Assembly: GCA_001602455.1 (NCBI GenBank)
Contig: CP012157.1
Coordinates: 3,281,733 to 3,345,732, forward strand
Length of the DNA: 64,000 nucleotides
Reading direction: 5' to 3'
Origin: Betaproteobacteria bacterium UKL13-2
GTDB taxonomy: Bacteria > Pseudomonadota > Gammaproteobacteria > Burkholderiales > Usitatibacteraceae
Part shown: positions 1 to 64,000 of the stretch, one piece after another
Layout: each line of letters begins with the position of its first letter
Numbering within the stretch: the stretch's first letter is position 1
Translations under genes and position numbers: made by a program
Notes under the pieces: model-generated
The model's input: the letters and a program-made list of their open reading frames with translations, nothing else
Told to the model about the DNA's origin: nothing
The model's database searches: none

Positions 1-135
1 TAAGAATTTTTTGAACACTCAACCGTAGCCGTACACCGCTCATCGCATCGACGCTTTCATTCCGAAATCTTTTGCCAACGCGCCCAGGCATACTGCAAGG
101 CGCTTCATCCACCCGCCCCCTCTCCCGACATCATC

Positions 136-861
136 ATGTTGATCATCCCTGCAATTGATATCAAAGACGGCCACTGTGTGCGCCTTCAACAAGGCGATAT
201 GCAACGCGCGACGACGTTTTCAGATAACGCTGGCGAAATGGCCGCACGTTGGAAAGGCGAAGGGTGCAAACGCCTACACGTCGTTGATCTGAACGGCGCA
301 TTTGCGGGCAAACCAAAAAACGAAGCGGCGATTAAGCAAATCATTGCAGTGATGGGCGACGATGTGCCGGTGCAAGTCGGCGGCGGTATTCGCGACCTCG
401 ACACTATTGAACGCTACCTCGACGACGGCGTGACCTATATTGTCATTGGCACGGCGGCGGTAAAAAATCCCGGATTCCTTCACGAGGCTTGCGACGCTTT
501 TCCCGGGCACATCATCGTCGCGCTTGACGCCAAGGACGGCAAAGTCGCTATCGACGGTTGGTCGAAATTGTCGGGGCACGACGTGGTGGATCTCGCCAAG
601 CGCTTTCAAGACTACGGCGTCGAAGCCGTTCTGTACACCGATATTGGACGAGATGGCATGATGGGCGGCGTCAACATTGAAGCGACCGTTAAACTCGCGC
701 AGTCACTGACCGTCCCGGTCATCGCATCGGGCGGTCTCAATGACCTCGACGATGTAAAGAAACTCAAGGCAGCCGAAGCCGAGGGCATCATGGGCGTGAT
801 TGCCGGTCGCGCAATTTACGAAGGCAAGCTCGACTTCAAGGCCGCTCAGGCCGCGGCCTGA
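136..861 (+). CDS. hisA: Phosphoribosylformimino-5-aminoimidazole carboxamide ribotide isomerase
   Basis: HisA catalyses the Amadori isomerisation of ProFAR to PRFAR, the fourth step of histidine synthesis, in the cytoplasm. The 241-residue product has the family length and is a TIM barrel. Visible landmarks are the N-terminal [12 protein letters not shown] with the catalytic Asp, the phosphate-binding GGGIRD near residue 80, DGWSK in the middle, and the second phosphate site ASGGLND near residue 197. The ATG is followed at once by the conserved start of the family. hisF follows after 24 bp, so this is an operon; hisB and hisH are presumably upstream of the window. Identification is secure from conserved sequence and context. 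Confidence 0.97.
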
Positions 862-885
862 CGCCGTCGCGAAAGTGGTGACGCA

Positions 886-1656
886 ATGTTGGCCAAACGT
901 ATCATTCCCTGCCTCGACGTCAATGCGGGTCGTGTCGTAAAAGGCGTCAATTTCCTCAACCTGCGCGACGCGGGCGACCCCGTTGAGATCGCCAAAAAAT
1001 ATAACGACGAAGGTGCGGATGAAATCACATTCCTTGACATCACGGCAAGTTCGGACGAACGTGATCTGATCTTGCATGTCATCGAAAAAGTGGCCGAGCA
1101 AGTCTTCATCCCGCTGACGGTGGGCGGCGGCGTGCGAAAAGTCGAAGACGTTAGACGGCTCATGAACGCAGGCGCAGATAAAGTCAGCATCAACACCTCA
1201 GCGATCACGAATCCTCAACTGGTACGCGATGCGGCAAACCGCTTTGGCTCACAAGCCATTGTAGTGGCCATCGACGCGCGCAAGCGTAAAGACAGCAAAG
1301 GCTGGGAAGTCTTCACCCACGGCGGTCGCCACCCGACTGGTCTCGATGCGCTCGAATGGGCGCATCGCGTCACCGTCGAATTGGGGGCGGGAGAAATCTT
1401 GCTCACGAGTATGGATCGCGACGGCACAAAATCCGGCTTTGACCTCGCCCTGACACGAGCGGTCGCAGATGCTGTCACCGTTCCTGTGATTGCCTCGGGT
1501 GGCGTAGGCGGACTTGATGATCTCGCCGATGGCGTGACGCTGGGCCACGCGGATGCGGTGTTGGCGGCGAGCATTTTTCATTTTGGCGACTACACCATTC
1601 GACAAGCCAAGGCGCACATGGCCGCGCGCGGCATCGAGGTTAGGCAGTGGCAATGA
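886..1656 (+). CDS. hisF: Imidazole glycerol phosphate synthase cyclase subunit
   Basis: HisF takes ammonia delivered by the glutaminase HisH and converts PRFAR to imidazole glycerol phosphate plus AICAR. The 256-residue product is a TIM barrel paralogous to HisA. It starts [12 protein letters not shown] with the catalytic Asp and carries the phosphate loops VGGGVRK and IASGGVGG, and LTSMDRDG with the second catalytic Asp. Its stop codon overlaps the ATG of hisI (ATGA), which suggests translational coupling. Length and motifs are normal; nothing looks broken. Confidence 0.97.
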
Positions 1657-2078
1657 CGATCCAAACCCCGACGATCCAAACCCCCTCATTGATTATCGAC
1701 GCGGTGAAATGGAATGCGGACGGTCTCGTGCCTGCAATCGCACAGGACTACACCACGCAAGAGGTACTGATGCTCGCCTACATGAATCGCGAGTCATTGC
1801 TGCTCACCATCGAGTCTGGTCAAGCACATTATTTTTCGCGATCGCGCTGCGCGTTGTGGAAAAAGGGCGAGACGTCGGGGCACATTCAGCAGGTACGCGA
1901 AATGCGGCTCGATTGTGATGGCGACACGATCCTGCTGAAGATTGAGCAAACCGGTGGTGTCGCCTGCCATACCGGACGGCGTCGCTGCTTCTTTATGCGG
2001 CTCGATCAGGGTGAATGGATACTCACAGGTGAAACCGACCCGGTGCTTTCAGCGGCGGGCCCTTTTGCGAAAGACTAA
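1653..2078 (+). CDS. hisI: Phosphoribosyl-AMP cyclohydrolase
   Basis: HisI hydrolyses the adenine ring of PR-AMP, the third step of histidine synthesis. The product is 141 residues from the ATG that overlaps the hisF stop; a GTG six bases upstream in frame is a possible alternative. The family core is present: [21 protein letters not shown], the metal-binding DCDGD and the C-terminal pair of Cys residues in [13 protein letters not shown]. The N-terminus has a short repeated stretch (QTPTIQTP) from the DNA repeat GATCCAAACCCC. hisE starts one base after its stop. In this lineage HisI and HisE are separate proteins, not the fusion found in enterobacteria. Confidence 0.96.
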
Positions 2079-2079
2079 T

Positions 2080-2418
2080 ATGACAGCGCCAACAACCCCC
2101 TCGGCAAAAGACGTGCTAACCCGCCTTGAAGCAACCATTGCCGCACGCTCGCAAATGCCGCCCGGATCATCATATGTGGCGAGCCTAAACGCAAAGGGAC
2201 TCGACACTATCCTGAAAAAGATTGGCGAAGAGGCGACTGAGACCGTCATTGCAGCCAAATCGGGCGAGCGCCGCCAAATCATCAACGAAAGCGCAGACTT
2301 GCTGTTTCACATGATGGTCATGCTCAACCACCAGCATATTGCCTTCGATGATGTGCTCGCCGAACTTACCCGACGTGAGGGCACGTCGGGTATCGATGAA
2401 AAAAACGCCAGAAAGTGA
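2080..2418 (+). CDS. hisE: Phosphoribosyl-ATP pyrophosphatase
   Basis: HisE removes pyrophosphate from PR-ATP, the second step of histidine synthesis. It is a small all-alpha protein of the MazG-like superfamily. I place the start at ATG 2080, immediately after the hisI stop, giving 112 residues; a longer in-frame reading overlaps hisI and is unlikely. Recognisable motifs are KKIGEEATETVIAAK and NESADLLFHMMVML, which supply the acidic metal-binding residues. The stop overlaps a possible GTG start of the next gene, so coupling with the HIT gene is likely. Confidence 0.95.
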   Translation: MTAPTTPSAKDVLTRLEATIAARSQMPPGSSYVASLNAKGLDTILKKIGEEATETVIAAKSGERRQIINESADLLFHMMVMLNHQHIAFDDVLAELTRREGTSGIDEKNARK

Positions 2419-2426
2419 CAATTGAG

Positions 2427-2792
2427 ATGACTGAGAATCCGACAATTTTTGGCAAGATCATCAACGGTGACATTCCCTGCAAAAAAGTCTATGAGGACGA
2501 CGATGTACTCGCCTTCGACGATATCAATCCGGTAGCACAAGTCCATTTTTTAATCATTCCCAAAAAATTCATCCCAACTCTCGCCGACGTTGTTGCCGGG
2601 GATGCCGCACTGCTCGGCAAAATGCTGGGTTTGGTTCCAGTCTTGGCTGCGGAACAAGGACTCACAGGAGGTTTTCGCACTGCAATCAACACCGGCAAAC
2701 TCGGTGGTCAAGAGGTGTATCATCTGCATATTCATGTGTTTGGCAATCGCCCGGGAGGCGAACCGTTACGCGCCATAGCGGGCAAAATCTGA
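2427..2792 (+). CDS. HIT family protein (HinT-like purine nucleoside phosphoramidase)
   Basis: This histidine-triad hydrolase probably cleaves AMP phosphoramidates, as HinT does. The catalytic triad is seen in HLHIHVFG near the C-terminus, with the family N-terminus ENPTIFGKIINGDIPC and FDDINPVAQVHFLIIPK. From ATG 2427 the product is 121 residues; a GTG at 2415 overlapping the hisE stop would add four. HIT genes lie between hisE and tatA in many betaproteobacteria, so the neighbourhood is conserved, but no histidine-pathway role follows from that. The physiological substrate is not known from sequence. Confidence 0.92.
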   Translation: MTENPTIFGKIINGDIPCKKVYEDDDVLAFDDINPVAQVHFLIIPKKFIPTLADVVAGDAALLGKMLGLVPVLAAEQGLTGGFRTAINTGKLGGQEVYHLHIHVFGNRPGGEPLRAIAGKI

Positions 2793-3042
2793 CACAGAGT
2801 TCGATTCCTGGCGATTGGCCGTTTCACACCCCGCACCAGCCTCTCCGCCGATGTAGTCGACCCAATTTTGGCGACATCCGACCGCCAACCTCATTTCTTG
2901 CAGCGTCCCAGCAATTTGGCCTGACATCTGGTTGTTTATTACCCGGATTGTCATTTTGGCAACGCGCTGCCGCGATTAAACTTAACGCTTAACCATCGAC
3001 GGGATTTTTTTACCGTCTATTTTCGTCAGTCAGGAGATCATC

Positions 3043-3264
3043 ATGGGAAGTTTCAGCATTTGGCATTGGCTCGTTGTGCTCGTTATTGTGTTACTTGTGT
3101 TTGGCACCAAGAAGCTTCGCAATATCGGCAGCGACCTCGGTGGGGCCGTCAAGGGGTTCAAAGATGGCATGAAGAATGGTGAAGAGGAAAAAAAAGCTGA
3201 ACAGCTCGTAGAAAAATCTGGCGTCACCGTTGAAGGCGAAGTTAAGGACAAACAAAAATCCTAA
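3043..3264 (+). CDS. tatA: Sec-independent protein translocase subunit TatA
   Basis: TatA is the small pore-forming subunit of the twin-arginine translocase, which exports folded proteins. The 73-residue product has one N-terminal membrane helix (about residues 6-21), a hinge around FGTKKL, an amphipathic helix with [15 protein letters not shown] and a charged tail. CAGGAGATCATC before the ATG contains a good ribosome binding site. A 250-bp spacer separates it from the HIT gene, so a tat promoter is probably there, but I see no convincing -35/-10 pair. tatB follows after 23 bp. Confidence 0.96.
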
Positions 3265-3287
3265 GCGGTGACTTCTGAGGTTTTTGT

Positions 3288-3809
3288 ATGTTTGACGTTG
3301 GCATTTCCGAACTCGCCGTCATCGGCGTAGTCGCGCTCGTGGTGCTGGGACCCGAGCGTTTGCCAAAGGTCGCGCGCACCGCAGGGCATATGTTTGGCCG
3401 ACTTCAGCGTTACGTAGCGAACGTGAAGGCAGACATCAACCGCGAGATGGAAATGTCGGACCTATCGAAGGTCAAAGAAGAAGTGCAATCGGCGGTCAAG
3501 TCGTTTGAGCAGACCGTTCATCAGCATGCCAACGCGGTAAATGCGGAGGCTGTGGCGATCGAGAAGTCCGCCGCCGAATCCGTCGGCCAGAGTAACGCGG
3601 CACCGGCATCCGTCGCCCAGTCGCAAATCGATCTGCTCACCGCACAGGAAGCGGGGCTGCCACCAGCCAAGCCGGAAACCCTGTCGGCACCCGCGGTCGA
3701 ACGCAAGCCGATCGCGACCTACTCACCCGTTCAAACTGCGCATCAATCATTCGACCTTGGCATCGAAGCGCCGCGTCGCATCGAAGCCCCGCGTCGAATC
3801 GCGCGCTAG
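3288..3809 (+). CDS. tatB: Sec-independent protein translocase subunit TatB
   Basis: TatB forms the twin-arginine substrate receptor with TatC in the inner membrane. The product has 173 residues: a membrane helix at 5-21 that begins FDVGISELAVIG, the hinge LGPERLP, an amphipathic segment, then a long Ala- and Pro-rich tail. The C-terminus ends in a duplicated IEAPRR from a short DNA repeat near 3763-3800, which looks like recent expansion. The gene lies between tatA and tatC and ends 11 bp before tatC. Confidence 0.95.
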   Translation: MFDVGISELAVIGVVALVVLGPERLPKVARTAGHMFGRLQRYVANVKADINREMEMSDLSKVKEEVQSAVKSFEQTVHQHANAVNAEAVAIEKSAAESVGQSNAAPASVAQSQIDLLTAQEAGLPPAKPETLSAPAVERKPIATYSPVQTAHQSFDLGIEAPRRIEAPRRIAR

Positions 3810-3820
3810 CCGGAATCGTT

Positions 3821-4585
3821 ATGTCAGACAATCCCCAAGATACCTTTGTCTCACATCTGGTCGAGCTACGTAATCGGCTCGTCGTTTGCTTGATTGTATT
3901 CGGCGTCATTTTGGTGCCGCTCGTGACGCCGCCTTGGTTTATCGCCGGAAAGTTATACGATTTTCTGGCCGCACCGATGATGGCGGCGCTGCCACAGGAC
4001 TCAAAGATGATCGCCACCGGCGTCATCGCACCGTTCTTCATTCCACTAAAGATCGCGATGATGACAGCGTTCCTCATCGCGCTGCCGGTAATCCTCTACC
4101 AACTTTGGGCATTCGTTGCTCCCGGACTCTACAAACACGAGAAGCGTTTTGTATTGCCACTGATCATCTCCAGCACGTTGTTGTTTTTTGTTGGCATGGC
4201 TTTCTGCTATTTCTTTGTCTTCAAAATGGTCTTCACGTTCATCGCCCAACTCGCACCTGCATCAATCAATGTTGCCCCGGATATCGAGAATTATTTTGGT
4301 TTCGTCCTCGGCATGTTCATGGCGTTTGGGTTGGCCTTCGAGACGCCCATCGTCGTGGTGGTTTTGGTGGCCACCGGCTTAGTTTCGCTTGAGGTGCTGC
4401 GTGAGGTGCGCCGATATGTCATCGTCGGTGCGTTTGTTGTTGCCGCAGTGGTGACGCCGCCCGATGTCGCCTCACAATTGGCCTTGGCAATTCCGCTTTG
4501 TATCCTCTACGAAATCGGTCTCTTTGCGGCGCGGTTTGTGAAACCTACGGGGGGAGGAGCTACCTCTGAGACGAGCACGCCGTGA
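3821..4585 (+). CDS. tatC: Sec-independent protein translocase subunit TatC
   Basis: TatC is the core subunit of the receptor that reads the twin-arginine signal. The 254-residue product has six predicted membrane helices. The family signature TFVSHLVELRNRLVV is at the N-terminus, and the central FGLAFETPIVVV and the late VVTPPDVASQLALAIPLCILYEIG follow, with the conserved Glu and Pro residues. Its stop TGA overlaps a GTG that begins a decayed nuclease gene, so tatC was once coupled to a downstream gene that is now lost. Confidence 0.97.
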   Translation: MSDNPQDTFVSHLVELRNRLVVCLIVFGVILVPLVTPPWFIAGKLYDFLAAPMMAALPQDSKMIATGVIAPFFIPLKIAMMTAFLIALPVILYQLWAFVAPGLYKHEKRFVLPLIISSTLLFFVGMAFCYFFVFKMVFTFIAQLAPASINVAPDIENYFGFVLGMFMAFGLAFETPIVVVVLVATGLVSLEVLREVRRYVIVGAFVVAAVVTPPDVASQLALAIPLCILYEIGLFAARFVKPTGGGATSETSTP

Positions 4586-4842
4586 GCAGCGGCAATTTCA
4601 AGTACGCATTAGTCAACCTCATCATTTGCCTGAGTGTTTGACCAAGCGCATGGGTATGGAGTTACGAAGCACAGCGCATCAATGCGCTGGTCGCAGAGGA
4701 TCTCCTCACACCAACATCGCGGGCGACGGTCACGGCGTTACTCGAGGGCGGCAATCTCGCCGATCATTTCCGTAATCGCCTCACGTTTGGCTGGTGGCGC
4801 TCTTCTTCATGTCCGTCATTCTCCAAGCAATGGCACACTTCT
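4582..4842 (+). pseudogene. Remnant of an S1/P1-type nuclease gene
   Basis: In the frame starting at GTG 4582, which overlaps the tatC stop, a signal-peptide-like segment is cut by an in-frame TGA at 4639-4641. The same frame then reads AWVWSYEAQRINALVAEDLL, followed by TPTSRATVTALLEGGNLAD, to 4764. This resembles the mature N-terminus of S1/P1 zinc nucleases, which begin with Trp and continue with a GHRI-Ala pattern, then LTP and LLGG-LAD. The usual Gly-His is Ala-Gln here, so a zinc ligand is gone. Family similarity stops after LAD, and an inverted-repeat element starts at 4843. The assignment is from memory of the family pattern. Confidence 0.55.
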
Positions 4843-5043
4843 CTAGCCTGAGTATTTCATGGGTCGCCCGCGACTTAGAAGGACGTTGCCGCTGGGCGAT
4901 TGGCAAACCAATTTGGCTCGTTTCTCTTTTGCGGTGGATGCGGGCTGCACGTTCGCTCTCGGGAGGTTGGACGGCAAATCGGACGGCACCGTGTTTGCCA
5001 TCGCAGTTGATAAAAACGCGCCCCCATGAAATGTTCAGGCTAG
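4843..5043. mobile_element. 201-bp inverted-repeat element (MITE-like)
   Basis: The segment is bounded by inverted arms 4843-4863 (CTAGCCTGAGTATTTCATGGG) and 5023-5043, which reads CTAGCCTGAACATTTCATGGG on the other strand, 19 of 21 bases matching. The outer CTAG is a palindrome, so it could be part of the arm or a 4-bp target duplication. No transposase is inside; one short open frame ends at 5028 without recognisable content. The same arm occurs at 17538. The end sequence recalls IS1380-type termini, but that is recollection only. Confidence 0.5.
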
Positions 5044-5144
5044 TTTCAAATGACACGACTGGCGGGGTCAGGTCAGATGGCGGCCCTGATGGGATTGATT
5101 AGTTAAACTGCCCTTTGATTGGCATCACCTTAGTGAGGTTAAAA

Positions 5145-6143
5145 ATGGACAATAACTCATTCGAACAGGCGAGAGGTATTCGCTCATGGTCTAGAGGGAA
5201 GAGAGCTGTATTGTTTTGTAGTTGTGTTTTGTTGGTGGTCGGGGGGATATTGGCCATCAATAACGTTTCTCGCACGGCGGGAACCGTCAATACAACTTTA
5301 GATGGGACAAACAGTAAACAGGCCGACTCTGCCCAAAGTAACGCTAACCAAATTCCGTTAGCTATCAATGGGCAGAGTCTCAATACGCCGAGTTTCTTTG
5401 GCAAAAGTGTCAGAGAATTGTTGCGTTCGCCGTCAATATCCCAGATTGACTATGTGTCACGCATACAACTGAATTGTTTTGCATTTGTCCTAGGCGAGCG
5501 TGGCATTAAGCTAATTGACGATCTAATTGACTACCAATTATCCCAAATGAAGATTGATCGTCTTCCAGCCGGGTCGCTTGGTTTTGGAACGGCTCAACGG
5601 ACTGAACGCATTGCAGCCTACCAACGGTCGTTAAAACTATGCGGCGAATTATTTGAGGGGAGGGCGATTTCACAGGAGGAGAGAGACAGCGCTCGTGCAA
5701 GCGATGCAGGGAAAGAGCATCTGGCGATCATCCGCCTACTTAAGGATTCTCCATTACGCGCAGATCCAGAGGTCAAATTAGCCTTAAGCAAGGTCTTTTC
5801 AGAGCCGATGTTGTTTCAAGCTACGGGTCTTTTTCTCTCGCACTTGGATTATTCGAGCTTAGAAGCCGCATATGGTGCGCCAGTTAGCCCCGATGTGCGC
5901 GTAATCGTGTCAACGCTATTACTTTGTAACCTTGGAGAAAACTGTGGTGCAGGTAGCGCACTGACTGAACAGCTCTGTTGGCAGGATGCGATATGCAAGC
6001 CAAATGCAAGGGCAGACGATGCTATTTTGGCAAGCTTGAGTCAGCGTGGCGTAGATACGGCGGCGCTAAACGAATTCGTGGGCAGGACGTACTCTCAGAT
6101 CGTGAATCGAGATACCTCGATGTTCTTTGAGAAGAACAAATAA
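5145..6143 (+). CDS. Unknown membrane-anchored protein
   Basis: I do not recognise this 332-residue protein. The start at ATG 5145 is chosen because GAGG lies seven bases upstream. One hydrophobic helix at about residues 21-39 predicts a type II membrane protein with a periplasmic body. The C-terminal third has a Cys pattern, CNLGENCG then LCWQDAICKP, like domains found in scattered hypothetical proteins of beta- and gammaproteobacteria. Base composition is more AT-rich than in the tat or aspS genes and codon use is less biased, which fits horizontal acquisition. The next gene, 33 bp downstream, is probably cotranscribed. Confidence 0.7.
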   Translation: MDNNSFEQARGIRSWSRGKRAVLFCSCVLLVVGGILAINNVSRTAGTVNTTLDGTNSKQADSAQSNANQIPLAINGQSLNTPSFFGKSVRELLRSPSISQIDYVSRIQLNCFAFVLGERGIKLIDDLIDYQLSQMKIDRLPAGSLGFGTAQRTERIAAYQRSLKLCGELFEGRAISQEERDSARASDAGKEHLAIIRLLKDSPLRADPEVKLALSKVFSEPMLFQATGLFLSHLDYSSLEAAYGAPVSPDVRVIVSTLLLCNLGENCGAGSALTEQLCWQDAICKPNARADDAILASLSQRGVDTAALNEFVGRTYSQIVNRDTSMFFEKNK

Positions 6144-6176
6144 AGCCGAAGTCATGATAAAGCGGGGGTACTAGAA

Positions 6177-6758
6177 ATGATGAAGTTTGCATTGATTTCG
6201 ATAGTGTTTTCAATCCTGCTGGTCTATGTTGCCGCTACGGATGCGTCAGACAAACCTGCGGTACAGGCAAAAATGGCTGACACAATTGAGTTGGTCGACC
6301 AGGGGTGTAGGCACGCAGCGGTTCGAGCGTGCATTGTCGCCACGCTTCCGAAAAGCATTCGGGTGCAGGACGGATCGTTCACGCCCGACCCGATAGATTC
6401 TAGAGGGTCGCGATCAGAATCAGAGGCATTGCGGTTTGGTTTTCAGTCGCTGCGTATGATTGGTGGGGATCCGAAATCACGAGCAGAAGCTCGGACAAAC
6501 GAGCCCAAAAAAGATCTAGCTTCCTTGTCGTCGAAGCATTGTGTAGTAGAACCTTACACGATTGGAGACATCCCAGCACAGGATGCGAAGGCAGCGCTGA
6601 CGGACCCCGCGCCCCTTTATTGCAAACTTGACCAGAGCAAGATGTTTTCTAGTGCCTCCGAGAAAATACTGCGGCCTGTTGTAGTTGAGTGTAGTGCACA
6701 CATCGATTTCAATATCCGGGAGCAAGGTTGTATGCGCCAAGTAAAACTACAAAAGTAA
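6177..6758 (+). CDS. Unknown exported protein
   Basis: This 193-residue protein starts with two Met codons and a signal peptide (about residues 1-24, ending near VAATDA). The mature part has seven Cys and no family I recognise. It follows the membrane-anchored unknown gene by 33 bp in the same strand with similar AT-rich composition. The two may act together in the periplasm, but that is inference from position. It ends 83 bp before the converging isoaspartyl peptidase gene. Confidence 0.65.
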   Translation: MMKFALISIVFSILLVYVAATDASDKPAVQAKMADTIELVDQGCRHAAVRACIVATLPKSIRVQDGSFTPDPIDSRGSRSESEALRFGFQSLRMIGGDPKSRAEARTNEPKKDLASLSSKHCVVEPYTIGDIPAQDAKAALTDPAPLYCKLDQSKMFSSASEKILRPVVVECSAHIDFNIREQGCMRQVKLQK

Positions 6759-6841
6759 GCGATGCTTTCTTTAGCCTCCCTCGGGGTTCGCGAGTGTTGC
6801 CGTCTGAGCATTCGGCGGAAAATCTTCATATGCAGGGATCG

Positions 6842-7786
6842 TCAGGCCTCCTCGCGGCACATTCTCGCCACAATCAGCGATTGATCGCGGAACCAAGCGT
6901 GCGGCATGTGCGCCGTGCTATGATTCGCGACTGCATTGCCGTTTGCATCAATCGCGATGAACCCCACGTCAGCGTCAAAATCGCGGGTCATTTGCGCCAG
7001 CACTTCGCTCACACTGTCATCGAGCGACTTGCCATCTTCCACGCCCTCTGAAATGGCACGGCAAGAAAGTGAGCGAATCACATATTCGCCAGTGCCGGTT
7101 GCAGAGGACGCGGCAAACTTATTGGCATAGGTGCCGGCACCGGGAAGCGGTGTGTCACCAACACGGCCGGGTAGCTTCAATGTCACGCCGCCCGTCGATG
7201 TCGCCGCGCACAGAACACCATTTTTATCGAGCGCGACCACCCCAATCGTGCCGCCTGCGTATTCGGGATGTTTACGCAAAAATTCGCGAATTTTCATCGA
7301 ACCTTTGGCATCTTTGCCCACGCCAATGTCGAGTGTCGCTTTCTTACTTTTCCAATCTTCAAATCGGCTAGGCGTAATGGGGTCGTGATCGCCGTGCCCC
7401 ATCACACGGGCGAAGCGCAACGCCCCGTCCCCCGTCAACATGACATGGTCGGTTTCTTCCATGACTTGCCTCGCCACCAGGATGGGATTCTTTACGCGCT
7501 GTAATCCCGACACCGAGCCGATCTGCGCCCCGTCTGAAACCATGACACACGCATCAAATTCCACATAACCGTCGTAGTTCAACACCGCTCCCGTGCCGGC
7601 ATTAAAGATCGGGTTGTCTTCCAGCACCACTGCCGCCGCACAGGCTGCATCGAGCGCGGAGCCGCCCGCCTCAAGAATCTTGCGGCCCGCTTCAACGGCG
7701 AGCGTGGTGCCCTCTATGGGATCGGCATCCGAACCTGGGCGCCAAGAGCCGGCACCGCCGTGAACAATAAGCGCAATGGTCATCAA
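6842..7786 (-). CDS. Isoaspartyl peptidase / plant-type L-asparaginase
   Basis: This Ntn-hydrolase removes beta-aspartyl residues from peptides and can hydrolyse asparagine. The 314-residue precursor has the N-terminal IVHGGAGSW, NAGTGAVLN, and the autocleavage site GGT|IGVVALD with the nucleophile Thr180, followed by ATSTGG and KLPGRVGDTPLPGAG, which bind substrate. Length matches the E. coli IaaA family. It lies 16 bp downstream of aspS and is probably the last gene of the fmdB-DUF502-aspS unit; the shared aspartate theme may be coincidence. Confidence 0.93.
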   Translation of the reverse strand: MMTIALIVHGGAGSWRPGSDADPIEGTTLAVEAGRKILEAGGSALDAACAAAVVLEDNPIFNAGTGAVLNYDGYVEFDACVMVSDGAQIGSVSGLQRVKNPILVARQVMEETDHVMLTGDGALRFARVMGHGDHDPITPSRFEDWKSKKATLDIGVGKDAKGSMKIREFLRKHPEYAGGTIGVVALDKNGVLCAATSTGGVTLKLPGRVGDTPLPGAGTYANKFAASSATGTGEYVIRSLSCRAISEGVEDGKSLDDSVSEVLAQMTRDFDADVGFIAIDANGNAVANHSTAHMPHAWFRDQSLIVARMCREEA

Positions 7787-7802
7787 AAGCTTCTTGTGGT
7801 TT

Positions 7803-9587
7803 TTAGGCTGCGGGTGTCTGGGTTCGGAGTTTGATGTGAAGCTCGCGCAACTGCTTTTCAGTCACAGCCGATGGCGTCTCAACCAACAGGTCTTGTCCGC
7901 GCTGCGTCTTTGGGAAGGCAATGACGTCACGGATAGATTCCCACTTTTCACACATCAGTGTAACCATGCGATCAAGGCCGAATGCGACACCGCCCATTGG
8001 CGGTGCACCGTACTTCAACGCATCGAGCAAGAAGCCGAATTTAGCCTGCTGATCAGCAGGTGAAATGCCGAGGACGGCAAATTGTTTGGCCTGTAGTTCG
8101 GGCGAATGGATGCGCACAGACCCACCACCAATCTCCCAGCCATTCATTGCGACGTCATAAGCTTTGGCCAACACCCGCGAAGGATCGGACTCCATCAAGG
8201 CGACGTGTTCGTCTTTAGGTGCGGTGAAAGGATGATGTGCAGAAACGTAGCGCTTGCTCTCCTCATCGTAATCGTAGGCGGGGAAGTCAACCACCCATAA
8301 CGGCCGGTAACCCTTTTCTGCAAAACCTTTTTCGTGGCCGATTTTAGTTCGCAGCGCACCAAGCGAGTCATTGACGATTTTCGCTTTGTCAGCGCAGAAG
8401 AAAATAACGTCGCCGTTCTTTGCATTACATGCTTTCAGAATGGCGCCCAGCGATTCTGGGTTCAAAAACTTCACAATCGGCGACTGTAGCCCCTCTTCGT
8501 TTAGCTTGGTGATGTCGTTCACCTTGATATAAGCCAAGCCTTTCGCGCCGTAGATGGCGACGAAGGTGGTCATGTCATCAATTTCTTTGCGTGAGAATTT
8601 TTCGTTCCCACCAGGTACGCATAGGGCGGCAACGCGGCCACCTTTCATATCAGCAGCGGCACGAAAGACTTTGAAATCAACCGTCTTCATCAACGCCGTC
8701 AGTTCGGTCAACTCCAGAGAAACGCGCAGATCAGGTTTATCCGAACCATAACGTCGCATCGCGTCTGCGTAGGTCATGCGCGGAAAGTCCGGCAAATCAA
8801 CACCCACTCCGGCCTTCCAAATGGTTTTGATGAGACCCTCCATGATGTCTTGGATTTCGCGTTCATTCAGGAAGGACGTTTCAATATCAATCTGGGTGAA
8901 TTCCGGCTGACGATCAGCGCGCAAATCTTCATCGCGGAAGCACTTGACGATTTGGTAGTAACGATCAAAGCCCGCGACCATCAGCAGTTGTTTAAACAGT
9001 TGAGGACTTTGCGGCAGCGCGTAGAACTGTCCATCATGAACACGCGAAGGCACCAGAAATTCCCGCGCCCCTTCCGGTGTCGACTTGTAGAGGAACGGTG
9101 TCTCAACATCAATGAAACCCATGTCGTCAAGATAACGACGTGCCGACGATGCCACTCGATGGCGGAGGCGCAAATTGTTTTGCATCTGCTGGCGTCGTAG
9201 GTCGAGATAACGGTACTTCAGACGCGTCTCCTCATTGATCGTATCGTCATCCATCATGAAAGGCGGCGTCAACGACGCATTCAGCACTTCAATCTCTTTG
9301 GCGAGCACTTCAATCTCACCCGATTTCAGGTTGGTGTTGAGCGTCCCCGCCGGGCGGTTGCGCACCACGCCACTAATGCGCATAACGTACTCGTTGCGCG
9401 ATTGATCGGCGGTGGCAAAGGCTTCCGGTGTATCGGGGTCGATGACGACCTGCAACAGTCCTTCACGGTCGCGCAGGTCGATGAAAATTACGCCACCATG
9501 GTCGCGACGCCGATGCACCCAGCCGAAGACCGTAACAGCTTGTCCGAGATAGCTTGAATCAATTAAACCGCAGTAGTTTGTTCTCAT
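7803..9587 (-). CDS. aspS: Aspartyl-tRNA synthetase
   Basis: AspS charges tRNA-Asp. The 594-residue class II synthetase has the N-terminal anticodon-binding OB fold ([21 protein letters not shown]), motif 2 ([19 protein letters not shown]), the bacterial insertion domain and motif 3 ([11 protein letters not shown]). I set the start at ATG 9587 (MRTNYCG), which matches the family; an in-frame upstream start would add 20 residues without similarity. A 214-bp spacer separates it from DUF502. Whether it also charges tRNA-Asn cannot be told without knowing if gatCAB is present. Confidence 0.97.
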
Positions 9588-9801
9588 ACATTCACTCACA
9601 ATAAATTGGGACTTCAGGCAGACCCAAACGCGGTACCTGTTGATCAAACATCAGGCCGTGAATTGGTTCGCCAAAGCGATACCGTTAACTGGTTATTGGC
9701 CGCGTTGCAAGATTGACTAACCGCTTGCGTGGCAGTTGCGGCCTAGCTAGGTCTATAGGCAGTCACACTCGCCGCCCGGCCCTCGTTGCTCGGCCGAGCG
9801 G

Positions 9802-10458
9802 CTACGGATTGGGGTCGGTGCCGGATTTTTTCATCTCGGCCCCGTTGGTGTGGGAGGGTAAATTAATCGGCCGAGGTGGCTCTGCCACACCCATCGAAAT
9901 GATGTACTTAAGCGCTTGGTCGATAGTCATCTTGAGTTCAATCACGTCGCTCTTCGGCACGATAAGAAAAAAACCCGCGGTAATGTTTGGTGTGGTCGGA
10001 ACAAAGACAGAAAAATTATTGGTGCCGAGGTGGTCCGTCACCTCGTTCTCCGGCTCACCGGTCAACAGCGCAACCGTCCACGTGTCCTTCTGCGGATAAC
10101 GAACCAACACCGCTTTTCGAAACGCTTTGCCCTCAGGAGAAAAGAGCGTATCGGAGATTTGTTTTACACCGCCATAGACGGAATTGACGATCGGAATTCG
10201 GTTGAGAATGTGATCCCACCATCCGAGTAGTTTTTTGCCAAAGAAGTTGGCCGTGATGACGCCTGTACTCAAGACAATCAACAACGTCAGGATGACACCC
10301 ATACCGGGCACATGAAAGCCAAGCAGCGCGTCAGTGCGAAATCGCTCTGGAAGTAGCAGCAACGTTTGATCCATGGTGTCGATCAACAGCTTCAGCACGA
10401 ATAGCGTGATGACAACAGGTATCCAAACCAACAACCCAGCAATTAAATATTTGCGCAT
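9802..10458 (-). CDS. DUF502 family inner-membrane protein
   Basis: The 218-residue protein has two N-terminal membrane helices (about 4-26 and 49-72) followed by a soluble domain. DUF502 features are VWIPVVITLFVLKLLID, then LNRIPIVNSVYGGVKQ and FLIVPKSDVIELKMTID. The function of the family is unknown. The position between fmdB and aspS is common in Burkholderiales and relatives, which supports the family call. It starts 26 bp after fmdB. Confidence 0.9.
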   Translation of the reverse strand: MRKYLIAGLLVWIPVVITLFVLKLLIDTMDQTLLLLPERFRTDALLGFHVPGMGVILTLLIVLSTGVITANFFGKKLLGWWDHILNRIPIVNSVYGGVKQISDTLFSPEGKAFRKAVLVRYPQKDTWTVALLTGEPENEVTDHLGTNNFSVFVPTTPNITAGFFLIVPKSDVIELKMTIDQALKYIISMGVAEPPRPINLPSHTNGAEMKKSGTDPNP

Positions 10459-10484
10459 GCGCGGTCGTGCCTTTGGAGAAAAGT

Positions 10485-10832
10485 TCAGCTCGACGACGGT
10501 GTCGAGGTCGGCGATGGGGTAGTGGCAACAGCGGGAGTCGCGGCTGGCGGGGGAGCCGGAGATGCCGCAGCGGTAGAGGCAGGCGCGTCAGCAGAAGAAG
10601 GCGTACTCGCCGTTTTCTCAGTCGTTGACGCACCCTCTGCCGGCTTGTTTCCGCCGCGGAAGTCGGTCACATACCAACCACTACCCTTGAGCGCAAAATT
10701 CGGCGCAGTCACTTGTTTGGCGTAGGTCTCGGCGCCACACGCTGGACACTTGGTCAGCGCATCGTCGGACATTTTCTGCATGACATCATCGGCGTGGCCG
10801 CATGTCGCACATTTGTAGGCGTAGATCGGCAT
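10485..10832 (-). CDS. FmdB-type zinc ribbon protein
   Basis: The 115-residue protein starts MPIYAYKCATCGHADDV, the typical FmdB beginning; the upstream in-frame Met at 10880 lacks similarity. Cys pairs CATC and CPAC form a zinc ribbon within the first 35 residues, then PNFALKGSGWYVTDFRG. The tail after residue 65 is low-complexity Ala, Pro, Ser and Thr. Its role is unknown; members are proposed regulatory proteins. It leads the fmdB-DUF502-aspS unit, with repeat elements 107-318 bp upstream. Confidence 0.9.
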   Translation of the reverse strand: MPIYAYKCATCGHADDVMQKMSDDALTKCPACGAETYAKQVTAPNFALKGSGWYVTDFRGGNKPAEGASTTEKTASTPSSADAPASTAAASPAPPPAATPAVATTPSPTSTPSSS

Positions 10833-10938
10833 CTTGGATCGGAAAAAGTCTTGGCGTCTGGAGTTCTTAAGAGACCGCATTTTAGCAGACCGCTTTCACT
10901 GCATGTTGCACCGCAGCGGCAAACTAGCATTGATTTTT

Positions 10939-11016
10939 AGGCAAAACACTAGGAAAGACGCACATTTCCACGTGTTTTCGCCTGAAAACACCCGCCGATT
11001 ATGGTGTTTCAATTTC
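10939..11016 (-). repeat. Hairpin repeat B, copy 1
   Basis: This copy has an 8-bp perfect stem, GTGTTTTC (10972-10979) with GAAAACAC (10984-10991). Upstream, AGGCAAAACAC (10939-10949) can pair instead with GTGTTTTCGCCT (10972-10983), so two structures compete for the same segment. The conserved part on the plus strand is GCCTGAAAACACCCGCCGAT followed by ATGGTGTTTCAA. Copies occur at 30680 and 51046 in the same orientation. Read as minus-strand RNA, it lies about 107 nt before fmdB. Confidence 0.55.
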
Positions 11017-11150
11017 GGGAAATTCTCGAAACCGTCGCGAGCGGGCGAAGTTCGTGCGGACGGGTTTGGCAAACAGGGGGCACGTGCCCAGTGTACGGCG
11101 AGCACCGCAGGCGCGAAATTCGCCCACGCAGCAGGTTTATAGAAGTGCCC
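11017..11150. mobile_element. 134-bp MITE-like repeat A, copy 1
   Basis: The element runs from GGGAAATTCTCGAAACCG to CAGGTTTATAGAAGTGCCC. The two ends are imperfect inverted repeats, and TTTC flanks both sides as a 4-bp direct duplication. It is nearly the same as copy 3 (29595, opposite orientation) and clearly related to copy 2 (15984). There is no coding capacity. It sits in the 419-bp spacer between divergent fmdB and the quinone oxidoreductase gene, directly against repeat B copy 1. Confidence 0.8.
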
Positions 11151-11251
11151 TTTCGCCACGCCTTAGCCTCTGGACATCACCGAGGCAAGTTCGTACGCAC
11201 CGGCTCGGTTGTATTGTCTAATGTCGCTTCTTCTTTACCGATGACCGTGAC

Positions 11252-12271
11252 ATGACCGCACCAGCATCCAGACCCTTACCAACCACGATGCGATTCATTA
11301 CCGCACCAACCGCAGGTGCGCCGGATGTGATGTCGTTGACGACCGGGCCGCTACCGCCGTTCGGTCCACAAGACGTGCTCATCAAGGTTCTATACGCCGG
11401 CGTTAACCGCCCTGACCTCGCGCAACGGTCGGGCAACTACGCGCCGCCACCCGGTGCCTCGCCAATCATGGGATTGGAGGTTGCAGGCGAAATTGTCGCT
11501 CTCGGTGAGAGTGTGACACGCTGGAAAGTGGGCGATCAAATTTGCGCACTCACGCCCGGCGGTGGGTACGCCGAATATTGTGCAGCACCTGCCGCACATT
11601 GCCTGCCAGTTCCAGACGGCCTGAGCATGCTTGAGGCCGCCGGTGTACCTGAGAATTTTTTCACTGTCTGGGTAAACGTATTCGATACCTGTCAGCTTAA
11701 GGCTGGTGAGAAATTTCTGGTGCACGGCGGCTCTAGCGGGATCGGTTTGACCGCTATCCAGTTAGCAAAAGCGTTCGGTGCCGAAGTCTTCACAACCGTG
11801 GGCAACGAAGATAAAGCCGCATTTTGCAAAAAAATCGGCGCGGATCATGTCTTCAACTACAAGTCGCAGGACTGGATGACCGAGATCGCGGCGATCACGC
11901 AGAAGAAAGGCGTCAACGTCATTCTCGATATGGTTGGCGGCTCGTATATCGAGAAGAATTTGCGCTCACTCGCGCTCGAAGGGCGCTACTGCTTCATCGC
12001 ATTTTTAGAAGGCGGTAAAGTGGAAGTCGATTTCCGACCATTGATGATGAAACGTCAAACCATCACTGGCTCCACGCTACGCGCACGACCGGATGCACAA
12101 AAGGCCGCGATCGCTGCGGCGCTTGAAGCGCGGGTGTGGCCATTGCTGGCAGGCGGGACGGTTAAGCCAGTGATCTACAAAACATTTGCGTTGAAAGATG
12201 TGGTGGACGCACATCGCTTGATGGAGTCGAGCACGCATATTGGGAAGATTATGCTGAAGGTGGCGGAGTAG
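11252..12271 (+). CDS. NAD(P)H quinone oxidoreductase, PIG3-like medium-chain dehydrogenase
   Basis: This zinc-free medium-chain dehydrogenase probably reduces quinones with NADPH. From ATG 11252 it has 339 residues; ATG 11288 (MRFITAP) is an alternative start close to where family similarity begins. Landmarks are AGVNRPDLAQRSGNYAPPPGAS, typical of the PIG3 group, GLEVAGEIVALG, the cofactor-binding HGGSSGIGLTAIQLAKAFGA, and the C-terminal HIGKIMLKV. It stands alone on the plus strand between repeats and the ssb terminator. Confidence 0.9.
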   Translation: MTAPASRPLPTTMRFITAPTAGAPDVMSLTTGPLPPFGPQDVLIKVLYAGVNRPDLAQRSGNYAPPPGASPIMGLEVAGEIVALGESVTRWKVGDQICALTPGGGYAEYCAAPAAHCLPVPDGLSMLEAAGVPENFFTVWVNVFDTCQLKAGEKFLVHGGSSGIGLTAIQLAKAFGAEVFTTVGNEDKAAFCKKIGADHVFNYKSQDWMTEIAAITQKKGVNVILDMVGGSYIEKNLRSLALEGRYCFIAFLEGGKVEVDFRPLMMKRQTITGSTLRARPDAQKAAIAAALEARVWPLLAGGTVKPVIYKTFALKDVVDAHRLMESSTHIGKIMLKVAE

Positions 12272-12351
12272 ATATCAACTACCGACAGGCCGGAATACAC
12301 CGGCGGAGTACCGTCAATTCTGCGCGGGTGCAGCCCTGTTCGTTTTCCGCA

Positions 12352-12383
12352 AACAAAAAAGCCAAGCATCTGCTTGGCTTTTG
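12352..12383 (-). terminator. Rho-independent terminator of ssb
   Basis: A perfect stem, AAAAGCCAAGCA with TGCTTGGCTTTT around a TC loop, is followed on the minus strand by a T-run. It lies 21 bp after the ssb stop and between two converging genes, so it may stop transcription in both directions. Confidence 0.85.
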
Positions 12384-12403
12384 TCGATCCGATTTCAAAA
12401 AAA

Positions 12404-12889
12404 CTAAAACGGAATATCGTCATCCATGTCGTCGAATTTTGCCGCGCCACCCTTACTTGGCGCAGGCTTTGCGGCACTGCCGGCACCAGCCGACGCCGGA
12501 CGAGACGCATATTCTGGCGCACCACCCGCTCCTGCTGCGTCACCGCCACCCATGCCGCTGCGTGAGCCCAACATCTGCATCGAATCCGCAAGGACCTCGG
12601 TCGTGTACTTCTCGACACCATCTTTGTCCTGCCATTTACGCGTACGCAATTTGCCTTCAACGTAAACCTGCGAGCCCTTCTTCAAATATTCACCGGCGAT
12701 TTCCGCCAGCTTGCCGAAGAACGCCACACGATGCCATTCGGTTTGTTCCTGCTTTTCGCCGCTTTTATCTTTCCACTGAGACGTGGTGGCGATGGAGATG
12801 TTGGTAATCGCGCCGCCGTCGGGCATATAGCGGGTTTCCGGGTCGCGGCCGAGGTTGCCGACGAGAATAACTTTATTGACTGAGGCCAT
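12404..12889 (-). CDS. ssb: Single-stranded DNA-binding protein
   Basis: SSB coats single-stranded DNA in replication and repair. The 161-residue protein starts [18 protein letters not shown] and has the OB fold to about residue 110 ([20 protein letters not shown]), a Gly/Ala/Pro-rich linker, and the acidic partner-binding tip [12 protein letters not shown] 12889 is chosen because the family start matches exactly; an upstream in-frame Met is spurious. It diverges from uvrA, the usual arrangement in proteobacteria, with a 241-bp shared regulatory region. Confidence 0.97.
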
Positions 12890-12945
12890 AACGTGTTTCC
12901 TTACATTTATGTGGAAAAACCGCACCCAATGTGCTGAATGGAATT

Positions 12946-12961
12946 CTGGTTCAAAGACCAG
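12946..12961. promoter_or_regulatory. Possible LexA operator between ssb and uvrA
   Basis: CTGGTTCAAAGACCAG fits the LexA spacing CTG-N10-CAG, and its arms CTGGT and ACCAG are perfect inverted repeats. It lies 57 bp upstream of ssb and 170 bp upstream of uvrA, both SOS genes in many bacteria. The centre is not the alternating AT stretch of the E. coli site and the fourth base differs from CTGT-N8-ACAG, so the call is tentative. Confidence 0.35.
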
Positions 12962-13130
12962 CATTGCGTTTCAAAAAATAGGTGCAGAACAGTGATGCGA
13001 GCGAGTAATATAGCAGGTTGCTTTTTATCGATGTGCGCCAATTTTTGTCGGCGATTCGGCACATTAAAAGCGCCGTGAATCAACATCTCTTGATTCAATG
13101 ATTTAGCCGAGAAAGTTCATCAAGCACGTT

Positions 13131-15995
13131 ATGGATTACATCAAGATTCGCGGCGCACGGACGCACAATCTCAAGAACGTCAACCTCGATTTGCCCCGTC
13201 ACTCCCTAGTGGTCATCACCGGCCTGTCGGGGTCTGGAAAGTCATCGCTTGCCTTTGACACTCTTTACGCAGAGGGGCAGCGCAGATATGTTGAGTCGCT
13301 CTCAGCATATGCGCGCCAGTTTCTGCAGTTGATGGAAAAACCCGATGTCGATTTGATCGAAGGCTTATCCCCGGCGATTTCTATTGAGCAGAAGGCAACA
13401 TCACACAATCCAAGATCGACAGTGGGCACAGTGACCGAGATCCACGACTACTTGCGCCTGCTCTTTGCCCGCGCCGGTACGCCTTATTGCCCCGAGCACC
13501 AGCTCGCATTAGAGGCGCAGACGGTTTCACAAATGGTGGATACGGTCCTGGCAATGCCATCGGGTGCAAAACTGATGCTCCTGGCACCTGCGGTGGTTGA
13601 CCGAAAGGGCGAACACGTTGAACTCGTCGACGCGTTCCGCAGCCAAGGGTTTGTGCGTATGCGCGTTAACGGAAAAGTGATCGAGATCGACCAATTCCCA
13701 AAACTCGACAAACAAAAGAAACATACCATTGAGGTGGTCGTTGACCGCATCAAAACCGCGCCTGAGTTAAAGCAGCGCATCGCCGAGTCTTTTGAGACCT
13801 GTCTTCGTGTTGGCAACGGCAAAGCTCTCGCGGTTGACATGGATTCGGGTAAAGAGCGACTGTTTTCGTCGAAGTTTTCCTGCCCGATCTGCGACTACTC
13901 GCTATCGGAAATGGAGCCGCGACTATTTTCATTTAACAACCCGATGGGGGCTTGCCCAAGTTGCGATGGGTTGGGTGAGATTACCTTTTTTGATCCAAAG
14001 CGCATCGTCTCCTACCCTGGACTATCGCTCGCCGGTGGCGCAATTAAAGGCTGGGATCGTCGCAACCAGTTTTACTTCCAGACGCTGATCGGTTTGGCGG
14101 AACACTATCAGTTTGATATTGACAAGCCGTTCGACAAACTCACACCTGAGGCGCAGCAGATTATTTTGTTTGGTTCTGGCAAAGACAAAATCCCGTTCAA
14201 GTATCCCGGCGAGCGAGGCAAGCCCATCATTCGCGCTGATGTGTTTGAGGGGATTGTCCCTAACCTAGAACGGCGCTACCGCGAAACAGATTCAATGGCG
14301 GTGCGCGAGGAATTGGCGAAATACATCTCGACCAAAGCCTGCCCCGATTGTGCTGGCACGCGGTTGCGCAAGGAAGCGCGCAATGTCAAGGTGGGCGATA
14401 AGTCGCTCCATGAAATTTCGGCAATGGCGTTGAAGGAATCGTCGCGCTGGTTTGGTAGCGTCAAGCTCTCGCCGCAGAAAATGGCAATTGCCGACAAGAT
14501 CATTACTGAAATTGCTGCCCGTCTGCAATTTTTGAACAACGTCGGCCTTGATTATCTGTCGCTGGTTCGATCAGCAGATACCTTGTCCGGCGGCGAGGCG
14601 CAACGTATCCGTCTCGCCTCACAGATTGGTTCGGGTCTCACCGGCGTGATGTATGTGCTGGATGAGCCATCGATCGGCTTGCACCAGCGTGACAATGATC
14701 GCTTGCTGGAAACGCTAAAGCGCTTGCGCGACTTGGGCAACTCCGTCATTGTTGTTGAGCACGATGAAGACGCTATCAATAGCGCCGACTACGTGGTCGA
14801 CATGGGGCCCGGTGCTGGTGTACACGGCGGCATGGTGGTCGCAGAGGGAACACCCGCGCAAATTAAGAAATCATCGCATTCGCTCACCGGCCAGTATCTC
14901 TCCGGGAAAAAGCGTATCAGCATGCCCAAGTCGCGCTTTAAGTTAGACACGCAGAAGCAGCTCGTCATCAAGGGTGCGCGCGGCAACAACTTGAAGAATG
15001 TGACGCTCGAATTGCCGGTCGGTGGCATGATTTGTATCACCGGCGTATCGGGATCCGGGAAGTCAACACTCATCAACGATACCCTTTATAAAACGGTCGC
15101 ACACCATCTTTATGCCTCAACCAATGATCCCGCGCCGTTCGACTCAATCGAAGGCTTGGACCATTTCGACAAGGTGATCTCGGTTGACCAAGCGCCGATT
15201 GGACGTACACCGCGCTCCAACCCCGCCACCTACACGGGGCTGTTTACGCCAATTCGTGATTTGTTTTCGTCGGTGCCGGAGGCGCGAGCACGCGGCTATG
15301 GCCCGGGTAGATTTTCGTTCAACGTCAAAGGTGGTCGTTGCGAAGCCTGCCAAGGGGATGGCGTGATCAAGGTCGAGATGCATTTCCTGCCGGACGTCTA
15401 TGTGCCATGTGACGTGTGCCACGGCAAGCGTTACAACCGCGAGACCCTAGAGGTGCATTACAAGGGCAAGAACATTACTGAAGTATTGGCGATGACCGTT
15501 GAAAATGCCTTCGAGTTTTTCAAGCCGGTGCCCGTCGTCGCGAGAAAATTGCAGACGTTGCTCGATGTTGGACTGGGCTACATTCGGCTTGGTCAGAGCG
15601 CTACAACGCTCTCGGGCGGGGAGGCGCAGCGTGTCAAACTTTCGTTGGAACTCTCGAAACGCGATACCGGCAAAACACTTTTCATTCTTGACGAGCCGAC
15701 CACGGGATTACACTTCGCCGATATTGATATGTTGTTGAAGGTATTGCACCGCCTGCGCGATCATGGCAACACGGTTGTCGTCATCGAACATAATCTCGAC
15801 GTGATTCGCACGGCCGATTGGGTTATCGATTTGGGACCGGAAGGCGGCGATGGTGGCGGCATGATCCTATGCGAAGGGCCACCGGCGATCATTGCACAGC
15901 ACACGACAAGTTACACCGCGAAGTATCTTCGGCCAATGTTGGGCTTGAACACCAGTAAATCGACAGGCGCATCAAAGAAAACAGGGAACTTCTAA
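13131..15995 (+). CDS. uvrA: Excinuclease ABC subunit A
   Basis: UvrA is the damage-recognition ATPase of nucleotide excision repair and loads UvrB. The 954-residue protein has two ABC modules: Walker [13 protein letters not shown] near residue 31 and [13 protein letters not shown] near 640, signatures [12 protein letters not shown] and [12 protein letters not shown], and Walker B segments [11 protein letters not shown] and [11 protein letters not shown]. The zinc-binding Cys pairs CPIC and CPSC, and CEAC-CDVC in the second half, are intact. The last codons Gly-Asn-Phe and the stop lie inside repeat A copy 2, so the extreme C-terminus was set by an insertion. Confidence 0.97.
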
Positions 15996-16117
15996 AAACC
16001 GTCACGAGCGGGTGAAGTTGGCAGTGACGGGGTTGACAAACGCGGGACACGTACCCAGTGTACGGCGAGCACCGGAACTGACAGATTCGCCCGCGCAGTA
16101 GGTTTTTAGAAGTTCCC
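15984..16117. mobile_element. 134-bp MITE-like repeat A, copy 2
   Basis: The ends are a perfect 17-bp inverted repeat: GGGAACTTCTAAAAACC at 15984-16000 and its complement at 16101-16117. AACA flanks both sides as a direct duplication. The interior is related to copies 1 and 3, with the shared core CCAGTGTACGGCGAGCACCG. The left end overlaps the last three codons and TAA of uvrA. Because the arms are perfect, this may be the least decayed copy in the window. Confidence 0.85.
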
Positions 16118-16205
16118 AACAGCAAATGTCTAGATTCGGCGGGCATTTTCGAGCACTTTTGCCCCAAACTGCGCGTCATTCCTTGCGATTAAAAATTCAG
16201 ACCGT

Positions 16206-17498
16206 ATGAGCCCTCGCGACCTGTTACTCGATAGTTTTCGTGCCGCATTAGCGGTCGCCGATCCACTACAGATCGTGCCGAAACACCTGCCGACGCCGCC
16301 AACATCTGGCAAAACCATCGTCGTCGGCGCGGGAAAAGCTGCCGCTGCGATGGCCAAGGCCGTTGAAACCCATTGGCCGAGCGACGCGCCACTCAGCGGC
16401 CTCGTCATCACACGCTATGCACACGGCTACAGCGGCGCAGAGGCGTTGACGCGCATTCGTGTCATTGAGGCTGGGCACCCAGTGCCTGACGAGTCCGGCG
16501 AGCGTGCGGCGCAAGAAATCCTAGCACTCGCGCAGTCGGCAGGCCGGGATGACCTCCTGCTCGTGCTGGTATCGGGTGGCGGATCAAGCTTGCTTTCGCT
16601 GCCTGCCGGCGAAATCTCGATGGCCGATCTGAAGGCGGTCACACGGGATCTGCTGGCCAGCGGTGCGCCGATTCAGGACATGAATATCGTGCGTAAGCAT
16701 TTGTCTGCTATCCAAGGTGGCCGACTCGCAGCCGCAACATCCGCACATGTGGTCACGCTCATCATTTCGGATGTGACTGACGATGATCCGTCGGCAATTG
16801 CATCAGGGCCGACGGCGCCCGATCGCTCCACCTACCAGAACGCGCTCGATATCCTCAACCGGTTTCGCATTACGCCGCCCGTCTCGGTCGCACGTCATCT
16901 GTCGAATGGCGCACGCGGCAATATCGCTGAGACCCTGAAGCCAGACGACGCCGTATTTGCGCGAGTCGATAACCGCATCATTGCCACGGCGCACCAAAGC
17001 CTGTCAATGGCAGCGGCGTATTTTCAGCAACATGGCATCACCCCGATGATTCTCGGCGATAGCGTGACAGGTGAAGCGCGCGAGGTCGCCAAGGTTTACG
17101 GCGCGCTGGTTCGCCAAATTAGACAGCACCATCACCCACTCAAGCCGCCGGTCGCGCTCATCTCAGGCGGCGAGTGTACAGTCACGATTAGACCCGGCAA
17201 TAAGGGGCGTGGTGGCCGCTGTTCCGAGTTCCTGCTGTCGCTGGCCATTGATCTCAACGGTCTGCCGCAGGTCCACGCCTTGGCTTGTGATACCGATGGT
17301 ATTGATGGCTCTGAACAAAATGCAGGCGCTGTTTTACTCGACCGAAACTTCGCACAGGCAGTCGCCAACGGTCTGAATCCGCAAAACCTTCTCGATGCTA
17401 ACGACGCATTCGGTTTTTTCGCGTCGACCGGCGATGTTATCGTCACTGGCCCCACTCGAACAAACGTCAACGACTACCGGGTGATTTTGGTACTTTGA
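16206..17498 (+). CDS. Glycerate 2-kinase, MOFRL family
   Basis: This family phosphorylates D-glycerate to 2-phosphoglycerate and is also annotated as TtuD or hydroxypyruvate reductase. The 430-residue protein has the N-terminal Rossmann-like domain (KTIVVGAGKAAAAMAKAVE, EAGHPVPDE, VLVSGGGSSLLSLP, DMNIVRKHLSAIQGGRLA, SDVTDDDPSAIASGPT) and the C-terminal MOFRL domain (ISGGECTVTIR, GRGGRCSEFLLSLA, DTDGIDGSE). ATG 16206 opens with the usual SPRDLLLDSF. It stands alone after repeat A copy 2. Glycerate comes from glyoxylate or tartrate metabolism, but no such genes are adjacent. Confidence 0.92.
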   Translation: MSPRDLLLDSFRAALAVADPLQIVPKHLPTPPTSGKTIVVGAGKAAAAMAKAVETHWPSDAPLSGLVITRYAHGYSGAEALTRIRVIEAGHPVPDESGERAAQEILALAQSAGRDDLLLVLVSGGGSSLLSLPAGEISMADLKAVTRDLLASGAPIQDMNIVRKHLSAIQGGRLAAATSAHVVTLIISDVTDDDPSAIASGPTAPDRSTYQNALDILNRFRITPPVSVARHLSNGARGNIAETLKPDDAVFARVDNRIIATAHQSLSMAAAYFQQHGITPMILGDSVTGEAREVAKVYGALVRQIRQHHHPLKPPVALISGGECTVTIRPGNKGRGGRCSEFLLSLAIDLNGLPQVHALACDTDGIDGSEQNAGAVLLDRNFAQAVANGLNPQNLLDANDAFGFFASTGDVIVTGPTRTNVNDYRVILVL

Positions 17499-17537
17499 GC
17501 CTATAAACGGTAGTTGACCGCGAGAAGTGCCAGAAAA

Positions 17538-17603
17538 CTTAGCCTGAACATTTCATGGGGCACCCGCCACATCAAAGGATGTTGATGAAGTATTTCGGCT
17601 AAG
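17538..17603. repeat. 66-bp inverted repeat related to the 4843 element
   Basis: The left arm CTTAGCCTGAACATTTCATGG (17538-17558) faces an imperfect inverse at 17584-17603, which reads CTTAGCCGAAATACTTCATC on the other strand. The left arm matches the ends of the 201-bp element at 4843-5043, so this looks like a deleted relative. It lies between the glycerate kinase gene and the response regulator gene. Confidence 0.4.
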
Positions 17604-17790
17604 GAAAACCCTTATTCTGGCCTTAATGGGCAGCAGTCAATTGCCCGCTTCGCTATACTCGTCAATATGGTCGCCGCGTTAGCGTTAGTCTTGGGCGACG
17701 CGCTCGCGGCGCTATTTTGCCGACATGGCTAAGGTGAGGGTAAGCACCCGGGAATCGACCGAGAAGGGTCAGCAGGCGGCGGGACATATT
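17604..17790. other. Spacer without recognisable gene
   Basis: This part of the 378-bp gap before the response regulator has no convincing gene. Short frames are not preceded by ribosome binding sites, and I could not pick a clear promoter, although one for the regulator gene should be here. Confidence 0.4.
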
Positions 17791-17839
17791 GCATCGTTTA
17801 GAGCCGCATCGTTTAGAGCCGCATCGTTTAGAGCCGCAT
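17791..17839. repeat. Three tandem copies of a 15-bp unit
   Basis: GCATCGTTTAGAGCC is repeated three times without a mismatch (17791-17835), followed by GCAT. The array ends 37 bp before the ATG of the response regulator gene, so it is in the promoter or leader. It may be a replication-slippage array whose copy number varies, or a set of binding sites. Confidence 0.75.
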
Positions 17840-17876
17840 AGGCCACAACAAGAATAACTGCTGCATCGGAGAAAGA

Positions 17877-18536
17877 ATGGATATGAAGTTTCGCATCATG
17901 GTGGTCGATGATCACGCGATTGTCCTGCACGGACTGACGCAACTCATCAACAATTCGCCGGACCTTGAAGTCACGATACAGGCGCAATCGGCGGAGGCCG
18001 CCATTGAGTTACTAAAGGCTAACCCGCTGCCAGACCTCGTTGTCACCGATATCTCGCTACCGGGTTTGTCCGGGATCGATTTAACGAAAACGCTGACGGC
18101 GCAGTTCCCGAAACTTCCAGTGCTGGTTTTGTCGATGCATGAAGAAATGGTTCACGGCGAAAGGGCATTCCGCGTCGGCGCAAAGGGTTACCTGACCAAA
18201 CAAGAGGCCGCCGATAAAGTCGTGGTGGCAATTCGACGCATACTGAGCGGCGAAGACTATCTCAGCGAGCGCATGCAAACAATGCTACTGCATCAGATCC
18301 GCAATAAGCCGAAGTCGGGCGCGATTTCGGTGTTGTCTCGCTTAACGGATCGCGAGTACGAGATTTTCAGGTTGATCGGCATGGGGATGAGCTCGTCCGA
18401 AATTGCGGATAAATTGTCCCGCAGCGTAAAGACCGTCGAAGCGCATCGGGCGAACTTGAAGCAAAAGCTCGGTCTGCGAAATGCTATTGAGTTGAATCGC
18501 TTTGCGGTGCACTACGCTGATCGTGAACGAATCTAG
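17877..18536 (+). CDS. NarL/FixJ-type response regulator, orphan
   Basis: This two-component regulator has 219 residues. The receiver domain (about 1-125) carries the acidic pocket VVDDH at 9-13, phospho-acceptor Asp58 in VVTDISLPG, the conserved Ser in VLVLSMHE and Lys in GYLTK. The LuxR-type helix-turn-helix occupies about 150-212, with LTDREYEIFRLIGMGMSSSE and VKTVEAHRANLKQKLG. GGAG stands just before the ATG. No histidine kinase gene is adjacent, so its partner is elsewhere. The decayed gene immediately downstream gives no clue to its target. Confidence 0.92.
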   Translation: MDMKFRIMVVDDHAIVLHGLTQLINNSPDLEVTIQAQSAEAAIELLKANPLPDLVVTDISLPGLSGIDLTKTLTAQFPKLPVLVLSMHEEMVHGERAFRVGAKGYLTKQEAADKVVVAIRRILSGEDYLSERMQTMLLHQIRNKPKSGAISVLSRLTDREYEIFRLIGMGMSSSEIADKLSRSVKTVEAHRANLKQKLGLRNAIELNRFAVHYADRERI

Positions 18537-18559
18537 ACGGCGTCTCAAAACTGTCATGG

Positions 18560-18778
18560 CTGAAAATTGAGTTGCTGGATCATCTAGTTCCCACCGTCGC
18601 GCGCATCGATGAGTCGGTTGCGTTCTACACCAACGTACTCGGAATGACGGTACAACATTTTGGCAGCCAAGATGTCCCAAGAATCGCGTTAGCGTTTGGC
18701 AGACGTTAGCAGACGTTTGGCCGACAGAAAATCAACCTGCATCAGTCGGATCGTATTCCTGACGCCAACGCGGCTTAG
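18560..18778 (+). pseudogene. Glyoxalase-fold (VOC family) pseudogene fragment
   Basis: In the frame of 18560 the sequence reads LLDHLVPTVARIDESVAFYT, NVLGMTVQHFG, then LAFGR, a TAG stop, then TFGRQKINLHQSD and PDANAA before a second stop. This matches the first half of VOC-fold proteins (IDHLVLTV-DI-SVAFYT-VLGM, then FG-QKINLH). A short duplication (TTTGGCAGACG / TTTGGCCGACAG around 18693-18725) introduced the premature stop, and the second half of the gene is missing. No start codon is visible. Identification is from conserved pattern only. Confidence 0.65.
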
Positions 18779-18787
18779 TTGCAAAAA

Positions 18788-18820
18788 CAACGCACAAACA
18801 ATGCACAAACAATGCACAAA
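18788..18820. repeat. Three tandem copies of an 11-bp unit
   Basis: Three near-identical copies of the unit AATGCACAAAC run together directly before the rplQ terminator hairpin. The first copy has one substitution. It lies in the spacer between the VOC pseudogene and rplQ, and looks like replication slippage. Confidence 0.6.
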
Positions 18821-18850
18821 TAAAAAGCCGGCTTGCGCCGGCTTTTTATT
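18819..18850 (-). terminator. Terminator of the alpha (rpoA-rplQ) operon
   Basis: A strong stem, AATAAAAAGCCGGC with GCCGGCTTTTTATT around a short loop, lies 17 bp after the rplQ stop. On the minus strand it ends in a T-run. It marks the 3' end of the 8.8-kb rplN-rplQ series. Confidence 0.9.
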
Positions 18851-18866
18851 GTCTAAAACTAAGGAT

Positions 18867-19268
18867 TTAAGCTGCTGCCTTTTCTTCGACTTCAGGCGCT
18901 TCGCTTGCAGCCGGACGATCGACCAGCTCAACAAGTGCCATCGGTGCGTTGTCGCCCTGACGGAAACCAAACTTCAAAATTCGCAGGTAACCACCCTTAC
19001 GCTCTTTATAACGTGGGCCGAGTTCAGCGAATAATTTGACAACCATGTCACGATCGCGCAGACGATCAAATGCCAAACGCTTGTTGGCCAACGTATCTAC
19101 TTTTGCAAGAGTGATTAGTGGCTCAGCAACACGACGCAACTCCTTTGCTTTCGGCAGAGTCGTCTTGATGACTTCGTGCAGAAAAAGAGAGTTGGTCATA
19201 TTGCGCAACATCGCCAAACGATGTGAGCTGGTTTTATTGAGTTTTCGAAGACCGTGACGGTGACGCAT
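18867..19268 (-). CDS. rplQ: 50S ribosomal protein L17
   Basis: L17 binds 23S rRNA near the exit of the peptide tunnel. The 133-residue protein starts [20 protein letters not shown] and has the family core [22 protein letters not shown]-like pattern, ending in an Ala- and Glu-rich tail. It is the last gene of the unit, 83 bp after rpoA, as in most proteobacteria. Confidence 0.97.
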
Positions 19269-19351
19269 CGTAAATTTCCTTTGTTCTCTTGGCCGTTTTG
19301 CTTAGTGGAACCTAAGCCAGCCTTGTTATCGTTATGGGTTATAGATAAAAA

Positions 19352-20329
19352 CTACTTCATCACACCGGCAGTGGGCCAATTCTCTAGCTTCATCCCGAGT
19401 GTCAGCCCTTTGCTGGCGAGGACTTCCTTAATCTCGTTGAGCGACTTACGACCCAAGTTAGGCGTCTTGAGCAGCTCGTTCTCGGTGCGCTGAATCAGAT
19501 CACCGATGTAGTAAATGTTCTCGGCCTTGAGGCAATTTGCAGAACGAACCGTCAGCTCTAGGTCATCGACTGGCAACAAGAGAAGTGGATCAACTTGCGG
19601 CGATTTAGCTTCTTCTGCCAGCATCGGTGTGCCTTGAAGATCGGCAAACACTGACAACTGCTCAACCAGAACACGAGCGGCATAGCGAACCGCCTCTTCC
19701 GGTTCGATCGCGCCGTTTGTCTCAATATCCATCACCAAACGATCAAGATCGGTACGCTGCTCGACACGTGCGCTTTCGACCGCGTAGGAAACACGGCGCA
19801 CCGGCGAATAGGACGCGTCCAACAGAATTGAGCCGATGGTACGGTTATCGTCATTGCGATGCGCCGTTGCCGCAACATAGCCGCGACCTTTTTCAACCTT
19901 GATCTGCATATCGATCTTGCCGCCAGCCGTGAGGTTAGCGATCACATGATCAGGATTGACGATTTCGACATCGTGAGACTGTTCGATGTCTGCGCCAGTC
20001 ACCGGACCCGGTGTGGACTTCTTGAGCTTCAAGGTGGTATCGGTACGATTGTGCAACTTCAGCACCAACCCCTTCAGGTTGAGCAAAATATCCACGACGT
20101 CTTCTTGCACGCCTTCAATGGTGGAGTACTCATGCAACACACCGGAAATCTTCACTTCCGTGGGTGCGTAACCTGGCATCGACGACAACAAAATGCGACG
20201 AAGCGCATTGCCTAGGGTGTGACCATAACCACGCTCGAATGGCTCCATCACGACTTTTGCGTGGGCAGGAGAAATGTTTTCGACGTCGATGATGCGCGGC
20301 TTCAGAAGAGTCATGGCATTGCTTTGCAT
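19352..20329 (-). CDS. rpoA: RNA polymerase alpha subunit
   Basis: RpoA nucleates RNA polymerase assembly and contacts promoter UP elements. The 325-residue protein has the N-terminal dimerisation domain ([30 protein letters not shown]) and the C-terminal domain with [19 protein letters not shown], then [15 protein letters not shown] keep ATG 20329 ([11 protein letters not shown]); a Met five codons later is possible. The order rpsD-rpoA-rplQ is standard. Confidence 0.97.
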
Positions 20330-20391
20330 TGACGAGGGCCTCTATAGGTTGACGCGCGCCGTGGCGTCCCACAGCGCGAGGATGAAACGGA

Positions 20392-21012
20392 TTACTTCGA
20401 GTAAAGTTCGACGACGAGTTGCTCGTTGATATCTGCAGCAAACTCTTGACGATCCGGCAGCGCTTTGAACACGCCAGCGAATTTCTTGCTATCGACTTCT
20501 ACCCAGTTCGGAAAGCCATTGGCTTCAGCAAGCTTGAGTGCATCTTGAACGCGCAACTGCTTTTGCGCTTTTTCTTTCAGCGACACAACATCGTTTGGCT
20601 TCAACAGGTAAGACGGGATATTTACCGGCTTGCCGTTGACCAAAACACCGCAGTGGCTCACTAACTGACGCGCCTCGGCACGAGTGGAGCCGAAGCCCAT
20701 ACGATAGACGGCGTTGTCGAGGCGAGACTCAAGCAGTTGCAAGAGATTCTCACCGGTGGCCCCTTTACGACGCTCAGCCTCTGCGAAGTAGGTACGGAAC
20801 TGGCGCTCAAGCACGCCATACATGCGACGGATTTTTTGCTTCTCGCGAAGCTGCGTACCATATTCCGATACGCGTGACTGTTTCGCGCCATGCTGCCCTG
20901 GACGCGATTCGAGTTTGCACTTCGAGTCAAGCGGACGACGTGCGCTCTTCAGGAAGAGATCAGTACCCTCGCGACGCGAGAGTTTGCATTTAGGACCAAT
21001 ATAACGTGCCAT
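20392..21012 (-). CDS. rpsD: 30S ribosomal protein S4
   Basis: S4 is a primary 16S rRNA binder that starts assembly of the 30S body. The 206-residue protein starts [20 protein letters not shown] at ATG 21012; a longer in-frame reading runs into rpsK and is spurious. The S4 RNA-binding fold is seen in [20 protein letters not shown] and [20 protein letters not shown]. In E. coli S4 represses the alpha operon by binding its leader; I could not identify that site here. Confidence 0.97.
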
Positions 21013-21032
21013 GTGGATATCTCTTTTGCGAA

Positions 21033-21431
21033 TTACATGCGACGACGCTTGGGGGGACGGCAGCCGTTGTGCGGAACTGGCGTGACATCGGCGATCGACA
21101 TGATCTTGATGCCTAACGCATTCAGTGCGCGTACAGCGGATTCGCGACCCGGCCCCGGTCCCTTGATGCGAACTTCTAGATTCTTGATTCCACACTCCTG
21201 CGCAGCTTTCCCCGCTGCTTCCGCAGCAATCTGGGCCGCGAACGGTGTAGATTTACGTGAACCTTTGAAGCCAGCACCACCCGAGGTCGCCCACGACAAG
21301 GCGTTACCTTGACGATCGGTGATCGTGATGATGGTGTTATTGAACGACGCGTGAATATGTGCGATGCCTTCCGACACATTCTTTTTGACTTTCTTACGAA
21401 CGCGTGTTGCTGCTGTAGTCGGTTTAACCAT
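21033..21431 (-). CDS. rpsK: 30S ribosomal protein S11
   Basis: S11 lies on the 30S platform close to the mRNA exit. The 132-residue protein has [39 protein letters not shown] and the C-terminal [16 protein letters not shown], all diagnostic. It follows rpsM by 24 bp and precedes rpsD by 20 bp. Confidence 0.97.
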
Positions 21432-21455
21432 TGTGTGTACCTCGTTTCCGAAACT

Positions 21456-21818
21456 TTATTTCGCCAAGCGAACGGCTTTACGCGGTCCCTTGCGGGTGCG
21501 TGCGTTGGTGCGAGTGCGCTGACCACGAACCGGCAAGCCCTTGCGATGACGAGTGCCGCGATAGCAGCCTAGATCCATCAGACGCTTGATTGACATCGAA
21601 ATTTCACGCCGCAAATCCCCTTCGACAGTGACTTTGCCAATCTGCTCGCGCAGTTTGTCCATGTCGCTGTCGTTCAGATCTTTGATCTTGGCTGAACCGC
21701 TTACGCCGGCAGCCTCACAAATCTTTTGCGCGGTATGACGACCAATGCCGTAAATCGCGGTAAGCGCAATTTCTGCATGTTGATGATTGGGGATATTTAC
21801 ACCAGCAATACGTGCCAT
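21456..21818 (-). CDS. rpsM: 30S ribosomal protein S13
   Basis: S13 sits on the 30S head and forms bridges with the 50S subunit. The 120-residue protein starts [20 protein letters not shown] and includes [16 protein letters not shown] and the basic C-terminal [20 protein letters not shown]. It starts 12 bp after rpmJ. Confidence 0.97.
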
Positions 21819-21830
21819 GATAGATGACCT

Positions 21831-21944
21831 TTAGCCTTGACGTTGCTTATGACGCGGATCTTTGCAAATGACGCGCAAAACACCTTTGCGACGCACCAAC
21901 TTGCAATTGCGACAGATTTTTTTGACAGATGCCTGAACTCGCAT
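21831..21944 (-). CDS. rpmJ: 50S ribosomal protein L36
   Basis: This 37-residue gene is easily missed because of its size. It reads [20 protein letters not shown] and then [17 protein letters not shown]. Cys11, Cys14, Cys27 and His32 form the zinc site, so this is the zinc-binding form of L36. An AGGAG-like ribosome binding site precedes ATG 21944. It lies between infA and rpsM as expected. Confidence 0.96.
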
Positions 21945-21968
21945 TTCTTTCTCCTTGCTGTCCGTCGC

Positions 21969-22187
21969 CTATTTGGCGCGGAAGGTAATACGTGCTTTCG
22001 TTAAATCGTAGGGCGAAATCTCAACCGTGACTTTGTCCCCCGGCAATATGCGGATGTAGTGCATACGCATCTTTCCAGAGATATGACCCAACACGACATG
22101 CCCGTTTTCCAACTTCACCCGGAACATTGCGTTCGGCAATGTTTCCTGGATTACGCCCTGCATTTCAATCGTTTCTTCTTTTGACAT
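21969..22187 (-). CDS. infA: Translation initiation factor IF-1
   Basis: IF-1 blocks the ribosomal A site during initiation. The 72-residue OB-fold protein begins [20 protein letters not shown] and contains [20 protein letters not shown] and [20 protein letters not shown]. It lies between secY and rpmJ, the usual betaproteobacterial location. Confidence 0.97.
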
Positions 22188-22218
22188 TAATCTACGACCG
22201 TTCCCTTTTCGCTAAAGC

Positions 22219-23541
22219 TTACCGAAGAGGGAAGCCTGCGCCGCCTTTGAAGTTCGCCTTCTTGAGCAGGCTTTCATACTGGTGAGACATCAAATACGCT
22301 TGCAACTGCGCCATGAAATCCATCGTCGTCACAACGATGATCAAGAGCGACGTACCACCGAAGTAGAACGGCACATTCCAACGCATGTGCAAAAACTCGG
22401 GCAACAAACAAACTGCGGTGATGTAGCCTGCACCTATGAGCGTGAGGCGCATCAAAATCTTGTCGATGTAACGTGCGGTTTGTTCACCAGGACGGATGCC
22501 AGGAACAAATGCGCCACTCTTCTTCAGGTTCTCTGCCGTCTCTTTCGAGTTGAACACCAGTGCGGTATAAAAAAAACAGAAAAAGATAATCGCCGCCGCG
22601 TACAGCAAGGTGTACAAGGGCTGACCAGGTGCGAGCGCCGCGCCGAGGTCTTTCAACCATACCATCTTATCGCCCTGACCAAACCAGCCCGCAACAGTCG
22701 CTGGAAACAAAATGATCGAGGATGCAAAGATGGGGGGAATCACCCCAGCCATGTTGAGCTTCAGTGGTAGATGCGACGCTTGCCCGCCATACATTTTGTT
22801 GCCAACTTGGCGCTTGGCGTAGTTCACCAAAATCTTTCGCTGGCCGCGTTCAACAAACACGACAAAGAAGGTAACAAATACAACCAAAGCCAAAATAAAC
22901 AAGAAGGCGGGAATCGACATCGTACCGTTATTGACAAGCTCCATCGTGCCACCGATCGCGCCCGGCAGGCCAGCAACAATGCCCGCGAAGATGATGAGAG
23001 AGATGCCGTTACCAATGCCGCGCTCAGTGATCTGCTCACCGAGCCACATTAAGAACATTGTGCCGCCAACTAACGTGACCACAGTGACAAAGCGGAACAT
23101 CATTCCCGGGTCAACAACCAAACCTTGTTGCGATTCCAATGCAATCGAAATGCCAACCGCTTGGAACAGGGCCAACGCGACCGTTCCATAACGGGTGTAC
23201 TGCGTAATCTTCCGACGACCGGCCTCACCTTCCTTTTTCAGCGCCTCAAGTTGCGGGGAGACCACCGTCAAAAGCTGCATGATGATGGACGCCGAAATGT
23301 AGGGCATGATGCCCAGCGCGAAGACCGAGAAGCGCGACAACGCGCCTCCCGAGAACATGTTAAACATGCCCAAGACGCCGCCGCCTTGCGTATCGAACAA
23401 CTTGGCCAACTGCACTGGGTCGATTCCCGGCACCGGAACATGGGTTCCGATGCGGAAGACAATCAATGCAAGCACCAAGAAAATCAAGCGACTTTTCAGG
23501 TCGCCCATTTTTCCGATCGCTGCTAATGGATTTGTAGCCAA
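22219..23541 (-). CDS. secY: Preprotein translocase subunit SecY
   Basis: SecY is the channel of the general secretion translocon. The 440-residue protein has ten predicted membrane helices. Landmarks are the N-terminal [20 protein letters not shown], the plug segment [20 protein letters not shown] and the cytoplasmic [19 protein letters not shown] loop. The partner secE is 31 kb away in the rpl-rpo region. rplO precedes it by 21 bp. Confidence 0.97.
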
Positions 23542-23562
23542 ACGCTTATTTCCAATCTAGGG

Positions 23563-24009
23563 TTAAGCGGCAGGGGCAACTTCAACCGAGCCGCCAGCGG
23601 CTTCGATTGCAGCCTTCGCGCCTTTAGTGGCACCGATACCCACTAGCTTTACTTTCTTCTCGATACCACCGGAAAGAAATACTTTTGCCGCCAATGCACC
23701 TGGCGAAATCACATTCGCCTGCTTCAGAACAGCGAGGTCGATGGTGTCGACTGGCAGCATTGCGATTTCAGATAGCCGAACCTGCGCGGTATCGTTACGT
23801 GTCAACGAAACAAAGCCACGTTTTGGCAGGCGACGTTGCAACGGCATTTGCCCGCCTTCAAAGCCAACTTTATGAAAGCCACCGGACCGCGATTTCTGTC
23901 CTTTATGGCCACGACCAGCAGTCTTACCAAGACCAGAACCGATACCACGACCTACACGGCGACGCGGCTTTTTTGAACCCTCAGCGGGTTTAATGTCATT
24001 TAAATCCAT
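23563..24009 (-). CDS. rplO: 50S ribosomal protein L15
   Basis: L15 is a late-assembly protein of the 50S subunit. The 148-residue product starts [20 protein letters not shown] and has the Gly/Arg/Lys-rich [20 protein letters not shown] and the segment [20 protein letters not shown]. It is separated from rpmD by only 5 bp. Confidence 0.97.
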
Positions 24010-24014
24010 GATGC

Positions 24015-24200
24015 TTAGCCTTCAACTTGGAGCATGTAGCTCACTTTATTGATCATGCCGCGATTTGCGGGTGTATCAATGACCGTAACGGTGTGATGCA
24101 GTCTCTTCAAGCCTAGACCACGTACACATGCCTTATGCGCTTCCAAGCGGCCGATGGTGCTCTTGCGCAGCGTCACTGTGATGGTTTTCTGGTTAGTCAT
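24015..24200 (-). CDS. rpmD: 50S ribosomal protein L30
   Basis: L30 is a small 23S rRNA-binding protein. The 61-residue product has the pattern [20 protein letters not shown] then [11 protein letters not shown] and [14 protein letters not shown]. Length and position between rpsE and rplO are normal. Confidence 0.96.
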
Positions 24201-24223
24201 GCGGTTTTCTCCAAGCGGCTCGA

Positions 24224-24733
24224 TTAGCCCAAAATCTCTTCAACAGTTTTGCCGCGCTTCGCAGCAACTTCAGATGGGCGTGAAATTTGTGCCAAGCCGT
24301 CAAGAGTCGCGCGAACCACGTTGTATGGGTTGGTCGAACCGTGACACTTTGCCGAGATGTTGGTGATACCCATTACCTCGAACACCGCGCGCATCGCACC
24401 GCCAGCCTTGATGCCGTTACCTTCAGCCGCAGGCTGCATAAACACTTTGGTACCGCCATGCTTACCGATGACTTCGTGATGCAGCGTGCCATTTTTGAGA
24501 GGAATCTTGACGAGCTTACGGCGGGCCTGCTCCATTGCCTTTTGAACGGCAACTGGAACCTCTTTTGATTTGCCCTTGCCCATACCGATACGGCCATCGC
24601 CGTCACCCACTACGGTCAATGCTGCGAAGCCAAGAATACGACCACCCTTAACGACTTTCGTGACTCGGTTAACCGAGATCATCTTTTCGCGGAGACCGTC
24701 GCCTTCTTTTTCCTGAATTTCTGGTTTTGCCAT
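24224..24733 (-). CDS. rpsE: 30S ribosomal protein S5
   Basis: S5 acts in decoding accuracy and mRNA unwinding. The 169-residue protein has the N-terminal double-stranded RNA-binding region ([40 protein letters not shown]) and the C-terminal domain with [21 protein letters not shown]. It lies 14 bp after rplR. Confidence 0.97.
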
Positions 24734-24747
24734 TTGGACGTCCTTGA

Positions 24748-25104
24748 CTAAAACTTGAGGCCGGCTTCACGCGCGGCATCTGCCAGCGCTTTCACGCGGC
24801 CGTGGTAAGCGAAACCAGCGCGGTCGAACGCGACGTCCGAAACCCCGGCGGCTTTAGCACGCTCAGCAATACGTTTACCAACTTCGGCGGCGGCAGCCGC
24901 TGTGGCACCGCTCTTTAACGCGGCACGCAACTCTTTTTCTGCGGTGGATGCTGCAGCCAGAACTTTCGCACCGGTTGCGTCGATCACCTGCGCGTAGATA
25001 TGCGTGTTGGTGCGATGTACGGTCAAACGCACTGCCTTCAAACGCGCAATGATTGCGCGGGTTTTTGCGGCACGGCGCAGACGGGATTGTTTTTTGTCGA
25101 TCAT
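24748..25104 (-). CDS. rplR: 50S ribosomal protein L18
   Basis: L18 binds 5S rRNA in the central protuberance. The 118-residue protein starts [20 protein letters not shown] and contains [14 protein letters not shown] and [20 protein letters not shown] followed by REAGLKF, the diagnostic end. Confidence 0.97.
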
Positions 25105-25115
25105 GATCGAACTCC

Positions 25116-25649
25116 TTACTTCTTCTTCGTCTCTTTAAGAACGATGACTTCGTCCGAGTAACGCACGCCCTTGCCCTTGTAGGGCTCTGGCGGACGATAA
25201 CCACGCACGATGGCGGCGACTTGGCCAACCTTCTGCTTGTCAACGCCCTTCAAAATGATTTCCGTCGGGGTTGGCGTTTCCGCCTTCACGCCTTCAGGCA
25301 TCTCGTGAATGACCGGATGCGAATAGCCCAGCGCCAAATTCAACTTGGCACCTTGCGCTGCGGCCTTGTAACCGACGCCGACCAGCATCAACTTGCGCTC
25401 AAAGCCTTTATCGACACCGTGAACCATGTTTGCCAACAAGGCACGCATCGTTCCAGACATGGCATTTGCCGCCTGCGAATCATTCGCCGCTTCCAACACG
25501 AGCTTGTCGCCATCACGCTTGATATTGACCAGCGAGGTGGCAGCTTGCTTCAAGACGCCCAGCGGGCCCTTGACGGTAATTTCGTCAGCCGCAAGTGTTA
25601 CTTCGACTTTTGCGGGAACAGTGATGGGGAGCTTACCAACGCGGGACAT
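25116..25649 (-). CDS. rplF: 50S ribosomal protein L6
   Basis: L6 lies near the factor-binding site of the 50S subunit. The 177-residue protein is chosen from ATG 25649 ([13 protein letters not shown]); nine extra upstream codons overlap rpsH. The two L6 repeats are visible, with VTVKGPLG-like start, [20 protein letters not shown] and the C-terminal [20 protein letters not shown]. Confidence 0.97.
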
Positions 25650-25660
25650 GTGCGCTCTCC

Positions 25661-26056
25661 TTACACGACGATGCAAATCACTTCGCCACCGACACCGGTA
25701 GCGCGCGCTTTGCGATCGGTCATGACACCTTTAGATGTGGACACAATCGCCACGCCCAAGCCGTTCATAACAGGTTTGATATCTTCACGCCCACGATAGA
25801 TTCGCAGACCCGGACGGGAAACGCGCTCGATCTTTTCGATCACCGGCTTGCCCGCATAGTATTTGAGCCCAACATTGAGCTCAGACTTGCCGTCAACGGT
25901 ACGCACATCAAAACCTTCGATGTAGCCTTCGTCTTTCAGCACATTTGCGATTGCAACCTTCACCTTGGAAGACGGCATCGTCACATCAACTTTTTCCGAT
26001 TGTTGCGCATTACGAATGCGGGTCAACATATCGGCGATCGGATCACTCATGCTCAT
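25661..26056 (-). CDS. rpsH: 30S ribosomal protein S8
   Basis: S8 binds the centre of 16S rRNA and in E. coli represses the spc operon. The 131-residue protein has [35 protein letters not shown] and ends [12 protein letters not shown]. Starts at Met1 or Met3 are both possible. Confidence 0.97.
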
Positions 26057-26080
26057 AATTTATCTCCGCCCTACTTCCCG

Positions 26081-26386
26081 CTACCAGCTAGCTTTAACCA
26101 GACCCGGCACTTCACCGCGCATGGCAATTTCACGCAACTTGTTACGACCCAACCCAAACTTGCTGTAGACGCCACGCGGACGACCGGTAATCGCGCAACG
26201 ATTACGGAGGCGAGTTGGATTGGAGTTTCGCGGAAGCGCCTGCAACTTCAGACGCGCCTGATAACGATCTTCGTCAGAAGCACTCTGATCGTTGATGATC
26301 TTGAAAAGCGCTTCGCGCTTCGCCTTGAATTTCGCCACGAGCTTTTCGCGCTTGGCTTGACGGTTAATCACTGCAAGTTTGGCCAT
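26081..26386 (-). CDS. rpsN: 30S ribosomal protein S14 (zinc-free long form)
   Basis: S14 lies in the 30S head. The 101-residue product is the long, Cys-motif-free form typical of proteobacteria. It starts [20 protein letters not shown] and ends [21 protein letters not shown]-like. The internal [20 protein letters not shown] is diagnostic. It begins 4 bp after rplE. Confidence 0.96.
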
Positions 26387-26390
26387 GCGC

Positions 26391-26930
26391 TTAACCCCTG
26401 AAAGGAAACTTGAATGCAGCGAGGAGCGCCTTGGCTTCTGCGTCATTCTTGGCGGTGGTGGTAATCGAAATATTCATGCCGCGAATCGCGTCAATCTTGT
26501 CGTATTCGATTTCCGGGAAAATAATCTGCTCTTTCACGCCCATGTTGTAGTTGCCACGACCATCAAAGGAGCGGCCAGAGATACCACGGAAGTCACGAAC
26601 GCGCGGCAGCGAGACGGTGATCAGGCGATCGAGAAATTCGTACATGCGGTTTGCGCGCAATGTCACCATGCAACCGATCGGATAACCATCGCGAATTTTG
26701 AATCCTGCGATTGATTTCTTCGACAGCGTTACGACTGGCTTTTGGCCGGCAATTTTTGTCATATCACCAACGGCGTGGTCCATGATTTTTTTGTCCGCAA
26801 CCGCTTCACCGACACCCATGTTCAAGGTGATCTTAGTGATACGTGGTACTTCCATCACGGATTTGTAACCGAAATCCTGCATCAACTTCGGCACAACGGT
26901 TTCTTTGTAAAACGATTGGAGTCGAGCCAT
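26391..26930 (-). CDS. rplE: 50S ribosomal protein L5
   Basis: L5 binds 5S rRNA and the P-site tRNA. I choose ATG 26930 ([20 protein letters not shown]), giving 179 residues; upstream in-frame codons belong to rplX shadow. Core segments are [40 protein letters not shown] and the C-terminal [20 protein letters not shown]. Confidence 0.97.
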
Positions 26931-26943
26931 GTTAAGCGCCCCC

Positions 26944-27264
26944 TTAAGCGTCGATTTGTTCGCCATTGGAAGCAAACACGCGAACTTTGCGCTTGTCATC
27001 CAACGACTTAAATCCGACGCGATCCGCTTTTCCGGAGGTCGGGTTGAAAATTGCGACGTTGGAAAGATGAATAGACATCTCTTTTTCAACGATGCCGCCC
27101 GTTGAGCCCTTCATCGGGTTTGGCTTGGTGTGTTTCTTCACCCGGTTGATTCCCTCAACCAGCACGCGCTCGGTCTCAAGGATCATCGATAGCACGGTTC
27201 CGCGCTTGCCTTTATCCTTACCGGTGATGACGACCACTTGGTCGCCTTTACGTATCTTGTTCAT
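26944..27264 (-). CDS. rplX: 50S ribosomal protein L24
   Basis: L24 starts 50S assembly. The 106-residue KOW-domain protein begins [20 protein letters not shown] and continues RGTVLSM. The segment [13 protein letters not shown] and the end region [20 protein letters not shown] are typical. Confidence 0.97.
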
Positions 27265-27285
27265 GGCGTATTTTCCTTTGCATCC

Positions 27286-27654
27286 CTACAGCACTTCAGG
27301 CGCCAGCGACACGATCTTCATGAACTTTTCAGTGCGCAACTCACGCGTCACTGGTCCAAAGATACGCGTGCCGATCGGCTCAAGCTTTGCGTTCAACAAC
27401 ACCGCAGCGTTGCCGTCGAATTTGATCAACGACCCGTCGTTACGACGAACACCTTTGGCGGTACGCACAACCACGGCGTTATAGACTTCGCCTTTTTTGA
27501 CGCGTCCGCGCGGTTGCGCTGATTTGATACTGACTTTGATGACATCACCAACGCCCGCATAACGGCGCTTGGAGCCGCCAAGGACTTTGATACACATCAC
27601 CGAACGCGCACCGGTGTTATCGGCGACGTCGAGAATCGACTGCATCTGAATCAT
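27286..27654 (-). CDS. rplN: 50S ribosomal protein L14
   Basis: L14 lies at the subunit interface. The 122-residue product starts [20 protein letters not shown], with [20 protein letters not shown] and [22 protein letters not shown]-like end. It is the first gene of the spc series. Unlike most betaproteobacteria, rpsQ is not directly upstream: a 4.9-kb insert with an IS and two enzymes intervenes, so rplN must be expressed from its own promoter. Confidence 0.97.
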
Positions 27655-27897
27655 TTTTTTATCTCCAACTTACCCGCCACAAGTGGCAGCCAGTTTTGGA
27701 TCCGTCTTATGTCTTCGCACCTGATCCGGAGACCCGAATTAAATGCGCCGACAGGTTAGAAAGCTTCTTGTGCCCGATCGCTTAAAGCACTTTTGCAAGT
27801 GCGGCTTGTGCAGACTTTCAGGCGGCAGGGTCAAAACGCGCCCTGTTTTTGCAGACTTTCAGCCGACATAGCCACGGCTGGAGCAGCGAAGTCCGCC
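27655..27897 (-). other. Leader of the spc operon
   Basis: This spacer is upstream of rplN and downstream of a candidate promoter at 27898-27927, so it would be a leader of roughly 235 nt. It holds two copies of GCAGACTTTCAG (27812 and 27851 regions) about 40 bp apart and no gene. Confidence 0.4.
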
Positions 27898-27927
27898 AGT
27901 ATAGGCGAACCTTGTCCCCCAAAGCAA
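27898..27927 (-). promoter_or_regulatory. Candidate sigma-70 promoter of the spc operon
   Basis: On the minus strand TTGCTT (27922-27927) and TATACT (27898-27903) are separated by 18 bp. This is a fair match to the consensus in the place where E. coli has its spc promoter. It lies just inside the edge of the neighbouring IS (27940), so the insertion left it intact or supplied the -35 neighbourhood. Confidence 0.5.
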
Positions 27928-27939
27928 GCGGTTTCTCGG

Positions 27940-29588
27940 ATTATCCTAAATCCGGCAGTTACCCTGCCGCTGTAAGGTGGGCTGACGGTAGCCAAGGTGG
28001 CAGTGGGCGCGTGATTTTGGCCACTACGTAGTCCAGAAATGTCTTCCATCGATCCGTAAAAGGCAACTGCTCCGCAATATCCCTGACATGACTTAAAGCC
28101 GCACGAATGTTGGCAATGAGCGCGAGCAACTTGTCCTTGGCAGCATGCATGGGTGTCAGATACAGCGTTGTCTGTCCCGCATGTTTGACAGCGCGCCCCA
28201 CACTGGCAAGCAATAACGCTCGGCTGGTTATGGCTTCCATGCGTGCACCCGGCTTGGCCGCCCGGCAATACCAAGACCACCAGTTGTACACCAGCGCTAC
28301 AGCGCGAGCACTGGTCTGGCAGCGCTCAATGTCCTGGGTCGTGAAGCCACCCCATCCCCACTGATTTTTGAGCTCGTCAAATCCGTTCTCGCAGTCAGCC
28401 CGGTCCCGATAGAGTTGACCGAACGCGTCCAATGCGTAGGCGCTGTTTGTCACCAGCACCGCGTATTCCCAAGCCTGAACATCCTTGTCCGGCATCAGCA
28501 ACTCAATCTGCTCGCCCGGCTCGTTCTTGGTCTTTCGACTCAGCGCCAAATCGGCTTTGACGGCACGCCGCAAGATCACTACCCGACGTGATTTGTCCCA
28601 GCCCGAGAGTTTGAGGGTATCTTCGACTGCGCTCCAGCCTTGCTCGCTGGGGCCGGGTGTACTCCAGTCATCACGCGCGAATTGGCGTGCCAATAATTTC
28701 TTGACACCCACAGTCTGACGCAGCTTGAACAGGTAGGGCTGGTCTCGCTCCTCCAGCTCGGCGATAAAGGGTTCGTTGCCAAAGCCGCAATCGCCTCGGA
28801 CCAAGGCCGGACGCTGCTGGGGCGTGAGCTTTTCCAGTACGCCGATCAGACCAGGCCGCGCTTTGGCCGCGCTGTGCTCTTTGCCGGGGCAGACGACAAC
28901 GTCCAGCACCAGGCGCAGGTTGCCAACCCAGTATGTGTGCAGTGCGTGGCTCGGGCGCCCGGGTTTGTGTGGGTTGTAGCTGACCTCAGCTCCGCTTTGT
29001 TTTCCGAACATCGGCTTGATGGTGGTGTCGATATCCAGGATCCAAGGGGTGCTCAGTGCCGCTTGCACACTACCCATGAGCTGGGGGGCAAGCCAGGCCT
29101 GGCTTTGCTCGGCGCTCATACGCGACAGTGCGCGTCGCAGCGCGTCTTCGCTGATGATTTTCTTCATCCCCAGAATCTGCGGGCTCACCGCGTCGCCGCG
29201 CAGCCCGGTGATATGGGCGTAGCGGTTGTGCCCTGCCAGTATCGCCAGCAGCCATGTGCCCAAGATATCCTGTTTGCTGGGTGCATTGGGGCTTGTGTAG
29301 CTCAATGGGCAGCTATCGACCCAGGAGCTGTACACACCCGTGGTGGCCAAGAACTCGGAGAAGAAGGTCAACTGTGCATTCGGTGTGGCGCTGGCACCAT
29401 GGTCCCACTTCACATGAATTCGCCCGCCCGGCGTATCCACCACCATGGCCTCCAGTGCCTGCGTTTGGACCGCAAGTTGACGCCTTTTTGCTTCACCCAT
29501 TTGGTGACTCCAATAAATCCATTGAAATTGGCGTCTAGTCTAGCTTGCAGCCGGTTTACGCAATGTCAACTGCCGGAAATAGGATTAT
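27940..29588 (-). mobile_element. Insertion sequence with DDE transposase
   Basis: The ends are inverted repeats: ATTATCCTAAATCCGGCAGTT at 27940-27960 and, on the other strand, the sequence at 29568-29588, 18 of 21 matching. The element of about 1.65 kb holds one transposase gene on the minus strand. I could not find a convincing target duplication. The right end is 6 bp from repeat A copy 3. Insertion lies in the spacer between the S10 and spc units. Confidence 0.85.
27959..29500 (-). CDS. DDE transposase (IS1380/IS4-like)
   Basis: The 513-residue transposase begins MGEAKRRQLAVQTQALEAM and is full length, without frameshift or internal stop. Likely catalytic residues are Asp156 or Asp158 in WILDIDTTIKP, Asp237 in VRGDCGFGNEP and Glu371 in YRDRADCENGFDELK, the last resembling the Y-R-E-K style signature. 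Family placement between IS1380 and IS4 is by pattern memory and not certain. The stop lies within the left inverted repeat region. The intact frame suggests recent arrival or ongoing activity. Confidence 0.9.
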   Translation of the reverse strand: MGEAKRRQLAVQTQALEAMVVDTPGGRIHVKWDHGASATPNAQLTFFSEFLATTGVYSSWVDSCPLSYTSPNAPSKQDILGTWLLAILAGHNRYAHITGLRGDAVSPQILGMKKIISEDALRRALSRMSAEQSQAWLAPQLMGSVQAALSTPWILDIDTTIKPMFGKQSGAEVSYNPHKPGRPSHALHTYWVGNLRLVLDVVVCPGKEHSAAKARPGLIGVLEKLTPQQRPALVRGDCGFGNEPFIAELEERDQPYLFKLRQTVGVKKLLARQFARDDWSTPGPSEQGWSAVEDTLKLSGWDKSRRVVILRRAVKADLALSRKTKNEPGEQIELLMPDKDVQAWEYAVLVTNSAYALDAFGQLYRDRADCENGFDELKNQWGWGGFTTQDIERCQTSARAVALVYNWWSWYCRAAKPGARMEAITSRALLLASVGRAVKHAGQTTLYLTPMHAAKDKLLALIANIRAALSHVRDIAEQLPFTDRWKTFLDYVVAKITRPLPPWLPSAHLTAAG

Positions 29589-29594
29589 TCAATA

Positions 29595-29728
29595 GGGCAC
29601 TTCTATAAACCTGCTGCGTGGGCGAATTTCGCACCTGCGGTGCTCGCCGTACACTGGGTACGTGTCCCGTGTTTGCCAAACCCGTCGGCACGAACTTCGC
29701 CCGCTCGCGACGGTTTCGAGAAGTTACC
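29595..29728. mobile_element. 134-bp MITE-like repeat A, copy 3
   Basis: This copy is in the opposite orientation to copy 1 and very similar to it. It runs from GGGCACTTCTATAAACCTGC to a right end that reads GGTAACTTCTCGAAACCG on the other strand. AATA flanks both sides as a direct duplication. It lies 6 bp from the end of the IS, inside the 314-bp gap between the transposase and SDR genes; the rest of that gap (29729-29814) shows only a loose inverted repeat GTCGGCCA/TGGCCGAC. Confidence 0.8.
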
Positions 29729-29814
29729 AATAGGTCGGCCAAACGCAAAGGGGAGCAATGCATTTGCGAAGGCGTAGAAACGCCTGTTTTGTGGCCGACT
29801 TACCCCTGCGTGCG

Positions 29815-30588
29815 CTACACGGCAGTCATGCCTCCATCGACTGCCAGAATTTGGCCCGTTACATAGCCAGCAGCGTCGGAGGCAAGAAAGATGGCCGGGC
29901 CCATCAGATCTTCTTCACCGCCCAAGCGTCCTAGCGGCGTCATCGCAATGATCTGATTTTCGATCGCTTGCAACACACCTGCGCTCATCTTCGACGGGAA
30001 AAATCCAGGCGCCAAGGCATTGACGCGGATACCGTACTTTGCCCATTCACCCGCCAGGGCACGGGTGAGGTTGACCAAGCCCCCCTTGCTTGTATTGTAG
30101 GCGAGTGTTTGCATTGGGCCTAACTGCCCCCGCAGACCCGCGACGGAAGCAACGTTAATGATCGCCCCATGGCGATTCGGGATCATTGATTTTGCACCCA
30201 CCTGTTGGGTGACAAGCCATGAGCCGGTGAGATTGGTGGCGATAATCTTGTTCCAAGCCTCGATGGGATAAGTCTCAGCGGACGCGCCCCAAGACGCTCC
30301 TGCGTTGTTCATCAAGATGTCGATTTTGCCAAAGTGCTTCAATACCGCATCGACCATGGGTTCGATGGTTTCTGGTTTGGCAAGGTCGCTGGGTACAACG
30401 AATACGTCATACCCCAGCCCCACCAACTCCGCCTTCGCCTCTTCGAGCTCGCCCAATTTACGCGCAGTGAGCGCAAGTTTTGCTCCCTGTGCGCCGTAGC
30501 CCTTGGCCATTTGCAGGCCCAACCCGCGCGAGCCGCCTGTGATCAATGCCACTCGGCTGGATAAATCGAAGAGTTTGTTTGCGGTCAT
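29815..30588 (-). CDS. Short-chain dehydrogenase/reductase
   Basis: This classical SDR of 257 residues binds NAD(P) through TGGSRGLG at 17-24. Other motifs are NNAG (94-97), the catalytic Ser in NVASVAG (148) and Tyr164 with Lys168 in YNTSK. The C-terminus GYVTGQILAVDGGMT is typical. I choose ATG 30588 because the family start follows it. Similarity is to gluconate-5-dehydrogenase-like or RhlG-like members, but the substrate cannot be told. It lies in the insert that separates the S10 and spc operons, 152 bp after the FAD dehydrogenase. Confidence 0.9.
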   Translation of the reverse strand: MTANKLFDLSSRVALITGGSRGLGLQMAKGYGAQGAKLALTARKLGELEEAKAELVGLGYDVFVVPSDLAKPETIEPMVDAVLKHFGKIDILMNNAGASWGASAETYPIEAWNKIIATNLTGSWLVTQQVGAKSMIPNRHGAIINVASVAGLRGQLGPMQTLAYNTSKGGLVNLTRALAGEWAKYGIRVNALAPGFFPSKMSAGVLQAIENQIIAMTPLGRLGGEEDLMGPAIFLASDAAGYVTGQILAVDGGMTAV

Positions 30589-30679
30589 GATTGTTTTCGA
30601 CGTTAGTTGACGGTTGATTTCCCGCTGTGCGCCATGCGCTGTATAGGCGCAGCGACTCAAAAGGGAAAGTGCCCGAATA

Positions 30680-30740
30680 GCGGGCGTTTACGAACATTTT
30701 TGGCTGGAAACACCCGCCGATAAAGGAGTTTCAACTTTTA
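30680..30740 (-). repeat. Hairpin repeat B, copy 2
   Basis: GCGGGCGTTT (30680-30689) pairs with AAACACCCGC (30708-30717) with one mismatch. The conserved part on the plus strand, GGCTGGAAACACCCGCCGAT then AAAGGAGTTTCAA, corresponds to copies 1 and 3. It directly follows the FAD dehydrogenase stop and precedes the SDR start by about 90 nt on the minus strand. Confidence 0.5.
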
Positions 30741-32429
30741 TCAATACGGGCTTGCTTGGTCGTCCAAAACGGCTCGCTTGTGTCTTGTTGCCACTTTGCC
30801 GCCAAGCATCGACAGCGCCACCGCCTCCGCAATCTTGATGCCGTCAACGCCGGCACTCATGATGCCTCCCGCGTATCCGGCTCCCTCCCCCGCCGGAAAC
30901 AATCCCGCGGTGTTGACGCTTTGAAAGTTATCGTCGCGCCGGGTAATCCGGATTGGCGATGAGGTTCGTGTCTCAACGCCCGTCAGCACGGCGTCATGCA
31001 TCGCGAAACCAGAAATCTGTTTGTCAAATGCCGGCAGCGCCTCCCGCACCGCGTCGATCACAAAGGTCGGCACACAAAGCGACAGGTTCGTCATCTTGAC
31101 ACCGGGCTGGTACGAAGGCACAACTGACCCAAGCGAGCTTGAGGCGCGTCCGTCAAGGAAATCACCGACAAGTTGCGCTGGCGCATTGTAATTTTCACCA
31201 CCGGCGACAAAGGCGGCGGACTCCCAGCGTTGCTGAAAATCGATGCCGGCAAGAACGTCGTCGGGATAATCGACCGCCGGCGTGATGCCAACAACGATGC
31301 CTGCATTGGCATTGCGTTCGGTACGCGAGTATTGGCTCATGCCGTTGGTCACTACCCGGCCAACTTCAGATGTTGCCGCCACCACGGTTCCACCCGGGCA
31401 CATACAAAAACTGTAAACGCTCCGACCATTCGAGGCATGATGCACGAGCTTGTAGTCGGCCGCACCCAGCATCTGATTTCCTGCATTCGGCCCGAAGCGT
31501 GCACGGTCGATCAGTCCCTGCGGATGTTCGATGCGAAAACCAATCGAAAATGGTTTGGCCTCAACAAACACACCGCATTCACGCAGCTTTTGAAAAGTAT
31601 CGCGGGCGCTGTGGCCGATCGCCAATACGAGGTGATTTGTCTTGATCCTTTCGCCGTTCTCCAGAACGACACCCGTCAACTGTCGCTCACCTGATCGCTC
31701 TTCAATCTCAAAATCCACCACCTTTTGTTGGAAGCGAATTTCGCCGCCGAGCGACTCGATCGTCGCCCGCATGATTTCAATCATCGAGACGAGCTTGAAG
31801 GTGCCGATATGCGGCTTCGATACGTACATGATTTCAGGCGGCGCACCGGCGGCGACGAACTCGCGCAGTACTTTCCGGCCAAGAAAATGCGGGTCCTTGA
31901 TTTGGCTCCAGAGTTTACCGTCGGAGAAAGTACCCGCTCCTCCTTCGCCGAACTGCACGTTCGACTCTGGATTCAAGGTGGATTTGCGCCAGAGCCCCCA
32001 AGTATCCTGCGTACGCTCACGCACCGCTTTCCCCCGCTCAAGTACGATAGGGTTAAAACCCATCTGCGCGAGGGTCAAGGCTGCAAACAGACCGCAGGGC
32101 CCGAGTCCAATCACAACCGGTCTGGCGTTCGAGAACACGACTGGCGCGCGCGCGATGAATTTGTATTCTGTGTCCGGCGTAACGATCACTTTGGGGTCGC
32201 CGCGAAACCTGCGAAACACCTCCTCTTCATTACGCAATTGAACATCTAGCGTATAGACCAGAAGAATCTGTGCTTTCTTGCGCGCATCGTAGCCTCGACG
32301 GTAGATCGCGAGGGCGAGCAAATCCCCGTCAGCAATTTTTAAGCGCGCCAAGACAGCGGCGCGCAGCGCGACGACATCGTCCTCACTGGAGGCGCCTAGC
32401 GGCAACTTTATTTCGTTCAAGCGAAGCAT
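30741..32429 (-). CDS. FAD-dependent dehydrogenase, COG2509-like
   Basis: The 562-residue flavoprotein has an N-terminal domain of about 95 residues, then the dinucleotide-binding VVIGLGPCGLFAALTLAQMG near 105-124. Further landmarks are NVQFGEGGAGTFSDGKLW, LAIGHSARDTF, FCMCPGGTVVAATSE and the C-terminal GLFPAGEGAGYAGGIMSAG with DGIKIAEAV. These fit the uncharacterised NAD(FAD)-dependent dehydrogenase group COG2509. ATG 32429 is chosen since homologues start near MLRLNEIKLPL. It begins 62 bp downstream of the rpsQ terminator. Substrate unknown. Confidence 0.87.
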   Translation of the reverse strand: MLRLNEIKLPLGASSEDDVVALRAAVLARLKIADGDLLALAIYRRGYDARKKAQILLVYTLDVQLRNEEEVFRRFRGDPKVIVTPDTEYKFIARAPVVFSNARPVVIGLGPCGLFAALTLAQMGFNPIVLERGKAVRERTQDTWGLWRKSTLNPESNVQFGEGGAGTFSDGKLWSQIKDPHFLGRKVLREFVAAGAPPEIMYVSKPHIGTFKLVSMIEIMRATIESLGGEIRFQQKVVDFEIEERSGERQLTGVVLENGERIKTNHLVLAIGHSARDTFQKLRECGVFVEAKPFSIGFRIEHPQGLIDRARFGPNAGNQMLGAADYKLVHHASNGRSVYSFCMCPGGTVVAATSEVGRVVTNGMSQYSRTERNANAGIVVGITPAVDYPDDVLAGIDFQQRWESAAFVAGGENYNAPAQLVGDFLDGRASSSLGSVVPSYQPGVKMTNLSLCVPTFVIDAVREALPAFDKQISGFAMHDAVLTGVETRTSSPIRITRRDDNFQSVNTAGLFPAGEGAGYAGGIMSAGVDGIKIAEAVALSMLGGKVATRHKRAVLDDQASPY

Positions 32430-32490
32430 GATTGAGAACCGTCTATCGTCTTCTACCCAGTCGTGATTATCTATTGCGCTGGCTGCCCAC

Positions 32491-32518
32491 AAAAAAGCCC
32501 GCAGAAGCGGGCTTTTTT
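32491..32518 (-). terminator. Terminator after rpsQ, end of S10 operon
   Basis: AAAAAAGCCCGC and GCGGGCTTTTTT form a perfect stem with a 4-base loop, with T-runs in both directions. It lies 20 bp after rpsQ and shows that S10 operon transcription stops before the FAD dehydrogenase gene. Confidence 0.9.
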
Positions 32519-32538
32519 GATCTAAACCGAATCAAGAC

Positions 32539-32814
32539 TTACTCGACTTTTGCTTTTTCGACAAGCTTTGTTACGGCCCATGCTTTTGTCTTCGACATTG
32601 GCTTGGTTTCTTCAATGGTTACGGTATCGCCCATCTTGAACTCATTGTTTGGGCTGTGTGCATGGTATTTCTTGGAGCGGCGCAAAACCTTGCCAAGGAT
32701 CGGGTGTTTTACTGCCCGCTCAACAAGCACCGTAACGGTTTTATCCATCTTGTCGCTCGTGATAACGCCGGTCAGCGTACGCTTGCTTTTGGTGATTTCA
32801 GCAGTAGTCGTCAT
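32539..32814 (-). CDS. rpsQ: 30S ribosomal protein S17
   Basis: S17 is an early-binding 30S protein. The 91-residue product has [40 protein letters not shown] and [20 protein letters not shown]. Its start overlaps the rpmC stop by one base. It is the last gene of the S10 unit here, followed by a terminator rather than rplN. Confidence 0.97.
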
Positions 32815-33008
32815 TATTGTGCCTTCGCTTTTTCGGTAAGGATGGTCTTGATCTGCGCGATCTCACGCTTCACACGACCAAGCTCCGTCGTCTTAGACAT
32901 TTGCTGCGTCGCAACCTGCATGCGCATGGAAAACTGCGCACGACGCAAATCGAGTAATTCCTTGTTCAGTTCTTCCGGGGATTTCGTCCGCATTTCTTTG
33001 GTGTTCAT
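32814..33008 (-). CDS. rpmC: 50S ribosomal protein L29
   Basis: L29 borders the peptide exit. The 64-residue helical protein reads [20 protein letters not shown] and contains [20 protein letters not shown]. Position between rplP and rpsQ and length are standard. Confidence 0.96.
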
Positions 33009-33022
33009 GGCGTAGTCCTTTC

Positions 33023-33436
33023 TTAACCCAACAAGCGATGCACAAAGGTAGTTTTGATCGGCAACTTAGCCGCCGCCAATGCAAACGCCTCACGCGCCAG
33101 ATTTTCTTGGACGCCGTCCATCTCGTAGAGCACTTTGCCTGGCTGAATTTCTGCCACAAAATACTCAGGTGATCCCTTACCGTTACCCATGCGGACTTCA
33201 GCCGGCTTTTTGGAGATTGGCTTATCCGGGAAAATACGAATCCACACACGGCCGCCACGCTTGATGTGACGTGTCATTGCACGACGCGCAGCTTCGATTT
33301 GACGTGCAGTCAGACGACCACGACCAACGGCCTTCAGACCAAACTCGCCGAACGAAACCTTGGCACCCGTCGTGGCGATACCTTTGTTCCGGCCTTTTTG
33401 TTCTTTGCGATATTTTCTTCTAGCTGGCTGCAGCAT
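33023..33436 (-). CDS. rplP: 50S ribosomal protein L16
   Basis: L16 organises the A-site region of 23S rRNA. The 137-residue product starts [19 protein letters not shown] at 33436, overlapping the rpsC end by 17 bp. [20 protein letters not shown] and [20 protein letters not shown] are diagnostic. An upstream in-frame Met is inside rpsC and less likely. Confidence 0.97.
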
Positions 33437-34142
33437 TTTTCGCTCCTGGACGGCCACGCGGCTTACGCGCTGGCTCAGCTTGTGGCTCCGGTGCGGCAAC
33501 AGGCGTTTCGCCTTTTGCCAGCATGTTGCCCTTGTAAACGAGAACTTGTACGCCGATCACGCCATAGGTTGTACGCGCTTCGGAAAAGCCCTGATCGATG
33601 TCTGCACGCAAGGTGTGTAGTGGCACCCGCCCCTCACGGTACCACTCGGTACGCGCAATCTCGGCACCGTTCAAGCGGCCGCTAGAGGTGATCTTGATAC
33701 CTTGTGCCCCCAAACGCATGGCGTTTTGCATCGCGCGCTTCATTGCACGACGGAACATGACGCGCTTTTCTAGCTGTGCAGTAATGCCATCAGCAATCAG
33801 TTGCGCATCGGTTTCTGGCTTGCGAATTTCTTCGATGTCGACGTGCACCGGAACGCCCATCATCTTGGAAAGGCTCGCGCGAAGATTTTCAATATCTTCG
33901 CCCTTCTTACCGATCACCACGCCTGGACGCGATGAATAGATAGTGATCTTTGCGTTCTTTGCAGGGCGCTCAATCACGATCTTGCCGACAGAGGCGCTTG
34001 CCAACTTCTTCTTCAAGTAGGTGCGAACTTTGATATCTTCCAGCAACATGATCGGGAAGTTTTTACTATTGGCGTACCACTTCGATGCGAAGTTTTTGGT
34101 AACAGCCAAGCGAAAACCGGTTGGGGAAATTTTTTGTCCCAT
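33420..34142 (-). CDS. rpsC: 30S ribosomal protein S3
   Basis: S3 forms the mRNA entry with S4 and S5. The 240-residue protein has a KH domain ([40 protein letters not shown]) and the C-terminal domain with [19 protein letters not shown]-like pattern and [12 protein letters not shown]. The end is Ala/Pro/Arg rich. It starts 9 bp after rplV. Confidence 0.97.
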
Positions 34143-34151
34143 TGCGACTCC

Positions 34152-34490
34152 TTATTGCTTGCCGTCGCCGACGGTCACAAATACGTGACATGTCGGTTTG
34201 ACAATGCGGTTACCACGACCCTTTGCGCGCGCCGTGAAGCGCTTCAACACTGGGCCTTTTTCAACGATGATCTTGGCGACTTTGAGGTCATCAATATCAG
34301 CACCGTTGTTGTGCTCAGCATTTGCGATGGCCGATTCCAACACCTTCTTGATAATCGTCGCGCCTTTTTTTGGCGTAAACGTGAGGATGTTGAGCGCTTG
34401 ATCTACTTTCTTGCCACGAATGAGGTCAGCAACCAAACGACCTTTTTGCGCGGAGAGGCGTACACCCCAAAGATTAGCGGATACGTTCAT
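34152..34490 (-). CDS. rplV: 50S ribosomal protein L22
   Basis: L22 lines the peptide tunnel. The 112-residue protein includes [40 protein letters not shown] and the tunnel hairpin with [20 protein letters not shown]. The hairpin has no deletion that would suggest macrolide resistance. Confidence 0.97.
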
Positions 34491-34502
34491 TGGTATCGCT
34501 CC

Positions 34503-34790
34503 TTATTTCTTGCCAGCCGCCGCAGCCTTCTTGTCAGCCGGATGGCCTTTGAAGGTACGGGTCAAGGCGAATTCGCCCAATTTGTGGCCAACCATGTTTT
34601 CGCTGACAAACACCGGAATATGCTGCTTTCCGTTGTGTACAGCGATGGTCAAACCGACAAAATCCGGCAGGATGGTGGAACGGCGCGACCAAGTCTTGAT
34701 TGGCTTGCGGTCTTTGATGGCAGCGGCCTTTTCGACCTTTGCTGCCAAGTGCCCGTCTACAAACGGGCCCTTCTTAATGGAACGTGCCAT
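34503..34790 (-). CDS. rpsS: 30S ribosomal protein S19
   Basis: S19 lies at the top of the 30S head. The 95-residue product starts [20 protein letters not shown] and has [20 protein letters not shown] and [20 protein letters not shown]. It starts 5 bp after rplB. Confidence 0.97.
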
Positions 34791-34795
34791 GGCGG

Positions 34796-35617
34796 TTAAC
34801 CTTTCCGACGATCGCGAACGATCATGTTCTGTGTGCGCTTGTTGGTGCGGGTCTTAAGACCCTTGGTAGCTTGGCCCCATGGCGTACGCGGATGACCGCC
34901 GCCGTTGGAACGACCACCGTGTGGATGATCCACTGGGTTCATACAAATACCACGAACCGTCGGACGCCAGCCGCGCCAGCGGTTTGCACCGGCCTTGCCG
35001 ATAACGCGAAGTGCGTGCTCACCATTACCAACCTCACCGATCGTGGCGCGGCAATCAACGTGAACTTTGCGAATCTCGCCCGAACGCATACGAAGCTGTG
35101 CGTACAGCCCTTCACGCGCCAGCAGTTGCACGGAAGCCCCAGCGGAGCGTGCCAACTGAGCGCCCTTTCCGGGTAACAACTCAATGCAGTGGATCGTCGA
35201 ACCCACCGGGATATTGCGGATCGGCAAGCAGTTACCGACTTTGATTGGGGCATCTTGGCCGGATACAACTTGCTGGCCAACTTCGACACCTTTTGGCGCA
35301 ATCATGTAACGACGCTCACCGTCGGCGTAACAAAGTAGAACAATGTTCGCGCTGCGATTTGGATCGTATTCAAGCCGCTCGACTTTCGCAACGATACCGT
35401 CTTTGTCGTTGCGCTTGAAGTCAATGATGCGGTAGTGCTGCTTATGACCGCCACCTTGGTGACGGGTCGTGATATGGCCGTGGTGATTACGACCAGCATT
35501 TTTCGACTGCGGCTCCAGCAGCGCTGCATGCGGCGCGCCTTTGTGCAGATCAGCATTGACCACCTTCAACATACTACGGCGGCCAGGCGAAGTCGGTTTT
35601 GTTTTAACGAGAGCCAT
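34796..35617 (-). CDS. rplB: 50S ribosomal protein L2
   Basis: L2 is needed for subunit association and peptidyl transfer. The 273-residue protein starts [20 protein letters not shown]; its ATG overlaps the rplW stop by one base. [20 protein letters not shown] and the C-terminal [10 protein letters not shown] with the functionally important His are present. Confidence 0.97.
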
Positions 35618-35925
35618 TACACCGCCCCTTCCGTAAACTGGATGTCGCCATCGCCCTTCAAGCAAACATAGGCTTTCTTGACGTGATTGCGACGGCCTTC
35701 AAAACGTCCGTGACGTTTTGCTTTGCCTTTTTGGTTAACGATATTCACGCTAGCCACTTCAACTTTTTGATCTTTAAACAGAAGCTCAACTGCAGCCTTA
35801 ACTTCGGCTTTGGTTGCGCTTTGCAGAACCTCAAACACGACCTGCTTCTGCTTATCAGCCACCATGGTGGCCTTTTCGGAAATGACGGGTCGCAGTACGA
35901 CCGTCAGCAGACGTTCGGCATTCAT
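35617..35925 (-). CDS. rplW: 50S ribosomal protein L23
   Basis: L23 docks trigger factor and SRP at the tunnel exit. The 102-residue product has [20 protein letters not shown], the segment [20 protein letters not shown] and [14 protein letters not shown]. It overlaps rplD by 4 bp and rplB by 1 bp. Confidence 0.96.
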
Positions 35926-36542
35926 GCGAGCACCTCTTCAAATTGTTTGACGGCACCCTTAGTCAAAACGACATTCGCGAAGCGAACGAGATTAACCGGG
36001 TCAGCGTGCTTGGCTTCGAGAACCATGACGTTCTCGAGGTTGCGCGAGGAAAGATACAAATTCTCGTTGAAGTTTTCGGTGATGATCAGCACCTGATCAA
36101 GACCCATACCCTTGAGCTTGGACACCAAACCCTTGGTTTTTGGCGCATCGAGCGTCATGTCTTCAACGACGGAGAGGCGATTTTCACGCACCAACTGCGA
36201 AAGAATTGCAGCGATACCCGCACGATACATTTTGCGGTTCACTTTTTGTGTGAAGTTTTCGTCAGGCGAGTTCGGGAAAATCTTACCGCCACCACGCCAG
36301 AGCGGGGACGATGCCATACCCGCACGAGCACGACCAGTACCCTTTTGGCGCCAGGGCTTCTTTGTCGATTTCTGAACGTCGCTGCGACCTTTTTGCGCAC
36401 GGTTACCCGAACGTGCGTTTGCTTGGAATGCAGTGACAACTTGGTGGACAAGCGCTTCGTTGTAATCGCGGCCAAACAATTCTGCCGACGCTGCAACGGT
36501 ACCTTCAGAGGCACCCTTGTCATTGATAAGTTTGAGTTCCAT
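35922..36542 (-). CDS. rplD: 50S ribosomal protein L4
   Basis: L4 lines the tunnel and, in E. coli, represses the S10 operon. The 206-residue protein has the loop [20 protein letters not shown] and [20 protein letters not shown], then [20 protein letters not shown]. It overlaps rplC and rplW, indicating tight coupling. Confidence 0.97.
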
Positions 36543-37213
36543 TATTTGGCTCCCGCTTTTGCCTGTGCGGCTTTAGGAGCCTTCGCTGCGGGGCGAACCA
36601 CAATGGTTGCGTTCTTTGCACCAGGAACCGCGCCCTTGACCAGAATCAGCGACCGCGCAACATCCACACGCGCCACTTCGAGCATCGGCATCGTCGAGGA
36701 CACGTCACCCAAGTGGCCAGCCATGCGCTTACCTGGAAACACCCGACCCGGATCCTGCGCCATACCAATGGAGCCTGGAACGTTGTGGGACTTCGAGTTA
36801 CCGTGGGAGGCACGGTTAGACGAGAAATGGTGGCGCTTGATAACGCCCGAAAAACCTTTACCCAATGTGGTGCCTGACACATCAACCTTTTGGCCAACCG
36901 CAAACATTTCCACTGAGAGCACTTCGCCAACCTTTAACTCGGCGAGCTTTTCCGGGGTAACCGCGAATTCTTTGACGACCGAGCCGGCTTCAACACCAGC
37001 TTTAGCGTAGTGGCCAGCTTGCGCTTTTGCCACGCGCGATGCACGGCGAGTTCCAAATGCGACTTGGACGCCTGCATACCCATCATTTTCAGGGGTTTTT
37101 AATTGTGTGACTCGGTTATTCGACACATCAAGCACTGTCACGGGGATGGCTGTACCATCATCCGCGAAGATGCGAGTCATGCCGACCTTCCGGCCGACGA
37201 GACCTAAGCTCAT
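36542..37213 (-). CDS. rplC: 50S ribosomal protein L3
   Basis: L3 starts 50S assembly next to the peptidyl transferase centre. From ATG 37213 ([20 protein letters not shown]) it has 223 residues. The conserved loop [20 protein letters not shown] contains the Gln/Asn region usually methylated in homologues. An own promoter lies 142 bp upstream, between rpsJ and this gene. Confidence 0.97.
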
Positions 37214-37354
37214 CTTCATTCCTTTTGTGATTAGCCCCACTCCACCTTAAAAATCAAAGTGTTACAGGGTGTCCGCTACAATTGGCGAACGGGTTGATTA
37301 CGTGCTGCTAGCTTGTCGGCCTCTGCGGCTCATTCCAAGCGGAAAAGAGGCGAA

Positions 37355-37383
37355 ATTATAATCGCCCCTTCTCAATAAATCAA
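37355..37383 (-). promoter_or_regulatory. Strong sigma-70-like promoter before rplC
   Basis: On the minus strand TTGATT (37378-37383) and a perfect TATAAT (37355-37360) are 17 bp apart. It lies in the 194-bp spacer between rpsJ and rplC, 24 bp after the rpsJ stop, leaving a leader of about 135 nt before rplC. This splits rpsJ from the rest of the S10 genes. Confidence 0.7.
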
Positions 37384-37407
37384 ATACTTACGCCAATACT
37401 TACACTA

Positions 37408-37731
37408 TTACAGCTTAATTTCCACATCCACGCCTGCCGGAAGGTCAAGCTTCATCAACGCGTCGACAGTTTTGTCGGTCGGGTCAATGATGTCCATCAA
37501 ACGCAAATGGGTACGAATTTCCATTTGATCGCGCGATGTTTTATTGACGTGCGGCGAACGCAGAAGATCAAAACGCTCAATCTTGGTGGGTAGCGGCACT
37601 GGGCCTTTTACGACCGCGCCCGTACGCTTCGCGGTTTCTACGATCTCTAGCGCCGACTGGTCGATCAATCGGTAGTCAAACGCCTTCAAGCGAATGCGAA
37701 TTTTCTGTTTGGCGAGTTGTGCTGTTGCCAT
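37408..37731 (-). CDS. rpsJ: 30S ribosomal protein S10
   Basis: S10 is a 30S head protein and, as NusE, part of antitermination complexes. The 107-residue product from ATG 37731 has [40 protein letters not shown] and ends [11 protein letters not shown]. The first four residues extend the common start. It follows tuf by 125 bp and probably belongs with the str unit rpsL-rpsG-fusA-tuf. Confidence 0.97.
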
Positions 37732-37856
37732 CTCGTTTCCTTTAGGCCGCTTCAAAGGCAGCCGTTACTTGGTTAATTCTTTCGGAGGGTTCAGGTCAGG
37801 GGGAAGCCGCGCTGCAGGACGACCGCCCTATTGATCTTCTTCCGGCGTTACGAAAC

Positions 37857-39047
37857 TTACTTCAATACTTTTGAGACGACGCCTGCGCCAACCGTGCGAC
37901 CGCCTTCGCGAATCGCAAAGCGCAGACCGTCTTCCATCGCAATCGGCGCAATCAACTGCACCACAATCTTGACGTTGTCGCCAGGCATCACCATCTCAGT
38001 ACCCGCCGGCAACTGCAATGCACCAGTCACGTCCGTCGTGCGAAAGTAGAACTGTGGACGATAGCCGTTGAAGAATGGGGTGTGACGCCCACCTTCGTCT
38101 TTGCTCAAGACGTAGATCTCCGCTTCAAAGTCGGTGTGCGGGGTGATCGAACCCGGCTTGGCCAATACTTGACCACGCTCGACGTCTTCACGCTTGGTGC
38201 CGCGCAATAAGATACCGACGTTGTCGCCCGCTTGACCTTGGTCGAGCAGCTTGCGGAACATCTCAACACCGGTACAAATGGTCTTCTGGGTGGTCTTCAG
38301 TCCAACAATCTCGATCTCTTCGCCAACCTTGATGATGCCGCGCTCAATTCGGCCAGTCACCACGGTTCCGCGACCCGAAATGGAGAATACGTCTTCTACC
38401 GGCATCAGGAATGCGCCGTCCAAGGCTCGCTTCGGCTCGGGGATGTAGCTGTCGAGGGCTTCGGCGAGTTTCATGATGGCACCTTCGCCCATCTCGCCCG
38501 TGTCGCCTTCCATGGCCTTCAAGGCGGAGCCTTTGATGATGGGAATGTCGTCGCCGGGGAAGTCGTACTTGGAGAGGAGCTCACGAACTTCCATCTCAAC
38601 GAGTTCGAGCAATTCGGCGTCGTCTACCATGTCGCATTTGTTCAGGAATACGACGATGTACGGTACACCCACCTGACGGGCCAGCAGGATGTGCTCACGC
38701 GTTTGTGGCATCGGGCCGTCAGCCGCAGAACATACTAGGATCGCGCCATCCATCTGGGCCGCACCGGTGATCATGTTCTTGACGTAGTCGGCATGGCCGG
38801 GACAGTCAACGTGCGCGTAGTGGCGGTTGGCGGTCTCGTATTCCACGTGGGCGGTGTTAATCGTGATACCGCGTGCTTTTTCTTCCGGCGCGGCGTCAAT
38901 CTGGTCGTAGGCCTTCGCTTCACCACCAAATTTCTTCGACAATACCGTCGTGATCGCCGCCGTCAGTGTCGTCTTGCCGTGATCAACGTGCCCAATCGTG
39001 CCAACGTTCACATGCGGCTTCGTACGCTCAAACTTGCCTTTTGCCAT
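37857..39047 (-). CDS. tuf: Elongation factor Tu, copy 1
   Basis: EF-Tu delivers aminoacyl-tRNA to the ribosome. The 396-residue GTPase has G1 [17 protein letters not shown] and the G5 region, then domains 2 and 3. It is identical in protein sequence to the copy at 55283 and differs by about nine silent bases. It lies 34 bp after fusA in the str operon. Residues classically altered in kirromycin resistance look wild type, as far as can be judged by eye. Confidence 0.98.
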
Positions 39048-39081
39048 TTCTCGTCCTCGTCAAAAGTATCTAATTCAAAAA

Positions 39082-41184
39082 CTATTTCTTTGCGTTGATG
39101 ATGGCTTCAGCAACGTTACGCGGGGCTTCCGAGTAGTGCTTGAATTCCATCGTATAGGTCGCGCGGCCTTGGGTTGCAGAACGCAGCGTGGTTGAGTAAC
39201 CAAACATCTCTGACAATGGCACTTCTGCTTTGATGATCTTTCCACCGCCACCAGAAATGTCTTCCATGCCCTGGACCATGCCACGGCGTGACGACAAATC
39301 GCCCATTACCGTCCCGGCGTAGTCTTCAGGTGTTTCAACCTCAACCGCCATCATCGGCTCTAACAACACGGGGCTGGCTTTGCGCATGCCATCCTTGAAG
39401 CCCATTGAAGCGGCCATCTTGAACGCGTTTTCGTTAGAGTCAACGTCGTGATAGGAACCGAAGTGCAGCGTCACTTTAACGTCGACAACCGGGTAGCCGG
39501 CTAATACGCCGTTCGGCAACGTATCCAGCAAGCCTTTTTCAACCGCCGGGATAAATTCACGTGGCACGACACCGCCCTTGATCGCATCGACGAACTCAAA
39601 CCCTTTGCCAGCCTCTTGCGGCTCAACTTTGAGCACGACATGACCATACTGGCCCCGACCACCCGACTGCTTCACAAACTTGCCCTCTGCGTTTTCAACC
39701 GTGCCGCGGATGGTTTCACGATAAGCCACCTGCGGCTTACCAACCGATGCCTCAACACCGAACTCGCGCTTCATGCGGTCAACGATGATCTCGAGGTGCA
39801 GTTCACCCATTCCTGAGATGATTGTCTGACCAGACTCTTCGTCGGTACGGACACGGAAGGAAGGGTCTTCTGCAGCGAGACGGCCCAGCGCAATACCCAT
39901 TTTTTCCTGGTCTGCTTTGGTCTTAGGCTCCACTGCCTGTGAAATCACCGGTTCAGGGAAAACCATACGCTCAAGCGTGACGATCGAATCTGGATCACAC
40001 AGTGTCTCACCCGTCGTGACGTCCTTCATGCCGATACAAGCGGCAATATCACCGGCGCGAATTTCATCAATCTCAACACGGTTGTTTGCGTGCATTTGTA
40101 CGATACGCCCGATACGTTCTTTCTTGCCGCGCACAGGGTTATAAACAGAATCGCCTTTTGACAATACGCCCGAATAGACACGGACGAACGTCAACTGCCC
40201 CACGAATGGATCAGTCATCAACTTAAACGCAAGCGCTGAGAACTTCTCTTCATCGTCAGCCTTGCGCGTTGTTGGTTGCTCGTCATCATCCGTACCCTTA
40301 ACCGGCGGGATGTCCGTCGGCGCCGGCATGAATTCAATGACCGCATCCAACATCGCCTGAACACCTTTGTTCTTGAATGCTGAGCCGCACAACATTGGCA
40401 CGATTTCGCTCTTGATCGTGCGCTCGCGCAGACCAAGTTTGATTTCGTCTTCAGAAAGCTCGCCACCTTCCAAATATTTATTCATCAGCTCTTCGTTTGC
40501 CTCAGCAGCCGACTCAACCATCTTGTTGTGCCAATCTTTGCAGGTCTCGACAAGATCCGCAGGAATTTCACCGTACTTAAACGAGACACCCTTGTCTTCT
40601 TCGCTCCAAATGATCGACTTCATCTTGATCAGATCAACGATGCCCTTGAAGTTCTCTTCTGCGCCAATTGGCACTTGCAGGGGAACTGGGTTGGCTTTAA
40701 GGCGAGCCTTCATCTGGTCATAGACCTTGAAGAAATTCGCGCCGGTCCGATCCATCTTGTTCACGAAGGCAAGACGAGGCACCTTGTACTTGTTTGCTTG
40801 GCGCCATACAGTCTCAGACTGGGGCTGCACACCGCCCACCGCACAATAAACCATACATGCGCCATCCAAGACACGCATGGAACGCTCAACCTCAATGGTG
40901 AAGTCGACGTGTCCGGGGGTATCGATAATGTTGATGCGGTGTTCTGGGAAGTTACCGCCCATCCCTTTCCAGAAGCAGGTTGTTGCAGCAGACGTGATCG
41001 TAATTCCACGCTCCTGCTCCTGCTCCATCCAATCCATGGTTGCCGCACCATCGTGCACTTCGCCAATCTTGTGGTTCACGCCCGTGTAAAACAATATCCG
41101 CTCAGTGGTCGTCGTCTTACCCGCGTCAATGTGCGCTGAAATACCGATGTTTCTATAACGATTAATTGGTGTCTTGCGTGCCAT
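39082..41184 (-). CDS. fusA: Elongation factor G
   Basis: EF-G drives translocation. The 700-residue GTPase starts [20 protein letters not shown], with G1 [22 protein letters not shown] and [10 protein letters not shown]. Domains 2 to 5 are complete, ending with the conserved [20 protein letters not shown] and MEFKHY. It is downstream of rpsG by 140 bp and upstream of tuf. Confidence 0.98.
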
Positions 41185-41324
41185 ATCAAACTTTCAAATC
41201 AAGTCGCCAAAATACAAGCGCTCGAAAAATCTAAAGAAATCTATTCAAGAAAATTCCGCAGCAATGCGCCAAACGACGCAGCAGAAGCAAGCCTGAAAAA
41301 CAAGGCGCGCCAATGCGTTACAAC

Positions 41325-41807
<483 letters not shown>

Positions 41808-41839
41808 TTACTGAATACTTTAGAAAATGAAGGGGACGC

Positions 41840-42226
41840 TTACTTCGCGCCGCCAGCCTTAGGCTGTTTTGCACCGTACTTGGAACGGGACTGTTTGCGG
41901 TCTTTGACGCCCGCCGTATCCAGCGAACCGCGCACCATGTGGTAGCGAACGCCAGGCAAATCCTTAACGCGGCCACCACGAATCAGCACAACCGAGTGCT
42001 CTTGCAGGTTATGTCCTTCGCCACCGATATACGAAATGACTTCGTAGCCATTGACGAGACGAACCTTGGCAACCTTACGAAGCGCTGAGTTTGGTTTCTT
42101 CGGGGTTGTGGTGTACACACGGGTGCAAACGCCGCGCTTCTGAGGGCTGTTTTGCAGTGCCGGCGACTTGCTTTTGACGGTAACTTTAGTGCGCGGCTTG
42201 CGCAGCAACTGATTGATGGTTGGCAT
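41840..42226 (-). CDS. rpsL: 30S ribosomal protein S12
   Basis: S12 sits at the decoding centre. The 128-residue protein starts [20 protein letters not shown]. The streptomycin-relevant lysines in [19 protein letters not shown] and in [17 protein letters not shown] appear unmutated, so the sequence gives no sign of resistance. The C-terminus is slightly longer (KQPKAGGAK) than in E. coli. The rpoC terminator 176 bp upstream implies a separate str promoter, but I see no clear -10. Confidence 0.97.
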
Positions 42227-42401
42227 AGGTAAATCCGCTCGATATAAATCGAATAATGATCAATGGCTAAATTGTTTCCTGCTCGAAACTTGGCTCGCAA
42301 TACAGGCCGAGAAGCTCCGGGTTCGAATACAGGGTGTCAAAAAACTGCGCAAGGCGAATGAACCACCTACGACATTTCAGGACAGCCCAAGATTATCCGA
42401 C

Positions 42402-42436
42402 AAAAAATGCTTAGCTGTCAATCGACAGCCAAGCAT
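42402..42436 (-). terminator. Terminator after rpoC
   Basis: On the minus strand ATGCTTGGCTGTC and GACAGCTAAGCAT pair around GATT with one mismatch and are followed by TTTTTTG. It lies 30 bp after the rpoC stop and ends the rpl-rpo transcription unit. Confidence 0.88.
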
Positions 42437-42465
42437 TACTTGTGAACGACCCGCTCAAGCGTCTA

Positions 42466-45400
42466 TTAGGCCGCTTGGTCCTCAGCCGTCTTATCCTCGG
42501 CTTCATCCAATACAAAGCCGTAGCTCGCGGTCGAACTCGATGCCCGCGGGCCAACGCGCTTACGGTTACGGTGGTATGCAAGACCCGTACCTGCTGGAAT
42601 GAGTCGTCCCACAATGACGTTTTCCTTGAGGCCGCGGAGATCGTCCTTCTTGCCCATGATGGCAGCTTCGGTCAGAACACGTGTGGTCTCTTGGAAGGAC
42701 GCGGCCGAGATAAACGAATCGGTCGAGAGTGACGCCTTGGTGATACCCAGCAAGTTGTAGTTGTAATGGGCTGGCTTCTTGCCATCCCTGACCACCTTAT
42801 CGTTCTCGTCCAACACCTCGGCACGCTCCAGTTGCTCACCGGTGATGAAGCGGGTGTCACCCGGATCGACGATTGATACACGGCGCAGCATTTGACGCAC
42901 GATCACTTCGATATGTTTGTCGTTAATCTTCACGCCCTGTAGACGATAAACGTCTTGCACTTCGTCGGTAATGTAACGCGCTAGCGCTTCCATCCCCTGC
43001 AAACGCAAGATGTCGTGCGGATCGGCTGGGCCGTCAACAATCGACTCACCCTTGTTCACCACCTGTCCGTCGTGCGCAGTGACGTGTTTGTCTTTAGGGA
43101 TCAAGTACTCGTGGGGCATTCCATCAAAGTCAGTAATCACCAACCGCTGTTTACCCTTGGTATCTTTACCGAACGAAACCGTACCAGTGACCTCCGCCAA
43201 GACGCCAGCGTCCTTCGGTGAACGGGCTTCAAACAACTCGGCAACGCGCGGCAGACCACCGGTGATGTCACGTGTCTTGGACGACTCTTGCGGAATACGC
43301 GCCATCACTTCGCCCACACCAACTTGCTGGCCGTTTTTCACCGTAATGATCGAGCCGATCTGGAAGGTGTAAGCAACCGGTGCATCGGAATTGTTTTGCT
43401 TTATTTCCTTGCCCGATGCATCCACCAGCTTGACCGCAGGTCGAAGTCCCTTAGTTGCGGCGGAGCCACGGCGCTTCGGGTCAATCACCACTAGGCTTGA
43501 AAGTCCGGTGGTTTCGTCGATTTGTTTCGCGACGGTAACCCCTTCTTCAACGTTCTCGAAGCGAACCTCACCCGCATACTCGGTGATGATCGGACGGGTG
43601 TGCGGATCCCATGTTGCAAGCGCTTGCCCGGCCTTGATCTTGTCGCCATCCTTAATAGCCATCATGGCACCGTAGGGCACCTTGTGGCGCTCGCGTTCGC
43701 GACCGGCGTCGTCAGCGATGATGATCTCACCGCTGCGCGAGATGACGATCACTTCTTTGCGTGCGTTCAGCACATGACGCATGGTTGGCATGAACTTCAA
43801 CGTACCGGCCGACTTTGCCTCAACGCTGCTTGACGCCGCTGTACGTGATGCTGCACCGCCGATATGGAAAGTGCGCATGGTCAACTGTGTGCCAGGCTCA
43901 CCGATCGACTGCGCCGCAATGACGCCAACGGCTTCACCGACGTTGACCATCGAGCCGCGGCCCAAATCACGGCCATAACATTTGGCGCACAGACCATAGC
44001 GCGTATCGCAGGTTAGAGGGGTACGCACTTTGACTTCATCGATGCCAGCGGCATCAATTTCATCCATTGCGTCCTCATCCATCATGGTGCCAGATGTCAC
44101 GAGCACCTTGCCCGTCTCAGGATGAATGATGTCACCCTGAGCAACGCGTCCGAGGATACGTTCACGTAGCGCCTCCACGACTTCGCCGCCCTCCACGAGC
44201 GCCTTAACGGCCAACCCGTTTTCGGTTTTGCAATCGTCCTCGGTCACAACCAAGTCTTGCGTCACATCGACCAAGCGACGTGTGAGGTAACCAGAGTTCG
44301 CCGTCTTCAATGCGGTATCGGCAAGACCTTTACGCGCACCGTGCGTGGAAATAAAGTACTGAAGAACGTTCAAGCCCTCGCGGAAATTCGCCGTAATTGG
44401 CGTCTCAATAATCGAGCCATCCGGCTTGGCCATCAGGCCGCGCATACCTGCTAACTGGCGAATCTGCGCGACCGAGCCACGCGCACCAGAGTCGGCCATC
44501 ATATAGATCGCGTTGAAGGACTCCTGCGTCGTTTGCTTACCATCGAGCGTCGTCACTGGCTCTGACCCGAGCTGCTCCATCATCGCCTTGGCGACCTGAT
44601 CGCCGGCACGGCCCCAGATATCGACCACTTTGTTGTAACGCTCGCCCTGAGTCACCAGACCCGAGGTGTACTGTGCTTCGATTTCTTTGACTTCCTGCTC
44701 AGCCGTCGAAATGATGTCCTTCTTCTGCGGCGGCACCAGCATGTCATCGATTGAGATCGAAAGCCCGGCTTTGGTTGCGTACGTGAACCCGGTATACATC
44801 AACTGATCCGTGAAGATTACGGTTTCGCGAATGCCGCAACGACGGAACGCGGCGTTGATGAGTTTAGAAATTTCTTTCTTCTTCAAGGCTTTGTTGATGT
44901 GCGGGAACGGCAATCCTGGCGGGAGGATTTCCGAAAGGATCGCACGACCGACTGTGGTCTCGTAGCGTTTCACGCGGGCGAAAACTTCTCCCTTTTCATC
45001 CTTATCGGTCTCAGCGATGCGAACTAAAACCTTGGCGTTCAATGACACTTCGCCTGTTTCATAAGCACGCTGCGCCTCGGCGACGTTGATGAACATTGAG
45101 CCTTCGCCTTTAGCGGCCACACGCTCACGGGTCATGTAATACAGACCCAAGACGATATCCTGTGAAGGCACAATCGATGGCTCACCCGAAGCCGGGAACA
45201 ACACGTTGTTTGACGCGAGCATCAGCGTACGCGCCTCCATCTGCGCTTCAAGCGAGATCGGTACATGTACTGCCATCTGGTCGCCGTCAAAGTCGGCGTT
45301 AAACGCGGCACAAACCAGCGGATGCAACTGAATTGCCTTGCCTTCAATCAGCACCGGCTCGAACGCTTGAATACCAAGACGATGCAGGGTTGGCGCACGA

Positions 45401-46671
45401 TTCAACATCACCGGATGCTCGCGGATGACGTCTTCCAAGATATCCCAAACGATCGGCTCTTCAGCCTCGACCATACGCTTGGCGGCCTTGATGGTGGTCG
45501 CCATGCCGAGAACTTCCAACTTGTGGAAAATGAACGGCTTGAACAACTCAAGCGCCATTTTCTTCGGCAAACCGCACTGGTGCAGTTTCAGTGTCGGACC
45601 GACCACGATGACCGAACGACCCGAGTAATCTACGCGCTTACCGAGCAAGTTTTGACGGAAGCGACCCGACTTACCTTTGATCATATCGGCAAGCGATTTC
45701 AGCGCACGCTTGTTCGCGCCCGTCATCGCCTTACCGCGACGACCGTTGTCGAGCAAGGAGTCAACCGACTCTTGCAGCATACGCTTTTCGTTACGAACGA
45801 TGATCTCAGGTGCTTTCAACTCCAACAAACGCTTCAAGCGGTTGTTACGGTTGATTACGCGGCGATACAGGTCATTCAGATCGGATGTGGCAAAACGACC
45901 ACCGTCCAATGGCACTAGCGGGCGCAGATCCGGCGGGAGTACCGGCAGAACTTCGAGCACCATCCAATCAGGCTTAATGCCCGACTTCGAAAACGCCTCG
46001 AGCACTTTCATGCGCTTGGCAATTTTCTTGATTTTGGCTTCGGAACCGGTGTTGCCCAAATCTTTGCGCAACTGCTCCAGCTCACCCGGCAAGTCTAACT
46101 TGCGAAGTAGTTCACGAATACCTTCCGCCCCCATGAGAGCGGTGAAGTCGTCGCCGTACTCTTCTACCTTGGCGAGGTAATCGTCTTCAGTCAGAAGCTG
46201 ACACTTGTTTAACGGCGTCATGCCACCATCGACCACCACATATGCCTCGAAATAAAGCACGCGCTCAATGTCACGCAACGTCATATCCAGTACCATGCCC
46301 AAACGTGAAGGCAGGGACTTCAAGAACCAGATATGCGCCGTTGGGCTTGCCAACTCAATGTGTCCCATGCGTTCGCGGCGCACTTTGGACAGCGTGACTT
46401 CAACACCGCACTTCTCACAGATGACCCCACGGTGCTTGAGTCGCTTGTATTTACCGCACAAGCATTCGTAATCTTTGATCGGGCCAAAAATTTTGGCGCA
46501 GAACAAACCGTCACGCTCAGGCTTGAACGTGCGGTAGTTAATCGTCTCAGGCTTCTTTACTTCACCATACGACCACGAGCGGATCTTTTCTGGCGAGGCG
46601 AGTCCGATCTTGATTGCATCGAACTCTTCTTCCTGCGTGACTTGCTTAAATAGGTCTAGTAACGCTTTCAT
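42466..46671 (-). CDS. rpoC: RNA polymerase beta' subunit
   Basis: RpoC carries the catalytic centre of RNA polymerase. The 1401-residue protein has the N-terminal zinc site [20 protein letters not shown], the catalytic [12 protein letters not shown] with three Asp that bind Mg2+, the second zinc site in [17 protein letters not shown] and the trigger-loop region [20 protein letters not shown]. It begins 30 bp after rpoB. Length is near that of E. coli. Confidence 0.98.
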
Positions 46672-46701
46672 ATGTTCTCCAAATTCAGTTCGTCACGCGG
46701 A

Positions 46702-49700
46702 TTAATAACGCTCGAGATCGATATCGATCGCGAGTGAGCGAATTTCCTTGACCAAGACGTTGAACGACTCGGGCATACCCGCTTCGATCTTGTGCTCGCC
46801 TTTGACGATGGACTCGTACACTTTGGTACGACCATTGGTGTCGTCTGACTTGACGGTGAGCATTTCCTGCAAGGTGTAAGACGCGCCGTAGGCTTCCAGC
46901 GCCCAGACTTCCATCTCACCGAAGCGCTGACCCCCAAACTGCGCCTTACCACCGAGCGGTTGTTGGGTCACCAGTGAGTACGGCCCGGTTGAACGTGCGT
47001 GCATCTTGTCGTCCACCAAGTGATGGAGCTTTAGGATGTGCATATAACCAACGGTGACAGGACGCTCGAAGGCTTCGCCGGTGCGGCCATCGTGAAGCGT
47101 AACCTGCGTCTTGGTCGGCGTGAGCCCCATGCGCTTAGTCGTCTCGTCGTCATAGGCGAGGTCGAGCATCGATCGGATTTCCGTTTCCGCCGCGCCGTCG
47201 AACACCGGCGTAGCGAATGGAACTCCCTTGGTGAGGTTTTTTGCCATCGTCATAATTTCGGTCGACGAGAGCTCATCCAAGTTCTCTTTCTTGCCGCTGG
47301 TGTTATAGACCTTGTCCAAGAATTTACGCATCTTGGCTTCATCAGCGCCCGCACGCAACATGCCGCCAATCTTGTGTCCTAAGCCCTTTGCCGCCCAACC
47401 CAAATGCGTCTCAAGAATCTGTCCGACGTTCATACGTGATGGAACACCCAGCGGGTTGAGCACGATATCCATCGGCGTACCGTCTGCCATAAATGGCATA
47501 TCTTCGATCGGCACAATCTTGGAGATAACACCCTTGTTACCGTGGCGTCCCGCCATCTTGTCACCCGGCTGTAGGCGGCGCTTAACGGCAACATAGACCT
47601 TGACCATCTTTTGCACGCCTGGTGGCAGCTCGTCACCTTGCGTGAGCTTGCGCTTTTTCTCTTCGAACGCTTTGTCGAACTCTTTCCGCGTCAATTCAAG
47701 CGCTTCTTTCAACGCTTCGAGCTGACGTGCATCGTCGTCCTCAGTCAAGCGAATATCAAACCAATCGTGGCGTGGCAGGTCCGCGAGATAGGCCTTGGTG
47801 AGTTTGTCACCCTTGGCTAACTTTTTCGGGCCGCCCTTGGCAACTTTGCCAATGAGCATCTTCTCAATACGCTGGAAGGAATCGTCTTCAACGATACGCA
47901 ACTGATCGGCCAAGTCTTTCTTGTAATCCTTCAACTGGTCATCAATGATTTGCTGGGCACGCTTGTCGCGTACGATGCCTTCGCGGGTGAACACCTGCAC
48001 GTCGATCACGGTGCCGAAAATACCGGACTGCACACGCAGCGAAGTGTCCTTAACGTCAGAAGCCTTTTCACCGAAGATGGCACGGAGCAACTTCTCTTCC
48101 GGCGTCAACTGCGTTTCGCCCTTCGGTGTGACCTTCCCGACGAGTACGTCACCGGCCTCAACTTCGGCACCGATGTAGACGATACCCGACTCATCCAGTC
48201 GACCCAACATGCGCTCGGACAGGTTTGAAATATCACGGGTGATTTCTTCTGGGCCGAGCTTGGTGTCACGCGCCACAACAGACAACTCTTCGATATGAAT
48301 CGAGGTGTAACGATCTTCAGCAACGATCGCTTCCGAGATCAAGATTGAATCTTCGAAGTTGTAGCCGTTCCAGGGCATAAACGCGACCATTAAGTTTTGG
48401 CCGAGCGCCAATTCGCCCATATCCGTCGACGCGCCGTCAGCAATCACGTCGCGCTTGGCGATGATGTCGCCAACTTTGACGAGCGGACGCTGGTTGATGT
48501 TGGTGTTTTGGTTGGAACGAACGTACTTCGTGAGGTTGTAAATATCCACACCCGCTTCGCCGGCAACCGTCTCGTTGTCATTCACACGAACAACAACGCG
48601 ACTCGCGTCAACAAATTCGACACGCCCGCCGCGGCGCGCCATCACGGCCGTGCCCGAGTCAAGCGCCACCGTACGTTCAATACCGGTACCAACGAGGGAC
48701 TTCTCAGCACGCAAGCACGGTACTGCTTGGCGTTGCATGTTAGAGCCCATCAACGCACGGTTCGCGTCATCGTGCTCTAGGAACGGAATCAACGAAGCCG
48801 CAACAGAGACGATCTGCGCGGGCGCGACGTCGATGTAGTCGATGGTCTCCGGGCGCGCCAGCATAAACTCATTGTGCTGGCGGCAGCTAACAAGCTCATC
48901 CACAAAATGACCGACTTTGTCTGTATCCGCATTCGCCTGCGCGATGGTGTACTTGCTTTCTTCAATTGCGGAAAGGTACTCGATTTCGTTCGTGATCTTG
49001 TTGTTGATCACCTTACGATATGCAGTTTCAATGAAGCCGTATTCATTCACCTGTGCGAACAGCGCAAGGGAGTTGATCAGACCAATGTTCGGTCCTTCTG
49101 GCGTTTCGATTGGGCAGACACGACCATAGTGGGTCGGATGCACGTCACGCACCTCGAAGCCGGCACGTTCACGCGTCAGACCACCTGGTCCGAGTGCGGA
49201 AACACGACGCTTGTGGGTAATCTCAGACAGCGGATTCGTTTGGTCCATAAACTGCGACAACTGGCTTGATCCAAAGAACTCCTTGATCGCCGCTGACACC
49301 GGTTTGGCGTTGATCAAATCATGCGGCATCAAGTTTTCGCTCTCGGCCTGCGAGAGACGCTCACGCACGGCGCGCTCAACGCGCACTAATCCCGAGCGGA
49401 ATTGGTTTTCAGCCAATTCACCCACCGAGCGTACACGACGATTACCGAGGTGATCGATGTCATCCACTTCGCCGCGACCGTTTCGCAACTCGACCAAAAT
49501 CTTGATCACAGCAACGATGTCTTCGGTGGACAAGGTCATCGCGCCGGTCAATTCTTCGCGGCCGATCCGGCGGTTGAACTTCATGCGACCAACCGCGGAT
49601 AAGTCGTAGCGATCCGGCGAAAAGAACAATGCATTGAAGAGCGTGTTCACCGCATCTTCGGTCGGCGGCTCGCCTGGACGCATCATGCGGTAAATCGCAA

Positions 49701-50838
49701 CCTTGGCGTTCAATGCATCAACCGTCTCATCAATACGCAGCGTGGACGAGATATAGGCACCCTGATCGAGATCGTTGGTGTACAGGGTGTAGATTGACTC
49801 AACACCCGCGTCGATCAGCTTACGCAGATTGACTTCGGTGAGCTCTTCGTTGGCGTTCGCGACAATTTCGCCGGTATCAGTGTTGACGATGTTGGTCGCA
49901 AGAACGCGACCAATCAAATACTCTTCGTTCACTGGCATGGTTTTCATCTTCGCGACTTCCATGTCACGAATATGTTTAGCCGTAATGCGCTTGTCTTTTT
50001 GAACCAGCACCTTGCCATCTTTGGTCAAGATGTCGAACTTGGCGATTTCACCCTTCAGGCGATCCGGCACCAACTCGAGTTCAATCTCACCTTTCTTGGT
50101 GATTTGGAATTGGTCAAACGCAAAGAACTCGCGCAAGATCTGATCCGGCTTGTAGCCCAGCGCCTTGAGCAGAATGGTGACCGGCATTTTGCGACGGCGG
50201 TCAACACGGAAATACAAATAGTCTTTTGGATCAAATTCAAAATCCAACCACGAACCACGGTAGGGAATCACGCGCGCCGAGAACAACAACTTACCAGACG
50301 AGTGCGTCTTGCCGCGATCGTGTTCGAAAAACACGCCAGGCGAACGGTGCAACTGCGAGACGATGACCCGCTCGGTGCCGTTGATCACAAACGAGCCATT
50401 TTGTGTCATGAGCGGGATTTCGCCCATGTACACTTCTTGCTCTTTCATTTCTTTGACGGTCGGCTTCGAAGCCTCGCGATCCATAATCACCAAGCGCACT
50501 TTTGCGCGTAGCGGTGAGGCATACGTCAATCCGCGCTGTTGGCATTCCAACACGTCAAATGGAGGCTGGCTCAGCGTATAGCTCTGAAACTCTAGTCGGG
50601 CAAACTGGTTGTGCGACACAATCGGGAACACCGAATTGAATGCCGCTTGCAGACCCTGCATTTTGCGGTTCATGACCGCAACATCGGCCTGCAAAAATTC
50701 AGCGTAGGAATTGAGCTGGGTGGCCAGCAAAAACGGCACGTCCAACACACTGGCACGTTTCGCGAACGATTTGCGAATACGCTTTTTCTCCGTGTAGGTG
50801 TAATGCGGCGCGGGGGAGGCTACTGAAGCTTGGGACAT
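46702..50838 (-). CDS. rpoB: RNA polymerase beta subunit
   Basis: RpoB forms the other jaw of the polymerase and binds rifampicin. The 1378-residue protein has the rifampicin region [20 protein letters not shown] followed by [10 protein letters not shown] without the classical resistance changes, and [15 protein letters not shown] near the C-terminus. It begins 695 bp after rplL, an unusually long and structured intercistronic region with a hairpin series and a repeat B copy. Confidence 0.98.
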
Positions 50839-50862
50839 TGATGGATCTCCGAACGTTGTAGA

Positions 50863-51040
50863 ACACCACTTGTTGTGGTGTCAAAGTTCTTCGACTGGCG
50901 CAGACGATGTTATGTCGGCGTCATTTGGTGAAGGGCCGCTACCCTTCGCTGGCGGACGGTGAGAGGACCTCACCCGGACCAAACGTCTTCTGCAGTCGTT
51001 TCAGAAGACAAACCAAAACGCATCAGTTGCGCTTTGGTTT
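50863..51040 (-). promoter_or_regulatory. Series of five hairpins before rpoB
   Basis: Five separate inverted repeats are packed between rplL and rpoB: ACACCAC/GTGGTGT (50863-50881), GAAGGG/CCCTTC (50930-50947), GGTGAG/CTCACC (50958-50974), GTCTTCTG/CAGAAGAC (50985-51009), and AAACCAAA/TTTGGTTT with extension (51010-51040). In E. coli this interval holds an attenuator and an RNase III site, so a similar role is plausible. None has a long T-run. Confidence 0.5.
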
Positions 51041-51045
51041 AGCTT

Positions 51046-51137
51046 CTAGGCAAAACATAAACTCTAATATTGGCGGGGGTTTTCAGACGTTTTTGCCTGA
51101 AAAGCCGCTCTGGTGTTTCACTTCCAAATACGGGAAA
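51046..51137 (-). repeat. Hairpin repeat B, copy 3
   Basis: TTTTCAG (51080-51086) pairs with CTGAAAA (51097-51103), and upstream AGGCAAAA near 51048 can pair with TTTTGCCT at 51091-51098. The conserved part is TTGCCTGAAAAGCCGCTCTG then GTGTTTCACTT, weaker than copies 1 and 2. It is in the same orientation, about 210 nt before rpoB on the minus strand. Confidence 0.45.
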
Positions 51138-51533
51138 CTATTTCAGCTATCCCCGTCCCCGCGTGCAACCACAAGGGGCACGCCGGGCGGGAACCCAAGT
51201 TTATTCAGCGCAGGGCATTTCGATATTAGGCTCCCGCCTTCGCGGGAGCGGGGAAATTCACCACATTTGGAAATTGACCATATCTCATTGGCGCATCGAT
51301 GAATACTGCGTCGTCCCAGTGAACAACCACTCCATATCGACCATCTTGAAACAGCAAAGACCCAGAGCCTTCTCTTGGCCTTTGCTGCAACACTTCACCG
51401 CAACTCAAGTCAATTTCGATTCGGTCGCGCCCACGAGCGGCTTGAGGTTGAGATGAGAAGCGCAACCGTATGCTTTATACGGCGAGCATCGCAATCTCAA
51501 GATCGAGCCGCGCAGCACGCGAACGGGCGAAAT
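51138..51533. other. Rest of the rplL-rpoB spacer
   Basis: Apart from the palindrome at 51230-51249 I see no supported feature. A 79-codon open frame on the minus strand needs a TTG start, and its product resembles nothing I know; it may be a relic. Confidence 0.4.
51230..51249. repeat. REP-like palindrome
   Basis: GCTCCCGC and GCGGGAGC form a perfect 8-bp stem around CTTC. Such palindromes are common dispersed repeats in betaproteobacterial spacers. It is the only copy noticed in the window. Confidence 0.6.
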
Positions 51534-51908
51534 TTATTTGAGTTCGACTTTGGCGCCCGCTTCTTCCAGCTTCTTCTTCATTGCGTCAGAGTCAGCTTTG
51601 TTTGCGCCTTCTTTAACTGCCTTAGGTGCGCCTTCAACCAGCGCCTTCGCTTCAGCCAAGCCCAGACCGGTGATTTCGCGAACAGCCTTAATTACGCCGA
51701 TCTTGTTTGCGCCGATTTCCATCAACATCACGTTGAACTCAGTCTTCTCTTCGGCGGCTGGCGCGGCTGCGCCACCACCGGCTGCTGGAGCCGCCATTGC
51801 CGCTGCGGATACGCCGAACTTCTCTTCGATCGCTTTAACCAGATCGTTCAAATCCATAACCGACATTGTGTCGAGGGATGCCAAAAATGCGTCTTTATCG
51901 AATGCCAT
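51534..51908 (-). CDS. rplL: 50S ribosomal protein L7/L12
   Basis: L7/L12 forms the stalk that recruits translation factors. The 124-residue protein has the N-terminal dimerisation helix region, an Ala/Gly hinge ([20 protein letters not shown]) and the C-terminal domain with [20 protein letters not shown], then [14 protein letters not shown]. It follows rplJ by 51 bp. Confidence 0.97.
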
Positions 51909-51959
51909 GATGTGTTTCCTTCACTAATACTGTTGAATAGATTGATATCGCAAAAAAAC

Positions 51960-52475
51960 TTAAGCAGCCGGAGCAGCTTCAGCAGACGGGCCGGACTTCT
52001 TTTCGGCCACCGCTGCGAGGACACGAGCCATGCGCGAAATCGGGCTTTGCATCAGACCCAACAACTGCGCGAGCAACACTTCCTTGCTCGGGATATTGGC
52101 AAGCGCTTTTACGCCAGCCTGATCGAGGACCTTGCCGTTATAGGCGCCGGCCTTGATGACGAACTTATCGTTGCTTTTGGCAAAATCGCTAACCACTTTT
52201 GCGGCAGCAACTGCGTCTTCCGAGAAGCTATAAATCAGCGGACCGACCATCTGGTCTTTAGCAACTTCAAACGAAGTGCCCTCGACTGCACGACGTGCCA
52301 ACGTGTTTTTGATCACACGCAGGTACACGCCTTGCGAACGCGCATCCGCACGCAGCTTGGTCATGCCAACCACTTCCGTGCCGCGATATTCTGCGAGCAC
52401 CATCGTTTGGGCTTTCGCGATGTTCGCGATTACCTCAGAAACGACTTCTTTCTTGCCTTCCAGATTCAAACTCAC
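51960..52475 (-). CDS. rplJ: 50S ribosomal protein L10
   Basis: L10 anchors L7/L12 dimers and represses its own mRNA. I choose a GTG start at 52475 ([16 protein letters not shown]), preceded by AAGGAGATCAAAC, giving 171 residues. An ATG 18 codons upstream would add a segment without similarity. [20 protein letters not shown] and [14 protein letters not shown] are family segments. Confidence 0.95.
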
Positions 52476-52836
52476 GTTTGATCTCCTTTCGTTGAAAAAT
52501 GCATACCGACAAAATATCGGTATCCACACTCACAGCGACCTTCGCTTGGAGATCTTGAGGTTCGGCGGTTGTGCCAAACAACATGAAATCGTTGCGGGTG
52601 ACGCCATCTGCGTAGGGTGACTTGCGCCAATTAATCAGTAGCAACTGCCACCGACCCTACGGTCTTGGATAACCCCATGATGTCGATGCCTTGACATCAC
52701 GAGACCCAATCTTTCCCGGTGAAAAAATACTCACCGTACTGACTTTTCGGTTTTGCCCACTGAAATCGTCAGGCTGCGCCTGCGATTTCGACTGACTGAG
52801 CCCGACAAAAGTAGGTTTGTACTTTTGTCGGAATGT
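52476..52836 (-). promoter_or_regulatory. rplJ leader with L10-type regulatory structure
   Basis: The 361-bp spacer after rplA is rich in hairpins. A perfect 12-bp stem CCGACAAAAGTA/TACTTTTGTCGG lies at 52802-52831; others are GAAATCG/CGATTTC with an inner CAGGC/GCCTG, TGATGTC/GACATCA, and ATACCGA/TCGGTAT near the rplJ start. The minus-strand segment CAAGACCGTAGGGTCGGTGG looks like part of an L10 leader, where L10-L12 binds and represses. The first hairpin may attenuate read-through from rplKA. Confidence 0.55.
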
Positions 52837-53568
52837 CTATCCTTGCTGACCTTGTGGCTGCGACGAGAAGGCTGACGTCTCCAAACGCACGCCAATGCCC
52901 ATTGTTGAAGACAGCGAAATCTTCTTCAGATAGACACCCTTCGACGATGCTGGCTTCGCTTTGTTTACGGCAGCGATCAACGCCGTCAGATTTTCAGTCA
53001 ACGCGTCGTTGGCAAACGATGCGCGGCCAATCGTACATTGCACGATGCCAGCTTTGTCGGCGCGATACTGTACTTGACCCGCCTTCGCGTTCTTGACTGC
53101 CTGCTCGACGTTTGGCGTAACAGTGCCGACTTTCGGGTTTGGCATCAAGCCGCGTGGACCCAACACCTGACCCAACGTGCCGACAACTTTCATCGCATCT
53201 GGTGTGGCGATCACGACATCAAAGTCCATGAAGCCGCCCTTGATACGTTCAGCCAGATCATCAAAGCCAACGATGTCCGCACCGGCAGCCGTCGCCTTGT
53301 CAGCATTCGCGCCCTGCGCAAACACCGCAACGCGCACCGACTTGCCAGTACCGCGCGGCAACACGACCGAGCCGCGAACCGATTGATCAGACTTCTTTGC
53401 ATCGATACCCAAATTGATCGCAACGTCGACCGACTCGTCAAATTTTGCGGTCGCTGTCTTCTTGACGATTTCAAGCGCATCAGCGACAGGGTATGTCTTA
53501 TCACGATCCACCAAGCCAACAAATTTCTGCATGCGCTTGGTGAGTTTTACTGTTTTTTCGTTAGCCAT
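52837..53568 (-). CDS. rplA: 50S ribosomal protein L1
   Basis: L1 forms the mobile stalk near the E site and represses rplKA in E. coli. The 243-residue protein has [40 protein letters not shown] and the C-terminal [20 protein letters not shown]. The tail is about ten residues longer than usual. Its ATG overlaps the rplK stop by one base. Confidence 0.97.
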
Positions 53569-54002
53569 TACCGTACTCCCTCAACTTCAATACCCATCGA
53601 ACGTGCCGAGCCTGCAATGGTGCGAACTGCTGCATCCAAGTCTGCTGCCGTCAAATTCGGCATTTTGGCCGTGGCGATTTCTTCGGCTTGAGCACGCGTC
53701 AATTTGCCAACCTTATCGGTATGGGGGGTTTTGGAGCCCTTCTCAACCTTGGCAGCCTTCTTAATCAGGTAGGTCGCGGGTGGGGTACCCATGACAAACG
53801 TAAATGACTTATCACCAAACGCAGTGATGGTCACTGGAATCGGCATGCCCGGTTCCATTTTCTGCGTCTGCGCGTTGAACGCTTTGCAGAATTCCATGAT
53901 GTTCAAACCACGCTGTCCCAGCGCGGGGCCAATTGGTGGCGATGGATTCGCCTTACCAGCGGGCACTTGTAGCTTGATGTAGCCAACAATCTTTTTTGCC
54001 AT
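53568..54002 (-). CDS. rplK: 50S ribosomal protein L11
   Basis: L11 belongs to the GTPase-associated centre and is needed for RelA activation. The 144-residue product starts [20 protein letters not shown] and continues [40 protein letters not shown] is near the end. ATG 54002 is chosen over an upstream Met by family match. Confidence 0.97.
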
Positions 54003-54119
54003 TGCTTTTCCTCTTGAGTGCAAGCGATGCTGGCTTTACAGCATCTCCTCGTTAAATCGCGTCCACGGTAACGACACCATCGGCACGGGATCGCTCGCGC
54101 CGCCGGTTAATGCAATTTC

Positions 54120-54653
54120 TTATTGCTTCTCGACTTGACCGAAGTCCAACTCAACCGGGGTTGGGCGTCCGAAAATCAGCACCGACACGCGAATCTTTGA
54201 CTTGTCGTAGTTCACCTCTTCGACGTTGCCATTGAAATCAGTGAACGGACCATCTTTCACACGAATCAACTCGCCAACCTCGAACAATACTTTTGGCTTC
54301 GGCTTTTCCACACCTTCCTTAACTTGATTCAAGATAAGGTCGATCTCTTTTTGTGGAACCGGCGAAGGCTTGTTGCCCACGCCACCGACAAAGCCGGTGA
54401 TCTTTGGTGTCGATTTCACCAAATGCCAAGTTTCGTCAGTCATTTCCATGTTGACCAAAATGTAACCCGGGAAGAAACGGCGTTCAGAAGTTGCCTTGGC
54501 ACCCTTCTTCATCTCGACGACTTCTTCGGTCGGCACCAGCACTTCACCAAACATTTCCGGCATACCGGAACGACGAATGCGCTCAATCAGCGCAGCTTGA
54601 ATACTTTTTTCCTGACCAGAGTACGCATGTACGATGTACCAACGCATAGCCAT
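54120..54653 (-). CDS. nusG: Transcription termination/antitermination factor NusG
   Basis: NusG binds RNA polymerase and links it to Rho or ribosomes. The 177-residue protein has the NGN domain ([32 protein letters not shown]) and the C-terminal KOW domain ([20 protein letters not shown]). It starts one base before the secE stop and lies 117 bp before rplK. Confidence 0.97.
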
Positions 54654-55001
54654 TTACGCACCGCCCCCAATAAATTTTGTGACAGCGAACGTGAGGCTCC
54701 AGTCGACCACCCAGAGGAAGATTGCCATGATAAAGACAAAGACAAAAATGATCCCGGTTGACTGCATCGCCTCTTTCCGCGTCGGCCAGACAACTTTTTT
54801 AGCTTCTTCCACCGACTCTTTGCCAAACTGGGCGAACTCACGACCCGGCTCGCTAAACCAACCCACAACGCCGGCCAACACCATAATCCCCATCATCGCA
54901 CCAAGACGAACGATCATTGGCTTGTCGGCAAGCACATAAAATGCCGCCACGCCGCCGATGAGTATCAGGACTGCCACTGCAATTTGAATTTTGTCTTTCA
55001 T
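54654..55001 (-). CDS. secE: Preprotein translocase subunit SecE
   Basis: SecE clamps SecY in the translocon. The 115-residue protein has three predicted membrane helices, as in E. coli. The essential segment EFAQFGKESVEEAKKVVWPT followed by RKEAMQSTGIIFVFVFIM is present. ATG 55001 (MKDKIQ) is chosen. Between it and tRNA-Trp is an interrupted palindrome AACAACC/GGTTGTT at 55038-55052. Confidence 0.95.
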   Translation of the reverse strand: MKDKIQIAVAVLILIGGVAAFYVLADKPMIVRLGAMMGIMVLAGVVGWFSEPGREFAQFGKESVEEAKKVVWPTRKEAMQSTGIIFVFVFIMAIFLWVVDWSLTFAVTKFIGGGA

Positions 55002-55063
55002 TCCACACACTTTGGGGCTGGCGCGCTGATTTGCATCAACAACCCGGTTGTTTACGACTTATC

Positions 55064-55139
55064 TGGCAGGCCAGGAGGGCCTCGAACCCCCAACCTACGG
55101 TTTTGGAGACCGTTACTCTGCCAATTGAGCTACTGGCCT
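55064..55139 (-). tRNA. tRNA-Trp (CCA)
   Basis: The 76-nt gene has acceptor stem AGGCCAG/CTGGCCT, an anticodon stem-loop with CTCCAAA in the loop (anticodon CCA), the T-loop GGTTCGA and an encoded CCA end. It lies between tuf and secE, the usual betaproteobacterial place. Confidence 0.96.
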
Positions 55140-55143
55140 ATTT

Positions 55144-55263
55144 GGGGTGGTTTCTCGCCTACTGCGCGGCTCAACTGCTCGCCTGCGGTGCTCGCCGTAC
55201 AACAAGTACGACTACGCTCCTCGACAACCATTTGACCCGCTCGCGACGGCGTTAAACCGCCCC
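55144..55263. repeat. Inverted-repeat element distantly related to repeat A
   Basis: The 120-bp segment has ends GGGGTGGTTT and AAACCGCCCC in inverse order. The interior shares TGCGGTGCTCGCCGTAC and GACCCGCTCGCGACGG with repeat A but the rest differs. I see no target duplication. It lies between tuf copy 2 and tRNA-Trp, so it is probably transcribed within the operon. Confidence 0.5.
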
Positions 55264-55282
55264 ACTACTACACTTCAGAAAC

Positions 55283-56473
<1,191 letters not shown>

Positions 56474-56612
56474 TTCTCGTCCTCGTTAAATCTCGGTTAA
56501 CAATGGATACTGCATTTCGGTTTTTACTCAGCAAATCCGTGTGGCTTTGCCACCAGATTTGACTTGCCAGCCCGCGCAAAAGTAGGTTTCCACTTTTTCG
56601 CGTTTTTGTTCT

Positions 56613-56688
<76 letters not shown>

Positions 56689-56861
56689 TGCGGTCTCGTT
56701 TTTGCGGGAAATTGCGGCGTTTCGCGTTTCCTCGTGTACAAACTCGTACACGTCGAAACCGCTCACCTTGCACTTTCCTCACCAAAACGCGCCCGAACTA
56801 ACGCGGCGGTTTTTCAACCGCCATAATGCAACCGCCATACTGCGTTACAACTACAAAATTC

Positions 56862-56935
56862 TGGAGCGGGAGAACGGGATCGAACCGTCGTATGCAGCTT
56901 GGAAGGCTGCCGTTCTACCATTGAACTACTCCCGC
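56862..56935 (-). tRNA. tRNA-Gly (TCC)
   Basis: The 74-nt gene has acceptor GCGGGAG/CTCCCGC, anticodon stem GCAGC/GCTGC with loop CTTCCAA (anticodon TCC), T-loop GTTCGAT and an encoded CCA. It is the second of three tRNAs in the tuf operon. Confidence 0.96.
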
Positions 56936-57014
56936 CTCTTGCTCACCACGTAAGACACGGAACCAACGACTACACGACTACGAACCAACGATTACTTCCC
57001 CCACCACCAAAAAC

Positions 57015-57100
57015 TGGTGGAGAGAGCTGGATTCGAACCAGCGTACTCGTAAGAGGGCAGATTTACAGTCTGCTGCCATTAACCACTCGGCCATCTCTCC
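57015..57100 (-). tRNA. tRNA-Tyr (GTA)
   Basis: The 86-nt gene has acceptor GGAGAGA/TCTCTCC, anticodon stem GCAGA/TCTGC with loop CTGTAAA (anticodon GTA), the long variable arm of a class II tRNA, T-loop GTTCGAA and encoded CCA. It is the first gene of the tRNA-tuf transcript. Confidence 0.96.
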
Positions 57101-57113
57101 ACGGGAACCCGGC

Positions 57114-57142
57114 ATTATCAAGACTTTCGCCGAAAACGTCAA
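57114..57142 (-). promoter_or_regulatory. Promoter of the tRNA-Tyr-Gly-Thr-tuf operon
   Basis: On the minus strand TTGACG (57137-57142) and GATAAT (57114-57119) are 17 bp apart. The GC-rich stretch GCCGGG directly after the -10 resembles the discriminator of stringently controlled stable-RNA promoters. The first tRNA base lies 13 bp after the -10. Confidence 0.75.
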
Positions 57143-57278
57143 CCTTCACTCCTCGCTCGAAAGCCATCCCGCCAAGATACCCGCCGAACACCAGCTCGAC
57201 GACTAAAATGTTTCCCGAACGCGAGCAAAACATCCCCAGCCAACGCCTTGCGGCACCTCTGAAAGCAAACACTCACAT

Positions 57279-58103
57279 ATGCCAGAAACCAACAATAGAA
57301 AGCCGTTGAGAGTTGTCGTCGTCTCCATTGGACGCAGCGGAACGTCGTTGTTCGCACGCATCTTGGATGAAGTGCTGGGCGTCGATTTTGGCGACGAGGC
57401 AGATCACATCCCGCGTAACCACAACAATCCCGATGGCTATTTTGAAAACGCCGCGTTTTTGGCATTCAATGATCGCGTGTTGCAAGCCGCCGGCGGGTGG
57501 GTGCTGGAGCCGCCGCCGATTGACTATGCGCAACGATTGGATGTTGTCGTCCGCCATCAATTAGTCACTGAGGCCTCACACCTGCTGGGTCGCTACGCCG
57601 CCGACAAACCAACTTTTGGCTGGAAAGACCCCAGGCTGTCATTCACGTTGCCGATTTGGCGCACCGCTTGCCCCGATATCGTGCCGATCATCGCCTTTCG
57701 CAAACCCTATTCGGTGTTGTCATCCATCGGCGCGCAGCTAGATCGGCCGATTGAATCCCTGGCCGGGCTTTGGTTTCGCTACTACCAGCATGTTTTTACC
57801 CACACCGAAGGGCTGCCGCGTTACTTCGCGAGTTTTGACCAGTTACTCACCGACCCGGCGAGTGTGGTTCGCGGCATGGCGCAACATCTTGGCCGCGAGA
57901 TCGATGAAAAAGCATTGTCTAGGCAACTCGCTGAAATTGTGAAACCCCAGCAATCACGGCATTCTTCAGCCAAAATCGCCTCGAATCGCCCGTCAGTATT
58001 GGATCTTGCGACAACTGACTTATACGACTACCTGATTGAATCGGTCGGTCTTGAGGGGGGGCAGCCAGACCCGACGCACCTGCACCGCCTGCTCGGTCTC
58101 TGA
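57279..58103 (+). CDS. Sulfotransferase-like protein
   Basis: The 274-residue protein has the PAPS-binding loop VVVSIGRSGTSLFARIL at about 13-29, GWKDPR at 114-119 and the second phosphate-binding segment AFRKPYSVLSS at about 139-149. These fit the sulfotransferase superfamily, which moves sulfate from PAPS to an acceptor. No membrane segment or signal is seen, so the protein is probably cytoplasmic. The acceptor is unknown and neighbours do not help. The gene diverges from the tRNA operon and converges with gspF. A 10-bp unit CGCTGAAGAA is repeated at 58110-58136. Confidence 0.75.
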   Translation: MPETNNRKPLRVVVVSIGRSGTSLFARILDEVLGVDFGDEADHIPRNHNNPDGYFENAAFLAFNDRVLQAAGGWVLEPPPIDYAQRLDVVVRHQLVTEASHLLGRYAADKPTFGWKDPRLSFTLPIWRTACPDIVPIIAFRKPYSVLSSIGAQLDRPIESLAGLWFRYYQHVFTHTEGLPRYFASFDQLLTDPASVVRGMAQHLGREIDEKALSRQLAEIVKPQQSRHSSAKIASNRPSVLDLATTDLYDYLIESVGLEGGQPDPTHLHRLLGL

Positions 58104-58131
58104 CCAGTGCGCTGAAGAACGCTGAAGAACG

Positions 58132-59367
58132 CTAAAGCCGCCCTGTGCTCAAGCCCGTAATTGCCAACATGATCGCCACCATGATGAACGCAATCACACC
58201 GCCGATGGCCAGAATTGCCAAGGGCTCGATCAACACGAGAAAACGCCGCATACGATTGCGTCCCGCTTCCATGGACAGTTCACCGAGCGTGGCAACTGTT
58301 TGCGGCAATTCCCCGGATTTTTCGCCGACGCGAATCAGGTTCACGCCCGTTGCGCCAACCAGCCGGTAACGCGCCGCCGCATCAGCCAATGTAGAGCCGC
58401 CGCGCACGTCGCGAATGACCAGATTCACACGTTCACGCATCTTGGCAAAACGTAAGCCCCCGGCCGACAACTCCAGCGCCGACAAAATCGGCACGCGGTT
58501 GGCGAGCAACGCACCGAGCGTCGTCGCCCAGCGACCAATTTCGGCCTCGGTTAACCATTCGCCGACGAGCGGCAGCGTGGATAAACGCGTCAGCCACTGC
58601 GTCCGGCCAGCAGCATCACGAATACTCAGATAAAACATCCCGGCGGCAGCCACCACCAGCAAAAACAGCCACAGCCAGTTGGCTTGCAAAAACACGCCAA
58701 ACTTAATCACTGCCAGCGAAATCTCCGGGATATCCGCCGCCCGACTGCCTTTGACCAAGTTTGCAAACTTCGGCACCACCACCAAAAAAATCAACAGCAC
58801 CGCCGCAATACCCGCCACGATCAAAATGACGGGGTAGGTGAGTGAGTTCCGCATCTCCTGCTGAATACGGTCGTCGTACTCCATTTGTTTCGCGCCATCG
58901 GCTAGCGCGCTGGAGAGTTTGCCGGTCATTTCACCGGTGGCCGCAAGCTGAAACACGTACTGCGGAAATTCAATCTTGGTCTCTTCCAGCGCCTTCACAA
59001 ACGGTGTGCCGGCATTCAAGCTGCGATGGGCGCGGCGTAGCCCTTGGCCCGCCGGCGTATCCACCCTCGATAAGGCCAGCGAATCAACCGCGTCAACTAG
59101 CGTGATACCCGCCCGCAGCAATGTGGAAAGTTCACGAATGATCAGAATCTGTTCGCCCGCGTTGACCTTGCGATTTTTAGCAAAGCCCAGCATTGACGGC
59201 GCTTTTGCGGCAGATTCGCCTGAAACGCCGCTCTGGTCTTCGAGTTTGGTTGGCGTGAGCGCCTGTTCGCTCAGTTTTTGCAGCGCCTCTTGTGACGACG
59301 CGGCGTCGATCTGGCCTTCGACCGTGCCACCGCGTGTATCAATTGCTTCATACCGAAAAAGTGCCAT
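58132..59367 (-). CDS. gspF: Type II secretion/type IV pilus platform protein GspF
   Basis: GspF is the polytopic inner-membrane platform that works with the GspE motor. The 411-residue protein starts MALFRYEAIDTRGGTVEGQI and has two T2SSF domains, with LRAGITLVDAVDSLALSRVD and LANRVPILSALELSAGGLRF, and three predicted membrane helices (about 170-190, 220-240, 375-400). It follows gspE by 26 bp. It could serve a type II secretion system or a related pilus; no pseudopilin genes are in the window. Confidence 0.88.
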   Translation of the reverse strand: MALFRYEAIDTRGGTVEGQIDAASSQEALQKLSEQALTPTKLEDQSGVSGESAAKAPSMLGFAKNRKVNAGEQILIIRELSTLLRAGITLVDAVDSLALSRVDTPAGQGLRRAHRSLNAGTPFVKALEETKIEFPQYVFQLAATGEMTGKLSSALADGAKQMEYDDRIQQEMRNSLTYPVILIVAGIAAVLLIFLVVVPKFANLVKGSRAADIPEISLAVIKFGVFLQANWLWLFLLVVAAAGMFYLSIRDAAGRTQWLTRLSTLPLVGEWLTEAEIGRWATTLGALLANRVPILSALELSAGGLRFAKMRERVNLVIRDVRGGSTLADAAARYRLVGATGVNLIRVGEKSGELPQTVATLGELSMEAGRNRMRRFLVLIEPLAILAIGGVIAFIMVAIMLAITGLSTGRL

Positions 59368-59393
59368 CGAGAGTCTTTTCTTCTGGTCGATAC

Positions 59394-61226
59394 TTAACGC
59401 GCCGAATCTTCAGCGAGCATGGCGTCATCCGCCCCCGCACCCTGACTCTGTGAGCCTGCGACTCGCAGCACCTCTTCCAAGCTGGTCAAGCCTTGTGCAG
59501 CCTTAATCAAGCCATCCTCGCGCAACGTGCGGAATTTCCAAGCGCCGGGTGTGTGTCGGGCAATTTCGGCTAACTCCATCGATGAGCGTCGCGCCACAAT
59601 CGCGTCTTGAATGTCTGGTGTCACTGTGAGCAACTCATGGATACCGGAGCGCCCACGATACGAGCCCGCGTCATCAGTACCGGAGGCAGGTGCCATCAAC
59701 GCGGGTACCGACGGCATGGCGGCAGGATACTGCGTTGCGAGGTATGAAAACTCGTCTTGCAGCCACTTGGGCGCGTTCACAGCAGACGCTTTGGCTGGAT
59801 CTAACTTTCGAACCAGCCGCTGCGCGAGCACAGCACGCACTGAGGTGGCGAGCAAAAACGGCTCAATGCCCATCTCCAGCAAGCGCGTAAACGCAGACGG
59901 CGCGTCGTTCGTATGAATCGTCGCCAATACGAGGTGCCCCGTCAGCGCAGATTGAATCGCAATTTCCGCCGTCTCGGCATCACGAATCTCACCGATCATA
60001 ATCACGTCCGGATCGTGGCGAAGAATCGAGCGTAACGCTCGCGCAAACGTATATCCAATATCCGAGTGCGTCTGGATCTGGGTAATGCCAGACATACGGT
60101 ATTCGACTGGGTCTTCCACCGTCACAATCTTCAAGCTGCGGTCGTTAATCGCCGACAGTGCCGAGTACAGCGTGGTACTTTTACCCGAGCCGGTCGGCCC
60201 CGTCACCAACACAATGCCGTTCGGTTGTTTCAGAATCTCTTGGAAGGCTTTCAGAATATCCGGCGACATCCCTAATGAGGCCAGCGAAAGATCCGCACGC
60301 TCTTTTGGCAACAAGCGCAGCACTAACGACTCGCCATGCACACCGGGAATGGCTGAAACACGAATATCCATTTCAACGCCTGAAACACGGGTAGTGATGC
60401 GCCCATCCTGCGGCAAGCGACGCTCAGCGATATCCAGCCCGGAAATCAATTTCACCCGTGACGCAATCGCATCAAACCCGTCCCGTGGCCGCGCCATGCG
60501 GGTTTGCAATACGCCATCAACGCGCAACCGCACTTCGAAGTCGCGTTCTCCTGGCTCAATATGAATGTCCGACGCACGCTCATCGACTGCCTGAGCCAGT
60601 ACGTTATTGACAAATTCGATGACCGGCGCCTCTTCGGCCAGCTCACGTAGATAGTTCGCGTCCCCTAAGTTGCCCGTTCGCGCCCGATCGCCATCGCGCA
60701 CGATTTGCAGCAATCGCTCGATGTCATTGCTGCGCGCCCAACACAACTCAAACGCGGCACCTCTCGATGAATGCGCCAGCAAGTCATTGATCTCTCGATC
60801 TAGCGGATCTTTTGCCGCCACCATTCGCATACCGCCAACATGATACGGAACCGCCTCCCTTGACTGCCACCAACCACGGCTAAGCCCCCACTCCCCAATT
60901 GCCTCATTGACTTGGCTGACGGAGGGCAAGCGATCAGAGGCGAGTACGCCTAATCCGGTTTGTTCACTCAGATGCGGCAACAGCGCCTCTTCAGACAGCG
61001 CCCCCATACGAACCAGCACACCGCCGAGGCGGCCACTGGCAGGACGCATACTTCTGCCAGTTGAGCGATCTTTCGACCCGATCTCGGCTTGAAATACCAG
61101 CGCCTTTTCAACGTCCGCCGACGATACCTTGCCCGCAGCCACCAATCTTTCGCCGATTTGGTCGGCCAGTTTTCCCATCCCAACATGGGGTGCGGAAGCG
61201 TCCAAATTGGCTAAATTCACTGCCAT
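59394..61226 (-). CDS. gspE: Type II secretion/type IV pilus assembly ATPase GspE
   Basis: GspE powers pseudopilus assembly. From ATG 61226 the protein has 610 residues: an N-terminal MshEN/GspE_N region (about 15-165), N2 domain with RASDIHIEPGERDFEVRLRV, Walker A GPTGSGKST at 343-351, Asp box EDPVEYR, Walker B IGEIRDAETAE near 411 and the His box. The tetracysteine zinc motif normally between LAQRLVR and YRGR is absent: residues 471-522 hold no Cys and are replaced by an Ala/Pro-rich stretch. An in-frame upstream start would add a hydrophobic segment and is unlikely. Confidence 0.9.
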   Translation of the reverse strand: MAVNLANLDASAPHVGMGKLADQIGERLVAAGKVSSADVEKALVFQAEIGSKDRSTGRSMRPASGRLGGVLVRMGALSEEALLPHLSEQTGLGVLASDRLPSVSQVNEAIGEWGLSRGWWQSREAVPYHVGGMRMVAAKDPLDREINDLLAHSSRGAAFELCWARSNDIERLLQIVRDGDRARTGNLGDANYLRELAEEAPVIEFVNNVLAQAVDERASDIHIEPGERDFEVRLRVDGVLQTRMARPRDGFDAIASRVKLISGLDIAERRLPQDGRITTRVSGVEMDIRVSAIPGVHGESLVLRLLPKERADLSLASLGMSPDILKAFQEILKQPNGIVLVTGPTGSGKSTTLYSALSAINDRSLKIVTVEDPVEYRMSGITQIQTHSDIGYTFARALRSILRHDPDVIMIGEIRDAETAEIAIQSALTGHLVLATIHTNDAPSAFTRLLEMGIEPFLLATSVRAVLAQRLVRKLDPAKASAVNAPKWLQDEFSYLATQYPAAMPSVPALMAPASGTDDAGSYRGRSGIHELLTVTPDIQDAIVARRSSMELAEIARHTPGAWKFRTLREDGLIKAAQGLTSLEEVLRVAGSQSQGAGADDAMLAEDSAR

Positions 61227-61423
61227 AAACAATCCTGTCACATAAAAGAGGGAGAAGAAGAAAAATAGGTCGCACGCAAGCGTGATGCGCAATATCGCCC
61301 CGTCTGTTTCGACCGGCGCTCAGTTAAGCCCGCAGTTCAACCCGCAGTTCAACCTCAACTCAGCCGCGCCGTCATGACAAATATAGGGCAATGTGAGACT
61401 CCTAGACTTGCCGACGAATTTCA

Positions 61424-61437
61424 GACAAAATATTGTC
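61424..61437. promoter_or_regulatory. Inverted repeat upstream of exported protein gene
   Basis: GACAAAATATTGTC has 5-bp arms around AATA. It lies in the 542-bp spacer between divergent gspE and the exported protein gene and may be an operator for either. The spacer has no supported small gene. Confidence 0.3.
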
Positions 61438-61522
61438 GCACATGCAGTCGTCATGCGTAGAGAAGCCTGAGTAGTTGACAAGTTGCGAGCAATAGTTAAA
61501 GTAGCTTCTCAGATCGCCAATC

Positions 61523-61542
61523 GTGTTGTAATATTGCAACAC
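61523..61542. promoter_or_regulatory. 20-bp palindrome, candidate operator
   Basis: GTGTTGTAATATTGCAACAC is symmetrical apart from one base pair. Size and symmetry are those of a dimeric regulator site. It lies 227 bp before the exported protein start. Confidence 0.45.
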
Positions 61543-61732
61543 AAGCCAGCCAATTGAGCCGGAAAGGCGTGCTGATTTGCAAAGTTGTAGAGTTTTCTTT
61601 ACTATTGCTGAGACGTCGTTATAAACTCATGGCGTCAGCGAGGCGGAGTACGATTCTTTGAAGGCTACACATCGCGCCGGCGCGATAAATAAGAAGAACG
61701 AGCTGCCAAGCTAAACCGTTATGAAAAATTTT

Positions 61733-61746
61733 TGTTAGATCTAACA
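61733..61746. promoter_or_regulatory. 14-bp perfect palindrome before the ribosome binding site
   Basis: TGTTAGATCTAACA is a perfect palindrome, 22 bp before the ATG at 61769 and just before AAAGGAGAC. It may be an operator or a 5' leader hairpin that protects the mRNA or controls translation. Confidence 0.45.
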
Positions 61747-61768
61747 CAATCCTTCAAAGGAGACAGTA

Positions 61769-63187
61769 ATGAGAGTTTCAAAGAATCAAGTAACCTTGTT
61801 GAGCGCCGCAGTTGCTGCGTTGTTTGCAGCGGGTGCCAACGCACAGGTTGTTCTGGGATCGACTAGCCCAACCGTCACCGCCTCAACCGCAACCGTTTAC
61901 GCTTCTGAAATCAGCAACAACACGGTTATCGGCACCACGGGCATCACCGTCAATACCATCTTGGGTATCGGTACGTCGATCAACCAAGACCGTTATGTCA
62001 AAATCTCGCTGAGCAACGCGACGTTTGCCAGTGCAGTCACTAACGCCAATTTGGTCGGTGCTAACGTTGCCGGCCTCGGCCCAGCAAACATCACCCCAAC
62101 AGTGTCATTTGGTGGAGCTGCCGGTGCAACCAGCGTAATTTTCCAAATCACAACGCCTGCTGGTGCGAACATCACCGACGGCCTTAGCTTCAACATGGTC
62201 GGCGGCGTCAACATTGCCAGCACAGCGTCAACCATTGGTGTGACCTATGAAGTTTATGAGTTCTTGGCGCAAGCGCAAGGTGGTACGCCAACTCTCTACG
62301 CGAAGTCGGGTAACGTCGCAACCTTCACGCCGACCTATGTATTCCGCAACAATGCAACCCCGAACCCAACCCAAGTTGCAACCGCAATTAGCGGCTTCAA
62401 AAACTTCAACTTCGGGTCGGCTGGCTCCGCAGCGACTGCAGCTAACGCAGCAGTTGTCGGAAAAGTAGATTTAGCCACCGTTACCACGCCCGGCAAGCTC
62501 GTGGACGGCACCACCAACGCCTCTATCGCGACTGTTTTGGCTAACGCGACAAACTCACAGGTTACGGTTACTGGTGACTTCTCCGCAGCAGCAGCCAACA
62601 CCTCAGTGACGTTAGGTGCAACGGTTGCGAACAGCACCGGGTTCACCACCTCAACCGCCGTGTTCAACATCAACGGTTCTGCTGGCTTGACCAACTCTGC
62701 AATCGGCTACGTTGTGAATGGCACGACTGCGGTTCCAGCTATCTCGTACGCCGCAACCTTGAGCCCAAGAGGCGCGACTGGCTACACGAACGTAACGTCA
62801 TCTGGCGCAATCACAACCGGCTCGATCACCCGCGACGGCGTTCAGTTTGAATCCCCATGGGTCACCGCAACGACGGGCTACATCAGCCGCTTCTTCTTGT
62901 TGCAAACTTCGGGTAGCACGATTACTTGGAATGCGGTTGTCCGTAACGTAAACGGTGCAGTTACTGGCGGCACGCTGACTGGTACACTCGAAAGCGGCAA
63001 GTTATCGGCACCAATTACCCTCGCTTCGTTGCTCCCAGCCACCCCAACAGAAACTCAGGGTGGACCTTACCAAGTGACGTTCAACATTGCGTCTGATGCA
63101 AGTGTGACGCAAGGTACGTATGTTTTGACCAACACCGCAGCCGGCTCGGTCTCCAACATGCCGCTGTATCGCGCAACACAACGCTAA
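61769..63187 (+). CDS. Probable major exported or surface protein, family unknown
   Basis: I do not recognise this 472-residue protein. It has a clear signal peptide, MRVSKNQVTLLSAAVAALFA then AGANA|Q with cleavage near residue 25. The mature part is rich in Ala, Thr, Ser, Asn, Val and Gly, has no Cys and is likely beta-rich, which is common in S-layer or other abundant surface proteins. A strong ribosome binding site (AAAGGAGACAGTA) and a strong terminator right after suggest high expression as a single gene. It neighbours gspEF, so type II export is possible but only inferred. Confidence 0.75.
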   Translation: MRVSKNQVTLLSAAVAALFAAGANAQVVLGSTSPTVTASTATVYASEISNNTVIGTTGITVNTILGIGTSINQDRYVKISLSNATFASAVTNANLVGANVAGLGPANITPTVSFGGAAGATSVIFQITTPAGANITDGLSFNMVGGVNIASTASTIGVTYEVYEFLAQAQGGTPTLYAKSGNVATFTPTYVFRNNATPNPTQVATAISGFKNFNFGSAGSAATAANAAVVGKVDLATVTTPGKLVDGTTNASIATVLANATNSQVTVTGDFSAAAANTSVTLGATVANSTGFTTSTAVFNINGSAGLTNSAIGYVVNGTTAVPAISYAATLSPRGATGYTNVTSSGAITTGSITRDGVQFESPWVTATTGYISRFFLLQTSGSTITWNAVVRNVNGAVTGGTLTGTLESGKLSAPITLASLLPATPTETQGGPYQVTFNIASDASVTQGTYVLTNTAAGSVSNMPLYRATQR

Positions 63188-63201
63188 GACGCTTTAGCAT
63201 T

Positions 63202-63229
63202 CAAAAAAGGGAGCTTCGGCTCCCTTTTT
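63202..63229 (+). terminator. Terminator of the exported protein gene
   Basis: AAAAAAGGGAGC and GCTCCCTTTTTT pair around a very stable TTCG loop, followed by TGTTTTTATTT. It lies 14 bp after the stop and is one of the strongest in the window. Confidence 0.93.
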
Positions 63230-63266
63230 TGTTTTTATTTCATGTTTTGAAAGTATTTTTGTATCT

Positions 63267-63989
63267 ATGACAGTTCGATCCGCTATCCAATACCGCGTAA
63301 CGTTTTTCATCATATTAAGTGTGTTACTCAGCATTCTGCTTTCTGTCGCGCAAACGCATGCTAAGCAAATCGAGGTAAGAAAAACACCAGTACCAAACCT
63401 AGCGTTGCTATACGAAGCCCTCATCGGCGAACTTCATCGAGGGGGCACCGTGGTCTATTTCGTCCCATTTGAAACCCAAGGACGCGATCAAACAGATCAG
63501 CCGAGTTGGTGGAAGGAGTGCGCCATCAGCCGCATGATTTCGGCGCACGGGCTGGAACAAGCTGCGGCTGTACGGCGCGCCATATTGCAGCTAAACCTTG
63601 AAATCCAGTTTGTTGAATCAAGTGAGGCCTGCACCGCACTCTCGACCCAAACATACCTCGTCAGCAATCGCTGGTTGAGATCTTTCATCACGCCGGACCT
63701 GAACCCGGTGTCGGTGCTGAGACAAGCCGCACTGAAAGACGATGTCATCAAGATGCAGGCATTAGCCCACTTTCAGACTGTCATGGTTGACTCAGTGAAG
63801 CTGCTCTTTGGGTTCCCAATGCCGCTTTCCACCGCACCGCATCCGGTTCTTTCTGATCTCGCGGAGGGTGAAAGCGCTGTCTTTCGTCTTTCAGCGGTGG
63901 GCGAACCAATCCTTCTGGCGCGCCTAAACTGGCGACAGTGGCAGGAAATGGGGGACTACTTTGTTGCAACCAAAATCACCCCCCAGTAA
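63267..63989 (+). CDS. Exported histidine-phosphatase-like protein lacking catalytic residues
   Basis: The 240-residue protein has an N-terminal signal or membrane segment (about 12-32). The rest follows the layout of a histidine phosphatase: LHRGGTVVYFVPFET where the family has GG-V-YFRHGET, ECAISRMISAHGLEQAAAVR for DCA-QRNLS-GREQA, VESSEACTALSTQTY for V-SSPYCR-ET, and LAEGESAVFR near the end. The catalytic Arg-His-Gly is Val-Pro-Phe, and the later Arg and His are not found. It may be a binding protein or a decaying gene. The alignment is by eye. Confidence 0.6.
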   Translation: MTVRSAIQYRVTFFIILSVLLSILLSVAQTHAKQIEVRKTPVPNLALLYEALIGELHRGGTVVYFVPFETQGRDQTDQPSWWKECAISRMISAHGLEQAAAVRRAILQLNLEIQFVESSEACTALSTQTYLVSNRWLRSFITPDLNPVSVLRQAALKDDVIKMQALAHFQTVMVDSVKLLFGFPMPLSTAPHPVLSDLAEGESAVFRLSAVGEPILLARLNWRQWQEMGDYFVATKITPQ

Positions 63990-64000
63990 AACGGCCAGCA

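Follow-up and report, generated by a model that had tools for sequence, protein, structure and literature searches.

The 134-bp elements described here, three copies of which lie in the window (the whole 64,000-nucleotide stretch analysed, from Betaproteobacteria bacterium UKL13-2), appear to home to a dispersed 68-bp palindrome, with about nine in ten copies of the family found at one exact position relative to it. Judged from their sequences, these elements and their 122- and 146-bp variants are very probably MITEs of the IS5 family (IS5_4 type) that insert at a fixed offset from the palindrome. A MITE with such strong, base-precise palindrome targeting is a new form of REP-targeting insertion.

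Element copies in the window

A first-pass annotation had described three copies of exactly 134 bp with inverted ends, perfect over 17 bp in copy 2, each flanked by a different 4-bp direct repeat. These observations were reproduced throughout: positions and lengths agree, the terminal inverted repeats (TIRs) are perfect over 17 bp in copy 2 only, and the flanking target-site duplications (TSDs) TTTC, AACA and AATA are all perfect. The features of the window are as follows.

10943..11010, 68-bp palindrome, target of copy 1 (44.1 bits with the palindrome profile R1; among the 46 copies from which R1 was built)
11013..11016, left TSD TTTC of copy 1, perfect (right partner 11151-11154)
11017..11150, + strand, MITE copy 1, 134 bp, CGAAACC end left and ATAAACC end right (BLASTN family)
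13131..15995, + strand, uvrA (UvrA model matches), its last codons and stop within MITE copy 2
15980..15983, left TSD AACA of copy 2, perfect (right partner 16118-16121)
15984..16117, + strand, MITE copy 2, 134 bp, perfect 17-bp TIRs
16124..16191, degenerate 68-bp palindrome, target of copy 2 (R1 profile match)
29591..29594, left TSD AATA of copy 3, perfect (right partner 29729-29732)
29595..29728, - strand, MITE copy 3, 134 bp, in the opposite orientation to copies 1 and 2, no palindrome adjoining
30666..30731, MITE-free palindrome of the same 68-bp family (47.5 bits; among the 46 copies building R1)
51059..51106, MITE-free palindrome of the same family, partial match (38.9 bits)
57942..58003, MITE-free palindrome of the same family (36.3 bits)
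59182..59247, MITE-free palindrome of the same family, weak (21.1 bits)

The 17-bp ends read GGGAAATTCTCGAAACC and GGGCACTTCTATAAACC in copy 1, GGGAACTTCTAAAAACC at both sides of copy 2, and GGGCACTTCTATAAACC and GGTAACTTCTCGAAACC in copy 3. By profile match, copy 1 is separated from its palindrome by 7 nt. The left end of copy 2 supplies the TAA stop codon of uvrA.

The MITE family across the genome

A search of the whole genome for the family found at least 92 copies, and 92 were examined. This count derives from 108 listed TIR pairs, 16 of which were dropped beforehand: 3 by hand, and 13 because of their length or as window pairs arising by chance, the 13 including some real longer or fused copies. 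Allowing up to three mismatches, the TIR pattern has 144 matches on one strand and 142 on the other; the reversed control has 8 and 4. The commonest lengths among the 108 listed pairs are 134 bp (54), 122 bp (17) and 146 bp (13); elements mostly of 122-146 bp are too short for a transposase, and none is encoded. The ends differ by subfamily (CGAAACC, ATAAACC or AAAAACC). The MITE interior matches a repeat core of other families; in families of the order other than that of this genome, a repeat starting with GTAGCGAGCGG is similar to the MITE core.

Among the 92 copies, the 4-bp flanks are identical in 54 and differ by one base in 14, against 2.8 and 10.0 predicted from shuffled flank partners, and control flanks offset by 4 bp gave no identical pair and a single pair with one difference. 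The TSDs are AT-rich (A or T at 174 of 216 bases). The first-pass annotation had regarded copies without duplications, or with variable ends, as speaking against transposition. Both were found, as the remaining 24 of the 92 copies differ at two or more flank positions and show no recognisable TSD, and the ends vary; on the other side stand the clean empty orthologous sites of copy 2. Its proposal of a non-autonomous mobile element is borne out by TIRs, TSDs, size and the empty site.

Comparison with related genomes bears on this last point directly. At the orthologous uvrA site of two relatives (G009 and G007), the palindrome is present, the target AACA occurs in a single copy and there is no MITE, from which it follows that copy 2 is an insertion. 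A third relative (G008) likewise has a MITE-free palindrome at the orthologous uvrA site, and the R1 profile matches the palindrome in loci L197, L198 and L199. The empty-site evidence is that of copy 2; for copy 1, the two flanks lie on separate contigs in both G009 and G007.

Fixed offset from the palindrome

The palindrome adjoins 82 of the 92 MITE copies examined, including copies 1 and 2 of the window. Its absence beside the other 10, copy 3 among them, indicates a strong preference rather than a requirement. In 77 of 84 MITE-palindrome contacts the element lies 40 or 41 nt from the palindrome centre, with contacts evenly divided between the two sides (42 and 42). The insertion point is an A/T-rich tetranucleotide just beyond one palindrome arm. 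The MITE may be present in either orientation, so that either end may face the palindrome, and both arms are sometimes occupied, yielding MITE-palindrome-MITE composites. The arrangement recurs in five related species: 13 of their loci have two MITE ends, and the palindrome was found at 12 of these (L121 being the exception), 11 times at 40 or 41 nt and once at 39 nt (L137). The MITE flanks of the window's genome served both to seed and to iterate the palindrome profile, a circularity which spares the free palindromes of the window, the other species and the empty sites.

It might be supposed that the MITE merely favours AT-rich intergenic DNA and meets palindromes by accident, as the composition of the TSDs would allow. 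Given base-precise distances in 77 of the contacts, and again in other species, the chance of this is close to negligible; the distance distribution refutes it, unless the distances are an alignment artefact.

It is also very improbable that MITE and palindrome form a single composite mobile unit whose constant spacing is inherited. The constancy itself, and one locus (L025) with a MITE between two near-identical palindrome copies, would agree with such a unit. However, where TSDs are seen they directly flank the MITE, with one TSD copy between MITE and palindrome; MITEs occur on both sides and in both orientations; sequence divergence among the palindromes is large (80 found, 46 aligned, mean column identity 71%); and in relatives the palindrome stands alone at the same locus, as at the empty site in G009 and G007. 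A composite transposon of the form MITE-palindrome-MITE was ruled out, since each MITE has its own TSD in L009, L031 and L036; in L017, L026 and L030, one of the two MITEs lacks a TSD.

No base inside the arm clearly differs between proximal and distal arms, some of the latter perhaps carrying unlisted MITEs. An A-rich flank at the would-be TSD position is also found on arms without a listed MITE. The likeness of arms to TIRs gave a weak signal (mean score 6.43 vs 5.57), with 1 of 100 shuffled TIR sets scoring as high.

The 68-bp palindrome family

The dispersed palindromes are an older family than the MITE and occur independently of it. They were detected in 13 of 13 genomes of the genus, including six without a MITE match, and outside the genus weakly in 1 of 137 genomes. 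In the window's own genome, the best 150 of 1573 candidate matches correspond to 91 distinct sites (all E <= 4.9e-11); 49 of these have no MITE end nearby, and at least 42 are MITE-occupied, the list of MITE ends being incomplete. Palindromes are located mostly just behind stop codons. For 96 sites, a crude ORF caller placed 30 between tandem, 21 between convergent and 2 between divergent genes, 30 apparently within ORFs, 12 at a locus edge and 1 far from any gene. The arms start with AAAACTC, contain dinucleotide classes and bear neither a GTAG nor a CGTC tag. No Rfam family came near its gathering score in six loci.

Left and right arms are independent at the variable positions 7-13 (z -0.4 to 0.9), and only arm position 3 shows coupling (z 4.2). 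Across 75 palindromes, folding was no poorer with re-paired than with real arms (mean -21.9 against -22.4 to -23.7 kcal/mol). The compensatory changes conserving stem pairing that would mark an intrinsic terminator were not found, position 3 aside, and a hairpin with locus-specific covarying stems was ruled out by the independence of the arms. Consequently, the conserved feature seems to be a sequence dyad rather than a hairpin.

A related suggestion, that an extruded hairpin or cruciform and not the arm sequence is what the transposase recognises, is unlikely. Palindromes can fold (z -2.7, -5.9 and -5.1 for the three folded), position 3 is coupled, and other insertion sequences are known to be directed to palindromes, as in the cases given in PMC1525189. 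Against this, the insertion falls outside the stem, and the independent arms, together with the equal folding of re-paired ones, indicate that pairing is not what is kept, evidence which addresses the constraint on the palindrome itself and less so the transposase.

Probable IS5 partner elements

Three relatives, two belonging to the same genus, carry IS5-family elements whose 17-bp ends are identical, or nearly so, to those of the MITE. One of these elements, L226 (1740-2980), has the ends GGGAACTTCTAAAAACC and GGGAGCTTCTAGAAACC, the TSD CAGA and an intact 350-aa transposase ORF scoring 248.8 bits with NF033581 (IS5_4; cut-off 140). A second element, L146, has the TSD TTTT and ends with 0 and 1 mismatch from the TIR pattern; its source genome (G010) showed no MITE match. 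The IS target duplication in L226 and L146 is thus 4 bp, the same length as the MITE TSD. One end is identical, and the other has 1-2 differences, in L146/L227 and L226, and both ends of L144/L224, from a MITE-carrying genome (G007), also occur on MITEs. These ends and duplications favour the IS5-like mobilisation that the first-pass annotation had put forward as an inference, which on sequence grounds is the probable one.

The annotation had also proposed looking for an IS with MITE ends. Such elements were found in relatives; the window's own genome yielded five one-ended remnants (L088-L092), with a matching end at one side, and no intact autonomous copy among the 30 fetched of 51 PF01609 matches. 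Remnants adjoin the palindrome at a matching distance (41 nt in L089 and L145, 42 nt in L090), and the two-ended copies L144, L146 and L226 gave no palindrome match. The intact L226 is 63% identical to a remnant. Neighbouring MITEs are also present in L109 and L088. A group of insertion sequences carrying a 526-aa frame, with one member next to copy 3 of the window, was rejected as partner, as no MITE-type ends were seen in its two retrieved copies, L116 and L117.

That the MITE owes its movement to a different transposase family having similar ends, with IS5 as a fellow traveller, is very improbable. The missing intact partner among the 30 fetched matches, and a genome search that covered PF01609 transposases only, leave some room for it; the (near-)identical 17-bp ends on IS5 elements of three relatives and the 4-bp TSDs of L146 and L226 argue for IS5. 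The BLASTN searches with the MITE returned no IS interior. An interior derived by deletion is not demanded of all MITEs.

Discussion

In the preferred model, an IS5 transposase would have worked on the MITE ends in trans, with the strand-transfer complex reading the palindrome by sequence. Direct reading by this complex is somewhat favoured; reading via a host protein bound to the dyad would be considerably less probable, and reading via an extruded hairpin less probable again. Since the palindromes lie mostly just behind stop codons, they may offer the element a low-cost landing site.

REP-targeting IS described in the sections of Tobes and Pareja (2006; PMC1525189) considered here include ISPsy8, ISPa11, ISPpu9, ISPpu10, ISRm22, ISRm19 and the IS5-family ISNm1106. 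The base-precise, type 1 cases there belong to IS3, IS110 and IS4 and interrupt the REP, the table rows covered giving copy numbers of one digit or around ten, and ISNm1106 is found only near REPs (4/7 and 7/14). The MITE resembles these elements in inserting at a fixed place with respect to a dispersed palindrome, a habit of several IS families, IS5 included. In contrast, it is a MITE, targets with 82 of 92 copies, lands just outside the palindrome and involves no GTAG tag. The type 1 definition given there requires 100% of copies at the same position, and 10 of 92 copies here have no palindrome; the element behaves like a type 1 REP-targeting element without satisfying the definition.

Elements of the IS5 family (NCBIfam NF033581, IS5_4) share with the MITE the TIRs, the 4-bp TSD and, through its partner, the transposase, whereas the MITE encodes no transposase and no match of its interior to an IS interior was seen in the BLASTN searches. 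In a length below 500 bp, TIR, TSD and strong fold, it is like the prokaryotic MITEs Nezha, RUP and QMITE as covered in part of PMC10969869. The site preferences given there are clustering and a bias towards intergenic DNA and 3'-UTRs; that part does not name a constant distance from a second repeat family, as found here. Similarly, the palindromes recall the GTAG/CGTC REPs and REP dimers in the part of PMC3733652 consulted, being dispersed and near stop codons; GTAG REPs often provide the TAG stop, and in some species REP dimers lie inside larger palindromes. Unlike these REPs, the 68-bp palindrome has neither tag, and nothing indicates that pairing of its arms is kept at the variable positions. 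In the portions of the open-licence literature covered, no MITE was found described that lies at a constant distance from dispersed palindromes.

The findings expose an abundant palindrome family, detected in all 13 genomes of the genus, under an unusual constraint, with non-covarying arms and dinucleotide classes inside the arm. More tentatively, the palindrome could be a hitherto undescribed dyad, almost specific to the genus, that binds a protein at gene ends and is maintained through its sequence instead of its pairing, with the IS5 transposase and MITEs docking on the nucleoprotein complex. If this doubtful reading were true, a host chromosome-organising or transcription-end factor would set the landing site to single-base precision. 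The published REP association of the IS5 family is only loose in the sections of PMC1525189 considered. Dozens of insertions at one base position, beside palindromes of differing sequence and with an empty site in relatives, constitute a natural experiment on target choice by IS5-type DDE transposases. As both partners, the intact transposase ORF of L226 and the target palindrome, are at hand, the choice of a palindrome by a DDE transposase is directly testable.

Copy Number and Target-Site Duplications

The first-pass annotation had placed three 134-bp elements with inverted ends (hereafter MITEs) in the window, each flanked by a perfect 4-bp direct repeat (TTTC, AACA and AATA, respectively). 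Re-reading of the window confirmed coordinates, lengths, ends and all three repeats.

Features in the window
10943-11010: palindrome of copy 1, left of the MITE (profile match)
11017-11150: MITE copy 1
13131-15995 (+): uvrA, its end inside copy 2
15984-16117: MITE copy 2
16124-16191: palindrome of copy 2, right of the MITE (profile match)
27959-29500: another transposase (frame of about 526 aa), adjoining copy 3
29595-29728: MITE copy 3, with no palindrome alongside in the same profile search

The transposase beside copy 3 belongs to a group of 18 copies among the 51 PF01609 matches of this genome.

Across the genome (3,387,087 bp, one contig, of which the window spans 3281733-3345732), the MITE proved to be a family of many copies, with at least 60, 51 and 49 matches to copies 1, 2 and 3, respectively, among the best 40 of 139-167 candidates scored per search. 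Counting the 17-bp end on the two strands together gave 286 occurrences versus 12 for the reversed control, which, at two ends per copy, suggests an estimated 140 or so MITEs, 92 of which were examined. Seventy-nine stretches around MITE copies were excised and the ends paired by script, yielding 108 pairs; 13 were dropped for their length or as chance window pairs and three by hand. Fifty-four of the 92 MITEs are flanked by perfect 4-bp target-site duplications (TSDs) and 14 by duplications with one mismatch (shuffled-partner expectation: 2.8 and 10.0), while 24 show more mismatches; the next four bases outward gave no perfect and one single-mismatch pair. The main length classes are separated by 12-bp central steps, as exemplified by MITEs of 122 bp (locus L036, 716-837), 134 bp (copy 2) and 146 bp (L019, 501-646). 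One segment carrying MITEs and a palindrome is repeated at several chromosomal places (L011, L017, L018, L059), and its TSD mismatches may be a sign of recombination between copies.

A Fixed Position Beside a Dispersed Palindrome

A profile seeded from eight MITE flanks and refined iteratively across the same set of loci identified a palindrome of 66-68 bp beside 82 of the 92 MITEs. The distance from MITE to palindrome centre is 40 or 41 nt in 77 of 84 contacts, the others measuring 39 nt (two), 42 nt (three), 35 nt and 46 nt (one each). Contacts are split evenly, 42 on each side, and either MITE end type can face the palindrome. MITE-palindrome-MITE composites represent a single palindrome struck twice, once from either flank. 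Both MITEs have their own perfect duplication in L009, L031 and L036, and in other composites one duplication is worn or absent. At L025 (636-931), a 146-bp MITE lies between near-identical, directly oriented palindrome copies, forming a tandem MITE-palindrome array.

Palindromes also occur alone, four of them in the window. Of the genome's best-scoring palindrome sites, 91 of them distinct, at least 42 have a MITE end no more than 75 bp away and the other 49 have no listed end, as judged by a model trained mostly on occupied sites and an incomplete list of ends. The A-rich flank at the would-be duplication position is likewise found on arms without a listed MITE and the target is therefore part of an extended palindrome.

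Forty-six of 80 palindromes align gap-free as 68-nt windows with a mean column identity of 71%; this equal length is a chosen cut, and most profile matches also span 66-68 nt. The conserved feature is the arm sequence, roughly AAA-[CG]-T-C-variable-CGGGC-[AG]-TTTTCAGGCA, and not pairing. Left and right arms are uncoupled at variable positions 7-13 (z -0.4 to 0.9) and coupled at position 3 (z 4.2), the anti-coupling at the centre being a product of how the centre was set, and folding is no worse for re-paired arms than for genuine pairs. Coupling is strongest between neighbouring positions within an arm; at positions 8 and 9 (1.11 bits), 127 of 137 arms read AA, AG, CC or TT. Palindromes tend to stand shortly after stop codons: of 96 sites, 30 are tandem, 21 convergent, 2 divergent, 12 at locus edges, 1 far and 30 apparently inside ORFs; these classes come from rough ORF calling in short loci, which may have inflated the last figure.

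Relatives and the Empty Site

The copy 2 locus is empty in two genus members, G009 and G007. Their match to the window runs to the insertion point and resumes without a gap at the right duplication (G009, contig C82, 10571-11153 and 11151-11933; likewise in G007, contig C75), G009 reading GAAAACG followed by GCAAATGCCTAG versus GAAAACA, the MITE and AACAGCAAATGTCTAG in the window. Here the palindrome predates the MITE: it is found in G009, G007 and G008. In eight other genomes matched on both flanks (G001-G006, G010, G011), the palindrome model finds none. The uvrA stop codon is a TAA supplied by the MITE end in the window (15984-15995; GGG AAC TTC TAA) and a TAG from the palindrome arm (CCTAG) in G009.

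Six of the 12 other genus genomes (G006-G009, G011, G012) have MITE matches, variable in length, and three of 137 genomes outside the genus match through the core only (G014, G127, G149). Within the genus, 13 of 20 loci recovered by MITE match in relatives carry both ends; 12 of these have the palindrome, with a distance of 40 or 41 nt in 11 of them and 39 nt in the twelfth, and none was found in L121. Among the seven loci left out (L118, L123, L129, L130, L136, L139, L140), L136 has a palindrome match and the other six have none. The palindrome itself is present in all 13 genus genomes, with at least 34 scored matches each (six of these genomes have no MITE match), and in one of 137 others, weakly (E 3.7e-4).

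IS5-Family Elements

The proposed IS5-like mobilisation gained support, since IS5-family elements in relatives have both ends, with TSDs in L146/L227 and L226. The L226 element (1740-2980, TSD CAGA), from a MAG named Burkholderiales bacterium NC_groundwater_599, has both ends and a single 350-aa ORF matching DDE_Tnp_1 and the NCBIfam IS5_4 transposase model NF033581 (248.8 bits), with 63% identity to the remnant in the window's genome. L146/L227 (G010) has both ends, TTTT on each side and transposase matches across two overlapping frames; L144/L224 (G007), whose contig starts 3 nt left of the IS, has both ends (GGGAACTTCTCGAAACC and GGGAACTTCTAAAAACC) and an interrupted transposase frame; L145 (G009) is internally shortened with worn ends. 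The remnant exists in five copies (L088-L092) with a single matching end, GGGAATTTCTCGAAACC or a decayed form, and L089 matches NF033581 from profile position 37 onward. Four of them (L088-L091) lie within 21 kb (genome positions 132621-153224) in near-identical repeats adjoining tandem CCCTATT repeats and a gene whose translation reads as containing FG-GAP-like repeats.

No match was seen between the MITE interior and this IS5-family element. Relatives of the interior without these ends are found in further genera and families within the order, the exact pattern GTAGCGAGCGG - variable - GTAC nnnn GTAC - variable - CCGCGCAGTAG being present in 11 of 399 genomes. In 14 loci read of 20, the outer flanks of this core tend to be mutually complementary (mean run 11.9 versus 5.0 for shuffled partners), with no complementarity in L298. 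Flank sequences differ among groups and are common to related loci of G127, G202 and G194. Group-specific inverted repeats flank the core in several families (L294-L302, L304, L306, L308, L309, L311); L302 seemingly has IS5-type ends with TTAA alongside, as though the same core had been given different ends. From these sequences, the MITE appears to be a more widely distributed fold-back repeat core to which IS5 element ends were added in this genus.

Target Recognition

An IS5 transposase would move the MITE in trans and would itself read the palindrome arms. The main alternative is that a host protein bound to the palindrome dyad directs insertion. Direct reading is our first choice because the arms resemble the terminal inverted repeat slightly more than shuffled versions do, a weak signal, and because IS remnants themselves abut palindromes, at 41 nt (L089, L145) and 42 nt (L090) from the centre; the model search found no palindrome match at L144, L146 and L226. 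Other DDE elements insert beside sequences resembling their own ends.

REPs are already known as IS targets, also for an IS5 member whose association with them is loose (PMC1525189). The open-licence literature searched yielded no report of a MITE at a base-precise offset from a dispersed palindrome.
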